41,586 nt of DNA from an uncultured Prevotellaceae bacterium (lineage in GTDB: Bacteria; Bacteroidota; Bacteroidia; Bacteroidales; Bacteroidaceae): contig ONCZ01000068.1 in the NCBI GenBank assembly GCA_900316445.1, forward strand, positions 1 to 41,586. The letters are read 5' to 3'. Every line of letters starts with the position of its first letter. Position 1 is the first letter of the stretch. The position numbers and the translations under genes are program-made. Shown piece by piece: positions 1 through 41,586 of this stretch. The notes beneath the pieces were generated by a model. That model ran no database searches, had not been told where the DNA came from, and was given only the letters and a program-made list of their open reading frames with translations.

Positions 1-172
1 TATGCTCATTTCCGGTGTGGGCCTCTGCGTCGCCGCCTTCTGCGTCGAGCCGGTAGGTGAAATCCATGATTCAGTCCTCTGGTATTTCGCCCAATGCCTT
101 ATTTATGCGGGTTCTGCCGTCGGCATCGACGTGCTGATCGACGAGCGCATCAAACGAAATCGGGATTCCTAA
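1..172 (+). CDS. 3' part of a small membrane protein (partial or starting at base 2)
   Basis: The frame is open from the window edge, with an ATG at bases 2-4 and a stop at 170-172, leaving 56 visible residues. Two hydrophobic stretches (about residues 2-14 and 24-43, the latter containing WYFAQCLIYAG) are separated by a polar turn, and the tail is charged (DERIKRN). This resembles a two-helix inner-membrane peptide. I do not recognise the family. The true start may lie upstream of the window. The call rests on the hydrophobic pattern and clean stop only. Confidence 0.5.
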   Translation, partial: MLISGVGLCVAAFCVEPVGEIHDSVLWYFAQCLIYAGSAVGIDVLIDERIKRNRDS

Positions 173-202
173 CCTTACATTCTTACAACCTTACAACCTT
201 AC
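171..202. repeat. 8-nt tandem repeat, four units (AACCTTAC)
   Basis: Four consecutive 8-nt units follow the pattern AACCTTAC, with the second unit ATTCTTAC. The array begins at the stop codon of the upstream small gene and runs into the end of the truncated lipoprotein copy. It belongs to the set of short-period tandem arrays found throughout this window. Confidence 0.8.
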
Positions 203-289
203 AGAAACCTCCTTTTCAATGCCGCAGCTGCTCATGCCGAAGGCCAGCATCAGCAGGGCAAAGATCCATAATACGTTGTTCTTATTCAT
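191..289 (-). pseudogene. Truncated copy of the neighbouring lipoprotein (signal peptide only)
   Basis: The minus strand reads MNKNNVLWIFALLMLAFGMSSC followed by about ten unrelated residues and a stop, 32 residues in all. The first 22 residues match the start of the intact lipoprotein immediately upstream (298-1107) with one change. At the DNA level the two 5' ends are also nearly identical. After the lipobox the homology ends and the sequence enters the 8-nt tandem repeat at 171-202. This is best read as the remains of a tandem duplicate whose body was lost. A functional small lipopeptide is possible but unsupported. Confidence 0.75.
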
Positions 290-297
290 ATCTTCTT

Positions 298-1107
298 CTA
301 TCTATTCGTGGCGATAATATGACCGGTATGGGCATCAATCACGGCATTAGGTCTGCTCCACCCCGTCGCACAGGGACCAGCCTCGGGAGGATATGGACCG
401 GTAACATCGTAAACCAGTATGTGTTTGCGGACGACGGCATCATCCTTTCTGGTAGAATATTCCCTGATGCGGAGTTTACAGTCCCACGAGTCGTCTCTGT
501 CAACCTTCTGATAGTCAGCAAAGACTTGTTTTGCCTGCTGCTCAGAAATAGCGGGAATCGTATTCACATCACTGACGTCGATAAGAGACTTGGTGTCTGC
601 CCAAGTCAACCATTTTCCCTCTGGCATGTCGAGATAGTAGGCATGAAATCTGCCGTAGCCGTAATCTACAAGCACACCTTTATAGTAAAGACAGTATATC
701 TCACTACATTGGGGTAGTTTTTCACCAGTAATAGTCTCCAAATGGGACGTGCCTTCCAGACGGATTTCATGACCCTCGCTCAAGGGAAACAGGTGCTTGA
801 TGTCATCGAAAGATGACGGGCAACTGCTGAGTTTCTCTATCGGATCAACGCCTTCCTTATAAAAATCAAGGCGGACTATCCTGCCAGTCTCATCACGTGT
901 GATAGTGCATCCATCGACCGAGTCGGTATGAACCGCCTCAGAAAACTGATAGTCGACAATTCCGTCTGGATCAATCACAACTTTTTCATTGTTAGTCACA
1001 GGACCTCCATTATTAGTCACAGTATCTTCTTCATCACTACTGCAACTGCTCATGCCGAAAGCCAGCATCAGCAGAACAAAGATCCATAATACGTTGTTCT
1101 TATTCAT
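298..1107 (-). CDS. Lipoprotein of unknown function, probably surface-exposed
   Basis: This is a 269-residue protein with a type II signal peptide (FGMSSC, Cys at about residue 22). The Cys is followed by SSDEED, an acidic run like the Bacteroidetes lipoprotein export signal that sends lipoproteins to the cell surface (known for the phylum; inferred here). A low-complexity VTNN...VTNN linker follows. The body has no motif I can name; its last part (HTGHIIATNR, preceded by PNAVIDA) recalls PepSY/FTP-like sequences in which a V-D-A-x-T-G motif ends the domain, but this is weak. A decayed copy of its 5' end lies just downstream. No strong promoter was found in the 270-bp gap upstream. Confidence 0.7.
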   Translation of the reverse strand: MNKNNVLWIFVLLMLAFGMSSCSSDEEDTVTNNGGPVTNNEKVVIDPDGIVDYQFSEAVHTDSVDGCTITRDETGRIVRLDFYKEGVDPIEKLSSCPSSFDDIKHLFPLSEGHEIRLEGTSHLETITGEKLPQCSEIYCLYYKGVLVDYGYGRFHAYYLDMPEGKWLTWADTKSLIDVSDVNTIPAISEQQAKQVFADYQKVDRDDSWDCKLRIREYSTRKDDAVVRKHILVYDVTGPYPPEAGPCATGWSRPNAVIDAHTGHIIATNR

Positions 1108-1321
1108 ATACGTTTTACTTTAAATGCGAAATTACACCTTAATCTATATATATAATGAACGAAGAAGCAAAACCTTGCAAAAAATCCGAAGAATTTATTA
1201 CTTTTTAAGGATTATTGTCTTTCATTTGCTTTCTGCTCAATCTGGAACATATATGACCTAAGGCGAGACATAGTTTTCGTTTGTTAATAAGGCCTAAAAC
1301 GGTTTTTGTTTCTATATATTT

Positions 1322-1353
1322 TTTGGAGGGTATCGGATGTTTTTGTACCTTTG
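1322..1353 (+). promoter_or_regulatory. Bacteroidetes-type promoter for the thioredoxin-fold gene
   Basis: TTTG at 1322-1325 and TACCTTTG at 1346-1353 are separated by 20 bp, matching the -33 TTTG / -7 TAnnTTTG consensus used by the Bacteroidetes sigma factor. The ATG at 1378 lies about 20 nt beyond the expected transcription start. Confidence 0.7.
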
Positions 1354-1377
1354 CAGCAAACTAACAAATTAACGGAT

Positions 1378-3237
1378 ATGAAGAAACTATTATCAACATT
1401 ATTGCTTGCCTTTATCACAATTGCAGGATGGGCACAGAAAGAGGTGGTGTGGGAGAACCCATCGGCCTTTACGGGATCAGGCAACATTGAGTTTGACATC
1501 ACGAAGATGGAGCTGAAAGAGACGGAAACGGTGATGCACTTCCGCGTCAAATTCATACCAAACTACTGGATCCGCTTCGCCAAAGAGTCGTTCCTGAAGA
1601 CGCCCGACGGCAAGGAGTATGCCGTTGTCAGCGGTAAGAAGACCTCAGAGGCGGAGTCGGACGTGGAACTCGACTCACTCTTCTGGATGCCGGAGAGCGG
1701 ACTGGCTGACCTGGTGCTCCACTTCAAGCCCGTTCCCACAGACACCAAGGAGATAGACTTCATAGAGGGCTACGACGAAGGGGCCTTCCGCTTCTTTAAC
1801 ATCTGCGACAAAAAGACCAAAAAGGAACCGGAGTGGCCTGCCGAGTGGAAAGGCGTGAAGTATGCCCAGGACGAAATGCTGCCCGAGGCCAAGATCGGGA
1901 AGGGCGTGGCCAGAATCAAGGTGAAACTGTTGGGTTATAAGCCCGGCATGGGAATGGAGCTGCGCGTGGGTGGCTTCCGGCCGTTGGGGGAGAAGGAGTA
2001 TTTCGACAAGTCGTTCCCCTTAGCCGACGACGGCACCGCAACGGCTGAGATCCCGCTGAGGATGACCAGGGAGGTGTCGGTAGGCGTGTCTGGCGTGGCA
2101 GGCGGTCCTCTCGTGATAGCCCCGGGACAGGAGATCTCGCTGCTGATGAATATCGGGGAGGGCAACAACCGGCCGCTGGCCATAAAGGGCTTCCTCGCTA
2201 AGACGAATATGGACCTGAATGAAAAGTTTGTGAAACTGTTGCCGAAGGATGCCCAGGTAATCCGCTACGAGGCCCTCAGCCAGTGCGACACGCCCGAGAA
2301 GCGCCTGGCATGGCTGAAGGACGAGTTCGACAAGAAAATAGCCGAAGTGAAGGCGTCTGACTATACGACGGCTGCCAAAGATCTGCTGTGCATGGAGGCG
2401 GAGGGCAACTTCGTGGAGTGGTCGCGCTTCTTCGGCGGCAATTATACGAATCTGATGATGACGACGGGCAAAGCGAGGATCACCAGCCAAAAGGAGTACA
2501 GAGACCTGCTCAAGGCGAACGACAGCCTGCTGGTGCTCTCCGAGGCGGAGAAGGCATACAGCTATCAGTATCTGGACAAGCCGACATCGCCATGCAGCGA
2601 CAGGTTCTGGACGCTGCCGCTGAGCCAGCTGGACAAGGACTTCAGCACAAGGGCCCCCTGGCTCAACGAGCTGCAGACGGTGTATTTTATGTTCAGCACA
2701 GACGAGAAGGAGTGGGACGGACTGATGGCGCAGATGAAGTATGAAGACTGCAAGGGCATCGTCACCGACTATCAGAAGGAACAGGAAAGGCTGGCTCAGG
2801 AGCTGGCCCAGAAGGAAAGCATCTTCTTCAAGAAGTTCGACGAAGTGAAGCCTGAGAGTATCCTCCAGACCATCCTCGACAGGTATAAGGGCAAGGCGGT
2901 GCTGATAGACATGTGGGCGACGTGGTGCGGACCGTGCCGTGCAGGCCATAAGGCGATGGCACCCATGAAGGAGCAGATGAAGGGGCAGAACGTGCAGTTT
3001 GTGTATATCACCTCGCCCTCGTCGCCCATGTCCACCTGGCAGGAGATGATCAAGGACATTGACGGCGACCATTATTATCTGACGCCAGAACAATACAGCT
3101 ACATCCTCGCGAAGTACGAGTCGAGTGGCATTCCCACCTACGCCGTCTATAACATTCAGGGCGAACAGACGTATAAGGTCATCGGCTTCCCCGGCAACGA
3201 AGAGATCAGGAAGCGGTTAGAGGAAGCGATGAAATAG
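1378..3237 (+). CDS. TlpA-like thioredoxin-fold protein with large N-terminal extension
   Basis: The product has 619 residues. The chosen ATG gives a standard signal peptide (MKKLLSTLLLAFITIAGWAQ, cleavage after WAQ) and follows a good promoter; a longer open frame upstream lacks one. The middle (about 190-300) is a beta-rich region like DUF4369, followed by a helical part. The C-terminal 130 residues are a thioredoxin domain with WATWCGPC (Cys517, Cys520) and a later cis-Pro segment GIPTY. Such proteins are periplasmic thiol-disulfide reductases, often involved in cytochrome maturation or oxidative repair; the substrate here is unknown. It is convergent with the TonB receptor gene, only 2 bp away. 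There is no visible link to cobalamin. Confidence 0.85.
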   Translation: MKKLLSTLLLAFITIAGWAQKEVVWENPSAFTGSGNIEFDITKMELKETETVMHFRVKFIPNYWIRFAKESFLKTPDGKEYAVVSGKKTSEAESDVELDSLFWMPESGLADLVLHFKPVPTDTKEIDFIEGYDEGAFRFFNICDKKTKKEPEWPAEWKGVKYAQDEMLPEAKIGKGVARIKVKLLGYKPGMGMELRVGGFRPLGEKEYFDKSFPLADDGTATAEIPLRMTREVSVGVSGVAGGPLVIAPGQEISLLMNIGEGNNRPLAIKGFLAKTNMDLNEKFVKLLPKDAQVIRYEALSQCDTPEKRLAWLKDEFDKKIAEVKASDYTTAAKDLLCMEAEGNFVEWSRFFGGNYTNLMMTTGKARITSQKEYRDLLKANDSLLVLSEAEKAYSYQYLDKPTSPCSDRFWTLPLSQLDKDFSTRAPWLNELQTVYFMFSTDEKEWDGLMAQMKYEDCKGIVTDYQKEQERLAQELAQKESIFFKKFDEVKPESILQTILDRYKGKAVLIDMWATWCGPCRAGHKAMAPMKEQMKGQNVQFVYITSPSSPMSTWQEMIKDIDGDHYYLTPEQYSYILAKYESSGIPTYAVYNIQGEQTYKVIGFPGNEEIRKRLEEAMK

Positions 3238-3239
3238 GC

Positions 3240-5375
3240 TTATTTCTTAAAGCGCACCTTCAGTCCTGCGACGAGCATACGGCCAGGACTGAAGAGGGCG
3301 TATTTGCGGACACTGGAGTCTGGGCGGCGATCGACACGGTCGAAGATGTTGTCGATGCCGAGACTGGGCTCCAGGACGGCCCATTTGGCGATGTCGAAGG
3401 TGTGGGTGGTGTTGAGGTTCCAGACACCGAAGCCCGGGGCATCTTCGTAAGCGCCGGTGTAGTAGGTCTTGGACTGCAGACGGCCGTTGAGGTTGACATT
3501 CAGGGCGTATAGGCCCCAGGCGTGGTGATAGTCGGCGGCGAAGGTGGCGGCATGACGGATGCTGCGCTCCATAGGAGTCCACTCGTCGCCACTCTTGTTG
3601 CGGGCATAGGTATAGACGTAATTGGCGGAGAGGTTGAATCCCGGGAAGAGGTTGGCGGAGAGGTTGAGCTGCAGGCCCTTGACGTCGCCAACGTCGCTGT
3701 TCTGATAGAGGGCGTATGAGACGAGCTTAGCGGCCTGGTCGTCGGTCATCTCAGGGAACTCCCGGCGGAGCATCTGCAAATCCCCTTCAGCCACGGGAAC
3801 ATTCTCCTTGATCACCATATCGTTGATACGGTTGAGATAGCCTGTCAGGCTCACGGCGATGAACTGTGAGCGGTATTCGGCATTGAGGGATACGTAGTGG
3901 CTCTTCTCTGGCGAGAGGTTCGGGTTACCGAAACTGATCTGTGCCTTGCCACGGTTGACGGAGAAGTAATGGTAGTAGAGTTCGTCGAGACCCGGGGCAC
4001 GGAAGCCGGAAGAATAGGTGGCACGGAAACGGAAATTGCCCGGGGCGTACATCAAAGCCACCTTAGGCGTCAGATGGTTGTTGAAGGTCTCGTGGTGCGT
4101 CAGTCGCAGACCGACGGTGGCAGTGAAGTCCTTGAAGAGCATCTGCTCGTGCTGGGCATAGGCGGCCAGGGTATAGACGTTCTGGTCGATATTGCCTGAG
4201 GTAGCCGTCAGGTAGTCCTTGCGCCAGTTGGCACCGAAGATGGTGGTGGAGTGGCGTGTGAGTCCAAGGATTGCCTTCAACTCGCCGTCCATCATCCGTT
4301 GCTTCTTCGACTGGACATAGTCGCCCACGGCATAGTCGCTCGTGGCGACATCGTACTCCTTGCCATAGCGGAAACGATCGACGGTGAAGGTGGCCTGGAG
4401 AGAGTTCTTAGAGGTGAACTTATAGATGCCACCCAGATTCCAACGGAAGCCTTTGTAGCGCATCTCGTAGTCGGTGCCGCCGGTGATGTCGGAACGGGTG
4501 TCGGGACGGGTGTCGGGACGGGAGGTGATCTTGTATGAATAGTCTAAACCCGCATTGAGAGCCAGGTGGTCCGTGGGGGCATAGGTAAATTTCTGTCCGA
4601 TGATGTTAGAGCGATAGCCCGTAAAGAGCGGGGCGATCGTCGGTTGGAGCTCTGTGTCGGAGCCCTTGATGTATTCCTGGTTGTTGTTCTGGTAGCTGTC
4701 GGCGCGGTCGTGGGTGAACGAGGTGTAGGAGCCGAAGCCGTTCTTATAGATGTCGAGTGTCACATCCTCTGTGAGCTGGCCGTGACCTGACACCCTGGTA
4801 TCGCTGGCAACGCTGATGAGATGCTGTGTGGGCTGGTCGGTGATGATGTTGATGACACCGGCGATGGCGTCGGAGCCATAAAGGGAGGAGGCAGCGCCGT
4901 CGAGGATCTCGATACGTTTGACTCGGGACATATTGATCCGCGAGAGATCGACGTTGTTGGAGATGTCGCCGGAGAGCTTCTGGCCGTTGATGAGGATGAG
5001 GATGTACTTGTTGCCAAGGCCATTGAGACGGAGGAAGGTTCCCATGGAGTTGGGGGCCATCGAAGCCTGGGGCATCATACGGGTCAGGGCGTCGCCGAAG
5101 TTGGTGATGCCTTGTTCATGGATCTCCTGGGCGGAAAGGACGTGAACGGGCGTGGCGGTGCTTTTCAGTCGCTGGTGGTGACCGGAACCGGTCACGACAA
5201 CGGGATTAAGGTTAAAGGTACGAGTCGTCATCGACGAATCGGTGCGCTCCATCTTGTGGATCTGTGCCTGAGCGCCTAAGCTGCCAGCCAGCAGAAGGGC
5301 AAGAAGGAGATGCTGTCTCACGACAGCACCTCCACGCACAAACTTATATAATAATACACGTCTAATAACCATCAC
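3240..5375 (-). CDS. TonB-dependent outer-membrane receptor, third gene of the riboswitch operon
   Basis: The 711-residue protein has a signal peptide ending AQAQ, a plug domain (about residues 55-170: VVVTGSG, RLNGLGNKYILILINGQ, SSLYGSDAIAGVINIIT) and a 22-strand-type barrel ending in an aromatic/basic C-terminus (VAGLKVRFKK). The plug is closely related in motif to the BtuB-like receptor encoded two genes upstream. It starts 5 bp after the end of the cbiK region, so it is probably co-transcribed from the cobalamin riboswitch leader. The likely ligand is a corrinoid or another tetrapyrrole; this is inferred from context. The first ATG gives a long n-region (MMVIRRVLLYKFVRGGAVVRQ), so a later start is possible. 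Confidence 0.85.
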   Translation of the reverse strand: MMVIRRVLLYKFVRGGAVVRQHLLLALLLAGSLGAQAQIHKMERTDSSMTTRTFNLNPVVVTGSGHHQRLKSTATPVHVLSAQEIHEQGITNFGDALTRMMPQASMAPNSMGTFLRLNGLGNKYILILINGQKLSGDISNNVDLSRINMSRVKRIEILDGAASSLYGSDAIAGVINIITDQPTQHLISVASDTRVSGHGQLTEDVTLDIYKNGFGSYTSFTHDRADSYQNNNQEYIKGSDTELQPTIAPLFTGYRSNIIGQKFTYAPTDHLALNAGLDYSYKITSRPDTRPDTRSDITGGTDYEMRYKGFRWNLGGIYKFTSKNSLQATFTVDRFRYGKEYDVATSDYAVGDYVQSKKQRMMDGELKAILGLTRHSTTIFGANWRKDYLTATSGNIDQNVYTLAAYAQHEQMLFKDFTATVGLRLTHHETFNNHLTPKVALMYAPGNFRFRATYSSGFRAPGLDELYYHYFSVNRGKAQISFGNPNLSPEKSHYVSLNAEYRSQFIAVSLTGYLNRINDMVIKENVPVAEGDLQMLRREFPEMTDDQAAKLVSYALYQNSDVGDVKGLQLNLSANLFPGFNLSANYVYTYARNKSGDEWTPMERSIRHAATFAADYHHAWGLYALNVNLNGRLQSKTYYTGAYEDAPGFGVWNLNTTHTFDIAKWAVLEPSLGIDNIFDRVDRRPDSSVRKYALFSPGRMLVAGLKVRFKK
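4488..4523. repeat. 12-nt tandem repeat inside the TonB receptor gene
   Basis: Three 12-nt units (GTCGGRACGGGT pattern) encode an RPDT-type repeat in the barrel region. Because 12 is a multiple of 3, copy-number change would keep the frame. Confidence 0.75.
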
Positions 5376-5380
5376 CCTTG

Positions 5381-5641
5381 TTATTCTTCAGGATACATGC
5401 TGTGATAGGCATCCTCCAGGAACTCTGCGTTCTTGGTGTGGTTGATCCATACCTGCAGCACACCAGGGAGCTCGAGCAGTCCTAAGGGGTGATTGCCTGA
5501 CAGGGGAACGTTGGACTGGAAGCCGTTGTGGTTGAAATATTCGTACCAGCTGTTGTCCTCGCTCTCAGGATCCTCGGGATCCCAGTACTCGTCACCCTGT
5601 CCGGCCATATCGTTGTGAGCGTGGTCACCGGCGATAGACAT
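5381..5641 (-). pseudogene. cbiK: Frameshifted 3' part of cbiK (C-terminal segment)
   Basis: This 86-residue frame begins MSIAGDHAHNDMAG, the conserved segment carrying the second active-site His of the CbiK family. The segment is in a different frame from the first part of the gene. Reading upstream in this frame gives YLHALMSIAGDHA, the expected continuation, so a single missing base near 5655-5660 explains the break. The first part's stop and this part's ATG overlap as TGATG, so translational re-initiation could make it as a separate chain. It may instead be a sequencing error in an intact gene. Confidence 0.8.
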
Positions 5642-6477
5642 CAGGGCATGGAGATAGCCTTCACATCCTGCTTGTAGTTGTCGGGCATATCGACGGTGCC
5701 GACGAAAAAGTTGGGGTTATAAGCCTGCAAGGCCTCCTCGAGCTGGGTGTAACGGACGTTGGCCTTGAAGGTGTCGTAGGTGTCGGGGTTGCCGTGGCCC
5801 ATGAAGGCGACAGTACCGTCCTGAGCCTCAGAGGAGTAGAGGGCGTTGAGCTCCTTGGCCACCTGGGGGATGTCCTCGTCGGGGTCGCTGAGCAGCGGCA
5901 TACCTAAGAAGATGGACTCGTTGGCCTCCAGGCGGGCCAGATAGTCGTCGTCGAGGTGGGCGGTGGCGATGTAACCGTTGTTCATGAACTTCTTGACGGC
6001 AGCCACAACGGCGGCAAACTCCTCACCGGGGATGACCTGAAGCGACTGCACATAGATGGTGCCGTACTTGGCAGCACCGATGGCGTGCAAGAGGTAACGG
6101 GGCTCGTAGTAGTCGCGGCGGACGATGTTGCCGTTGTCGTCGGTGTTCTCACCAGCACTGGCACGGTTGATGCAGATGTCGCTGGAGAAGCTGACATAGA
6201 CGTCGGCATTGGGGAAGGCAGCCTCGTAGGCAGCCTTGGTCTTGTCGAAAGCCTGGAAGGCGTTGTTCCAGGTGGAACCGAAGGCTACCAAGAGGACGGC
6301 GACGTTCTTACCTGACTTGGCCTTCTGGTTGGCAACCATCTGGTCGTTAATGGTGTACTCTGATACGATGCTTTCAACCGTATCCGACTTGTCGTCATCG
6401 CCACAGGCGATGAACATAGGGGCTACAAAGGCCATTGCGATCGCAGCCACGAGGAAAGACTTAATTTTCTTCATCAT
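5641..6477 (-). CDS. cbiK: Lipoprotein sirohydrochlorin cobaltochelatase CbiK, frameshifted near its end
   Basis: CbiK inserts cobalt into sirohydrochlorin, the first committed step of the early-cobalt pathway. This 278-residue frame has a lipoprotein signal peptide (Cys25 in MFIACGDDDK), so the enzyme is exported; the acidic GDDD after the Cys fits a surface-export signal. The body shows VLLVAFGSTWNNAF near residue 57, YVQSLQVIPGEEF and FMGHGNPDTYD with the first metal-binding His (about 228). The frame ends early (KAISMP) before the second active-site His, which is encoded out of frame in the next segment. The start overlaps the btuB-like gene by 17 bp. Exported CbiK-type chelatases are known in Desulfovibrio; a role in handling external tetrapyrroles is inferred. 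Confidence 0.85.
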   Translation of the reverse strand: MMKKIKSFLVAAIAMAFVAPMFIACGDDDKSDTVESIVSEYTINDQMVANQKAKSGKNVAVLLVAFGSTWNNAFQAFDKTKAAYEAAFPNADVYVSFSSDICINRASAGENTDDNGNIVRRDYYEPRYLLHAIGAAKYGTIYVQSLQVIPGEEFAAVVAAVKKFMNNGYIATAHLDDDYLARLEANESIFLGMPLLSDPDEDIPQVAKELNALYSSEAQDGTVAFMGHGNPDTYDTFKANVRYTQLEEALQAYNPNFFVGTVDMPDNYKQDVKAISMP

Positions 6478-8638
6478 TTGAATGTTGTTTAGTGGATAAA
6501 ATATTGTTTTTGACTTTCTTGCCATAGTTGAACTTGATGCCGAAGGTGCCATAGACCGTGGTTCCCGACGTGTTGTTGCCCAAATGATAGGGGCGCATGG
6601 TGCGGTCCACGTAATTGAAGATGTTATCCACACCGAATTCCAGCCGGTAAGTCAGCATCTTGCCAGACTTGCCCAGGTCGTGGGTGGTGTTGATGCGCCA
6701 GATCTGATAGGGCTCGCCGTTGCCGTTGTTCTGATAGTAACGGGTGCTGCTGCCACGGGTTGAAAGGCTGACTCCCAGTCGATAGACGGGGGAGAACGTG
6801 TGACTGTACATGGCCGAAGCACTCCATTTGTGATAGGCCGAACCGTCGATGACGACGGTGGTCATCCGGTCTTTATGCTCATCGTAGAGATGGGCTTTGG
6901 TGTCGAGGTAACTGTAGGCAGCGTTCAGGCTCAGGTCCTTCATCACCTTATAAGACAGCGTGACATCCAAGCCACAGGTCCGGGCATCGTCCATGTTCTT
7001 ATACATCCTGGCCTGCACCTTCATGCTGCCGTCACCCTGATAGGCGGTGGTGACACCAGCAGGGATCTCACCTTCGGACACATTGACCAGCGTAATCATG
7101 TTGTCGAGCTTGTTGATATAGCCCGTGACGGCCATCGAGAACCGACGGCCACGATACTCGGCGTTGGCGGAGTAGTAGTTGCTGGTCTGGGGATTGAGGT
7201 TAACGTTGCCGATGTTATAGAAGATGCTGCTGCCCATCATGTGGAGATAGCGGTAATGGAGCTCCTTGACGGTAGGCGTCTTGAAGCCCTGACTCCAACC
7301 CAGACGGAATCGGAAGTCACCGGCAGAGAACATCGTGCTGACCTTGGGCGTCAGACGGAAACCGAAGTTGCGGTTATCGACTAAGCGGAGACCGGCAGTC
7401 AGATTGAACCACTTCAGCAGGTCGAACTCATCCTGCACGTAGAGAGCGGAGGTCCAGTCGTCGGCGGTGCCCGTCTCTGTGCGGTCAGGGGCATTCAGAT
7501 AGTCGTAGCGGTATTCAAGGCCTGCGTTCAGCGTGTTCTCGTAAGGGAGATAGAAGATACCCTTGAGCAGACCCATCACCCGCTGCTGGTCACTCTGCAA
7601 CTTGCTCTGCCCTGGCATCATAGCCACAGAGAACCACTCGCCGTTCTGATCGCCGTATTCCTCGCCGATGAGCAGCACATAGTCGTAGTGCTTGGCGGTA
7701 TAGTCGTAGTAATAGGCGTGTTTGTTCCAATCGACATCCAGCGACAGGTAATTAGACTTTTCACTTTTCACTTCTCTCTTTTCACTCCCCAGATACCACT
7801 TGCCGCCGACAGAAGCCGAGGCATTGTTGTAACGCAGATCGTAGGTATAGACATCGCAGCTGGGGTGAGAGCCGTTGGTGGGGCGGAGGATGTTTTTCTT
7901 GTAGTAGGAACCTTCGGCATAGAGTTCCAGACCGTCAAAAGGCTGATAGGTCAGGCGTTCTGCCACCTGCCAGTTGCGGAACTTGTTCACCGTCTTGTTC
8001 TTGCTGTCTGTCAGCACCATTCCCTCGGCATATTCCTCAGGTGTGTTCTGCCAGCCGTCGTTTCGCTGCAGCTGGAAGTTGGTCTGACTGTTCACCTTGC
8101 CGATACGGAAAGCCAGCGTGTTGTGCTGGCGCAGGTCGTTGTGGGAGCCATAGCGGGTGACGTTGTCTGCATAAAGCCCCTTCTCGGTGTGCTTCTTGGT
8201 GATGATGTTGATGACGCCAGCCATCGCATCGCTGCCGTAGAGGGCACTCTGGGCGCCCTTCACGATCTCTATCTTTGCGATGTTGTGGGGGTCGATGAGC
8301 GAGAGGTCGTTCTCACCACCCACATCGCCATGAATGCGCTTGCCGTCGATGAGTATCAGGATATAGTTGTTGCCCAGACCGTTCAGCTGCATCTGGGAAC
8401 CCATATCGCCCTCGTTGAAGGCAAACGAGGCGGTCAGTCCGGCGAGGATATCCTCCAGGCTCTTACCGCCATACTGACTCAGCATCTTGCTGGTAATGAC
8501 CTCCGTCTGAACGGGCGCATCCTTCATCAGGTGACGGGTACCAGTTCCTGTCACCACCACCTCCTGCAGGCTGTCCGTACGCCAGACATCCGTCTGGGCA
8601 TAGGTGCCGACAGCCAACAACATCAGGCCAATAGCCAA
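6461..8638 (-). CDS. btuB: BtuB-like TonB-dependent corrinoid receptor
   Basis: This roughly 725-residue outer-membrane receptor has a short TonB-box-like stretch (DSLQEVVVTGTGT), a plug (about 30-150: MQLNGLGNNYILILIDGKRI, SALYGSDAMAGVINIITKK) and a barrel. It is the first gene after the cobalamin riboswitch, which supports a corrinoid as the ligand (strong inference). The start is odd: the only start-like codons are TTG at 8638 and ATG at 8623, and TAA lies three codons upstream, so the signal peptide (AIGLMLLAVGTYAQ) lacks its usual basic n-region. A heptanucleotide array lies at 7757-7784. The 3' end overlaps cbiK. Whether the TTG is used or the start has been damaged is unclear. Confidence 0.88.
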   Translation of the reverse strand: MAIGLMLLAVGTYAQTDVWRTDSLQEVVVTGTGTRHLMKDAPVQTEVITSKMLSQYGGKSLEDILAGLTASFAFNEGDMGSQMQLNGLGNNYILILIDGKRIHGDVGGENDLSLIDPHNIAKIEIVKGAQSALYGSDAMAGVINIITKKHTEKGLYADNVTRYGSHNDLRQHNTLAFRIGKVNSQTNFQLQRNDGWQNTPEEYAEGMVLTDSKNKTVNKFRNWQVAERLTYQPFDGLELYAEGSYYKKNILRPTNGSHPSCDVYTYDLRYNNASASVGGKWYLGSEKREVKSEKSNYLSLDVDWNKHAYYYDYTAKHYDYVLLIGEEYGDQNGEWFSVAMMPGQSKLQSDQQRVMGLLKGIFYLPYENTLNAGLEYRYDYLNAPDRTETGTADDWTSALYVQDEFDLLKWFNLTAGLRLVDNRNFGFRLTPKVSTMFSAGDFRFRLGWSQGFKTPTVKELHYRYLHMMGSSIFYNIGNVNLNPQTSNYYSANAEYRGRRFSMAVTGYINKLDNMITLVNVSEGEIPAGVTTAYQGDGSMKVQARMYKNMDDARTCGLDVTLSYKVMKDLSLNAAYSYLDTKAHLYDEHKDRMTTVVIDGSAYHKWSASAMYSHTFSPVYRLGVSLSTRGSSTRYYQNNGNGEPYQIWRINTTHDLGKSGKMLTYRLEFGVDNIFNYVDRTMRPYHLGNNTSGTTVYGTFGIKFNYGKKVKNNILSTKQHSNDEEN
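7757..7784. repeat. Heptanucleotide tandem array in btuB (CTTTTCA x4)
   Basis: Four 7-nt units: CTTTTCA, CTTTTCA, CTTCTCT, CTTTTCA. In the coding strand the unit is TGAAAAG; the diverged third unit (AGAGAAG) is the one whose phase would otherwise place TGA in frame. It encodes EKREVKSEKS in a barrel loop region. Confidence 0.85.
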
Positions 8639-8654
8639 TGTCTGTCTTTATTAA

Positions 8655-8826
8655 AAACGGCAGGTCTTCTGACTTTCCCCAGTCTGCTTTACCTTCCCGA
8701 CTTCGTGTCAGTGGCGTCATACAAGCAGACCTTGCTAAGGGGGATTACAGCTGCAGGTACAGTTCCGGACTCTCACCGGATTCCCTTACATCAGGCGGCA
8801 TCAGCCACCAGATTGCCATTATCTGC
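8655..8826 (-). promoter_or_regulatory. Cobalamin riboswitch
   Basis: On the minus strand the leader contains GGGAATCCGGTGAGAGTCC followed by GGAACTGTACCTGCAGCTGTAATCC (split here into the two conserved blocks) and ends with GTCAGAAGACCTGCCG, a B12 box. Arrangement and spacing are those of the AdoCbl-class riboswitch. The 3' end lies about 20 nt before the btuB-like start, so binding probably hides the translation start, though I cannot prove the mechanism. It should repress the receptor-CbiK-receptor operon when cobalamin is plentiful. Boundaries are approximate. Confidence 0.93.
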
Positions 8827-8829
8827 GTG

Positions 8830-8837
8830 CAAAGATA
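8830..8837 (-). promoter_or_regulatory. -7 promoter element for the riboswitch transcript
   Basis: TATCTTTG on the minus strand fits TAnnTTTG and lies just upstream of the riboswitch. No convincing TTTG is present at the -33 spacing. Confidence 0.6.
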
Positions 8838-8879
8838 CAACTTTTTCGGATAGATGATGCATAATTAACGGATTTTTTT

Positions 8880-8887
8880 TAATTTTG
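8880..8887 (+). promoter_or_regulatory. -7 promoter element for cbiA-cbiP
   Basis: TAATTTTG matches TAnnTTTG. The first in-frame start codons (GTG 8899, ATG 8902, ATG 8905) follow so closely that the transcript would have a leader of at most about 15 nt. The -33 element is not clear. Confidence 0.5.
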
Positions 8888-8901
8888 CAGCAGAAATAGT
8901 G

Positions 8902-11283
8902 ATGATGACAGCAAGAAAGGCATTTCTTATAGCGGCTCCGACGAGCGGCTCTGGCAAGACAACCGTTGCCAGAGGACTGATGGCGTTGCTGAGCCAGAAG
9001 GGCTACAAGGTACAGCCCTTTAAGTGCGGCCCGGACTATATCGACACGAAGTTCCACGAGGCTGTCTGCGGACGTCCCAGCATCAATCTCGATACGTTTA
9101 TGGCAACCCCAGAGCACGTCCGCGAACTCTTCTGGCATTACGGCGCTGATGCCGATATTTGCATCGTGGAAGGGATGATGGGGCTCTTCGACGGCTATGA
9201 CCGCGAGAAAGGTTCTTCTTATGAGATAGCCCGAGTACTGGATATCCCAGTCGTGCTGGTGGTCGATGCGAAGAGTGCAGCGTATTCGATGGCAGCGCTG
9301 TTGTCTGGCTTCATCTATTTCAGAAAAGATATCCGCTTCGCGGGCGTTATATATAATAAGGTGGGATCGGAGAGGCATTTCCAGATGCTGCGGCAGGTGT
9401 GCGACGATTTGGATATTGCGTGCTTGGGTTATCTGCCGAAAGATGCTTCGCTGGAACAAGGTTCACGATATTTAGGCCTCGACTATTCAGAAATGCCGGA
9501 AACCAAGGAGCTGACAAGGCTCTTGGAGGAGCATATCAACCTCCAAGAACTGTTTAACAAGGTAATCGTTTCTCCCCCTGAGTCAGGGGGAGTCAGAGGG
9601 GGTCTGAACAAGCGCAGACATTCCCTTGTTCAGACCACCCCGCCTAAAGGCATCCCTCCTGACTCAGGAGGGGAAAAGGTTACACTCGTGGCGAAAAATG
9701 CCGAGAGTTTTTCGTTCCTTTATCAGGAGACTTTGGATCGTTTCCCCATAAAGAGGTTCTTCGATCCAGAGAAGGATGTGCCAGATCTTAGCAACATCGA
9801 CCTGCTCTATCTGCCCGGCGGCTATCCTGAGAAACATTTAGAGGCGCTGGTGCAGAACGAAGCCTGCCGCAAAGCCATTAAGGACTATGCCGAGCAAGGA
9901 GGCCGCATCATAGCCGAATGTGGTGGGATGATGTATCTCTGCGAGCGTATCGTCACAGATGATGGCGATTATCCGATGTGCGGTGTGCTGCCCTATTCCA
10001 TAACAGCCCGCAAAGCAGACCGTAAACTCTCGCTTGGCTATCGTCGCTTTGAGCTCGACGGCAAGGAGTATCGAGGACATGAGTTCCATTATACGCAGTT
10101 CTTTTCGAAGAAAAGCGGCAAAGCCGAGCGCTTAGGCAAGCCACAGTCTGCCACTCAGGTCTATAACGCTAAGGGCGGACCTGTCAGCACACCCGTCTTC
10201 AGATATAAGAACGTCTTGGCATCCTATACCCACTTAGCACCCACCCCCAACCCCTCCCTAAGGGAGGAGAGTTTGGATACACCTGCTACAGATACTACAC
10301 TTGAAGGTAATCAAGCCCCCCTCCCTTGGGGAGGGGTTGGGGGTGGGTTACATCCCATCATGTTCGCAGGAACGGGCAGCGATGTCGGCAAAAGCATCGT
10401 GGCTGCGGCCTTCTGTCGCATCTTCAAGCAAGACGGTTACCACCCTGCTCCCTTTAAGGCTCAGAACATGGCTCTCAATTCTTACGCCACACCTGATGGT
10501 TTGGAGATAGGTCGTGCCCAGGCTGTTCAAGCCGAAGCCGCAGGCATCCCCTGCCACACGGATATGAACCCCCTGCTGCTGAAACCCCAGAGCGACCATA
10601 CCTCACAAGTGATCCTTAACGGTCGCCCTCTCGGCAATAAGGATGCGTATGATTACTGGCGTAAGAAACCAGTTCTCCCCCTGAGTAGGGGGAGTCAGAG
10701 GGGGTCTGAGCAGGGGAATGTTGAGGCGGATCAGACCACCCCTCGCTCGGCTTTGCCGCTTTGCTCTGCAAAGAACCCCTCCTACTCAGGAGGGGAAAGA
10801 ATAGACTTCCGCTCCGAGGTCTGCTCCGCCTTCGACCGTCTCGCTGCTCGCTATAATCCCATCGTGATGGAGGGCGCCGGCAGCATCGCAGAGATCAATC
10901 TGAAAGACCGCGACTTGGTGAATATGTCGATGGCCCGTCATGCTAAGGCTGATGTCATCCTGGTGGGCGATATCGACAGAGGAGGCGTGTTTGCCTCCGT
11001 CTATGGCAGCATCGCCTTGCAATCGCCAGAAGACCGTAAGCTTATCAAGGGCATCATCATCAATAAGTTCCGTGGGGATATGCGTCTCTTTGAGGAGGGG
11101 CGCAAGATGCTAGAAGATCTCTGTGGCGTGCCTGTCCTGGGTGTCATACCTTATTATAAAGATATACATATCGAGGAAGAGGACTCTGTGGCGCTGGCTC
11201 AGAAGTCGTTCGAGATGCAGCAGGGCAAGGTGAATGTGGCTATACAAACAACGTGGACGATATCCACAAGGCGGACATCATAA
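8902..11283 (+). CDS. cbiA-cbiP: Fused cobyrinate a,c-diamide synthase / cobyric acid synthase (CbiA-CbiP), broken in CbiP
   Basis: The N-terminal half is CbiA/CobB: P-loop [10 protein letters not shown] (about 11-20), [19 protein letters not shown], then the glutaminase part with LPGGYPE and CGGMMYL carrying the nucleophile Cys. It amidates cobyrinate side chains a and c. The second half is CbiP/CobQ ([44 protein letters not shown]), which amidates b, d, e and g. The linker after ASYTHL is a palindromic repeat element; two further elements lie inside the domains. At about 11240 the frame jumps: VNVA should lead to about 25 conserved residues including an SNFTDF-type motif, but the DNA goes directly to (Y)[17 protein letters not shown] out of frame. 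The next frame carries the rest. CbiA should be functional; CbiP is not, if the sequence is correct. It is divergent from the riboswitch operon. Confidence 0.88.
9571..9676. repeat. In-frame palindromic element (family 1), copy in CbiA
   Basis: Imperfect inverted repeat of about 105 bp. The left part begins TCTCCCCCTGAGTCAGGGGG and ends GGTCTGAACAAG; the right part begins with its exact complement CTTGTTCAGACC and ends GACTCAGGAGGGG. It adds about 36 codons (starting [12 protein letters not shown], ending PPDSGGEK) between the two CbiA subdomains, without breaking the frame. Confidence 0.85.
10238..10350. repeat. In-frame palindromic element (family 2) forming the CbiA-CbiP linker
   Basis: The ends are inverted repeats of about 28 bp with one mismatch (left starts ACCCACCCCCAACCCCTCCC; the right end is the complement of nearly the same sequence). 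Between them is about 55 bp of non-repeat DNA. Read in frame it gives a linker beginning [11 protein letters not shown] and ending WGGVGGGLH exactly between the end of the CbiA glutaminase domain and the start of CbiP. Confidence 0.88.
10674..10798. repeat. In-frame palindromic element (family 1), copy in CbiP
   Basis: Left part TCTCCCCCTGAGTAGGGGGA then GTCAGAGGGGGTCTGA; right part TCAGACCACCCC to CTCAGGAGGGGAAA. It is the same family as the copy at 9571 but read in a different frame ([13 protein letters not shown] rather than [12 protein letters not shown]), so the element is open in at least two frames. The middle carries a smaller CTCGGCTTTGCCG-type piece. Confidence 0.85.
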
Positions 11284-11858
11284 TCCTACCTGGCACCAAA
11301 TCGACGCTCCACGACCTCTATGAACTGCGTCGTAACGGCTGTGCTCAGGCCATTATCCAGGCTCATCGTAATGGAGCCTCCGTATTGGGCATCTGTGGCG
11401 GTTACCAACTCATGGGTGTCGAGGTTTGCGACCCCATTCATGTGGAGGGCGACATCGAGCGCCTCCCTGGCCTCGGCCTCCTCCCCGTCTCCACCACGAT
11501 GAGTGGCGAGAAAGTGACGAGGCAGGTGGAATGTGAGTATGGAAAGGGTTATGAGATCCACATGGGCGAAACTCTTCCTTTTGGTTCCGCTCTGCCCTCG
11601 CCCCTGCTACATCTTTCCGATGGTCGCCAAGACGGCTATATCGTCGACAACAAATGCATGGGCACCTACGTTCACGGTATCCTCGACAATGCTTCTTTCG
11701 TGGACTTCCTCCTGCAACCCTTTGCTGAGAAGCTGAGCCAGACAAATGCCTCTTTCAACTATCAAGCTTTCAAGGAAGAGCAATACGACAAGCTGGCTGA
11801 CCACGTTCGCCAACATATCGATATCGAACAAATCTATCAAATCTTGACCCATGACTAA
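11253..11858 (+). pseudogene. cbiP: Out-of-frame C-terminal glutaminase part of CbiP
   Basis: This 201-residue frame begins with GTG and reads [17 protein letters not shown], then GICGGYQLMG with the glutaminase nucleophile Cys and a later GTYVHGILDN carrying the catalytic His. It is clearly the C-terminal type I glutamine amidotransferase domain of cobyric acid synthase. It overlaps the end of the preceding frame by 31 bp. The conserved block between the two (about 25 residues) is missing, so this is a deletion of roughly 75-80 bp that is not a multiple of three. It is either real loss of CbiP or an assembly defect. Confidence 0.85.
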
Positions 11859-12894
11859 TCCCTTCTCCCTGCTTATCGGCTGGCTGCTCGACCTGTTCTT
11901 TGGCGACCCTCAGAAGTTGCCACATCCCATCGTATGGTTTGGCAAGATGATTGCCGCTTGTGAGCATCAGTATAACAAAGGGACGCATCGCAAACTGAAG
12001 GGCGCGCTGATTGCCATCGGTCTGATTCTATTCGTCTTCGCTACAACCTGGATGCTCAGAAAGATACTGGGTATCTTCGCCCTCTTCATCTTCGACGGCA
12101 CCCGTGAGCAGGTTTATCAGATTCCCATACTTCTCTATATCTTCGATGCCCTTGCCATCTTCTATTGTCTGGCAGGAACGACACTCATCCGCGAGGTGCG
12201 GGAAGTCTTTCTGGCACTCGACCGCTCTTTGGAGGAAGGCCGTAAACAGGTGGCCCGTATCGTGGGACGTGATACGTCTGAGCTCTCTGCCCAAGAGGTT
12301 CGTACCGCTGCCCTTGAAACATTATCAGAGAATCTGAGCGACGGTGTAATTGCTCCCCTCTTCTGGCTCGCCATCCTTGGCACACCTGGTATGCTGGCCT
12401 ATAAGATGGTAAACACCCTCGACTCGATGATCGGCTACAAGACAGAACGCTATCGTGACTTCGGCTGCTGGGCTGCCCACATCGACGACATCGCCAACTA
12501 TATTCCCGCCCGCCTCACCGCCCTCTTGATGCTCCTGTATTCTCCCCCTAAGTTAGGGGGAGTCAGAGGGGGTCTGCGCTCGACCTCTGGTCGCTTGCTA
12601 CCATCGGGACGCAAGAACAGGCTAAAGTTCGTCCTCAAATACGCTCGCAACCACGCCTCTCCCAACAGCGGCTATCCAGAAGCCGCCCTCGCCGCCATCC
12701 TCGATTGCCGCTTTGGTGGCCCCCACTACTACTTCGGCGAACTTTTCGACAAACCCTACATCGGCACGAACGACCGTCCCCTCACCACCGAAGACATGAA
12801 AACAGCCGTCCGAATAAACCGCATGGCAGAGGTTTTGATGGTCATACTGACTGTTGCCGCTTGTCTTTTTGCCTTTCTTTCCATACCCTCATAA
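11851..12894 (+). CDS. cbiB: Adenosylcobinamide-phosphate synthase CbiB
   Basis: This 347-residue inner-membrane protein joins the aminopropanol arm to adenosylcobyric acid. The family start (LLIGWLLDLFFGDP...HPIVWFGK) and later motifs (VRTAALETLSENLSDGVIAPLFW, NTLDSMIGYKTERYRDFGCWAAHIDDIANYIPARLTA, SPNSGYPEAALAAIL) are all present, shown here as separate family hallmarks. It has about 4-6 membrane segments. The start overlaps the end of the CbiP frame by 8 bp, so they are coupled. A family 1 half-element at 12541 inserts about 28 residues (SPPKLGGVRGGL...) in the loop before SPNSGYPEAA, where relatives have a short loop. CobD, often adjacent, is absent. Confidence 0.93.
   Translation: MTNPFSLLIGWLLDLFFGDPQKLPHPIVWFGKMIAACEHQYNKGTHRKLKGALIAIGLILFVFATTWMLRKILGIFALFIFDGTREQVYQIPILLYIFDALAIFYCLAGTTLIREVREVFLALDRSLEEGRKQVARIVGRDTSELSAQEVRTAALETLSENLSDGVIAPLFWLAILGTPGMLAYKMVNTLDSMIGYKTERYRDFGCWAAHIDDIANYIPARLTALLMLLYSPPKLGGVRGGLRSTSGRLLPSGRKNRLKFVLKYARNHASPNSGYPEAALAAILDCRFGGPHYYFGELFDKPYIGTNDRPLTTEDMKTAVRINRMAEVLMVILTVAACLFAFLSIPS
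12541..12577. repeat. In-frame family 1 half-element in cbiB
   Basis: TCTCCCCCTAAGTTAGGGGG followed by AGTCAGAGGGGGTCTG is the left half of the element at 9571, read in the same frame. The right half is not recognisable; the following 45 bp (to about 12620) may be a different inserted piece. Confidence 0.8.
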
Positions 12895-13015
12895 GCTTTT
12901 TTCCATAGGCTGTAGCGTGCGCTTTTTCGTAACACCTTGATTTGTAGCAGTTTCCAACTTTATCCCGTTTGTATCTTTTCCATAGGCAACTGATACAACT
13001 TTCGAAATAATGTCG

Positions 13016-13023
13016 TAACTTTG
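13016..13023 (+). promoter_or_regulatory. -7 promoter element for the TPR/LuxR-type regulator
   Basis: TAACTTTG fits TAnnTTTG; the ATG at 13054 is 30 bp downstream. The -33 box is not clear. The gap also holds two exact copies of TTTTCCATAGGC at 12899 and 12976. Confidence 0.55.
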
Positions 13024-13053
13024 CAACCGAGAAATCATAAATAATCGGTAGCA

Positions 13054-14436
13054 ATGTTTAGAAGGTCATTATACATATTAATAGGTGTTCTGATGATTGC
13101 TTGCAGTCAGGAGTCAGAAGACAGGAGTCAGGAGACAGGAGTCAGAATTCTGGAGGAGGCAGAGGCTGCTTTGGCCAATGACAGCATCCGTCTGGGTGAG
13201 ACTCTGTTGCGAAAGACCATACAGTTGTCGGAAGCGTCCAAGGACTGGCACACCTATTATATCGCGCATCAGCGATTGGCGGAAGCATTGTCGCAGAGTA
13301 ATCCTGAGGAGGCCTTGCGACTGATGAAGAAAGCCCTGACTGTCTATGAGCAGCATCCTGACGATGAGCGAAATTACGTTATGTTGCTTGATTATGCAGG
13401 CACTTATGCCGCACAAGTGGCCTTCACCACAGAGGGTTCCTTCGACGAAGCACTCGATTACATCAACCGTGCTTACGGTATCGCTGAGAATAGCCAGATG
13501 ACTGACCTGATGTGTCAGACACTCACCAGTCTTGCCAACATCACCTGGGCCAAGGAAGACTATCGCCAGGCACTCGACTACGCCCATCAGGCAGAATCAA
13601 CAGCAACAACCGACCTGAGGTCTGCCACATTACAAGTGCTGGCTCGCAGTTACCTCAGCCTTAATATGCTCGATTCGGCAGAGACTATTTATCGGCAGAT
13701 TGATCCAGGCAACGATGTCCATCTGGGTTATATCGTACAGAGTAATCTCGCCAAGATAGCCTTGAGACGGATGGGTGCCACACAGGTGGAGGACAGCGTA
13801 GATGAAGCCTTTGACCAGATAGAGGATATCTATTACAAGGCGCTTGAACAGAAAGACCAGTACTATCAGGAGACGTTGCGCCAGGAAATGGAGAATCAGC
13901 AACTGGAATACCGCTCAAAGATGTATGGTCGGACACTCCTGATAGTCATCATTGCTGCGATGATCATCCTTATTGCAACAGTACTGGCACTTCGCTATCG
14001 TATCCGTTTGCAGGAACAGGAGAAACGTCGGCTTCAGGAGGAAACAGAGCATCAGAAGACCTTGCTGCACCAGGCCAATGAAGTGGTGGCATTCCTGCAA
14101 AACTTCATCCTCGAACGTACGGAAGTGCTGAAGAAACTCAACAAAGGCGGCGATTCGCTCATCTACCTCAGTCCGCACGAATGGAGCGAGATAGAACGGA
14201 CGCTTAACGCCATCGACAGTAACCGCTTTGCCAAGATACGTGAGCAATACCCCACGATGCAGGAAGACGACATTCACCTGTGTATCCTCACACGGCTCGG
14301 CCTCAGCAACCGCACCATTGGCAACATATATTGCATCACCGTCTCAGCCGTCCAGCATCGCAAGCTCAAACTAAAGAAGGACGTATTCGGAGAGACCAAT
14401 CCAGACATCACGTTGGAGCAGATACTGAAGAATTAA
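13054..14436 (+). CDS. Lipoprotein TPR sensor with transmembrane helix and LuxR-like HTH
   Basis: The 460-residue protein starts with a lipoprotein-like signal (LIGVLMIACS). Helical TPR-like repeats fill about 20-280 (for example HQRLAEALSQSNPEEALRLM). One membrane helix lies at about 292-312, then a coiled coil, and a cytoplasmic end with a helix-turn-helix (LSNRTIGNIYCITVSAVQHR). This is the one-piece membrane-regulator architecture common in Prevotella and Bacteroides: a periplasmic sensor joined to a DNA-binding domain. Its target is unknown; the next gene, a secreted protein 31 bp downstream, is a candidate partner. A heptanucleotide array follows the lipobox directly. Confidence 0.75.
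   Translation: MFRRSLYILIGVLMIACSQESEDRSQETGVRILEEAEAALANDSIRLGETLLRKTIQLSEASKDWHTYYIAHQRLAEALSQSNPEEALRLMKKALTVYEQHPDDERNYVMLLDYAGTYAAQVAFTTEGSFDEALDYINRAYGIAENSQMTDLMCQTLTSLANITWAKEDYRQALDYAHQAESTATTDLRSATLQVLARSYLSLNMLDSAETIYRQIDPGNDVHLGYIVQSNLAKIALRRMGATQVEDSVDEAFDQIEDIYYKALEQKDQYYQETLRQEMENQQLEYRSKMYGRTLLIVIIAAMIILIATVLALRYRIRLQEQEKRRLQEETEHQKTLLHQANEVVAFLQNFILERTEVLKKLNKGGDSLIYLSPHEWSEIERTLNAIDSNRFAKIREQYPTMQEDDIHLCILTRLGLSNRTIGNIYCITVSAVQHRKLKLKKDVFGETNPDITLEQILKN
13104..13145. repeat. Heptanucleotide tandem array in the TPR regulator (GAGTCAG x6)
   Basis: Six 7-nt units alternate near GAGTCAG and GAGACAG. They encode SQESEDRSQETGVR just after the lipidated Cys, so the array forms the tether between lipid and TPR domain. 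Confidence 0.88.
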
Positions 14437-14467
14437 ACATTAATAATTAACAAAAAAACAAACCGAT

Positions 14468-16546
14468 ATGAAAAGATCATTATTATTTATTACGTGCGTT
14501 CTGGCATCTATGACGATGTGGGCACAGGAGGATTCAAACGACTACATTCCCTTTGTGGAGTTGGGCAAGCAATGGCATGTGGTAAGTAACCCCACTAACC
14601 CTTACGTTCCCTGTAGTTTTGAAAGATACGAGATGTACGAGGAAGTAGAGCGTGACGGCAAGACATACGTCCATCTAGGTCGTACTGGTTTCGTAGTAGA
14701 CACACTTTATCAAGAAGAAGGACTGTTCCGTGAGGAAAACCGTCGAGTATACAAGTACGAGGGAGGCAAGGAAGTCATGCTTTATGACTTCTCACTTAAA
14801 GAGGGCGATACATTCACTTACGAGTATGGCGTCCTCGGCGAGCCAATGAATTGCAAGGTATTGAAGCAAGGATGGCTAGAAGACGGTCCACAGATTCAAA
14901 TGCTTGATTCCCTCACTTCTGAAGGCGCATGGACTTTCAAGTATCGTAAACTACGCACATGGACCATTGGTCTCGACAACGGTTCTGGTGATTATACAGA
15001 AGCCACAACATGGATAGAAGGTGTAGGAACACTTAAAAACACATTCATTCGTCCGTATACTACGGGGGTCATGTCTTGTCTAGCATACATATATAGAATA
15101 GATCGCCCTGGGGATAATGATTATCTGCCATTCTCGTTATGTAATATGTATGGTCCCGTTTATGGCTGCGAACTGCCCAAAGGTGTACCAGATAATTTGG
15201 AAGACTGGCATGAACAGTTTTCCTACGAATTGGAAGGTGACCGTCTGCATGTCTGGGGAAATTTGGTCTTAAATTGCGGAGGCTACTACTATGCCTACTT
15301 TACCGAGGAAAGAACTGATGATCCAATGGTACGCAAGCTCCATTTTAGAATAGAAGAGTTAGGGCAATTAACCACTTGTATGAGTCACTATACAACCGAC
15401 TTCTATGTCTCTGGTTTAAATCCCAATATCAACTACATCATTGTGGATAATATAGGAGAGGAGCATTCGGTCATCAACAAGACACCACAGAATGAGTATC
15501 GCCCAATGATTGAAGATGGTAAAGTATGGAAGGTGGGAACTATTCCGACTGATCTGGATAGCCCTGTGCAGATAGTTGACTACTACTATTTCGATGGTGA
15601 TACGATCATTGACGGAAAGACCTGCAAGATGATGATGTGCCAGCATTTTACTAGTCCAAATTATCCATATTATGAATATTTATCACAACCAAATTCCCTG
15701 AGGTATGTGGGAGCATGGTATGAAGAGAATCAGAAAGTGTACTTTTATGATGAGAGGACACAGTCTATGGTGATGAAGTATGACTTCTCCCTCGGTGCCA
15801 ATGAGACCGTGTCTCTCTTGGGTGATTATCTGCCTTTCATAATAGGGCCGAAGCAGACAGGAGGATTAGACGGCTTTAAGGGTGTATATAGAGATGTCAT
15901 GATTTGTGTAAATGAAGACCAAATCGCCAATAATACCATCTGGTTAGAAGGCGTCGGAGGTATTGACGGTCCGACTAAAAATGCCTATTATATTGATACA
16001 TTAGCAGATCGTGTACCAGAGTTCCTGATGGCGTGTGTCGTTGGTGATGAAGTCATCTTCCTCAATGACAAATATGAGGATGAGGCTACCCCTGCGGGAG
16101 CCAGGAAAAACCGCTTCGACTTCACCCATACTCACAAGCTAAAGCCAAAATCACGGGTTAGGAGTGAGGATGAGCCATCGCTATATGGTGAATACAACGA
16201 CCAACAGTTAGACATTAATCTTGGCCCACTCGACGATGCCTATCAGGTGTGCATTACTGACGGATCAGGCAAAGCCGTCTATGAGAAAGTCATCAACGCA
16301 GGTAACATCGTAGCCCTCAACATTGATATCTCTGACTATGCTAAAGACCATTACACTGTCACCGTGGAGAATAGTCGCGAGTCCTTCTCTGGTGAGTTCG
16401 AAACGCTGACGGATGGAATCGAGGAAAATGTAAAAATTGAAAAATTAAAGAATTCAAGTATCTACAACCTCCAAGGTCAGCGGCTCAATTCCCTGCAGAA
16501 GGGACTGAACATCGTTAATGGAAAAAAGATTTATGTAAAGAATTAG
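14468..16546 (+). CDS. Secreted protein with two related halves and a T9SS-like C-terminal sorting domain
   Basis: The 692-residue protein has a signal peptide MKRSLLFITCVLASMTMWAQ and two similar regions (about 20-220 and 345-520). Each ends with W-(I/L)-E-G-V-G followed by about 50 residues on the same pattern. The end (SIYNLQGQRLNSLQKGLNIV, then NGKKIYVKN) is the Prevotella-type sorting tail recognised by the type IX secretion system. The function of the body is unknown; it is likely cell-surface attached or released. Base composition is A+T-richer than the cobalamin genes, as is the next gene. Its stop codon overlaps the end of a cobT remnant on the other strand. Confidence 0.75.
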   Translation: MKRSLLFITCVLASMTMWAQEDSNDYIPFVELGKQWHVVSNPTNPYVPCSFERYEMYEEVERDGKTYVHLGRTGFVVDTLYQEEGLFREENRRVYKYEGGKEVMLYDFSLKEGDTFTYEYGVLGEPMNCKVLKQGWLEDGPQIQMLDSLTSEGAWTFKYRKLRTWTIGLDNGSGDYTEATTWIEGVGTLKNTFIRPYTTGVMSCLAYIYRIDRPGDNDYLPFSLCNMYGPVYGCELPKGVPDNLEDWHEQFSYELEGDRLHVWGNLVLNCGGYYYAYFTEERTDDPMVRKLHFRIEELGQLTTCMSHYTTDFYVSGLNPNINYIIVDNIGEEHSVINKTPQNEYRPMIEDGKVWKVGTIPTDLDSPVQIVDYYYFDGDTIIDGKTCKMMMCQHFTSPNYPYYEYLSQPNSLRYVGAWYEENQKVYFYDERTQSMVMKYDFSLGANETVSLLGDYLPFIIGPKQTGGLDGFKGVYRDVMICVNEDQIANNTIWLEGVGGIDGPTKNAYYIDTLADRVPEFLMACVVGDEVIFLNDKYEDEATPAGARKNRFDFTHTHKLKPKSRVRSEDEPSLYGEYNDQQLDINLGPLDDAYQVCITDGSGKAVYEKVINAGNIVALNIDISDYAKDHYTVTVENSRESFSGEFETLTDGIEENVKIEKLKNSSIYNLQGQRLNSLQKGLNIVNGKKIYVKN

Positions 16547-16608
16547 AAGTATTTGGTGATCTTCGCTTTGTCGAAGGTATTCATCTCGTTCATCATACGG
16601 ACGGCAGC
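16543..16608 (-). pseudogene. Remnant of the cobT 3' end
   Basis: On the minus strand this encodes AVRMMNEMNTFDKAKITKYF and a stop, against AVRMMNEMNNFEKAQITKYF at the true CobT end (19774 onward). About 63 bp are shared with roughly six differences, so it is not a recent exact copy. Each copy abuts the stop codon of the preceding plus-strand gene (secreted protein here, CotH protein there), suggesting that the CotH segment was inserted at the original gene junction. Confidence 0.85.
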
Positions 16609-16630
16609 TTTCATATCGGCTGCCGTCCGT
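16597..16630. terminator. 12-bp perfect hairpin after the secreted-protein gene
   Basis: ACGGACGGCAGC and GCTGCCGTCCGT form a perfect 12-bp stem around a 10-nt loop. The left arm is the inner end of the cobT remnant. There is no good T-run after it, so the terminator role is only a possibility. Confidence 0.4.
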
Positions 16631-16720
16631 TGTTCACAATGAGTCTGACACATTATGAGTATAGAAATCAAATTACTTTACACAATTTCACTACTTTCTT
16701 CTTTCTTAGAGAAACAAGGC

Positions 16721-16800
16721 ACTAAAGTGGGACTTTACAGGCACTAAACTCCGACTTTCCTTAGCCCAAACCTCCACTTTCCTTAGCCCAAAGTCAAGGC
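16721..16800. repeat. Intergenic tandem repeat with 22-nt period (about 3.5 units)
   Basis: Units begin ACTAAAGT, ACTAAACT, CCCAAACC and CCCAAAGT at 16721, 16743, 16765 and 16787, sharing ACTTTCCTTAG in the second half of units 2 and 3. The first unit holds the palindrome AAAGTGGGACTTT. The complement of the array at 22201-22288 has the same period and ACTAAAG...CAGGC pattern. The rest of the 500-bp gap (16609-16720, 16801-17002) shows no convincing gene. Confidence 0.75.
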
Positions 16801-17002
16801 AATCATAAACCTTTGATTGTCAAACAAATACAAATTCTATTGGGAATGCGCAAATGCTTATGAAAAGTATTTACATAATTCGCACTTGCGTTTCACTGTT
16901 TCAGTGTTTCAGTTCATTTGGACATTTAGACACAAAACGGGAAAATTGTTCTCAAACGTCAAATAATCCTCCAAAAGGAGTGATTATTTCAGATTTTATG
17001 CT

Positions 17003-17010
17003 TACCTTTG
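17003..17010 (+). promoter_or_regulatory. -7 promoter element for the CotH gene
   Basis: TACCTTTG matches TAnnTTTG, 40 bp before the ATG at 17050. The -33 box is weak. Confidence 0.5.
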
Positions 17011-17049
17011 CCATGTCATTGATGATTTTGCTTGTCTTGTATAGGTAAT

Positions 17050-19770
17050 ATGGTGAAGAGACCTGTTTTCGTAGCCCTTGCCCTTATTGGCTTGATTTCG
17101 TGTAGCGCCCCTCTCCCAGGAATCAAGGAGAGGCTCACGCGCCTGGAGTTTATGGCTGCCGACAATCCCCTTCAACTCATTGAGGATGTGAGATGTGATA
17201 TTATCGGTGACAGCATTGCAAAATGTCGAATACTTAACGTGACGAGCAGTAAAGAGCTCGTGCCCCGCTTTACGATCCAAGGTTCTGTCGTGACCATCAA
17301 TGGCGAAGAGGTTGAGAGTGGCGTTTCGAAGATTGATTTCAGTCAGCCCGTTGTCATGAGTGTCATCTCTGCAAAAGCGGTAAAGCACTATACCGTCTAC
17401 GTTGAAGCCTATACAGGCTTACCAATGGTCTGGATGGAGACCACCAGCCATAAGGACATCACAGAAGCTGGTCAGTATTTTGATGGAAAGATAAAGATTG
17501 CCGGTAATTCCCAAACGAGTTCAAATGGTTATATCATTCAGGCCAATACGAAGATAAAGGCTGAAGGTACAATCTGTTACAACCCACGTATCGATGTAGA
17601 CAACCAGCTGGGAAAGAATGCTTATTCCATCCTGACAAATGATGCGGTCTCGCTACTCGACTCGCCTGTCGGAAGGACATGGAAGTTCTATACCAACACT
17701 GGCGACAAGACGATGCTGCACAACCATACCGCCTTTTATTTGGGAAGTATCAGCGCCTTGGAATATACACCCCGTTTTCATCATGTGAACCTGATCATGA
17801 ATGGCAGATATTACGGCACTTACCTGATGGGTGAGGATCTGGAAGCGTCGGAGGGGCGGGTGAATGTCGGGAAGGATGGTTTCATGCTTGGCATCGGTGC
17901 CACTGCGTCTGCTCCCTCATTCAGTACAGCGCATTTGGAAAAGGCAGTGAGTGTCCTTGCTCCCTTTGTATCACAGAAAGAGGAGAATGTGAATTATGTC
18001 AGTAGTTTTGTTGCCTCTGCGGAGCGTGCACTCTTCTCTGAGGACTTTACCAACCAAGTCTCTGGCTGGCAGAAATATATGGATATCGATTCCTTCGTAG
18101 ACTGGTATCTGATCAATGAGATCTCAAAGAACGAACGAGGTGCCTTCAAGCGTAACTGCATGATGAACCTGACTCGCGGCGGTAAGCTGAAGATGGGGCC
18201 ACTCTGGGATTTCGAAGCAGCATTTAACGCGGATTCTAGTCCTAAAGGTTTTGTCATCAAGGGGGTGAACTGGTATTCCCGTCTTTTCATGGACCCAACG
18301 TTTGTTGGTAAGGTGAAGGAACGCTATGACTACTTTTACAGTCACAAAAACGATATCATCACAGAAATCACCAACACAGCTGAATATCTGAAATATGCCA
18401 TTCAGGAAGACAACAATAAGTGGAATACATACACCACTAAGGCATTGAATTCAGGTGAACAGACATGGCTACTCTATCAGCAAACCGTTTTCCCCATGAA
18501 GCGCTGGCTGAATTCCCGGATGGACTGGCTGAAGGAAGAGTTTGATGCAATGACGTGTGCTATCTCAGGAAGCCCTGCGCTGAGTCGGGACATCGCGAGT
18601 GAGACTAATATCGGTTTGCCTGTGATGTACATAAACATTGACGGGGGAGAGGAAGTGACTTCCAAGGACTACTATCTGAACGGTACCTTCAAACTGGTGG
18701 AGGGTGTGAGTTCACGAAAACCAGGCCATGTGGTGACGGCTCCCATTCATATTAAAGGTCGCGGTAACAGTTCGTGGGGTCAGCCCAAAAAGCCGTATCG
18801 TCTGAAGTTTGACGAGAAGATTGGCTTACTCGGGGAGCACAAAGACAAGTCGTGGGTATTGGTTTCCAACTATTCTGACAAGACGATGCTTCGCAATGCC
18901 GTATCCTACTATATGGGCAAGATCAGCAATCTGGAGTGGACACCATGCGCCCATTTCGTGGAGCTGATTGTGAACGGCCGTTATGACGGAACCTATATGC
19001 TATCAGAAAAAATCAAGATATCCAAACATCGCGTCGATGTCGGTGATGACGGGTTCATCCTGAAAAGCAACCGATATGCCGATGATCATGATGACATCGT
19101 CCATTTCAAGCCAGGGCACATGGAAGTGAGTCTGGAGATCAAGGAACCAAAAAACATTGAGTATCTCAATGCAGACTATGAGTATGTCGTCGGATACGTG
19201 AATGCCGCTGCGGAGGCTCTTTTCTCCAGCAACTTCAAGGATCCTGATGAGGGCTGGCAGAAATATCTTGATATGGATTCCTTTGTAGACTGGTATCTGA
19301 TTCACGAAATTGCCCTAAATGTTGACTGTATGTTCAATTTCAGTACCTATATGAACTTGAAGAGAGGTGGAAAATTGAGGATGGGGCCACTCTGGGACTT
19401 TGATATTGCCTATGGTAACCTAAAAGAACAAAATGAGAGCTACCTGCAATGGGTGTTTCCTCGTGGAGACCTCCTCTCCTGTTCACAATGGTATTCCCGT
19501 CTGATGGAAGACCCCGTATTTGTCAAGAAGGTGAAGGAACGCTTCAACTATTTCTATAGCCATAAGAATGACATCTTCAACTTCCTAAACAGTAATGCCG
19601 CCCGTCTGAATTATTCGGCCATGAAGAATGAGGAACGATGGGGCACACTATACCGCTATACTTATAAGAACTTCAACATCTGGGGTTCTTATTGGAATGA
19701 GGTGCAAGATCTGAAGGAGTGGATCAACGCGCGCCTTGAGTGGATGAAAAAAAACTATGACAAGAAATAG
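17050..19770 (+). CDS. Tandem CotH-kinase-family lipoprotein, first domain degenerate
   Basis: The 906-residue lipoprotein has its lipobox at LIGLISC. The ATG at 17050 is preferred over TTG at 17032. After an Ig-like N-terminal region (about 25-135) come two homologous CotH domains. The second (about 540-900) has the standard features: HIKGRGNSSWGQPKKPYRLKF, NYSDKTMLRN, NGRYDGTY, NVD, and GPLWDFDIAYG. The first (about 140-500) shares TGDKTMLHN, NGRYYGTYLM and GPLWDFEAAFN but lacks GRGNSSW, has NERG where the second has NVD, and has WDFE instead of WDFD. CotH is a spore-coat protein kinase in Bacillus; relatives here are extracytoplasmic with unknown targets. The first domain may be a pseudokinase. 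The gene is flanked by two copies of the cobT 3' end, suggesting insertion. Confidence 0.85.
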   Translation: MVKRPVFVALALIGLISCSAPLPGIKERLTRLEFMAADNPLQLIEDVRCDIIGDSIAKCRILNVTSSKELVPRFTIQGSVVTINGEEVESGVSKIDFSQPVVMSVISAKAVKHYTVYVEAYTGLPMVWMETTSHKDITEAGQYFDGKIKIAGNSQTSSNGYIIQANTKIKAEGTICYNPRIDVDNQLGKNAYSILTNDAVSLLDSPVGRTWKFYTNTGDKTMLHNHTAFYLGSISALEYTPRFHHVNLIMNGRYYGTYLMGEDLEASEGRVNVGKDGFMLGIGATASAPSFSTAHLEKAVSVLAPFVSQKEENVNYVSSFVASAERALFSEDFTNQVSGWQKYMDIDSFVDWYLINEISKNERGAFKRNCMMNLTRGGKLKMGPLWDFEAAFNADSSPKGFVIKGVNWYSRLFMDPTFVGKVKERYDYFYSHKNDIITEITNTAEYLKYAIQEDNNKWNTYTTKALNSGEQTWLLYQQTVFPMKRWLNSRMDWLKEEFDAMTCAISGSPALSRDIASETNIGLPVMYINIDGGEEVTSKDYYLNGTFKLVEGVSSRKPGHVVTAPIHIKGRGNSSWGQPKKPYRLKFDEKIGLLGEHKDKSWVLVSNYSDKTMLRNAVSYYMGKISNLEWTPCAHFVELIVNGRYDGTYMLSEKIKISKHRVDVGDDGFILKSNRYADDHDDIVHFKPGHMEVSLEIKEPKNIEYLNADYEYVVGYVNAAAEALFSSNFKDPDEGWQKYLDMDSFVDWYLIHEIALNVDCMFNFSTYMNLKRGGKLRMGPLWDFDIAYGNLKEQNESYLQWVFPRGDLLSCSQWYSRLMEDPVFVKKVKERFNYFYSHKNDIFNFLNSNAARLNYSAMKNEERWGTLYRYTYKNFNIWGSYWNEVQDLKEWINARLEWMKKNYDKK

Positions 19771-19773
19771 TTT

Positions 19774-20823
19774 TTAGAAGTATTTGGTGATCTGTGCCTT
19801 CTCGAAATTATTCATCTCGTTCATCATACGGACGGCTGAATCGACGAGGGGATAGGCGCAGAGGGCACCTGTCCCCTCGCCTAATCGCAGCCCAAAGTGT
19901 AAGAGGGGCTTGGCATCAACGATGTCGAGCATCATCTTGTGACCAGCCTCATCGCCACAATGGGTGAAGATCATATAGTCTTGCGAGGCAGGATAAAGCA
20001 AGATGGCTCCCAAAGCACAGGCAGTCATAATGAACCCGTCTATTAATATAATAAGGTGTAACTCAGCAGCCCGCAGCATCGCCCCAATGGCAGCGATCAT
20101 CTCAAAGCCACCGAAGATTCTTAGAGGTAAGAGGTGAGAGGTAAGAGGTGAGAGAGATGACTGGTGGCGAGCGAGAGCCTTTGACAGCACCTCGTACTTA
20201 TGACGAATGCCGTCATTATTAAGACCAGCCCCAGCGCCAATGCAATCCTTCAGGGGAATATCGCCAAAAAGACTCATCCAGATACTCGATGGCGAGGTGT
20301 TGCCAATGCCCATCTCTCCGATGCACAAAACGCGACAACCTTCTTTCACGCAATCATCCACGAGGTCGCTACCTATCTGTATGGCCCTGTCAAACTCCTC
20401 CTCACTCATCGCAGGCTCATAGAGGAAGTTCTTCGTGCCTCGGGCTATCTTGCGATCAATAATCCCAGGAACATCAGAGAAGTCATAATCCACGCCGACA
20501 TCAACAATCCGCAACTTAAAACCATGCTGGCGACAGAACATATTCACGCCTCCGCCACCACGAGTGAAGTTGATCATCTGCTGCCAAGTGACCTCTCGAG
20601 GACTGACACTCACGCCCTCACGCTCTATACCGTGATCGCCACCCAACAGCAAATGACAAGGATGGGCCAGCGATGGCTCTAACGTCTGCTGCACAAGACA
20701 CACCTGCATCGCCAATTCCTCCAAGCGTCCTAACGAGCCTTTGGGCTTATTCAGGTTGTCAATCTTCTCTTGTATCGCCCCCTGCAACGATCGATCCACT
20801 GGGGTTATATTGAATTCTTTCAT
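19774..20823 (-). CDS. cobT: Nicotinate-nucleotide--dimethylbenzimidazole phosphoribosyltransferase CobT
   Basis: CobT activates the lower-ligand base for nucleotide-loop assembly. The 349-residue protein has the family start (DNLNKPKGSLGRLEELA), LLGGDHGIEREGVS, CIGEMGIGNTSPSS and RLGEGTGALCAYPL with the catalytic Glu (316). It overlaps cobU by 4 bp (ATGA), so it is the last gene of cobS-cobU-cobT. A heptanucleotide array puts SSLSPLTSHLLPLR into a loop before the segment GGFEMIAAIGAM, where relatives have only a few residues. Confidence 0.95.
   Translation of the reverse strand: MKEFNITPVDRSLQGAIQEKIDNLNKPKGSLGRLEELAMQVCLVQQTLEPSLAHPCHLLLGGDHGIEREGVSVSPREVTWQQMINFTRGGGGVNMFCRQHGFKLRIVDVGVDYDFSDVPGIIDRKIARGTKNFLYEPAMSEEEFDRAIQIGSDLVDDCVKEGCRVLCIGEMGIGNTSPSSIWMSLFGDIPLKDCIGAGAGLNNDGIRHKYEVLSKALARHQSSLSPLTSHLLPLRIFGGFEMIAAIGAMLRAAELHLIILIDGFIMTACALGAILLYPASQDYMIFTHCGDEAGHKMMLDIVDAKPLLHFGLRLGEGTGALCAYPLVDSAVRMMNEMNNFEKAQITKYF
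20123..20157. repeat. Heptanucleotide tandem array in cobT (AGAGGTA/G x5)
   Basis: Five 7-nt units: AGAGGTA, AGAGGTG, AGAGGTA, AGAGGTG, AGAGAGA. The orientation is such that the coding strand has no stop in any frame, while the other strand would contain TAA and TGA. Confidence 0.88.
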
Positions 20824-21329
20824 TTAATCTTTATTGGTATTCCGCTGACCATCAGTATCACTTCGTCGGCCTTCTGCGCTATATACTGGTTCATCCAGCC
20901 CTGCAGGTCTGTGAACTTGCGCTGGATGGCATTGTCGCTGACTCCTCCGCTACCAATCTCATTGGTCACGAAGATATAGGTGGCATCTTTCGACGTAAAG
21001 GCATCGAACTCTGCCTTAGCCAGTTCGATCGAAATATCCGTATTGGACTCATTGGCAAAGAAGAAGTTCGTCAGCCAGAGCGTCACGCAGTCGATGACCA
21101 CCACGCGGCCCGTCATATCGTGCTTGCTCAAGGCCGTCTCCTCCTCGATGTTCGTCCATTGAGGCCCACGACGCTCCTGATGCCTTCTTACCCGCTCTCG
21201 GAACTCCTCGTCCCAGACGTGGGCCGTCGCCATATAGACAGGATTCTCAGACAGACTCAATGCCAGTTCCTCGGCCTTGCTGCTCTTGCCTGAGCGCTGG
21301 CCACCAGTAATCAGAATGATTCGTTTCAT
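20820..21329 (-). CDS. cobU: Adenosylcobinamide kinase / cobinamide-phosphate guanylyltransferase CobU
   Basis: The 169-residue protein, of normal family length, has Walker A GGQRSGKS at residues 9-16, YMATAHVWDEEF, RVRRHQERRG with the His that takes GMP in the family, VVIDCVTLWLTN and VTNEIGSGGV. It phosphorylates adenosylcobinamide and attaches GMP. It overlaps cobS and cobT by 4 bp at each end, so the three are coupled. No repeats are inserted. Confidence 0.96.
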   Translation of the reverse strand: MKRIILITGGQRSGKSSKAEELALSLSENPVYMATAHVWDEEFRERVRRHQERRGPQWTNIEEETALSKHDMTGRVVVIDCVTLWLTNFFFANESNTDISIELAKAEFDAFTSKDATYIFVTNEIGSGGVSDNAIQRKFTDLQGWMNQYIAQKADEVILMVSGIPIKIK

Positions 21330-22123
21330 AGAGGATTCATATAGTTTATGGCGCTAACCACCAGATACACAGTCAGTTCCACCAACAGGCAAACTGCTCC
21401 GCAGCAGTCGCCCGTATAACCGTGAAGCTTGCGCCATATCAGCAGATAGAGCCCGTAGAACACGATGGCGGGAATGAAGATCATCACCTGCCAGTCGAGC
21501 CCCATCATCCAGATGAAGAACAGCATCGCTGGCAGTCCCTGTATAGCCAGACTGACTCCCGCCCAGGCGCTGAACCTCCGATAGACGGTCTTAGCCTTCG
21601 CCTCCTCTTCCCGTCTGGCGTAAGGCATCATCAGTATCAGCTGCGAGGTCACCATCTTTGAGAAAGTGTCGGCTGCCAGCACCATAAACGCAGCGCAATA
21701 GGCAGGAATCGAAATGATGGTAGCTGCCAGAAGCAGTTCGTAGAAGACGAGCCCCAGCACCCCATACGTGCCGATGCGGGAGTCTTTCATAATGTCGAGG
21801 ATGCGCTGACGGTCGTTGCCTCCACCTCCGAAACCGTCGAAGAAGTCAGCCAGTCCGTCTTCGTGCAGCGCCCCAGTGATCAGCAGTCTGACGGCGATGG
21901 CGAGCAACACCGTCACCGTCATCGGAAGCACTAGACTGCCGAAATAGATGATGACTCCCATTGCGCCACCCGTGAGCCAGCCCGTCAGCGGCCAATGCTC
22001 CACTACCGTCTTGTAGCACTCCTTCGGCGGTTCGTGCAACCGCCAGAAAGGCAGTCGCGTGAAGAAGATAAACGCCGCCCAGATACGGTCGTACCACTTT
22101 GTCTGATCAATACTCATCTGCAT
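21326..22123 (-). CDS. cobS: Adenosylcobinamide-GDP ribazoletransferase (cobalamin synthase) CobS
   Basis: This polytopic membrane protein of about 266 residues joins adenosylcobinamide-GDP to alpha-ribazole, the last assembly step. Family marks include FTRLPFWR near the start, HEDGLADFFDGFGGGGNDRQRILDIMKDSRIGTYG (acidic active-site region, listed here as one motif region at about 85-120) and a C-terminal hydrophobic helix pair. I chose ATG 22123 (MQMSIDQ; ATG 22117 is the alternative) because the frame further upstream passes through the promoter. The expected transcript start is within a few bases of the ATG, so the mRNA may be leaderless. Confidence 0.94.
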   Translation of the reverse strand: MQMSIDQTKWYDRIWAAFIFFTRLPFWRLHEPPKECYKTVVEHWPLTGWLTGGAMGVIIYFGSLVLPMTVTVLLAIAVRLLITGALHEDGLADFFDGFGGGGNDRQRILDIMKDSRIGTYGVLGLVFYELLLAATIISIPAYCAAFMVLAADTFSKMVTSQLILMMPYARREEEAKAKTVYRRFSAWAGVSLAIQGLPAMLFFIWMMGLDWQVMIFIPAIVFYGLYLLIWRKLHGYTGDCCGAVCLLVELTVYLVVSAINYMNPL

Positions 22124-22130
22124 AATGGTG

Positions 22131-22162
22131 CAAAGATAGTGCAATTCGCGCAAAACACCAAA
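22131..22162 (-). promoter_or_regulatory. Promoter of cobS-cobU-cobT
   Basis: On the minus strand, TTTG (22159-22162) and TATCTTTG (22131-22138) are 20 bp apart, a full consensus match. The cobS ATG is only 8 bp past the -7 element. Confidence 0.75.
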
Positions 22163-22200
22163 TTTTGCTTGACTTTTTTCGTGGGCACTCCGCCTTTGAC

Positions 22201-22288
22201 GCCTGCGTGATATGACTTTAGTGCCTGCATGATAGGCTTTTTGTGCCTGCACGCTCTGTCTTTACTGCCTATTCTCTACGTCTTTACT
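22201..22288. repeat. Intergenic tandem repeat with 22-nt period (four units)
   Basis: Units start at 22201, 22223, 22245 and 22267, each beginning GCCT (GCCTGC in the first three) and ending in a CTTTA(C/G)T-like block (CTTTTTGT in unit 2). The reverse complement gives ACTAAAG...CAGGC, the pattern also seen at 16721. Confidence 0.8.
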
Positions 22289-22294
22289 CCCTTC

Positions 22295-22396
22295 AAACTA
22301 TAAGGTTGACTATTGTCGATCACTTGGATGACATAAGTCAACCACTTGAATGACTACAGTCGTCCATGTGACTGACATAAGTCAACCATATAGTTT
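22295..22396. repeat. 102-bp near-palindrome made of four 22-nt units (TGAC-N4-GTC)
   Basis: Units start at 22307, 22329, 22351 and 22373; each begins TGAC, four bases, GTC. Two contain the perfect half-palindrome TGACATAAGTCA. The outer ends are AAACTATAAGGTTGAC and its complement with one mismatch (GTCAACCATATAGTTT). The whole block can pair with itself along most of its length. With the array at 22201 it fills most of the 470-bp gap between cobS and the kinase-like gene; the remaining 22397-22544 shows nothing obvious. Confidence 0.85.
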
Positions 22397-22544
22397 CATG
22401 CCACCATCGAAGGAGTAATCTGCCTGCATCGAAAGAGGAAGCACCCTCCATTTTATGACTGAATAAAAGATTTATCCAGAAACTGTTGTCAGTTTCATAT
22501 TAGCTTCAAATTATTCCCAATCAGTACTTTTTCTCTTGAAATTG

Positions 22545-22574
22545 TTTGTCTTTCAGAAAAAAGTTGTATATTTG
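22545..22574 (+). promoter_or_regulatory. Promoter of the kinase-like gene
   Basis: TTTG (22545-22548) and TATATTTG (22567-22574) are separated by 18 bp; the ATG at 22595 is 20 bp downstream. Confidence 0.65.
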
Positions 22575-22594
22575 CAGCAAAATAGGAATTAATT

Positions 22595-23413
22595 ATGAAC
22601 AATGCAGACTTTTGGGCATCCGTCCGTACCATCATTGCAGAGGGCTTTACGTCTGAAGGCCTGCTAAAACTTGATAGTTATGCAGAACAATTCATCAGCG
22701 GAAGGTTGGTTTATCAACGATTTTCACCGCAGGAACAGCATGGCTGCTCAGCGGGAGGTGCTACAAATGTCATTGCATCCCTGCTCGCGGGAGCAGAAGC
22801 TGGCACAGATAGACAGGATTCGTCAGCACTCAGCGACTACCAAAGAGAGTGCCAACTTGGAACGCAGCAAGAAAGTGTAATTGAGCAATGGGCCAAAGCC
22901 GTCGGAGTTTGGACTGAAAGCGTTGACGAACAATTGCCAAAGATACTTGGTGAACAGATTGCTGAGGGTGGTGAGGCTAAGGTTTACGATCATGGATCTA
23001 CGCTGATTAAATCTATTGGCCTTGATTACTTTATCCAACCAATCTTTGCCCTTGATCGCATTGCACTCCACAACACCTATTTTCCTGAGACACGATTAAC
23101 CATTCTTGGTTTTGGTCGCAACAAGAACGGAGAGTTTAAGATTATCGTAGAACAACCCTTCATTGACGGACAACCCGTGAGCGATGAAGAAATTGCTGAC
23201 TACATGCGCCAAATGGGCTTCGAGCAGAAAAATCCTCGCAACTGGACCTATGCCACTCCTGACATTTACCTCAGCGATATGCACGATGAAAATGTAATCC
23301 GTTCCAACAAGTCCAACACTATTTTCGTTGTAGACTGCGACATCCGCATCAACACCCCAGAGTTAAGACAAGGTGGGACGAGACAGATTTCGAATATAGT
23401 CGTTGTGACATAA
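22595..23413 (+). CDS. Putative kinase-fold protein of the polyvalent/mobile-element type
   Basis: The 272-residue protein has residues 125-260 resembling a minimal kinase fold: GEQIAEGGEAKVYDHG (glycine-rich/first strands), a helical part, FKIIVEQPFIDGQPV (hinge-like), YLSDMHDENVI (catalytic-loop-like HDEN, about 226-235) and VVDCDIRI (metal-binding-loop-like). Such domains occur in polyvalent proteins of phages and conjugative elements and in small stand-alone proteins in Prevotella. The first 110 residues look less conserved, and the QEQHGCSAGG stretch may be linker. Substrate unknown. The A+T-richer composition suggests separate acquisition, which is only an impression. Confidence 0.6.
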   Translation: MNNADFWASVRTIIAEGFTSEGLLKLDSYAEQFISGRLVYQRFSPQEQHGCSAGGATNVIASLLAGAEAGTDRQDSSALSDYQRECQLGTQQESVIEQWAKAVGVWTESVDEQLPKILGEQIAEGGEAKVYDHGSTLIKSIGLDYFIQPIFALDRIALHNTYFPETRLTILGFGRNKNGEFKIIVEQPFIDGQPVSDEEIADYMRQMGFEQKNPRNWTYATPDIYLSDMHDENVIRSNKSNTIFVVDCDIRINTPELRQGGTRQISNIVVVT

Positions 23414-23445
23414 CAAAAGAATCGTCCCTCTGTTACAATGAAGTA

Positions 23446-23472
23446 CTCACAAAGGGTCTGACACTTTGTGAG
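23446..23472. other. 9-bp perfect inverted repeat (hairpin) before the cupin gene
   Basis: CTCACAAAG and CTTTGTGAG flank a 9-nt loop. It lies 33 bp after the kinase-like gene's stop and 46 bp before the wbuC start. It could be a weak terminator or an operator; no T-run follows. Confidence 0.45.
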
Positions 23473-23517
23473 GTTTGAATGAAAAGGCGAAGAAAAGGGC
23501 AGATAATAAAGAATGAT

Positions 23518-23925
23518 ATGAAGATTATAGATAATACATTAATCAATAAGGTGGTTGAAGAGGCGAAGGCTTCGCCGAGGCTGAGGATGAATTACAACTT
23601 CCATCAGTCGTTGGAGGATAAGTGCCATCGCTTTCTGAATGCCTTGGAGATGGGGACACAGGTTGCTGTGCATCATCACGTAACCAAGGATGAGACCTTT
23701 GTCCTGCTCAGAGGGAAAGTCAGGGTTACGACCTATCATGACGACGGTTCGGTCTGGGAGAGCGTCGTGCTCAGCCAGGAAGAAGGCCGAATAGGCGTCG
23801 ACATCCCCAAGAACACCTGGCATGGGGTCGAATGCCTGGAGTCGGGTTCTGTGATCTTCGAAGTGAAGGAAGGTCCGTTCGTCACGCATGAAGTAGATGG
23901 TATTTTGGAAATCAAAAACAAATAA
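23518..23925 (+). CDS. WbuC-family cupin metalloprotein
   Basis: A 135-residue single-domain cupin: NYNFHQSLEDKCHRFLNALE at the start, the metal-binding HHHVTKDETF, then GVDIPKNTWHGVECLESGSVIFEVKEGPF (second cupin box with the later His). These are the hallmarks of the WbuC family, whose reaction is not established; members often sit in O-antigen loci. ATG 23518 is preferred because the upstream part of the open frame (MKRRRKGQIIKND) overlaps the hairpin region and is not family-like. It is 5 bp upstream of the DUF2147 start. Any role in cobalamin uptake is unknown. Confidence 0.85.
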   Translation: MKIIDNTLINKVVEEAKASPRLRMNYNFHQSLEDKCHRFLNALEMGTQVAVHHHVTKDETFVLLRGKVRVTTYHDDGSVWESVVLSQEEGRIGVDIPKNTWHGVECLESGSVIFEVKEGPFVTHEVDGILEIKNK

Positions 23926-23930
23926 CGAAA

Positions 23931-24286
23931 ATGAAAAAGGTATTATTGAGTTTAGTGCTGATGGTGATGTCAGCAGCCGGATACGCCCAGGGGGTGATCG
24001 GCAAGTGGGTAACAGAAGGGGGAGACTCCCAGGTGGAGAGATTGTCTGGCTGAAGAAAGGCGACGGACAGCTCGATGTGCACAATCCTGACAAGAAGCTG
24101 CAGAGCCGAAAGCTGGTAGGTGTGAACATCCTCACAGGCCTCACCAAGAAAGGCGAGAAGTGGGAAGGCGGCAGGATCTACAACCCCAAAAACGGCAAGA
24201 CCTACAAGTGTTCCATCTGGCTCGACGGCAACGAATTGAAGGTACGCGGCTATATCGCCATGTTCTACGAGACCCAGACCTGGACG
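23931..24286 (+). pseudogene. DUF2147 secreted protein, disrupted by internal deletion
   Basis: The ATG at 23931 opens a signal peptide (MKKVLLSLVLMVMSAAGYAQ) and the family start GVIGKWVTEGGDSQVE, then stops at 24053. From about 24035 another frame gives GEIVWLKKGDG, NPDKKLQSRKLVGVNILTGL, WEGGRIYNPKNGKTYKC and GYIAMFYETQTWT, the rest of DUF2147. Relatives have about 10 residues between these parts, so some 30 bp appear to be missing, with loss of frame. The end lacks its own stop and runs into the BtuF signal peptide. DUF2147 proteins are small periplasmic lipocalin-like proteins of unknown role. Confidence 0.75.
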
Positions 24287-25456
24287 TCGGCTGTGGCCGT
24301 ATTGGTGAGTGCCTGCTCTGGGAAAGGAGCAAGGACCAATAGCGGAACAGACGATGGTGCGAAGGACTCGGTTGTGGGCATCGATGTGAAGTATGCCACA
24401 GGGTTCAGCGTTCGCGACTCGGCTGATGTCAGACTGGTGGATGTGGGCGCTCCCACCCCTCAGTCTGCGACAGCCCCCCTTAGGCAGGGGGGCAAATATC
24501 AGTTCGCCTTGGTACATTCGGACGATGCGGCTGTGCCTGAAGGCTATACGAAGGTTCGTGTACCTATTACGAATACCATCTGTATGACGTCGCTGCAGCT
24601 GTCGAACTTCACCATCCTCGATGCCCACGATGTGGTGAAAGGTCTGACGGGCACGAAGAATCTGTTCAATGAGGATATACTGGCAAGGGTGAAGGACGGC
24701 CGCATCGTGAAGATCGGTATGGAGGGAAACTTCGATACGGAGATGGTACTGGCAGCTAATCCGCAGGTGATCTTCATCTCGCCCTCGAAGCGTGGCGGCT
24801 ATGATGCCATCAAGGAGACGGGCATCACGCTGGTGCCACATTTAGGCTATCAGGAGTTGGATCCGTTGGGACAGGCAGAGTGGATTAAGTTTATCGGGAT
24901 GTTTATCGGCAAGGAACAAAAGGCCAATGAGGTCTTTGCCGGCATCGAGAGCCGATACAACGAACTGAAGGCAAAAGTCGAAAGCAAAACTAATCAAACT
25001 CCCCACCCTTCGGGAGGGGCTGGGGGTGGGTTACCAACACTTTTCAGCGGTGAGATGCACTATGGCAACTGGCACGCTGTCGGAGGTAAGAACTATCTGG
25101 CACAGATCTTCCGCGACGCTGGAGCCGACTACGTGATCAACGACGAGGAGACAAGTGGCGAGAATCTGGAGTTTGAGAAGATGTATGCGCTGGCTGCCAA
25201 TGCCGACTACTGGCGCATCCTGAACAGTTTCCCAGGCGAGTTCTCGTATGAGGCATTGAAGGCCTCAGAGCCTCGCAACGAACTCTTCAAGGCATTCAAG
25301 GAACGGAAGGTGATTTACTGCAATATGAAGCAGCAGCCGTACTACGAGATCTCACCTGTACAGCCAGATGTACTGCTGAAAGACTTCGTGGCCATCTTCC
25401 ACCCAGAACTTGTCGAACCGGATTACAAACCCAAATACTACAAATTATTGAGATAA
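24260..25456 (+). CDS. btuF: BtuF-like corrinoid ABC transporter substrate-binding lipoprotein
   Basis: The body (from about 24370) is a periplasmic-binding protein of the FecB/BtuF type: YATGFSVRD, VRVPITNTICMTSLQLSNF, IGMEGNFDTEMVLAANPQVIFIS, LGQAEWIKFIGMFIGKEQKA, ending with HPELVEPDYKPKYYKLL. A lipoprotein signal (AVAVLVSACSGKG) precedes it but is fused in frame to the DUF2147 tail (ETQTWT-SAVAVLV), so the original start and basic n-region are missing. ATG 24260 (MFYETQTWTSAVAVLV) is the only nearby in-frame start; the long frame from 23897 would bury the signal. Two GC-rich palindromic elements are inserted in frame. It is paired with the btuC permease downstream. Confidence 0.8.
   Translation: MFYETQTWTSAVAVLVSACSGKGARTNSGTDDGAKDSVVGIDVKYATGFSVRDSADVRLVDVGAPTPQSATAPLRQGGKYQFALVHSDDAAVPEGYTKVRVPITNTICMTSLQLSNFTILDAHDVVKGLTGTKNLFNEDILARVKDGRIVKIGMEGNFDTEMVLAANPQVIFISPSKRGGYDAIKETGITLVPHLGYQELDPLGQAEWIKFIGMFIGKEQKANEVFAGIESRYNELKAKVESKTNQTPHPSGGAGGGLPTLFSGEMHYGNWHAVGGKNYLAQIFRDAGADYVINDEETSGENLEFEKMYALAANADYWRILNSFPGEFSYEALKASEPRNELFKAFKERKVIYCNMKQQPYYEISPVQPDVLLKDFVAIFHPELVEPDYKPKYYKLLR
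24473..24492. repeat. In-frame GC-rich palindrome in btuF
   Basis: GCCCCCCTTAGGCAGGGGGG and one further C form a compact hairpin that adds APLRQGG in a loop. It resembles the cores of the larger GC-rich elements in the cbi genes. Confidence 0.65.
24999..25033. repeat. In-frame family 2 half-element in btuF
   Basis: CTCCCCACCCTTCGGGAGGG followed by GCTGGGGGTGGGTT matches the right half of the element at 10238-10350 and is read in the same frame (SGGAGGGL against WGGVGGGL). Confidence 0.8.
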
Positions 25457-25462
25457 AAACGA

Positions 25463-25532
25463 CCACGAATTACACGAATTTAACTAATTATTCTCAGGCG
25501 CAGCAAATTAGTGTAATTCGTGAAATTCGTGG
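25463..25532. repeat. Intergenic inverted repeat (CACGAATT family) between btuF and btuC
   Basis: The left arm starts CCACGAATTACACGAATTT and the right arm ends GTGAAATTCGTGG; the arms pair over about 27 bp with four mismatches. It resembles the CACGGATTACACGGATT element at 31612 inside cbiET. It fills the 89-bp gap and could form an mRNA hairpin between the two genes. Confidence 0.8.
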
Positions 25533-25545
25533 TTGAATAAAGAAT

Positions 25546-26571
25546 ATGAGAGCATCAAAGTTCATTGTCCTTCTTGTGACTATTGTCGTACTGGCGATTG
25601 TCAATCTGCTGTTGGGATCCGTGAAGATACCTGTGGCGGATGTCTGCCGTATCCTCTTTGGTGCTGAGGGCAATGAGATCTGGGCGAACATCATCTGGAA
25701 GTCACGACTGCCACAGGCCTTGACGGCTATTATGGCTGGTGCTGGTCTGGCGGTCAGCGGATTACAGATGCAGACGGTGTTCCGCAATCCGCTGGCAGGT
25801 CCTTCGGTTTTGGGTATCTCGAATGGCTCTGCCCTTGGTGTGGCCTTTGTGGTATTGCTGTCTGGAAGGATTGGCGGTGTGGCATTGAGTCGTTTAGGTT
25901 ATCTGGGCGATGCGGCGATGAGTGTGGCGGCTATCGTTGGTGCTTTGGCAGTGATGATGCTGATAGTGTGGATCTCGCAGAAGGTGAAGGGCAACGTCAC
26001 CTTATTAATAATAGGTGTGATGATCGGCTACCTGGCCAATGCCATCATCGGCGTGCTGAAGTTCCTGTCGCCAGAGGAGGACGTGAAGGCCTTCGTGGTG
26101 TGGGGACTGGGATCGTTCTCTCGTGTTTCTGGCGACGAGATGGTGTTGTTCATCGTGCTGATGTGCATCTTGCTGCCAATGGCCTACCTATTGGTAAAAC
26201 CGATGAACCTTCTTCTGTTGGGCGACCGTTATGCAGCGAACCTTGGCTTGAACATCCGTCGCAGTCGTATGCTGGTTATCGTTTCCAGCGGCGTTCTTGT
26301 GGCTATCGTCACAGCCTATTGCGGTCCTATTATGTTCATTGGTCTGGCGGTCCCCCATCTGGCCCGTGCCATCTTCCGTACTTCCGATCATCGTATCCTG
26401 ATGCCAGCCACAGCCCTGTGTGGTGCTGCCTTGGCGCTACTTTGCAATCTCATCGCCCGTATGCCTGGCTTTGAGGGTGCCTTACCAGTCAATAGCGTCA
26501 CAGCCCTCGTGGGAGCTCCCGTCATTGCAATGGTCCTCTTCCGCAGAAGGAAAGATGACGTAGGGGAATAA
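25546..26571 (+). CDS. btuC: Cobalamin-type ABC transporter permease BtuC (FecCD family)
   Basis: The 341-residue inner-membrane permease has about ten helices. Family motifs: SRLPQALTAIMAGAGLAVSGLQMQTVFRNPLAGPSVLGISNGSALG at about 45-90 (a region that contains the conserved NPLA), GPIMFIGLAVPHLAR and the EGALPVNSVTALVGAPV end. Paired with the BtuF-like protein it should import corrinoids, but siderophore or heme relatives look alike; the ligand is inferred from context. The ATPase BtuD, normally next, is not here: the following gene is convergent and abuts the stop. Confidence 0.88.
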   Translation: MRASKFIVLLVTIVVLAIVNLLLGSVKIPVADVCRILFGAEGNEIWANIIWKSRLPQALTAIMAGAGLAVSGLQMQTVFRNPLAGPSVLGISNGSALGVAFVVLLSGRIGGVALSRLGYLGDAAMSVAAIVGALAVMMLIVWISQKVKGNVTLLIIGVMIGYLANAIIGVLKFLSPEEDVKAFVVWGLGSFSRVSGDEMVLFIVLMCILLPMAYLLVKPMNLLLLGDRYAANLGLNIRRSRMLVIVSSGVLVAIVTAYCGPIMFIGLAVPHLARAIFRTSDHRILMPATALCGAALALLCNLIARMPGFEGALPVNSVTALVGAPVIAMVLFRRRKDDVGE

Positions 26572-27276
26572 TTACAGAATATTGATGATGTCGCGAAGGC
26601 TGTTGACGACAAAGGTAGGAGGCTGAGGGTTTTCGCTGACATCGACCTTCCAACGATTAACAAGCATCGCATCGAGGCCTACGTTGAGGGCTCCGAGGAT
26701 ATCCGTTTGCAGATTGTCGCCAATCATCAAGGTCGTTTCGCGACTGGCACCTGATGTCTTGAGGGCATAGTCGAAATAGAGTGGCGAGGGCTTGTTGACA
26801 CCAGCATCTTCGCTGAGGATGATGGTATCGAAATAATCGCGGAGTCCGCAGGCAGCGAGTTTCTTATATTGTACTTCGTGGAAGCCGTTGCTCGTCATAT
26901 GCATCCGATAGCCTTTCTGTTTCAGATAGTCCATCAATTCGTGGGCACCATCCACCACCCCAGACTTAGAAGAACAGAAATCGAGGAACCTATCACTCAT
27001 CTCCAAACACAGTTCTTTGGTGACATCAAGGCCTTTGCCTACACTCAGAGGGCGACGGAAACGCTCCACAATGAGGAACGGACGATCTATCTCTCCTTTC
27101 GAATAGCGCGACCACAGGTCGATATTCGCAGACCAATAGGCATCATAGAACGTCTTGGGGCTGTCGAAATAACGATCAAGACGGAAAGCGTCATAGGTCT
27201 CCTGCAAGGCAATCACGGCATTGCCGTAAGTATCGTAGAGCGTATCGTCGAAGTCGATAAAGAGGTCTTTATACAT
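26572..27276 (-). CDS. HAD-family phosphatase, YjjG-like nucleotidase
   Basis: The 234-residue haloacid dehalogenase-type hydrolase has motif I DFDDTLYD (nucleophile Asp8, acid Asp10), motif II MTSNGF, a Lys region (AGVNKPSPLYF) and motif IV IGDNLQTDILGA. The cap and overall length fit the YjjG pyrimidine nucleotidase subgroup, which hydrolyses nucleoside monophosphates, including damaged ones. It is convergent with btuC without a gap. No direct link with cobalamin is evident, although a phosphatase is needed in nucleotide-loop assembly and CobC is absent; that link is speculation. Confidence 0.85.
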   Translation of the reverse strand: MYKDLFIDFDDTLYDTYGNAVIALQETYDAFRLDRYFDSPKTFYDAYWSANIDLWSRYSKGEIDRPFLIVERFRRPLSVGKGLDVTKELCLEMSDRFLDFCSSKSGVVDGAHELMDYLKQKGYRMHMTSNGFHEVQYKKLAACGLRDYFDTIILSEDAGVNKPSPLYFDYALKTSGASRETTLMIGDNLQTDILGALNVGLDAMLVNRWKVDVSENPQPPTFVVNSLRDIINIL

Positions 27277-27339
27277 TGATTATTTATTTAAGAAAGGAAT
27301 TAGAATAATTTAATCCAGAAATCATTTTGAGCGTCGTTA

Positions 27340-29187
27340 TCAGTTAGGATAGATATTCCCGTTGTCGTCAATAAGTAGAATAGTGAGGGAACCGTCAGGG
27401 AGGAGAGGATTGCAATAGTCCGCACAATGGCGGATGACGGTATGGGCGAAGTCATCAAGCTGGGTTGAAGGAATACGTTCCCATAGTTCTCGTGCCAAAG
27501 TGATGTTGCTGATGTCGATGGATACTCCTGATTCTTGAAGCATCTGCTTAATGAAGTCGAGGTCCATCGTAGTCTTGCGGCTGTGGGTGTCGAGATGACC
27601 TGCTGCCAGTTTGACGGCTTTGCCCAGCATCACGCCAAGGGTAACATTCTTAAAATGGAGTTCGTGGGCGATCTTTAACGTCTCACCGATATAGTTGCCG
27701 TATTCCACGAATGCCTGACGAGGCAGATCTGGATAGAGAGCCTTCACAAAGCGCTCGCTTTTACCACCACTATTGATCACCACACGGTCTGTACCGCTGG
27801 CCTGGGCTATCATCATACATTTGCGGATGGAGTCGATAAAGGCTTCCTCTGAGAAAGGCTTCACGATGCCAGAGACACCTATAATCGAGATGCCACCCTC
27901 GATGCCCAGACGGGGATTAAAGGTCTTCTTGGCGATTTCTGCTCCGTTGGGGACGGAGATAGTGACGGAAATGTTTTTTAAACACAGAGACACAGAGGTA
28001 CAGAGTTTTTCCAGATTTTGACGGATCATCTCGCGAGGGGCTTTGTTGATGGCTAGAGAACCTGGGGGATAGTCAAAGCCAGGCAGGGTAATGGTTCCTA
28101 CACCCTCACCACCATATATAGCTATAGCGGGGGTGCGGAGGCACGGGGGTACGGGGGCGCGAGATTTGTCTGAGGCTGGAGTATTCTCGTACCCCCGCGC
28201 CCCCGTACCCTCGTACCTCCGAGATTCGATTACCTTTGCCCTCACCTCTATGCCGTTGGTGATGTCTGGATCGTCACCAGCCTCCTTAAAACAAGAGGCA
28301 TAATCATCGCCATAGGTCACCGGCACTTGGATCGTCTCACCATTGGGGAGGATAACAGGCACCTCTTTGGGAGTCTCGCCTTTCGCCAGTCGTATGGTCG
28401 CTGCAACTGCAGCTGCTGTGGCACAGGTTCCCGTCGTCAGTCCACTATGCAAGGGATAAAACTCCGGCAACAGATGCTCCACAGCCCTCCGCAGGCCATA
28501 AGGCCCATTAACAATGGAAAATGGATAATGGATAATGGATAATGGAGGACGCTTGAGAGCGATGATACGCATACCCTTGGCACGGGCGGCTGTCACCTTC
28601 TCGCTAAAGCCTCCCGTCTCACCACTCTCTTTGAGCAGGATGGCCTCTGCATCGATATCTATCACACTGCTGTCCTCATAATAGCATAGTTGTTCAGGTG
28701 TTGCCCCTTGTTCTTTCGCCAAAGCCAAAGATGACTCACGAGGCAATATGCGATAATACACTCGAACGCCTCTAGCTTCCAGATACTTAAGGCGACTGAT
28801 GCTCTGGACGCCAGTAGTGGCCAAGAGTGAGTGGATGTCATCAGGGATTAGCGAGTAGTCGTCAATCCACGTGATATCCGGGTCACGAGGCGGATAGATC
28901 CGTTCGTATCGGATGAAAGGAATCTGACAATCTTCGGAAACGGCAGCAATCGTCTGATGGAGCGTTGAGGCAAACGGATGGGCTGCATCCACGATGAGTC
29001 GGATGTCGTGCTCCCTGATGAAGGTCTTCATCGCCTCCGCATCCATCGCTCCGTCGATACGGATGCCATGCTGCAGCGTCAAGTCTTGTTCACCTGTCTT
29101 CGTACTATAGAAGAAAGGTGAGCCTGCCTCCTCCAATACCTCCACAGCCTTGCGGCCCTCTGTCGTTCCTCCGAATACGAGTATCAT
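27340..29187 (-). CDS. cbiJ-cbiD: Fused precorrin-6A reductase / cobalt-precorrin-5B methyltransferase (CbiJ-CbiD)
   Basis: The N-terminal 240 residues are CbiJ/CobK: ILVFGGTTEGRKAVEVL, VDAAHPFA, FIRYERIYPP and the YYRILPRESSLALA region; it reduces the macrocycle. The C-terminal part is CbiD: LHSGLTTGTCATAAAVAAT, GEGVGTITLPGF, INKAPREMI, FNPRLGIEGGISIIGVSGIV, LGKAVKLAAGHLDTHS; it methylates C-1 in the early-cobalt pathway. Three repeats are inserted: a heptamer array near the domain boundary, a GC-rich palindrome and an 8-nt array within CbiD, all in frame. It overlaps cbiG-cbiF by 4 bp and is the last gene of the corrin-ring operon. Confidence 0.93.
   Translation of the reverse strand: MILVFGGTTEGRKAVEVLEEAGSPFFYSTKTGEQDLTLQHGIRIDGAMDAEAMKTFIREHDIRLIVDAAHPFASTLHQTIAAVSEDCQIPFIRYERIYPPRDPDITWIDDYSLIPDDIHSLLATTGVQSISRLKYLEARGVRVYYRILPRESSLALAKEQGATPEQLCYYEDSSVIDIDAEAILLKESGETGGFSEKVTAARAKGMRIIALKRPPLSIIHYPFSIVNGPYGLRRAVEHLLPEFYPLHSGLTTGTCATAAAVAATIRLAKGETPKEVPVILPNGETIQVPVTYGDDYASCFKEAGDDPDITNGIEVRAKVIESRRYEGTGARGYENTPASDKSRAPVPPCLRTPAIAIYGGEGVGTITLPGFDYPPGSLAINKAPREMIRQNLEKLCTSVSLCLKNISVTISVPNGAEIAKKTFNPRLGIEGGISIIGVSGIVKPFSEEAFIDSIRKCMMIAQASGTDRVVINSGGKSERFVKALYPDLPRQAFVEYGNYIGETLKIAHELHFKNVTLGVMLGKAVKLAAGHLDTHSRKTTMDLDFIKQMLQESGVSIDISNITLARELWERIPSTQLDDFAHTVIRHCADYCNPLLPDGSLTILLIDDNGNIYPN
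27983..28006. repeat. 8-nt tandem repeat in the CbiD domain (CACAGAGA type, x3)
   Basis: Units CACAGAGA, CACAGAGG, TACAGAGT follow an A-rich start. They encode LCTSVSLCL within CbiD, next to the FNPRLGIEGG segment. Confidence 0.75.
28128..28222. repeat. In-frame GC-rich palindromic element in the CbiD domain
   Basis: Arms of about 37-40 bp (left contains GCACGGGGGTACGGGGGCGC, right contains ACCCCCGCGCCCCCGTACCC) surround about 20 bp. It adds about 32 codons (RRYEGTGARGYENT...RAPVPPCLRTPA) immediately before the conserved YGGEGVGTITLPG segment. Confidence 0.85.
28514..28548. repeat. Heptanucleotide tandem array in the CbiJ domain (ATGGATA x5)
   Basis: ATGGAAA, ATGGATA, ATGGATA, ATGGATA, ATGGAGG. 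The coding strand reads PPLSIIHYPFSIVNG and has no stop, whereas the opposite strand contains TAA. It lies at the C-terminal end of CbiJ. Confidence 0.88.
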
Positions 29188-31058
29188 GATGGATCTTCGC
29201 CTTGTCTGAACAGATGGGTAAAGTGCTTGTTATAGAGCTCCGAGAGACCCTGACGGTTGTCGATGGCCTCACCCACCACAAGCATCGTGGTCAGCGTGAG
29301 TTTATTATCGTGGACGATCTTTGCGAGGTCTTTCAACTTGCCACGATAGATCTTCTGGTCTGGCCACGTCAGATGGTAGCAGGCAGCAACAGGCGTATCC
29401 TCTGGATATTCCTGCAAGAGTTCGCGCTGCACATCGTCGACAATGGCAGCCGAGAGGAAGATGCACATCGTACTCTGACTCTTGGCCAACAGATGTAGTT
29501 GCTCTTTCTCTGGCATCGGCGTCCGTCCCTCACCGCGAGTGAGGATGATGGTTTGACAACGCTCCGGAATCGTAAACTGGCTCTGCAGTTCTGCGGCTGC
29601 TGCGAGGAAAGAACTGATGCCTGGGGTGATATGATAGTCCATTCCGTTTTGGTCGAAGAAGACCATCTGTTCCTGGATAGCACCAAAGATGCAGGGATCG
29701 CCCGTATGCAGACGAACGATAAAATGGCCTTTGTCGTAGTGTTTCTTCATCAGTTCGCATTGCTCTTCGAGGGCCATATCGGCAGAAGAACGAACGACGG
29801 CTCCTTGCTTGTGGCATTCTGTCAAAGCCTTAGGAACCAAAGAGCCTGCATATAAGATAAGGTCTGCCTTCTCCAACATCTTGCGACCTCTTACAGATAC
29901 CAAGTCAGGATCGCCAGGCCCAGCACCCACAATCTCTATGTGACCTGCCTTCTGACGCAAATGATTGTAGTCGATGGCCAAAGCCGCAGTCCAGTTCTTG
30001 CCCTTCACCTTAGGAATAATCAGTTTTCCATGATTGGAGCCGAGAATGGCAGCCGCTTCACAGACACTGGATGTACCTACATACTTCTCAACGGTTGTAC
30101 TCGGATTGGGCACTTCGACTTGCGAGAGTTCTTCGGCCGTAAAGAACACCACCTCTTCGTCGTATTCATCTTCAAGCATCGCACAGAACTCTTCGTCTTC
30201 TTTCACATCAATCGTACAGTACTTATGAGAACAGGGCAGGATGCCTCTATTGGCAAAGGCCTCGTCTATCTCGTCGTAGATTGCCTCGTAATCTTCAGGA
30301 TGATGCGCCAATCCAAAGCCAATCGTTCCCACCATCGGCACGAAATGGAGTTCGAGCATACCATCAGGCGCATGGCGACTAAAGGGTGTCACCATAATGA
30401 GCAGGCTGTATTTATCGGGATCAGCCTCGCTGATATCGTCAATGATGGTCACGTGATCAGGCTTCGTAGCTTCCAAATAGTCCGTTCCCTCATCGCGAAC
30501 TTCCATCAACAAGGCCGTTGGTTCGCGATTGACGAAAGCAAAGATACATTGGTCCATTTCATCCTCAAAACTGGCAATGGGCCAGTCAAACCTCGCCTCA
30601 AGCATATCCAGTTGCCAAAGACCTGCATTGTCGCTCTGAGTAGTAATCACCTCACGGGCACCAATCATAGCAGCAATATCTCTCGCCAGGTCGTTAGCCC
30701 CTCCTATATGTCCGCTGAGCACTGAGATAGCATTCAGGCCCAAACTGTCAACACACACCACAGCGGGATCTTCGTGCTTATCCTTGATATACGGCGCTAT
30801 CGTCCTCACACAGATACCCATCGCCCCAACGAACACAAACGCATCGAAATCCTTCCAGCGCTTACCAACATTCACACGGCTGATGATTTGAACTTCGTTC
30901 GAATTCAGTCGCGACTCGGCAGAGCTCAATCGAGCTTGACTCTGCCCTCGCTGCTCCTTCATTTCAGCTTCATTCTTCTGGGCAAATACTTGACTCTGAA
31001 TGAGGCGGACGATATTCTTGCCCTCCTCACTTATTTGTATAATCGCTATCTTCTGCAT
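29184..31058 (-). CDS. cbiG-cbiF: Fused cobalt-precorrin-5A hydrolase / precorrin-4 C11-methyltransferase (CbiG-CbiF)
   Basis: The 624-residue N-terminal part is CbiG (FVGAMGICVRTIAPYIKDK, SGHIGGANDLARDIA, GTSSVCEAAAILGSN), which opens the C-20 lactone with loss of acetaldehyde. The C-terminal 250 residues are CbiF/CobM, an SAM-dependent tetrapyrrole methyltransferase: VEIVGAGPGDPDLVSVRG, LYAGSLVP, RLHTGDPCIFGAIQEQ, TPGISSFLAAAAELQ. Near the N-terminus (about 24-55) a low-complexity stretch KNEAEMKEQRGQSQARLSS... is longer than in relatives and may be an inserted repeat. It overlaps both neighbours (13 bp and 4 bp). Confidence 0.93.
   Translation of the reverse strand: MQKIAIIQISEEGKNIVRLIQSQVFAQKNEAEMKEQRGQSQARLSSAESRLNSNEVQIISRVNVGKRWKDFDAFVFVGAMGICVRTIAPYIKDKHEDPAVVCVDSLGLNAISVLSGHIGGANDLARDIAAMIGAREVITTQSDNAGLWQLDMLEARFDWPIASFEDEMDQCIFAFVNREPTALLMEVRDEGTDYLEATKPDHVTIIDDISEADPDKYSLLIMVTPFSRHAPDGMLELHFVPMVGTIGFGLAHHPEDYEAIYDEIDEAFANRGILPCSHKYCTIDVKEDEEFCAMLEDEYDEEVVFFTAEELSQVEVPNPSTTVEKYVGTSSVCEAAAILGSNHGKLIIPKVKGKNWTAALAIDYNHLRQKAGHIEIVGAGPGDPDLVSVRGRKMLEKADLILYAGSLVPKALTECHKQGAVVRSSADMALEEQCELMKKHYDKGHFIVRLHTGDPCIFGAIQEQMVFFDQNGMDYHITPGISSFLAAAAELQSQFTIPERCQTIILTRGEGRTPMPEKEQLHLLAKSQSTMCIFLSAAIVDDVQRELLQEYPEDTPVAACYHLTWPDQKIYRGKLKDLAKIVHDNKLTLTTMLVVGEAIDNRQGLSELYNKHFTHLFRQGEDPS
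30885..30985. repeat. Possible inserted low-complexity element near the start of cbiG
   Basis: The stretch contains an imperfect palindrome (GCAGAG...CTCTGC, 30919-30945) and encodes a polar segment absent from typical CbiG. No second copy was found in the window, so the assignment is tentative. Confidence 0.4.
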
Positions 31059-32353
31059 TTCAATATAGTTATTGGATGATTATCGTTGAGTTGTATTCTT
31101 GTTGGCGGATCTTGTTGTAGTCCCAATTCTGCACATGCATCATCCCATAGCTGACGGCTGTCTATGGTGACCTTTGGCGCAACCACACTATTGAAGACGA
31201 TGATGCCATCAGGGGCAAGGATAGAGAGGACTTTCGACATAATGTCTTTCAGGCGGCCACCGTGACCTCCGATGAAGACAGCATCTGGGCGAGGGAGGGC
31301 AGAGATGTCTGTTTCAAGGAAATCGCCGATATGGATGTCGATGCCTGGGGCTCCAAAGCGACGGGCATTCTCTTGGATGATGGCCTCGCACTCAGGACGG
31401 ATCTCGAAGGCACAGACCGTGAGATGAGGGAACTGCAGGCGGGCCTCGATGGATACGCTGCCTGTGCAGAAGCCGATGTCCCAAAAGACATGTCTCATGG
31501 GCAATTCGAGGGCTTGGAGCGTCAACAGACGGATGGGCATCTTGGTGATCATTTTCTCACGACCATCGAGCAACACGAAGGCGGAGTCGGGAATGCCGAA
31601 TTTTTTTCTTAGGCACGGATTACACGGATTTACACTGCTTTTATTATCTGTCTTTGAATTTAAATCCGTGTTAATCCGTGTAATCCGTGCCAAAATGATA
31701 CAGTTGGGATGGTCAAAGTCACACCGTGCCGCTTCCTCGAGGGTGAGAGTACTGACCTTTTCGAGCGACGGATTTCCAAGATGCTCTCCAACAGACATAT
31801 TATAATCGGTGTAGCCATAGTCGAGCATCCGTTGGGCGATGGCTGAAGGGGTATGTTCACGGTCTGTCAGCACACCGATCTTTTCTGCCCTTTCGATGAG
31901 GGCTTTGTCAAACTCATGCCAAGGACGGCCTGTCAGCGAGACGATACGCATATCGTGATAGGGCATCACCAGCCGATGGGCCAGCATCTGAAGGGCGTTG
32001 AACGTGGGAAAGACCACCATCTCCGCCTCAGGCATCTTCCGCCTGATGGTATTGGCAAAGCCGAAGAACAGCGGATCGCCACTGGCGAAGATGATGATTG
32101 TCGAGGAGTGAGGAGTGAGGAGTGAGGAGTGAGAAATGTGGAGTGAGGAGTGAGATTTGTACTGTTCGAAGACGGCATCGAGGGGAACGGTGATGTCAAT
32201 CCATTGGGCATCAACAGGCAACAGCGGCGCAACGATCTCATGATGCCGCCTGCCACCAGAGAACACCTTCCCGTTCCTGATGATCTCCTGCACATCAGGT
32301 GGAAACCAGGGCTGTGGATTGTCTGTGATACCAATGACAATGAATCTAATCAT
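31046..32353 (-). CDS. cbiE-cbiT: Fused precorrin-6Y methyltransferase / decarboxylase (CbiE-CbiT)
   Basis: The 435-residue N-terminal half is CbiE (IRFIVIGITDNPQPWFPPDV, FSGGRRHHE, ASGDPLFFG, SLTGRPWHEFD), methylating C-5/C-15. The C-terminal half is CbiT, a Rossmann methyltransferase and C-12 acetate decarboxylase (KMPIRLLTLQALELP, FWDIGFCTGSVSIEA, FIGGHGGRL). ATG 32353 is chosen over 32383 because MIRFIVIG is the family start. A palindromic element forms the interdomain linker and a long heptamer array sits in CbiE after the early VFEQYK region, where relatives have only a short loop. It overlaps cbiG-cbiF by 13 bp. Confidence 0.93.
   Translation of the reverse strand: MIRFIVIGITDNPQPWFPPDVQEIIRNGKVFSGGRRHHEIVAPLLPVDAQWIDITVPLDAVFEQYKSHSSLHISHSSLLTPHSSTIIIFASGDPLFFGFANTIRRKMPEAEMVVFPTFNALQMLAHRLVMPYHDMRIVSLTGRPWHEFDKALIERAEKIGVLTDREHTPSAIAQRMLDYGYTDYNMSVGEHLGNPSLEKVSTLTLEEAARCDFDHPNCIILARITRINTDLNSKTDNKSSVNPCNPCLRKKFGIPDSAFVLLDGREKMITKMPIRLLTLQALELPMRHVFWDIGFCTGSVSIEARLQFPHLTVCAFEIRPECEAIIQENARRFGAPGIDIHIGDFLETDISALPRPDAVFIGGHGGRLKDIMSKVLSILAPDGIIVFNSVVAPKVTIDSRQLWDDACAELGLQQDPPTRIQLNDNHPITILKCRR
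31612..31691. repeat. In-frame palindromic element forming the CbiE-CbiT linker
   Basis: The left arm GGCACGGATTACACGGATTT continues to 31635; the right arm (31668-31691) is its complement with one mismatch in 24. It encodes ITRINTDLNSKTDNKSSVNP and a few more residues between the CbiE core and CbiT. It is related in pattern to the intergenic element at 25463. Confidence 0.9.
32103..32158. repeat. Heptanucleotide tandem array in the CbiE domain (GAGGAGT x8)
   Basis: Eight 7-nt units, six close to GAGGAGT and two diverged. The coding strand reads SHSSLHISHSSLLTPHSS with no stop; the opposite strand contains TGA. It is the longest heptamer array in the window. Confidence 0.9.
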
Positions 32354-32373
32354 AACCCTTATAATTCCAATTT

Positions 32374-32408
32374 CAAACCTCAAACCTCAAACCTCAAATC
32401 TCAAAACG
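32374..32408. repeat. Intergenic heptanucleotide array between cbiHC and cbiET (CAAACCT x5)
   Basis: CAAACCT three times, then CAAATCT and a degenerate CAAAACG. It occupies most of the 55-bp gap between the two operon genes and is the only heptamer array outside a reading frame. Confidence 0.88.
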
Positions 32409-33806
32409 TCACAAGTCTCTTCCCGGCTTAAGTTGTTCTGCATCGTCGAACGTGAGGATGGCATTGCAGAGCGTGGCTGCCAGGTTCGAGCCTCCCTTCC
32501 TACCCTCAACAATTATCTTGGGGATGTCCTTGAAGGGTTTCACCATGTGTTTCGACTCCCTGACATGCACAAAGCCCACAGGTGCTGCGATGATACCGGC
32601 AGGACGGGCCTTGCCCTTGCGGATCAGATCGCAGAGTTCCATCAGCGCCGTGGGGGCATTGCCGAAGGCAAAGAGTGCATCGGGGTGTTCCTCGACGGCG
32701 AGACGGATGCCAGCCTGAGTACGGGTGATGTTCTCATTGACCATTTCTGATACACGAGGGTCTGAGAGATAGCATTTGGCCTCGATGCCCAGACGCTGCA
32801 AGGCTCCCTTGCGGATGCCGCTCGTCACCATCGTCACGTCTGTCACGATTGTTTTCAGCGTGCCGTCCTTCACCTTATTATATAATGTCTCTACAGCCTT
32901 CGGATCAGTATAGAGGATATTCTCCATATCGAAGTCGGCAGTAGTGTGGATGGCATGCAGCAAAGCCCATTTGTGGCCGAGAGGATAATCTTTCCCATGA
33001 AGTTCCCCTGCGATGGTACGGAATGACTCCATCATGATCTCCTGACCTATTTTTGTGCCGCCGTCAGCCTTCTCACGATAATATCCACGAGGGGTGATGA
33101 TCTTCCCGTCGGCCACGTACGACTGCGAATTGCCAATGAGGATGACTGTAAACATATCCACGTCCTCAGGGTCGAAATCGGCAAGGGTTGTGATCCTTAC
33201 CTCCTGCTCCTCACGCCCTGCCTGACGGACATAGCCCACAGGGGTATCTGCAGAGCGACCATTCAAGAACAGTTCCTGCAAGCGATAGAGCTGCCAATAG
33301 CGGCCATGTGACTTAGGGTTATAGACGGCCGTGACGAAATCACCCTCGGCAGCAGCCTTGATGCGGCGCTCGATCACCTCCCAGGGCGTCATCAGGTCTG
33401 ACAGGGAGATGATACACACGTCGTGACCGATGGGAGCCCCCAGCAATGAAGCTGCCTTCTGGAAAGCCGAGATGCCCGGCAAGGTGATAATTTCGATATC
33501 AGACACCCTTTCCTGTTTCATCTCGTAGATGAGTGGCGCCATTCCGTATAGCCCGGCATCGCCAGAAGAGATCACCACGACGGTCTTCCCCTGTTCTGCC
33601 AGCAGAAACGCCTGCTCAGCCCGCTCACGTTCCTTCTTCATACCAGTGTCGATACACTCACACCCCTCCTTCACATACGCCTCGATAAATTGGAAATAGT
33701 ACTTATATCCAACTATCGCATCCGCCTGCCGCACTGCCTCCAGCACGGCAGGCGTGATGTCCTCTTTACTGCCAGGCCCTATGCCCGCCACGATGATCTT
33801 TCCCAT
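32409..33806 (-). CDS. cbiH-cbiC: Fused precorrin-3B C17-methyltransferase / precorrin-8X methylmutase (CbiH-CbiC)
   Basis: The 465-residue N-terminal part (about 1-245) is CbiH/CobJ: IIVAGIGPGSKEDITPAV, SSGDAGLYGMAP, TLPGISAFQKAASLLGAP, TAVYNPKSHGR, VILIGNSQSYV; it contracts the ring while methylating C-17. The C-terminal part is CbiC/CobH (QEIMMESFRTI, HTTADFDMENILY, TDVTMVTSGIRKG, FGNAPTAL, PVGFVHVRESK), which moves the methyl from C-11 to C-12. ATG 33806 gives the family start (MGKIIVAGIG). It is the first gene of the ring-building operon, with the promoter just upstream. No repeat is inserted in this gene, unlike its three downstream partners. Confidence 0.94.
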   Translation of the reverse strand: MGKIIVAGIGPGSKEDITPAVLEAVRQADAIVGYKYYFQFIEAYVKEGCECIDTGMKKERERAEQAFLLAEQGKTVVVISSGDAGLYGMAPLIYEMKQERVSDIEIITLPGISAFQKAASLLGAPIGHDVCIISLSDLMTPWEVIERRIKAAAEGDFVTAVYNPKSHGRYWQLYRLQELFLNGRSADTPVGYVRQAGREEQEVRITTLADFDPEDVDMFTVILIGNSQSYVADGKIITPRGYYREKADGGTKIGQEIMMESFRTIAGELHGKDYPLGHKWALLHAIHTTADFDMENILYTDPKAVETLYNKVKDGTLKTIVTDVTMVTSGIRKGALQRLGIEAKCYLSDPRVSEMVNENITRTQAGIRLAVEEHPDALFAFGNAPTALMELCDLIRKGKARPAGIIAAPVGFVHVRESKHMVKPFKDIPKIIVEGRKGGSNLAATLCNAILTFDDAEQLKPGRDL

Positions 33807-33814
33807 ATCAACTG

Positions 33815-33848
33815 CAAAGATACACAATAATCCCCTATTTCCTGCAAA
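33815..33848 (-). promoter_or_regulatory. Promoter of the corrin-ring operon
   Basis: On the minus strand TTTG (33845-33848) and TATCTTTG (33815-33822) are 22 bp apart. The ATG of cbiH-cbiC lies 8 bp beyond, leaving almost no leader and no room for a riboswitch. Confidence 0.65.
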
Positions 33849-33868
33849 ATCGCAACCAACATTAACAA

Positions 33869-36049
33869 TTAGTTGATACTTATCACAACCTTAAACGTGA
33901 TGTTGCGCCCCATGTTGTAGACACCACGACGGCCAGTGACGACGTTCACATCGGCATACTTCAGTCGGCTCAGGTGGTTCTGGTAGGCCTTGTCCAGCAG
34001 GTTGTCAGCGGTGATGTGGAATTCTGCGACCTTCTTGCCACGCCACTGGATATCTGTTCCTGCCGAGAGTGAGAGCAGGGCATAGCCGGGCGTCTCGGTC
34101 TCTGTGTCGTCGGCACGGTAGATGTGTGTCTGCCTCAGATAGCAGTCAAGCCCGACGGCGACGTAGAGATTGTTGAAGGGTGAGCGGTGGGTGGCATCCG
34201 TGGTATGATGATGATTGACGGTGGTATGCGAATGGTGGAAGAGTTCCCATTTCAGTTCCGATGACCATTTTGGGGCAGGCGTGAAGGGGAGGTACTTGTC
34301 TTGAGAGGTGAGAGGTGAGAGGTAAGAGGTGAGTTGGGCATCGACATACGAGAACGCGTTGGAGAAATGCACAGAATGCACGGGGTGGAAGTCCACGCCA
34401 GCCTCGAAGCCCAGCAGACGGGCATCGCCCTGCGTATAGACATAGACCGGATAGTCCATTCTCTCACCTCTCACCTCTTGCCCCTCACCTCTAATAAATA
34501 TGTAGTTGTCGATGCGGTTGGCAAAGAGCGCCAGCTGTGCAGAGACGTAGCGCGAGGTGAAGTCGAGTCCGAGGTCGGCCTGCAGACTGTATTCGGCCTT
34601 CAGCTGCCGGTTGCCCAACTCATAGCGAAGCGAGCCCTCATGAACGCCGTTCGATGCCAATTCGCTCATGTTGGGTGTCCGGAAGCCACGGGCAAGGTTC
34701 AGGCGCAGATTGAAGTGGTCGCTGATGTTGCAGACGGCACCGATGCTGCCCGTCACGCCATTGAAGTGACGCGTGAAATCCTCAAAGCGCATCTCACCAT
34801 CCTCCATCAACTCATATCCGTGCAGCCGCCGGTGGTCATAGCGCAGCCCTCCGCTGAGTGTCCAGCGGTCGCCAAAGGCTTTTGTGGCTGTGGCATAGAG
34901 ACCGAAGTCAAAGAGCCGGTAGTCGGGAATCAAGTATTCCTCGCCCTCGTTGCCCGATTTCTGATACATACCGCCGATGCCCGTTGAGAGTTTCCATCCG
35001 TTCCACTCGTTGGTGATGTAGCGCAGGTCGTAGGTCAGCGTGTGCAGTTTGAAATACAGTTCGTAGTCATCCTCACTCTCCTCGAACTCCTGGCGGCGGT
35101 TCTGCTGATAGCCGATGATGGCTTTCAGACAGCCCGACGAGAGATTCAGCGCGTTATCCCACACGGCCTTGTAGTGCTTCACCTGCTGGAAGGGCAGCGA
35201 CTTGCCGTACTGGTGTCCCGTCCAGCCCTCTTCACGCTCCAGTTCTCCCGTCTCCGTGTCACGCTCACCCTCCACGATACTCGGCGTCAGGTGATAGGCA
35301 GTCCACGTGAGCCGAGAGTGTCCCCACACCTTATTAATACCCAGCATCAGGCGGCCTGCACGCTCGCTGAACTGCGAGCCCGGCACATAGTCATCATACT
35401 TATTCTGATAGGCATGCGCCATCTTGTCGCTGTAGCGGGCGTCCCACACGAAGCCCTTTTGGTTGCCCGCCATCTGCAGCGAGTAATGAAAGAGGCCGTT
35501 GTTGGTCTGATACTCCGTGCTGATATTGCCTTTCAGCTCTCCCTCAGCCAGCGTAGGCTGTGCGTGCAGGATCACCACGCCCGCCATCGCATCCGATCCG
35601 TACATCAGCGAGGCGGGACCCTTCAGGATTTCTACCGAGCCGACGCTGCTGCCATCGACCTCCACGCCGTGTTCATCGCCCCACTGCTGTCCTTCCTGCC
35701 TCACACCTTCGCTCATCACCACCACGCGGTTGTAGCCCAGCCCGCGGATGATGGGTTTCGAGATGCTGCCGCCCGTGGTCAGCTGGCTGACACCCGGCTG
35801 GTGGGCGATGGCATCGATGATGTTTGTCGAGGCTGTGGCCCGCAGCGTCTGGGGCGAGATGATTGATACGGGTGCCGTAGCGTGCTTCAGTTTTGTATCG
35901 CCCGTCACGCCCGTCACCGTCAGTTCGTTCAGTTGCAGATGGCGGAAAAACACATCCGTCGAGTCCTCCGCATGATGATGTCTTAAACTATCTTGGGCTG
36001 CCGCTGCCGTGCATATACACAGCAACAGCAGAATGCATTTTGTCTTCAT
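33869..36049 (-). CDS. TonB-dependent receptor with His-rich segments (metal receptor candidate)
   Basis: The 726-residue receptor starts MKTKCILLLLCICTAAAAQ (signal peptide); an upstream ATG at 36100 is possible. Just after it is HHHAEDSTDVFF; the plug has LNELTVTG, KPIIRGLGYNRVVVMSEGVR, WGDEHGVE and GPASLMYGSDAMAGV. The barrel has another His-rich loop (HHSHTTVNHHHTTDATH). IRGLG and WGDEHG-type plugs with His-rich loops occur in ZnuD-like zinc receptors and similar metal receptors, so zinc or cobalt is a reasonable guess; the neighbouring cobalt-dependent pathway fits cobalt, but this is inference. Two heptamer arrays are in frame. Confidence 0.85.
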   Translation of the reverse strand: MKTKCILLLLCICTAAAAQDSLRHHHAEDSTDVFFRHLQLNELTVTGVTGDTKLKHATAPVSIISPQTLRATASTNIIDAIAHQPGVSQLTTGGSISKPIIRGLGYNRVVVMSEGVRQEGQQWGDEHGVEVDGSSVGSVEILKGPASLMYGSDAMAGVVILHAQPTLAEGELKGNISTEYQTNNGLFHYSLQMAGNQKGFVWDARYSDKMAHAYQNKYDDYVPGSQFSERAGRLMLGINKVWGHSRLTWTAYHLTPSIVEGERDTETGELEREEGWTGHQYGKSLPFQQVKHYKAVWDNALNLSSGCLKAIIGYQQNRRQEFEESEDDYELYFKLHTLTYDLRYITNEWNGWKLSTGIGGMYQKSGNEGEEYLIPDYRLFDFGLYATATKAFGDRWTLSGGLRYDHRRLHGYELMEDGEMRFEDFTRHFNGVTGSIGAVCNISDHFNLRLNLARGFRTPNMSELASNGVHEGSLRYELGNRQLKAEYSLQADLGLDFTSRYVSAQLALFANRIDNYIFIRGEGQEVRGERMDYPVYVYTQGDARLLGFEAGVDFHPVHSVHFSNAFSYVDAQLTSYLSPLTSQDKYLPFTPAPKWSSELKWELFHHSHTTVNHHHTTDATHRSPFNNLYVAVGLDCYLRQTHIYRADDTETETPGYALLSLSAGTDIQWRGKKVAEFHITADNLLDKAYQNHLSRLKYADVNVVTGRRGVYNMGRNITFKVVISIN
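34304..34331. repeat. Heptanucleotide array in the TonB receptor (AGAGGTG x4)
   Basis: AGAGGTG, AGAGGTG, AGAGGTA, AGAGGTG; same unit and same coding orientation as the array in cobT. Encodes LTSYLSPLTSQ. Confidence 0.88.
34461..34495. repeat. Heptanucleotide array in the TonB receptor, opposite orientation (CTCTCAC x4-5)
   Basis: CTCTCAC, CTCTCAC, CTCTTGC, CCCTCAC, CTCTAAT: the same unit family as at 34304 but inverted. In this orientation intact units would give TGA in one phase; the units in that phase are the changed ones (GGGCAA and AGAATG instead of AGGTGA). Encodes RGEGQEVRGERM. Confidence 0.85.
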
Positions 36050-36105
36050 TAATACTGCCAACAAAACGCATGCAGATAGTTGTCTCCGAATTGCTTTCAC
36101 GGCCG

Positions 36106-36113
36106 CAAAGATA
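36106..36113 (-). promoter_or_regulatory. -7 promoter element for the His-rich receptor
   Basis: TATCTTTG on the minus strand, 57 bp before ATG 36049 and 6 bp before ATG 36100. The -33 box is weak. The longer leader favours ATG 36049. Confidence 0.5.
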
Positions 36114-36230
36114 CGAAGATTACTGCGAAACCTTACAGCTTATGGCAGGAAACCGTCATTATTTAACTTTCTGTAAGAATACTCTTCGTGCATCGTGTGT
36201 GCGGGAAGCCGTGCATTATTCACTTTATAT

Positions 36231-36857
36231 CTATTCCCCGACCTTTACAACCAGCGACATGTCGCAGTTGCGCAGGATCTCGACCATACGCTCCTCGTCG
36301 AACGAGATGCAGCCGCCGGTATAGGGCTTGGAGCCTTTCACATGGATGAAAATGGCACTGCCATTGGGATAGATGCACTCTTTGTTGAAGTCGGTGGCGA
36401 TACCATAGTTATACTGCGGCTGATAGGAGTACATCTCCTCACCGCCACACTTATGGTGTACGGCGGCGGTGTCGATAATCTGGTTGTAGTACTCGCAGTT
36501 GTCGTCGCAGGCATAGGTGCTTGGCGTCACGTTGATATAGGGCATTTTGGTGCCTGGATTAGGTTTGATGCCGAAGGCACTCAGGGGGCGGAGTGTGCCG
36601 ACGGGTGTCTTGCCGTCTCCTTCACCCGTCTTGCCGAGACCATTCTTGCCGACATATACGTCGGTGACGAACAGCACCTTGCCGTCAACGGTCAGCCGGG
36701 CCTTGCCCTCGCTGCCATGCACGTCATACACTTCGAGCAACTGCCCATGCCCGGCGGGGCCTACACTATTGTCACTGTTGCTTGAGCAGGAAACCATTGC
36801 CGCGCTCAGGCCGCTTGTCAGGGTGGCGGCCAACACCCATTGAATCATTTGTCTCAT
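36231..36857 (-). CDS. L,D-transpeptidase-like (YkuD-fold) lipoprotein
   Basis: The 208-residue protein has a lipoprotein signal (SAAMVSCSS). The catalytic pattern is HVKGSKPYTGGCISF with His172 and nucleophile Cys183, as in YkuD-fold enzymes that cross-link peptidoglycan or attach proteins to it. Extra Cys pairs (YACDDNCEYY) may form a disulfide. It lies 12 bp upstream of nothing else on its 3' side and is 12 bp downstream of the M23 peptidase gene, so the two cell-wall enzymes are probably co-transcribed. Substrate specificity is not determinable from sequence. Confidence 0.85.
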   Translation of the reverse strand: MRQMIQWVLAATLTSGLSAAMVSCSSNSDNSVGPAGHGQLLEVYDVHGSEGKARLTVDGKVLFVTDVYVGKNGLGKTGEGDGKTPVGTLRPLSAFGIKPNPGTKMPYINVTPSTYACDDNCEYYNQIIDTAAVHHKCGGEEMYSYQPQYNYGIATDFNKECIYPNGSAIFIHVKGSKPYTGGCISFDEERMVEILRNCDMSLVVKVGE

Positions 36858-36869
36858 ATTGTTTGCTAT

Positions 36870-37376
36870 TTAGCGTTTACGTAAAGTGTGATTGCTCAGA
36901 TCGAAGTAGTTGGCAGGGTTCTGAGGTTTGCCGTTCACGCGGGTCTCAAAGTGCAGGTGAGGCGTAGTGGCGCGGCCTGTCTGTCCGACGAGGGCTATCA
37001 CTTGCCCAGCCTTCACACGCTGGCCTACCTTGACCATGTTCTTGGAATTATGGCCGTAATAGGTCTCCAGCCCGTTGGCGTGCTTGATGCGTATCAGGTT
37101 GCCATAGCCGTGGAACCTGCCAGAGAACACCACCTCGCCGTCGAAGGCAGCATAGATTTTGTCCTTGGCCTTCGTCTTAAGGTCGACACCCGTATGCTGC
37201 CGTCCGCCACGCTGACCATAAGGGCTGATAACCTTAGCACCAGGTAAAGGGAAGCTCCATTGGTTGGAGACGGTTGTTTCTGTTTCCGACGGATATACTT
37301 TGCGCGAGCAGCCTGTCATTAACATCAGTCCCCCCACAAAGAGGACGGTCACAAGCAGTTGAATGATTTGTTTCAT
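36870..37376 (-). CDS. M23-family peptidoglycan endopeptidase lipoprotein
   Basis: The 168-residue protein has a lipobox LMTGC (Cys23). The LytM/M23 zinc site is complete: HTGVDLKTK (His61, Asp65) and HLHFE (His140 and His142). No LysM or coiled coil is present; it is a minimal endopeptidase that would cut peptide cross-links in the periplasm. It forms a small cell-wall group with the L,D-transpeptidase gene next door. Confidence 0.9.
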   Translation of the reverse strand: MKQIIQLLVTVLFVGGLMLMTGCSRKVYPSETETTVSNQWSFPLPGAKVISPYGQRGGRQHTGVDLKTKAKDKIYAAFDGEVVFSGRFHGYGNLIRIKHANGLETYYGHNSKNMVKVGQRVKAGQVIALVGQTGRATTPHLHFETRVNGKPQNPANYFDLSNHTLRKR

Positions 37377-37392
37377 ACCACTAATTAATATG

Positions 37393-38499
37393 TTATAGTC
37401 TCATGCCGATGAAGGCCTTGACGGTCCAGTCGGTCAGTTTGAGAGTGGTGTTATTATTGTTTGAACGAAAACGGTGGACTTGTCCAGTGGCCCCTACATA
37501 CCAGTCACGCCAGCAATAGGAGGCTGCCATACGCAAATCGAGGTTCAGACGGACGCCACCGTTGAGGGTCTCTTCGCCGTCAGGGCGCATCGTGATGGCA
37601 GCGAGATAGCTTTCAACGTCCATAACATCGTATTCTCCGTCTTTTGGAAGGATAATCTCATAGCGTGATGACTTCACTTTGTTGATCAGGGTAAGCACAG
37701 GCATAGCCACCACGTTGAATACCAAGCCACGGGCTGGCACCCAATTGTAGGTATAGCCCAGACCGATGCTGCCCTGATAGACCCTCATCAGTCCCACATT
37801 GCCGGCATTCTTGATGAAAAAGAAGTTCCGCGGATTGTCGTAGTCGAGTTTCTGATAGTAGTACATGATGCCGGCGATGAGCGATCCCGCAGAGCGCAGT
37901 TGGGTGGTGGACTGGTCGTAGGCGGCCAGCAGGGAGAAGCGCTTCTTGTTGAATACCCAATAACCGTCGAATGCAAGCGAGCCGATCTTCATCGGTCTGC
38001 TCAGGAACATGTTGAGGAAATCCTCTGTCAACTCACCGCTCTCACTGATGATGCCATCGGTTCCCGAAAAGGAAGCATTTGGGTTTTTGAACGAGAAACG
38101 GTTGATGCGGAGGTTGATGCCGTAACTTGGCGACACCATATTCATGGAGAAACTGAAACCATCGTTGCCCGACAGTGCCAAGGAGTAGCCTGCACCATAG
38201 CCGCGATAGCCCGCCCAAAGACCGATCGAGGTGGATACAGGAGGCTTGATCTGCATTTCGCAGGTAAAATTGCCGTCTGTGGTAGACACATCCAGGTTCA
38301 GTTTGTCGATGTTGGAATTGAGCACAATGGCCCAGGGCTTGTCGGGCTGGGTGATGTAGGCTGGATCGACGCCCTTCACGTTAGAAGAGTCCAGATAGGC
38401 CACGACGCTTTTCCAGAAGCTCTTCTTCTGTGCCAAACCCTCGCCTGCAAAACTGCAGACGAGGGCAACTGTGATCATCCACCGCAGATGTCTTCTCAT
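37393..38499 (-). CDS. DUF4421 family outer-membrane barrel protein
   Basis: The 368-residue protein has a signal peptide ending GEGLAQ and an alternating, Gly/aromatic-rich sequence typical of a beta barrel (GLWAGYRGYGAGYSLALSG, SMNMVSPSYGINLRI), ending ...TVKAFIGMRL. This matches DUF4421, a Bacteroidetes family of unknown function. It ends 17 bp from the M23 gene and begins 4 bp from the stop of the upstream barrel protein, suggesting one operon of envelope genes. Confidence 0.82.
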   Translation of the reverse strand: MRRHLRWMITVALVCSFAGEGLAQKKSFWKSVVAYLDSSNVKGVDPAYITQPDKPWAIVLNSNIDKLNLDVSTTDGNFTCEMQIKPPVSTSIGLWAGYRGYGAGYSLALSGNDGFSFSMNMVSPSYGINLRINRFSFKNPNASFSGTDGIISESGELTEDFLNMFLSRPMKIGSLAFDGYWVFNKKRFSLLAAYDQSTTQLRSAGSLIAGIMYYYQKLDYDNPRNFFFIKNAGNVGLMRVYQGSIGLGYTYNWVPARGLVFNVVAMPVLTLINKVKSSRYEIILPKDGEYDVMDVESYLAAITMRPDGEETLNGGVRLNLDLRMAASYCWRDWYVGATGQVHRFRSNNNNTTLKLTDWTVKAFIGMRL

Positions 38500-38502
38500 G
38501 TC

Positions 38503-39117
38503 TTAGAAGAAATATGTAGCGGAAATCTGCCAAGTGCTCGACTTGGGCTTGAGTTCGTTGTTATTGGCCTTTGCCTTGTCAATCTCTGCTTCCAATTCAC
38601 CAGTCTTAGAAATGCCGAGACTGTAGACGACACCCAGTTCAAAGTGCTTGGACAACATGGCACCGGCGCCGAAGTTCCAGTTGAACATCGACTTCTTCAT
38701 CTCGAAGGTGTTCTTGTAGGTACTCGTATCGTTCCAGGTGAACTCACTGTCGCCGACATTAAATCCGAACTGCGGCCCAGTAGCCAGATAGATGCCTGCA
38801 ACCTCGTTGAGCTTAAGGTTCACGCGGAGGTCGATAGGGATGATGATACTCTGACGCTTGATCTTCTCGCCATCCACCTTGCTATTGGCCTGCTCATACA
38901 TGATAGATCCCTGTACACCGAGGAACGGCAGGAAGTCAATCTTCAGCGTCGGACCGATAAAAAAACCAACGCCAGACTCCGACTTGACGGCGTCATCGTC
39001 GATGCTCATCTTGGTAAAGTTTACACCGCCCTTCACACCGAATGCGATTCCCTGGGCATTAGCAGGCATCACGACGAACATGGCCATGACTACCATAGAG
39101 ATAATAGTTTTCTTCAT
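38503..39117 (-). CDS. PorT-like small outer-membrane beta-barrel protein
   Basis: The 204-residue protein has a signal peptide (MFVVMPANAQG) and an eight-stranded barrel pattern: GIAFGVKGGVNFTKMSID near the start, VGFFIGPTLKIDFLPFLGVQ, DLRVNLKL, GIYLATGPQFGFNVG, and a final aromatic residue (QISATYFF). This is the PorT/outer-membrane porin-family barrel common in Bacteroidales. Function unknown. It is first in the envelope gene set running to 36231; no clear promoter was identified. Confidence 0.85.
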   Translation of the reverse strand: MKKTIISMVVMAMFVVMPANAQGIAFGVKGGVNFTKMSIDDDAVKSESGVGFFIGPTLKIDFLPFLGVQGSIMYEQANSKVDGEKIKRQSIIIPIDLRVNLKLNEVAGIYLATGPQFGFNVGDSEFTWNDTSTYKNTFEMKKSMFNWNFGAGAMLSKHFELGVVYSLGISKTGELEAEIDKAKANNNELKPKSSTWQISATYFF

Positions 39118-39181
39118 TGTTGTGTTGTTTTAATGTTAATAAATAATATACTTATACTCCCTTAGATGATAATATTCTGAC

Positions 39182-39547
39182 TTAGTCATCCACATCGGAT
39201 ACCAAACCTGCACGATATTCCATCGGTGTAACACCGTAACAACGTTTGAACTGCTCGCGCAGATTAGGAGCAGTGAACCCTACTTGACGAGCCACCTCGG
39301 TGATAGTCATCTCTGGGTGGTCAGTAAGGAGCACGTAAGCTTCCTCCATACGGATGGCATTGATGTACTGAGGGAAGGACATACCGTCGGCATAGGCCGA
39401 CAGCAGGTCGTTCAAACGGTGACGACCAATGCCGAAGCGCCTCATGATGTCTTCGCGCATCAAGTCAATGTCAGCATAAAGCCGTTCCTTACGGTGTGCA
39501 AAGATACGGAAAAAAGGAATGATAAAGCCCAAAAGCAATGCACGCAT
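39182..39547 (-). CDS. Stand-alone AraC-type HTH protein, probably a truncated regulator
   Basis: The 121-residue protein begins with a hydrophobic stretch (LLLGFIIPFF) and then an AraC-type DNA-binding domain: RRFGIGRHRLNDLLSAYADG, MTITEVARQVGFTAPNLREQFKRCYG. It matches the C-terminal end of the 602-residue regulator next to it almost motif for motif, so it looks like a duplicate of the last exported helix plus HTH, without the sensor part. A TATCTTTG element lies inside the frame at 39499-39506, so a shorter product is possible. The ATG lies in a 15-bp inverted repeat. It could act as a competitor or autoregulator of its larger neighbour. Confidence 0.7.
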   Translation of the reverse strand: MRALLLGFIIPFFRIFAHRKERLYADIDLMREDIMRRFGIGRHRLNDLLSAYADGMSFPQYINAIRMEEAYVLLTDHPEMTITEVARQVGFTAPNLREQFKRCYGVTPMEYRAGLVSDVDD

Positions 39548-39573
39548 TTGGGATATGACCCAAATACGTGCAT
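39538..39573. promoter_or_regulatory. 15-bp inverted repeat over the start codon of the AraC-type gene
   Basis: ATGCACGCATTTGGG and CCCAAATACGTGCAT pair with one mismatch around a 6-nt loop. The start codon (39547) is inside one arm. It may be an operator for the regulators or an mRNA hairpin hiding the start. Confidence 0.6.
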
Positions 39574-39596
39574 CGGAAACGGGACTCTAAAGCAAA

Positions 39597-41405
39597 TTAA
39601 GACATTTTTTCTCGTTGCTTTTGGTATTCTGCAGGTGTCATACCATATTGGCGCTTGAACTTCTCTCGCAGATTGGCGGGAGTGAACCCCACGGCAGCAG
39701 CAATGGCGGCGAGGGTCATCTCGGGATGGTCTCGCAACAGGATGACAGCCTCCTCCATACGCAGAGAATTGATATATTGTGGGAAGGACAGCCCTTTGGC
39801 GTAGGTCGAGAGCAGATTGTTGAGTGTATGGCGACGGATGCCGAAGCGGTCGCAGATATCCTGACGCTGCAGGGTGACGTTGGAGTAGAGGCGCTCGGAA
39901 CGGATGGTGGCGTCGATGGTGGAGAAGATGTCGGCATCAGCGTTGTCGTCTGTGGCAGAATCTTCGACGGCCTCGTCGGCATTTTGAACTTCACGGCTCT
40001 CTTCGACGGTTTCCGCCTCGTCGTCGGGTTCGGGAGGCATACCGCTGATCATACGCACCAATGCACGGTTCTTTTCGCTGACAATCCTTTTCTGGCGGAA
40101 GAAATAGAGGGCGAAGGCCACAGCCAATAAGGCCACGACGGCAATGGCGAGACTGACGATGTGGGAGCGTTCGGCCTCAGCCTGCTTCTCCTGGATCTGC
40201 AACTGTTGTTCCTGGGCACGGTAACGGGCTGCGTAGTCGTGGGCCTCGCTTTTATGCAGGCTGTCGCTGACAGCCTTCGAAAGGGCTGCGTAGCGCGCCT
40301 GATAGTCGTAGGCCTCAGCCAGCCTGCCCTTGGCCTTGGCGGCGATGGCGCGGGAGCGTAGGATGACAGCATAATCCTCATTGAGCGTGTCGGCAGCCAT
40401 GCGGCGCTCTATCTCCGTGTAGGTTGTCAGAGCCTCGTCGTACATACCAAGGGCCACCTGTGCGGGAGCAATCATGCGGCGGGCACCGAATGTATGACCA
40501 TAGCCGCTCTGGTTGAAAAGCGCGAGATACTCTTTTGCTTTTTGTGCAGCAGCAGATTTTTCACTATTCGCTTTTCCCTTTTCACTCAAACAGGCATGCG
40601 CCATCGCCATGAATCCCCATGCCTGCGCACGGCTGAAGTCCAGATAGCGGTCACGGTCGTTGGGATGGTCGCTCCATGAGAGGCGATAACTGTCCTCGGC
40701 GTAGTCCTTGGTGTGTTGTTCGTAGTGGTCCAGCCGGTCGAGAATCCGCTGGGCCAAAGGAATCACCTCGGCATAGCGCCCCAAGTCGTTGAGCGCGTTG
40801 ATCTTGCGCTTCACGGCGATGATAAAGGCATCCATGCGGTCGATGCTGCCAGGGCTGTCGAGATGGTCGATGGCCTCGTCGAGTTTCCTGAGTCCCTCGT
40901 CCACCTGTCTCAGGTGCGTCATCACCAGTCCGATGTCGGCCTCGGTGCGCCAGCGTTCGGTCTCCTCGCCCTGCTGCTGACAGAGTTCGGCTTTCTGCAT
41001 AGCCCAATGCAGGTACTGCTCGTAGTCGGGCTTGGCACGACTGATGGCGATGAGCATGTCGAGGATGTTCATCTGCTCTGTAGGCTCGTTTCTCACGGAG
41101 TCGTGGTTGAGCAAGGCTTTGCAGATGAGGATGGCAGAGTCCTGGTGCTGCTCCACAAGCGACTTGCTGTAGACCTTGGCGCGAATGAACTGGGCGCGAT
41201 AGTCGCTGACGTTGCCTAAGAGCAATGCCGAGTCGAGCATCGTGAGTGCCCGCTTCGGATCCGTAGCGTAGGCCACTAATATGGAATCCTGTTGGTAGGG
41301 TGTGTCTCCCAAGTGAGGCAGATGCCTTACGGAACTACCATCCCCACATCGCACAAAAGCCAGCACGATCATACTATAAATAATAAGGTGTACTGTCTGT
41401 TTCAT
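39597..41405 (-). CDS. TPR sensor-AraC hybrid membrane regulator
   Basis: The 602-residue protein has an N-terminal signal-like segment (IIYSMIVLAFVRC), helical TPR-like repeats over about 30-400, one membrane helix at about 415-435 (VSLAIAVVALLAVAFALYFF), an acidic linker, and a C-terminal AraC-type HTH (DRFGIRRHTLNNLLSTYAKG, AAIAAAVGFTPANLREKFKR). It would sense an envelope signal and act on DNA directly. The HTH is duplicated in the next gene. A heptamer array sits in the TPR region. Candidate targets are the neighbouring envelope genes; this is unproven. Confidence 0.8.
   Translation of the reverse strand: MKQTVHLIIYSMIVLAFVRCGDGSSVRHLPHLGDTPYQQDSILVAYATDPKRALTMLDSALLLGNVSDYRAQFIRAKVYSKSLVEQHQDSAILICKALLNHDSVRNEPTEQMNILDMLIAISRAKPDYEQYLHWAMQKAELCQQQGEETERWRTEADIGLVMTHLRQVDEGLRKLDEAIDHLDSPGSIDRMDAFIIAVKRKINALNDLGRYAEVIPLAQRILDRLDHYEQHTKDYAEDSYRLSWSDHPNDRDRYLDFSRAQAWGFMAMAHACLSEKGKANSEKSAAAQKAKEYLALFNQSGYGHTFGARRMIAPAQVALGMYDEALTTYTEIERRMAADTLNEDYAVILRSRAIAAKAKGRLAEAYDYQARYAALSKAVSDSLHKSEAHDYAARYRAQEQQLQIQEKQAEAERSHIVSLAIAVVALLAVAFALYFFRQKRIVSEKNRALVRMISGMPPEPDDEAETVEESREVQNADEAVEDSATDDNADADIFSTIDATIRSERLYSNVTLQRQDICDRFGIRRHTLNNLLSTYAKGLSFPQYINSLRMEEAVILLRDHPEMTLAAIAAAVGFTPANLREKFKRQYGMTPAEYQKQREKMS
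40557..40584. repeat. Heptanucleotide array in the TPR-AraC regulator (CTTTTCA x4)
   Basis: TTTTTCA, CTATTCG, CTTTTCC, CTTTTCA; same unit as in btuB. In the coding strand the unit is TGAAAAG, and the unit whose phase would give a stop is GGAAAAG instead. Confidence 0.82.
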
Positions 41406-41447
41406 GACGATGCTTGTCTATATTCACTTAAAACTTTGACCTCTGCG

Positions 41448-41586
41448 CTACCATATCTTCACCCGGTTCTCGGGCTTCACATAGAGTTTGTCGCCGGGCT
41501 GCACGCCGAAGAGGTCGTACCAGTCATCGATCAGCCGGGCAATACCGTTCACGCGGTTGTGGTTAGCGGAGTGGGCATCACTTATA
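41448..41586 (-). CDS. C-terminus of an M13-family (PepO-like) metallopeptidase, partial
   Basis: The visible 45 residues read SDAHSANHNRVNGIARLIDD and then WYDLFGVQPGDKLYVKPENRVKIW in two consecutive stretches. The D-x-H-(S/A) ... R-V-N-G ... F ... V-x-P-G-D-K-(L/M)-Y ... VKIW pattern is the end of neprilysin/PepO-type zinc peptidases; the catalytic HExxH is outside the window. Bacteroidales homologues are usually exported. The stop is 42 bp upstream of the TPR-AraC regulator's start. Confidence 0.75.
   Translation of the reverse strand, partial: ISDAHSANHNRVNGIARLIDDWYDLFGVQPGDKLYVKPENRVKIW

Follow-up and report, generated by a model that had tools for sequence, protein, structure and literature searches.

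The heptanucleotide arrays found in many genes of this Prevotellaceae genome, probably a rumen Prevotella MAG, are best explained as arms, solo or paired, of short palindromic elements that are non-autonomous and have been copied around the genome and filtered by selection, a reading to which we assign a probability of about 0.65. It rests on the period of the arrays, their length peak, the fixed phase of at least one end in several families, a common adaptor, inverted pairing, a recurrent peptide and core, and the absence or replacement of arrays at orthologous sites. In this genome a typical arm would be about 31 nt long, made of four heptamers and a few bases, and a paired element would run from arm through core to inverted arm over about 96-160 nt, with single arrays as solo arms. 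Dispersal would involve copying of the DNA and its insertion elsewhere, and slippage combined with arm-to-arm pairing or conversion may renew the heptamer in the two arms together. Genic insertions would persist only where the frame is kept, no in-frame stop arises and the site is a surface loop, a linker or a gene end; such arrays would be tolerated loops and not switches. Intergenic copies probably act only as hairpins.

Heptamer arrays in the window and across the genome

The window (the whole stretch of DNA analysed, 41,586 nt) had been described as carrying tandem 7-nt units at nine loci. All nine were recovered by TRF, no more than 1-2 nt from the noted starts and with 4.1-7.4 units each (Table 1; TRF ended the array at 13105 at 13145), while a simple period scan at a stricter score kept seven, missing those at 34461 and 40558. 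Several coding arrays are translated into Ser/Thr/Leu/Pro-rich loops. The TCAAACC array is intergenic if CbiE/T starts near 32353; the start of the longest ORF, 32383, overlaps it. The stretch LMIAC before the array at 13105 resembles a lipoprotein lipobox, and its host, previously taken for a regulator, may from its sequence be a TPR lipoprotein instead. The two arrays of the TonB receptor at 33869-36100 lie approximately 129 nt apart with barrel-like sequence between them. The name btuB for the other TonB receptor (6461-8638) is that of the preliminary description.

Table 1. Heptamer arrays and other palindromes located in the window
Feature	Positions	Strand	Context
7-nt array, coding strand AGTGAAA, wrong-way	7756-7786	-	in TonB receptor 6461-8638
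In-frame palindrome 1, REP-like	9562-9683	+	CobQ/CbiA-type ORF 8899-11283
In-frame palindrome 2	10239-10348	+	ORF 8899-11283, between GATase_3 and CbiA domains
In-frame palindrome 3	10673-10797	+	CobQ/CbiA-type ORF 8899-11283
AGGAGTC-family array	13105-13147	+	in TPR protein 13054-14436, directly after lipobox-like LMIAC
CTCTTACC/CTCTCACC array	20123-20154	-	length-variable loop of CobT (19774-20823), aa 224-233
9-nt-armed palindrome, CACGAATTA type	25462-25533	.	between two ORFs
8-nt-armed palindrome	28128-28221	-	within CbiD domain, read RRYEGTGARGYENTPASDKSRAPVPPCLRTPA
CCATTAT array	28513-28546	-	linker joining CbiJ and CbiD domains of CbiJ-CbiD fusion 27340-29187
9-nt-armed palindrome	31609-31694	-	CbiE-CbiT junction; overlaps longest low-confidence stretch of the model
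CACTCCT array	32103-32154	-	CbiE loop preceding FASGDPLF, CbiE/T gene 31046-32383
TCAAACC array	32373-32405	.	between CbiE/T and CobI-CbiC genes, upstream of CbiE/T
TCACCTC-family array	34302-34333	-	TonB receptor 33869-36100; one arm of inverted pair
Inverted partner of 34302-34333	34461-34492	-	TonB receptor 33869-36100; in-frame TGA unit altered
Degenerate AGTGAAA array	40558-40586	-	AraC-type regulator 39597-41405; in-frame TGA unit altered

A process that spreads 7-nt arrays had been proposed from the window, and both the period excess and a length peak near 31 nt bore this out genome-wide. In 21 own-genome stretches picked without known array matches (296 kb), 31 arrays had a period of 7 and 14 a period of 8, with periods 2-6 unrepresented, which extrapolates to approximately 420 period-7 arrays per genome. 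This sample was drawn because 10 of the 12 contigs used earlier had been known from matches; L154 and L155 contain such matches. Over 597 kb of the genome, 65 period-7 arrays were detected compared to none in an order-2 Markov control at equal score; four GAGGAGT-centred stretches were excluded from this density and retained in the pairing, ORF-location, stop, end-phase and flank counts. Array lengths peaked at 31-33 nt (37 observed compared to none in an order-3 Markov control), which was also the commonest class in the loci of relatives and in samples of three congeners (G037, G055, G059). The peak was absent from the 12 arrays of G018, the closest congener sampled, and this counts against the element reading.

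Array ends, inverted pairing and reading frame

Arrays of the GAGGA family started at a fixed phase in 21/26 cases and ended at one in 18/26. Inner ends lay at a fixed phase in the GTTTAYA (12/13) and TCAAAGT (8/9) families. Outer ends were looser (8/13 and at most 3/9, respectively) and the end phases of AGGAGWC reached only 13/21 and 9/21, both of which speak against the element reading. An inner flank ATGATTACY (AT(G)ATTACY) was common to up to a third of arrays across different heptamers, and of the 210 flanks of 105 arrays, 33 had ATTAC on the outward side, compared to 0/210 in the control and 1/210 when reversed. On the + strand, the array at 7756-7786 is preceded by GGTAATTAG, which resembles the inner flank seen at other arrays. 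The ATGATTACY adaptor was absent from the 80 loci of relatives and not seen in other species (6/242 flanks compared to 2/242), which likewise speaks against the element reading. In this genome TTC often precedes the outer end of an arm.

Of 22 cases in this genome of arrays less than 250 bp apart, 13 were inverted copies of a single unit (7.1% expected), as were 8 of 15 in the 80 loci of relatives (4.4% expected); beyond 250 bp such pairing was close to background. Under a strict rule 20 of 138 arrays were visibly paired inverted arms and the remaining 118 were single. Host-like sequence was enclosed by at least two inverted pairs (L022, 10049-10157, and the window, 34302-34492), which, like the predominance of single arrays, counts against the element reading. 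Inverted arms also lie in the open frames of LptD, an M16 peptidase, a flippase, a P-type ATPase (twice), the MetH activation domain, TamB, an ABC-F-like ATPase and an ABC transporter. One left-arm peptide, SRxEEGGxRxEN-like and read in a single frame, occurs at seven places in six genes, accompanied in four of these elements by the core YSGGENTLQGN, and the peptide of the LptD element has seven full-length copies in the genome.

These features bear on the possibility that period-7 microsatellites arise de novo by replication slippage in place, in tolerant loops and spacers, with 7 nt suiting the polymerase (an idea credited to Mrazek 2007 in excerpts of PMC4692102 and PMC4679880). Published excerpts describe an excess at period 7 in many bacteria, one site carries different units in different species, same-site segments differ by whole units and several families have unfixed outer ends, all as slippage would have it. 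However, the length distribution is peaked and not decaying, inner ends are fixed and joined to an adaptor, one unit is paired in inverted orientation, and an arm peptide and core recur in unrelated genes. None of these features is a prediction of slippage alone, and on lengths, inner ends, adaptor and pairing we rejected it as the sole process, which we consider unlikely though still the strongest competitor, while it may well shape the turnover of units after insertion.

Coding arrays were common, with 93 of 119 arrays examined in the own-genome sample lying in ORFs of at least 150 aa. Inspection of the DNA agreed with the preliminary description that the coding strand of five clean arrays is free of stop trinucleotides, and that in three wrong-way arrays (7756, 34461, 40558) the altered unit is the one in stop phase: in-frame TGA positions were changed in 3/3 cases (to AGA, CAA and GGA) compared to 1/9 out of frame. 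The same stop avoidance by phase held for 98 coding arrays of the own-genome sample, where in-frame stop positions were altered in 13/13 cases compared to 4/35 out of frame; 71 of the 98 had a stop on the non-coding strand only and 10 on the coding strand only. TCA/TGA was enriched in the units (47/72 compared to 18.3 expected; 63/101 compared to 30.2 expected). Since the stop-avoidance counts are conditioned on the ORF being open, they reflect survivorship and not directed change, and as survivorship they support selection that preserves the frame and purges stops in coding arrays.

Orthologous sites and alternative readings

Heptamer arrays were present in the CbiE loop (taken from open ORFs only) of 18 of 71 orthologues, with 15 different units, whereas shuffled loops were expected to reach such periodicity in 0.05 of 71. 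Six orthologues with common array ends had segments of 57, 78 and 99 nt, that is, 21-nt steps of three units, the segment of the window exceeding those of L061, L063, L072 and L128 by one such step. A cobT match was found in 31 of 60 genomes and its loop was open in all 31; an array was present in 4 of the 23 CobT loci examined (of 30, the seven with no anchor motif being left out). Orthologues of ATPase site 1 were compared by loop lengths. Orthologous loops in general lacked the array or had other heptamers in its place, and they were too diverged, differing by replacement as well as insertion, for a target-site duplication or a clean empty site to be read, a further point against the element reading.

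It is very improbable that the arrays are ordinary conserved or low-complexity protein, 7-periodic in DNA by chance. The Ser/Thr/Leu/Pro-rich loops that several arrays encode would suit this; the absence or replacement of arrays in orthologues and the result for shuffled CbiE loops argue against it, and the orthologues do not show these segments to be ordinary conserved protein. The suggestion that cobT, CbiE, CbiJ, the receptors and other genes are contingency loci switched on and off by gain or loss of units is also improbable. Seven is not a multiple of 3, so that one unit shifts the frame, and in four relatives the CobQ-like protein has stops at or beside repeat sites, at residues 457 (L292), 450 (L294), 450-455 (L313) and 227 (L300). 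However, the stops at 450-457 separate two domains that some relatives encode in distinct genes and may thus be ordinary gene ends, the units are few and imperfect, and the hosts include LptD, TamB, the MetH activation domain and an ABC ATPase. The 21-nt steps of CbiE also stand against switching, as does, weakly given how few of the matching genomes carry arrays, the open cobT; the proposed phase variation was therefore left unsupported and rejected as the main reading.

Candidate enzymes, known repeats and other palindromes

The mobilising enzyme of the proposed elements would be sought first in a REP-associated Y1 transposase (RAYT or TnpAREP). As a proxy for arrays in 59 congeners we counted matches to TCAN4TCAN4TCAN4TCA, counts that are comparative only because the backward control was not clean, ACT itself being common in arrays. 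Y1_Tnp (PF01797) was present in 34/59 congeners, with a median count of 115.5 compared to 32 (p = 0.0056, which like the p value below ignores kinship and the number of genes tried); this genome has one PF01797 match. A G000-type RAYT occurred in 10/59 congeners, all with at least 30 matches (p = 0.015), and 18 of the 49 congeners without it still had at least 100. Y1 genes thus track array number, but some array-rich congeners have no detected one; that no such enzyme is required weighs against the element reading. A second RAYT type (from G007) was found in only 5/60 genomes, and neither SbcD (7/59) nor RVT_1 (20/59) was associated with pattern counts.

Heptameric repeats known in cyanobacteria include STRR. 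Published heptameric repeats include GGGAATC of Xanthomonas, where most arrays have four units, and GGGGA(C/T)T of Nostoc (PMC4692102, in part), as well as TAACTGA of Beggiatoaceae, also in five Bacteroidetes, for which stop codons limit the coding orientation (PMC4679880, in part). The arrays here share with these the period of 7, dispersal and over-representation. Unlike the published repeats, described in those excerpts as one motif and mostly intergenic, they comprise many motifs of one length class with an adaptor and inverted pairing, and most lie in ORFs. The earlier statement that no named equivalent exists needs qualification, as heptamer over-representation in bacteria is already in print in these excerpts; the excess is known, while arms of one length with a common adaptor were not found described in our searches of the open-licence PMC literature, nor were such elements for Prevotella or Bacteroidetes.

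By description, the closest likeness is to in-frame MITEs such as Rickettsia palindromic elements (RPE), elements of approximately 150 bp inserted in frame in unrelated genes with a conserved peptide (PMC10969869, in part): here too palindromic elements lie in frame in unrelated genes and carry a conserved peptide in one frame. They differ from RPE in that their arms are tandem arrays of 7 nt (also 8 and 9) with changing sequence, single arrays form the majority and the host belongs to Bacteroidota. Short palindromes occurring solo and as inverted doublets resemble REP/REPIN as partially described, and REP-like sequences were seen by eye between some heptamer arms; unlike REP/REPIN, the arms are tandem arrays and Y1 genes are associated but not necessary. 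Subclass 2.4 of TnpAREP is abundant in Cyanobacteria and Bacteroidetes and is reported to carry REP insertions inside its genes (PMC6006769, in part). As to terminal inverted repeats, a MITE trait, same-unit inverted arms were seen in 13 of the 22 close pairs, and 118 of the 138 arrays have no such partner.

More speculatively, and on balance doubtful, the elements may form a new class with a conserved inner adaptor whose arm is repeatedly rebuilt as a ~31-nt array of a new heptamer, alike in both arms. If so, many Bacteroidota would possess an activity dedicated to such copying, by template-driven or fold-back synthesis, and surface loops of housekeeping proteins would be continually rewritten. 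The element reading would join two puzzles, the unexplained heptamer excess of bacteria and the in-frame palindromic elements of Rickettsia, and the lineage offers both for study. With 15 heptamers in one CbiE loop across 18 of 71 orthologues, it becomes testable how conserved enzymes acquire loop insertions, and gene models of rumen Prevotella include repeat-derived segments, some of them between fused domains.

Palindromes with 8-nt arms, 9-nt arms and of REP type also lie inside genes of the same window (Table 1); of the 84 inverted repeats listed in the analysis, one is a run of N. Palindrome 3 has the peptide EADQTTP...NPSYSGGE, which is similar to the core found in heptamer-armed elements. 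In the modelled CbiE/T, segments of at least three residues with pLDDT below 50 were residues 75-81, within the array, 264-266, and 227-251, which is mostly the 9-nt-armed palindrome.

Excess of period 7

All nine 7-nt arrays claimed in the preliminary description were present in the window. The genome it belongs to (G000; 4.04 Mb, 137 contigs, 93% complete, with the window as contig C111) was sampled with a fixed score over 36 stretches (597 kb), giving 65 arrays of period 7, beside 26, 10 and 19 of periods 8, 9 and 22 and a single array for periods 2-6 together. A Markov control of this sample gave no arrays at the same score. A subset of 21 stretches (296 kb), picked without knowledge of any repeat, contained 31, 14 and 5 arrays of periods 7, 8 and 9, and none at periods 2-6, which extrapolates to approximately 420 period-7 arrays per genome. 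Most heptamers of arrays, in this genome and in relatives, contain TCA on one strand, which reads TGA on the opposite one, and therefore one orientation shuts all three frames within three units.

Three single-contig congeners had none in 200 kb, none in 100 kb and two in 100 kb. A TCA-every-7 pattern was found in 54/60 genomes of the genus (0 to 424 matches each) and 120/148 genomes drawn from the phylum, counts for which the backward control was not clean. Since arrays occur in an isolate (locus L104, in CbiE) and in the single-contig genome G045, assembly error is an unlikely source. An excess of heptamers in bacteria is already described in two papers (PMC4692102, PMC4679880), which credit it to a 2007 study by Mrazek; PMC4679880 also reports that TAACTGA arrays occur in five Bacteroidetes and that stop codons limit their orientation.

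Repeat arrays and the transposase gene detected, with positions
Feature	Position	Remark
22-nt-period arrays	16717-16792 and 22201-22396 (window)	approximately two helical turns; mostly between ORFs
Additional 8-nt arrays (AACCTTAC, ACACAGAG)	171-203 and 27982-28005 (window)	absent from earlier list
Y1 (RAYT-like) gene	3178-3987 (L213, contig C78)	sole one detected in G000; 270-aa frame

Paired arms, lengths and ends

Arrays of the window's genome less than 250 bp apart were inverted copies of one unit in 13/22 cases (7.1% under random pairing), as were 8/15 such pairs at relatives' loci (4.4%) and 7/12 close pairs in samples of four congeners (G059, G018, G037, G055), with a frequency near background beyond 250 bp. 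Such arrays would form the arms of a palindromic element; in inspected pairs arm lengths and register were alike within the pair and the heptamer varied among elements, with inter-arm sequence REP-like in several and host-like in at least two. Under a strict rule just 20/138 arrays had an inverted same-unit partner. Palindromes with 8-nt or 9-nt arrays as arms were also frequent.

Array length in the window's genome showed no simple decay, with 37 arrays of 31-33 nt (0 in the control), 11 of 22-24 nt and 11 of 25-27 nt. The 31-33 nt class was also commonest at relatives' loci (59 arrays) and in samples of G037 (12/31), G055 (6/18) and G059 (4/10); the G018 sample (12 arrays) was without this peak. 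Within families, array ends tended to fall at the same unit phase: 21/26 starts and 18/26 ends for GAGGA, 12/13 inner and 8/13 outer ends for GTTTAYA, 8/9 inner and at most 3/9 outer ends for TCAAAGT, and 13/21 and 9/21 for the two ends of AGGAGWC. One inner flank, AT(G)ATTACY, adjoined different heptamers, and ATTAC was present in 33/210 outward flanks of 105 arrays compared to 0/210 stretches 60 nt farther out and 1/210 read backwards. This adaptor is a property of the window's genome: it was not among the top flank words in samples of four congeners, and was not seen (ATTAC in 6/242 flanks compared to 2/242) in relatives' loci, the best 80 of 287 found with the window's CobI-CbiC protein. 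Most of these 80 loci belong to Prevotella, Prevotellaceae and Bacteroidales MAGs, many of them of ruminant origin, and a few to isolates (Prevotella sp. tf2-5, khp7, ne3005 and P. ruminicola KHT3); the window's genome is assigned here to the genus Prevotella, probably.

The evidence fits small non-autonomous elements whose arms would be copied singly or in pairs, after which selection would filter the copies and slippage or arm-to-arm pairing would make their units uniform. Y1 transposase genes were associated with array number and not required for it; relatives of the gene in the table were present in 10/59 congeners, all with arrays. A candidate pointer to the mover, from the literature, is TnpAREP subclass 2.4, described in PMC6006769 as abundant in Cyanobacteria and Bacteroidetes and as having REP insertions within its own genes. 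Array number had no association with SbcD or RVT_1 across congeners. An SbcD match (E 1e-10 or better) was present in only 8/60 Prevotella genomes, including this one, and SbcD absence might help palindromes persist.

Placement in genes and reading frame

When 119 arrays were compared to ORFs of at least 150 aa, 93 were inside, 13 across an edge and 13 outside; since 88.5% of sequence was coding by the same kind of calling, the depletion of arrays from genes is no more than mild. Of the 93 intragenic arrays, 31 fell within the opening or closing tenth of their ORF. Among 98 coding arrays found at a lower score, a stop was possible on the noncoding strand only in 71, the coding strand only in 10, neither in 14 and both in three, with in-frame stop positions altered in 13/13 cases and out-of-frame positions in 4/35. 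The mutated stop units claimed for the window's three wrong-way arrays, oriented so that TGA is possible on the coding strand, were recovered (3/3 altered in frame, 1/9 out of frame). Because ORFs had to be open to be counted, this pattern shows what survives and not directed change.

Seven paired elements in six ORFs are read in a common frame; their left arm resembles SRxEEGGxRxEN and their right arm NLLPPSSFLLPR or SHSTLHTP. The ORFs encode an M16 peptidase, LptD, a polysaccharide flippase, a P-type ATPase (with two copies of the element), TamB and an ABC-F-like ATPase. Four elements (M16, LptD, flippase, second ATPase copy) have in common the core DQTTP...YSGGENTLQG, at times slightly varied, and the other three have other sequence between the arms. 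A MetH activation domain and an ABC transporter also contain paired arrays. The LptD element peptide had 20 matches genome-wide, of which seven were full-length in open frames, 12 partial and one antisense (the opposite strand of a copy already counted), with stops within 3/20. In-frame palindromic elements are known in Rickettsia (PMC10969869). Searches of open PMC turned up no description of in-frame elements with heptamer arms from Prevotella.

Host proteins in relatives

The CobQ/CbiA-type ORF (8899-11283) contains three in-frame palindromes, one with a core peptide similar to that of the paired elements. In tblastn against relatives, alignments of this protein broke near palindrome edges in several, at residues 219-220/261-262 in G035 and G009, and at 446-447/483-484 and 589-591/631-635, each in many relatives. 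Against this, G040 aligned nearly full length across the first two sites, and stops fall at residues 450-457 in three loci (L292, L294, L313) and at 227 in L300. In three congeners (G015, G020, G022) the two domains of this protein are on opposite strands and are therefore separate genes. A palindrome in the window's ORF sits between two domains that some congeners encode separately, and repeat elements were also observed at the CbiJ-CbiD and CbiE-CbiT junctions.

Site-by-site ortholog counts include the window's own sequence. The CobT loop was 7-periodic in 4/23 examined, and relatives had different heptamers (L030, L032, L037), a palindrome (L039) or an ordinary loop; by eye, the L039 loop (the G050 cobT locus) is a near-perfect inverted repeat of approximately 40 bp with no heptamer array. 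The CbiE loop was 7-periodic in 18/71, where shuffling predicts 0.05; 15 distinct canonical units were represented, and other CbiE loops contained palindromes (e.g., L064, L069). The counts were 6/53 for the CbiJ-CbiD linker and 4/30 for ATPase site 2; at ATPase site 1 one loop length was common to 22/30 and eight were longer, the reference being the longest. The window's CbiE array has ends in common with four loci (L061, L063, L072, L128) and a different unit; its segment exceeds theirs by 21 nt, and that of L070 is 21 nt shorter than theirs. A site can thus persist as its unit changes, and its length shifts by steps that keep the frame. In an AlphaFold2 model of CbiE/T (28 sequences, mean pLDDT 80.7, pTM 0.50), predicted pLDDT was below 50 at residues 75-81 (inside the array), 227-251 (mostly a 9-nt palindrome) and 264-266. 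The CobT array coincides with a segment that is shorter in the solved homologue 1wx1 and that precedes the conserved GG-E motif.
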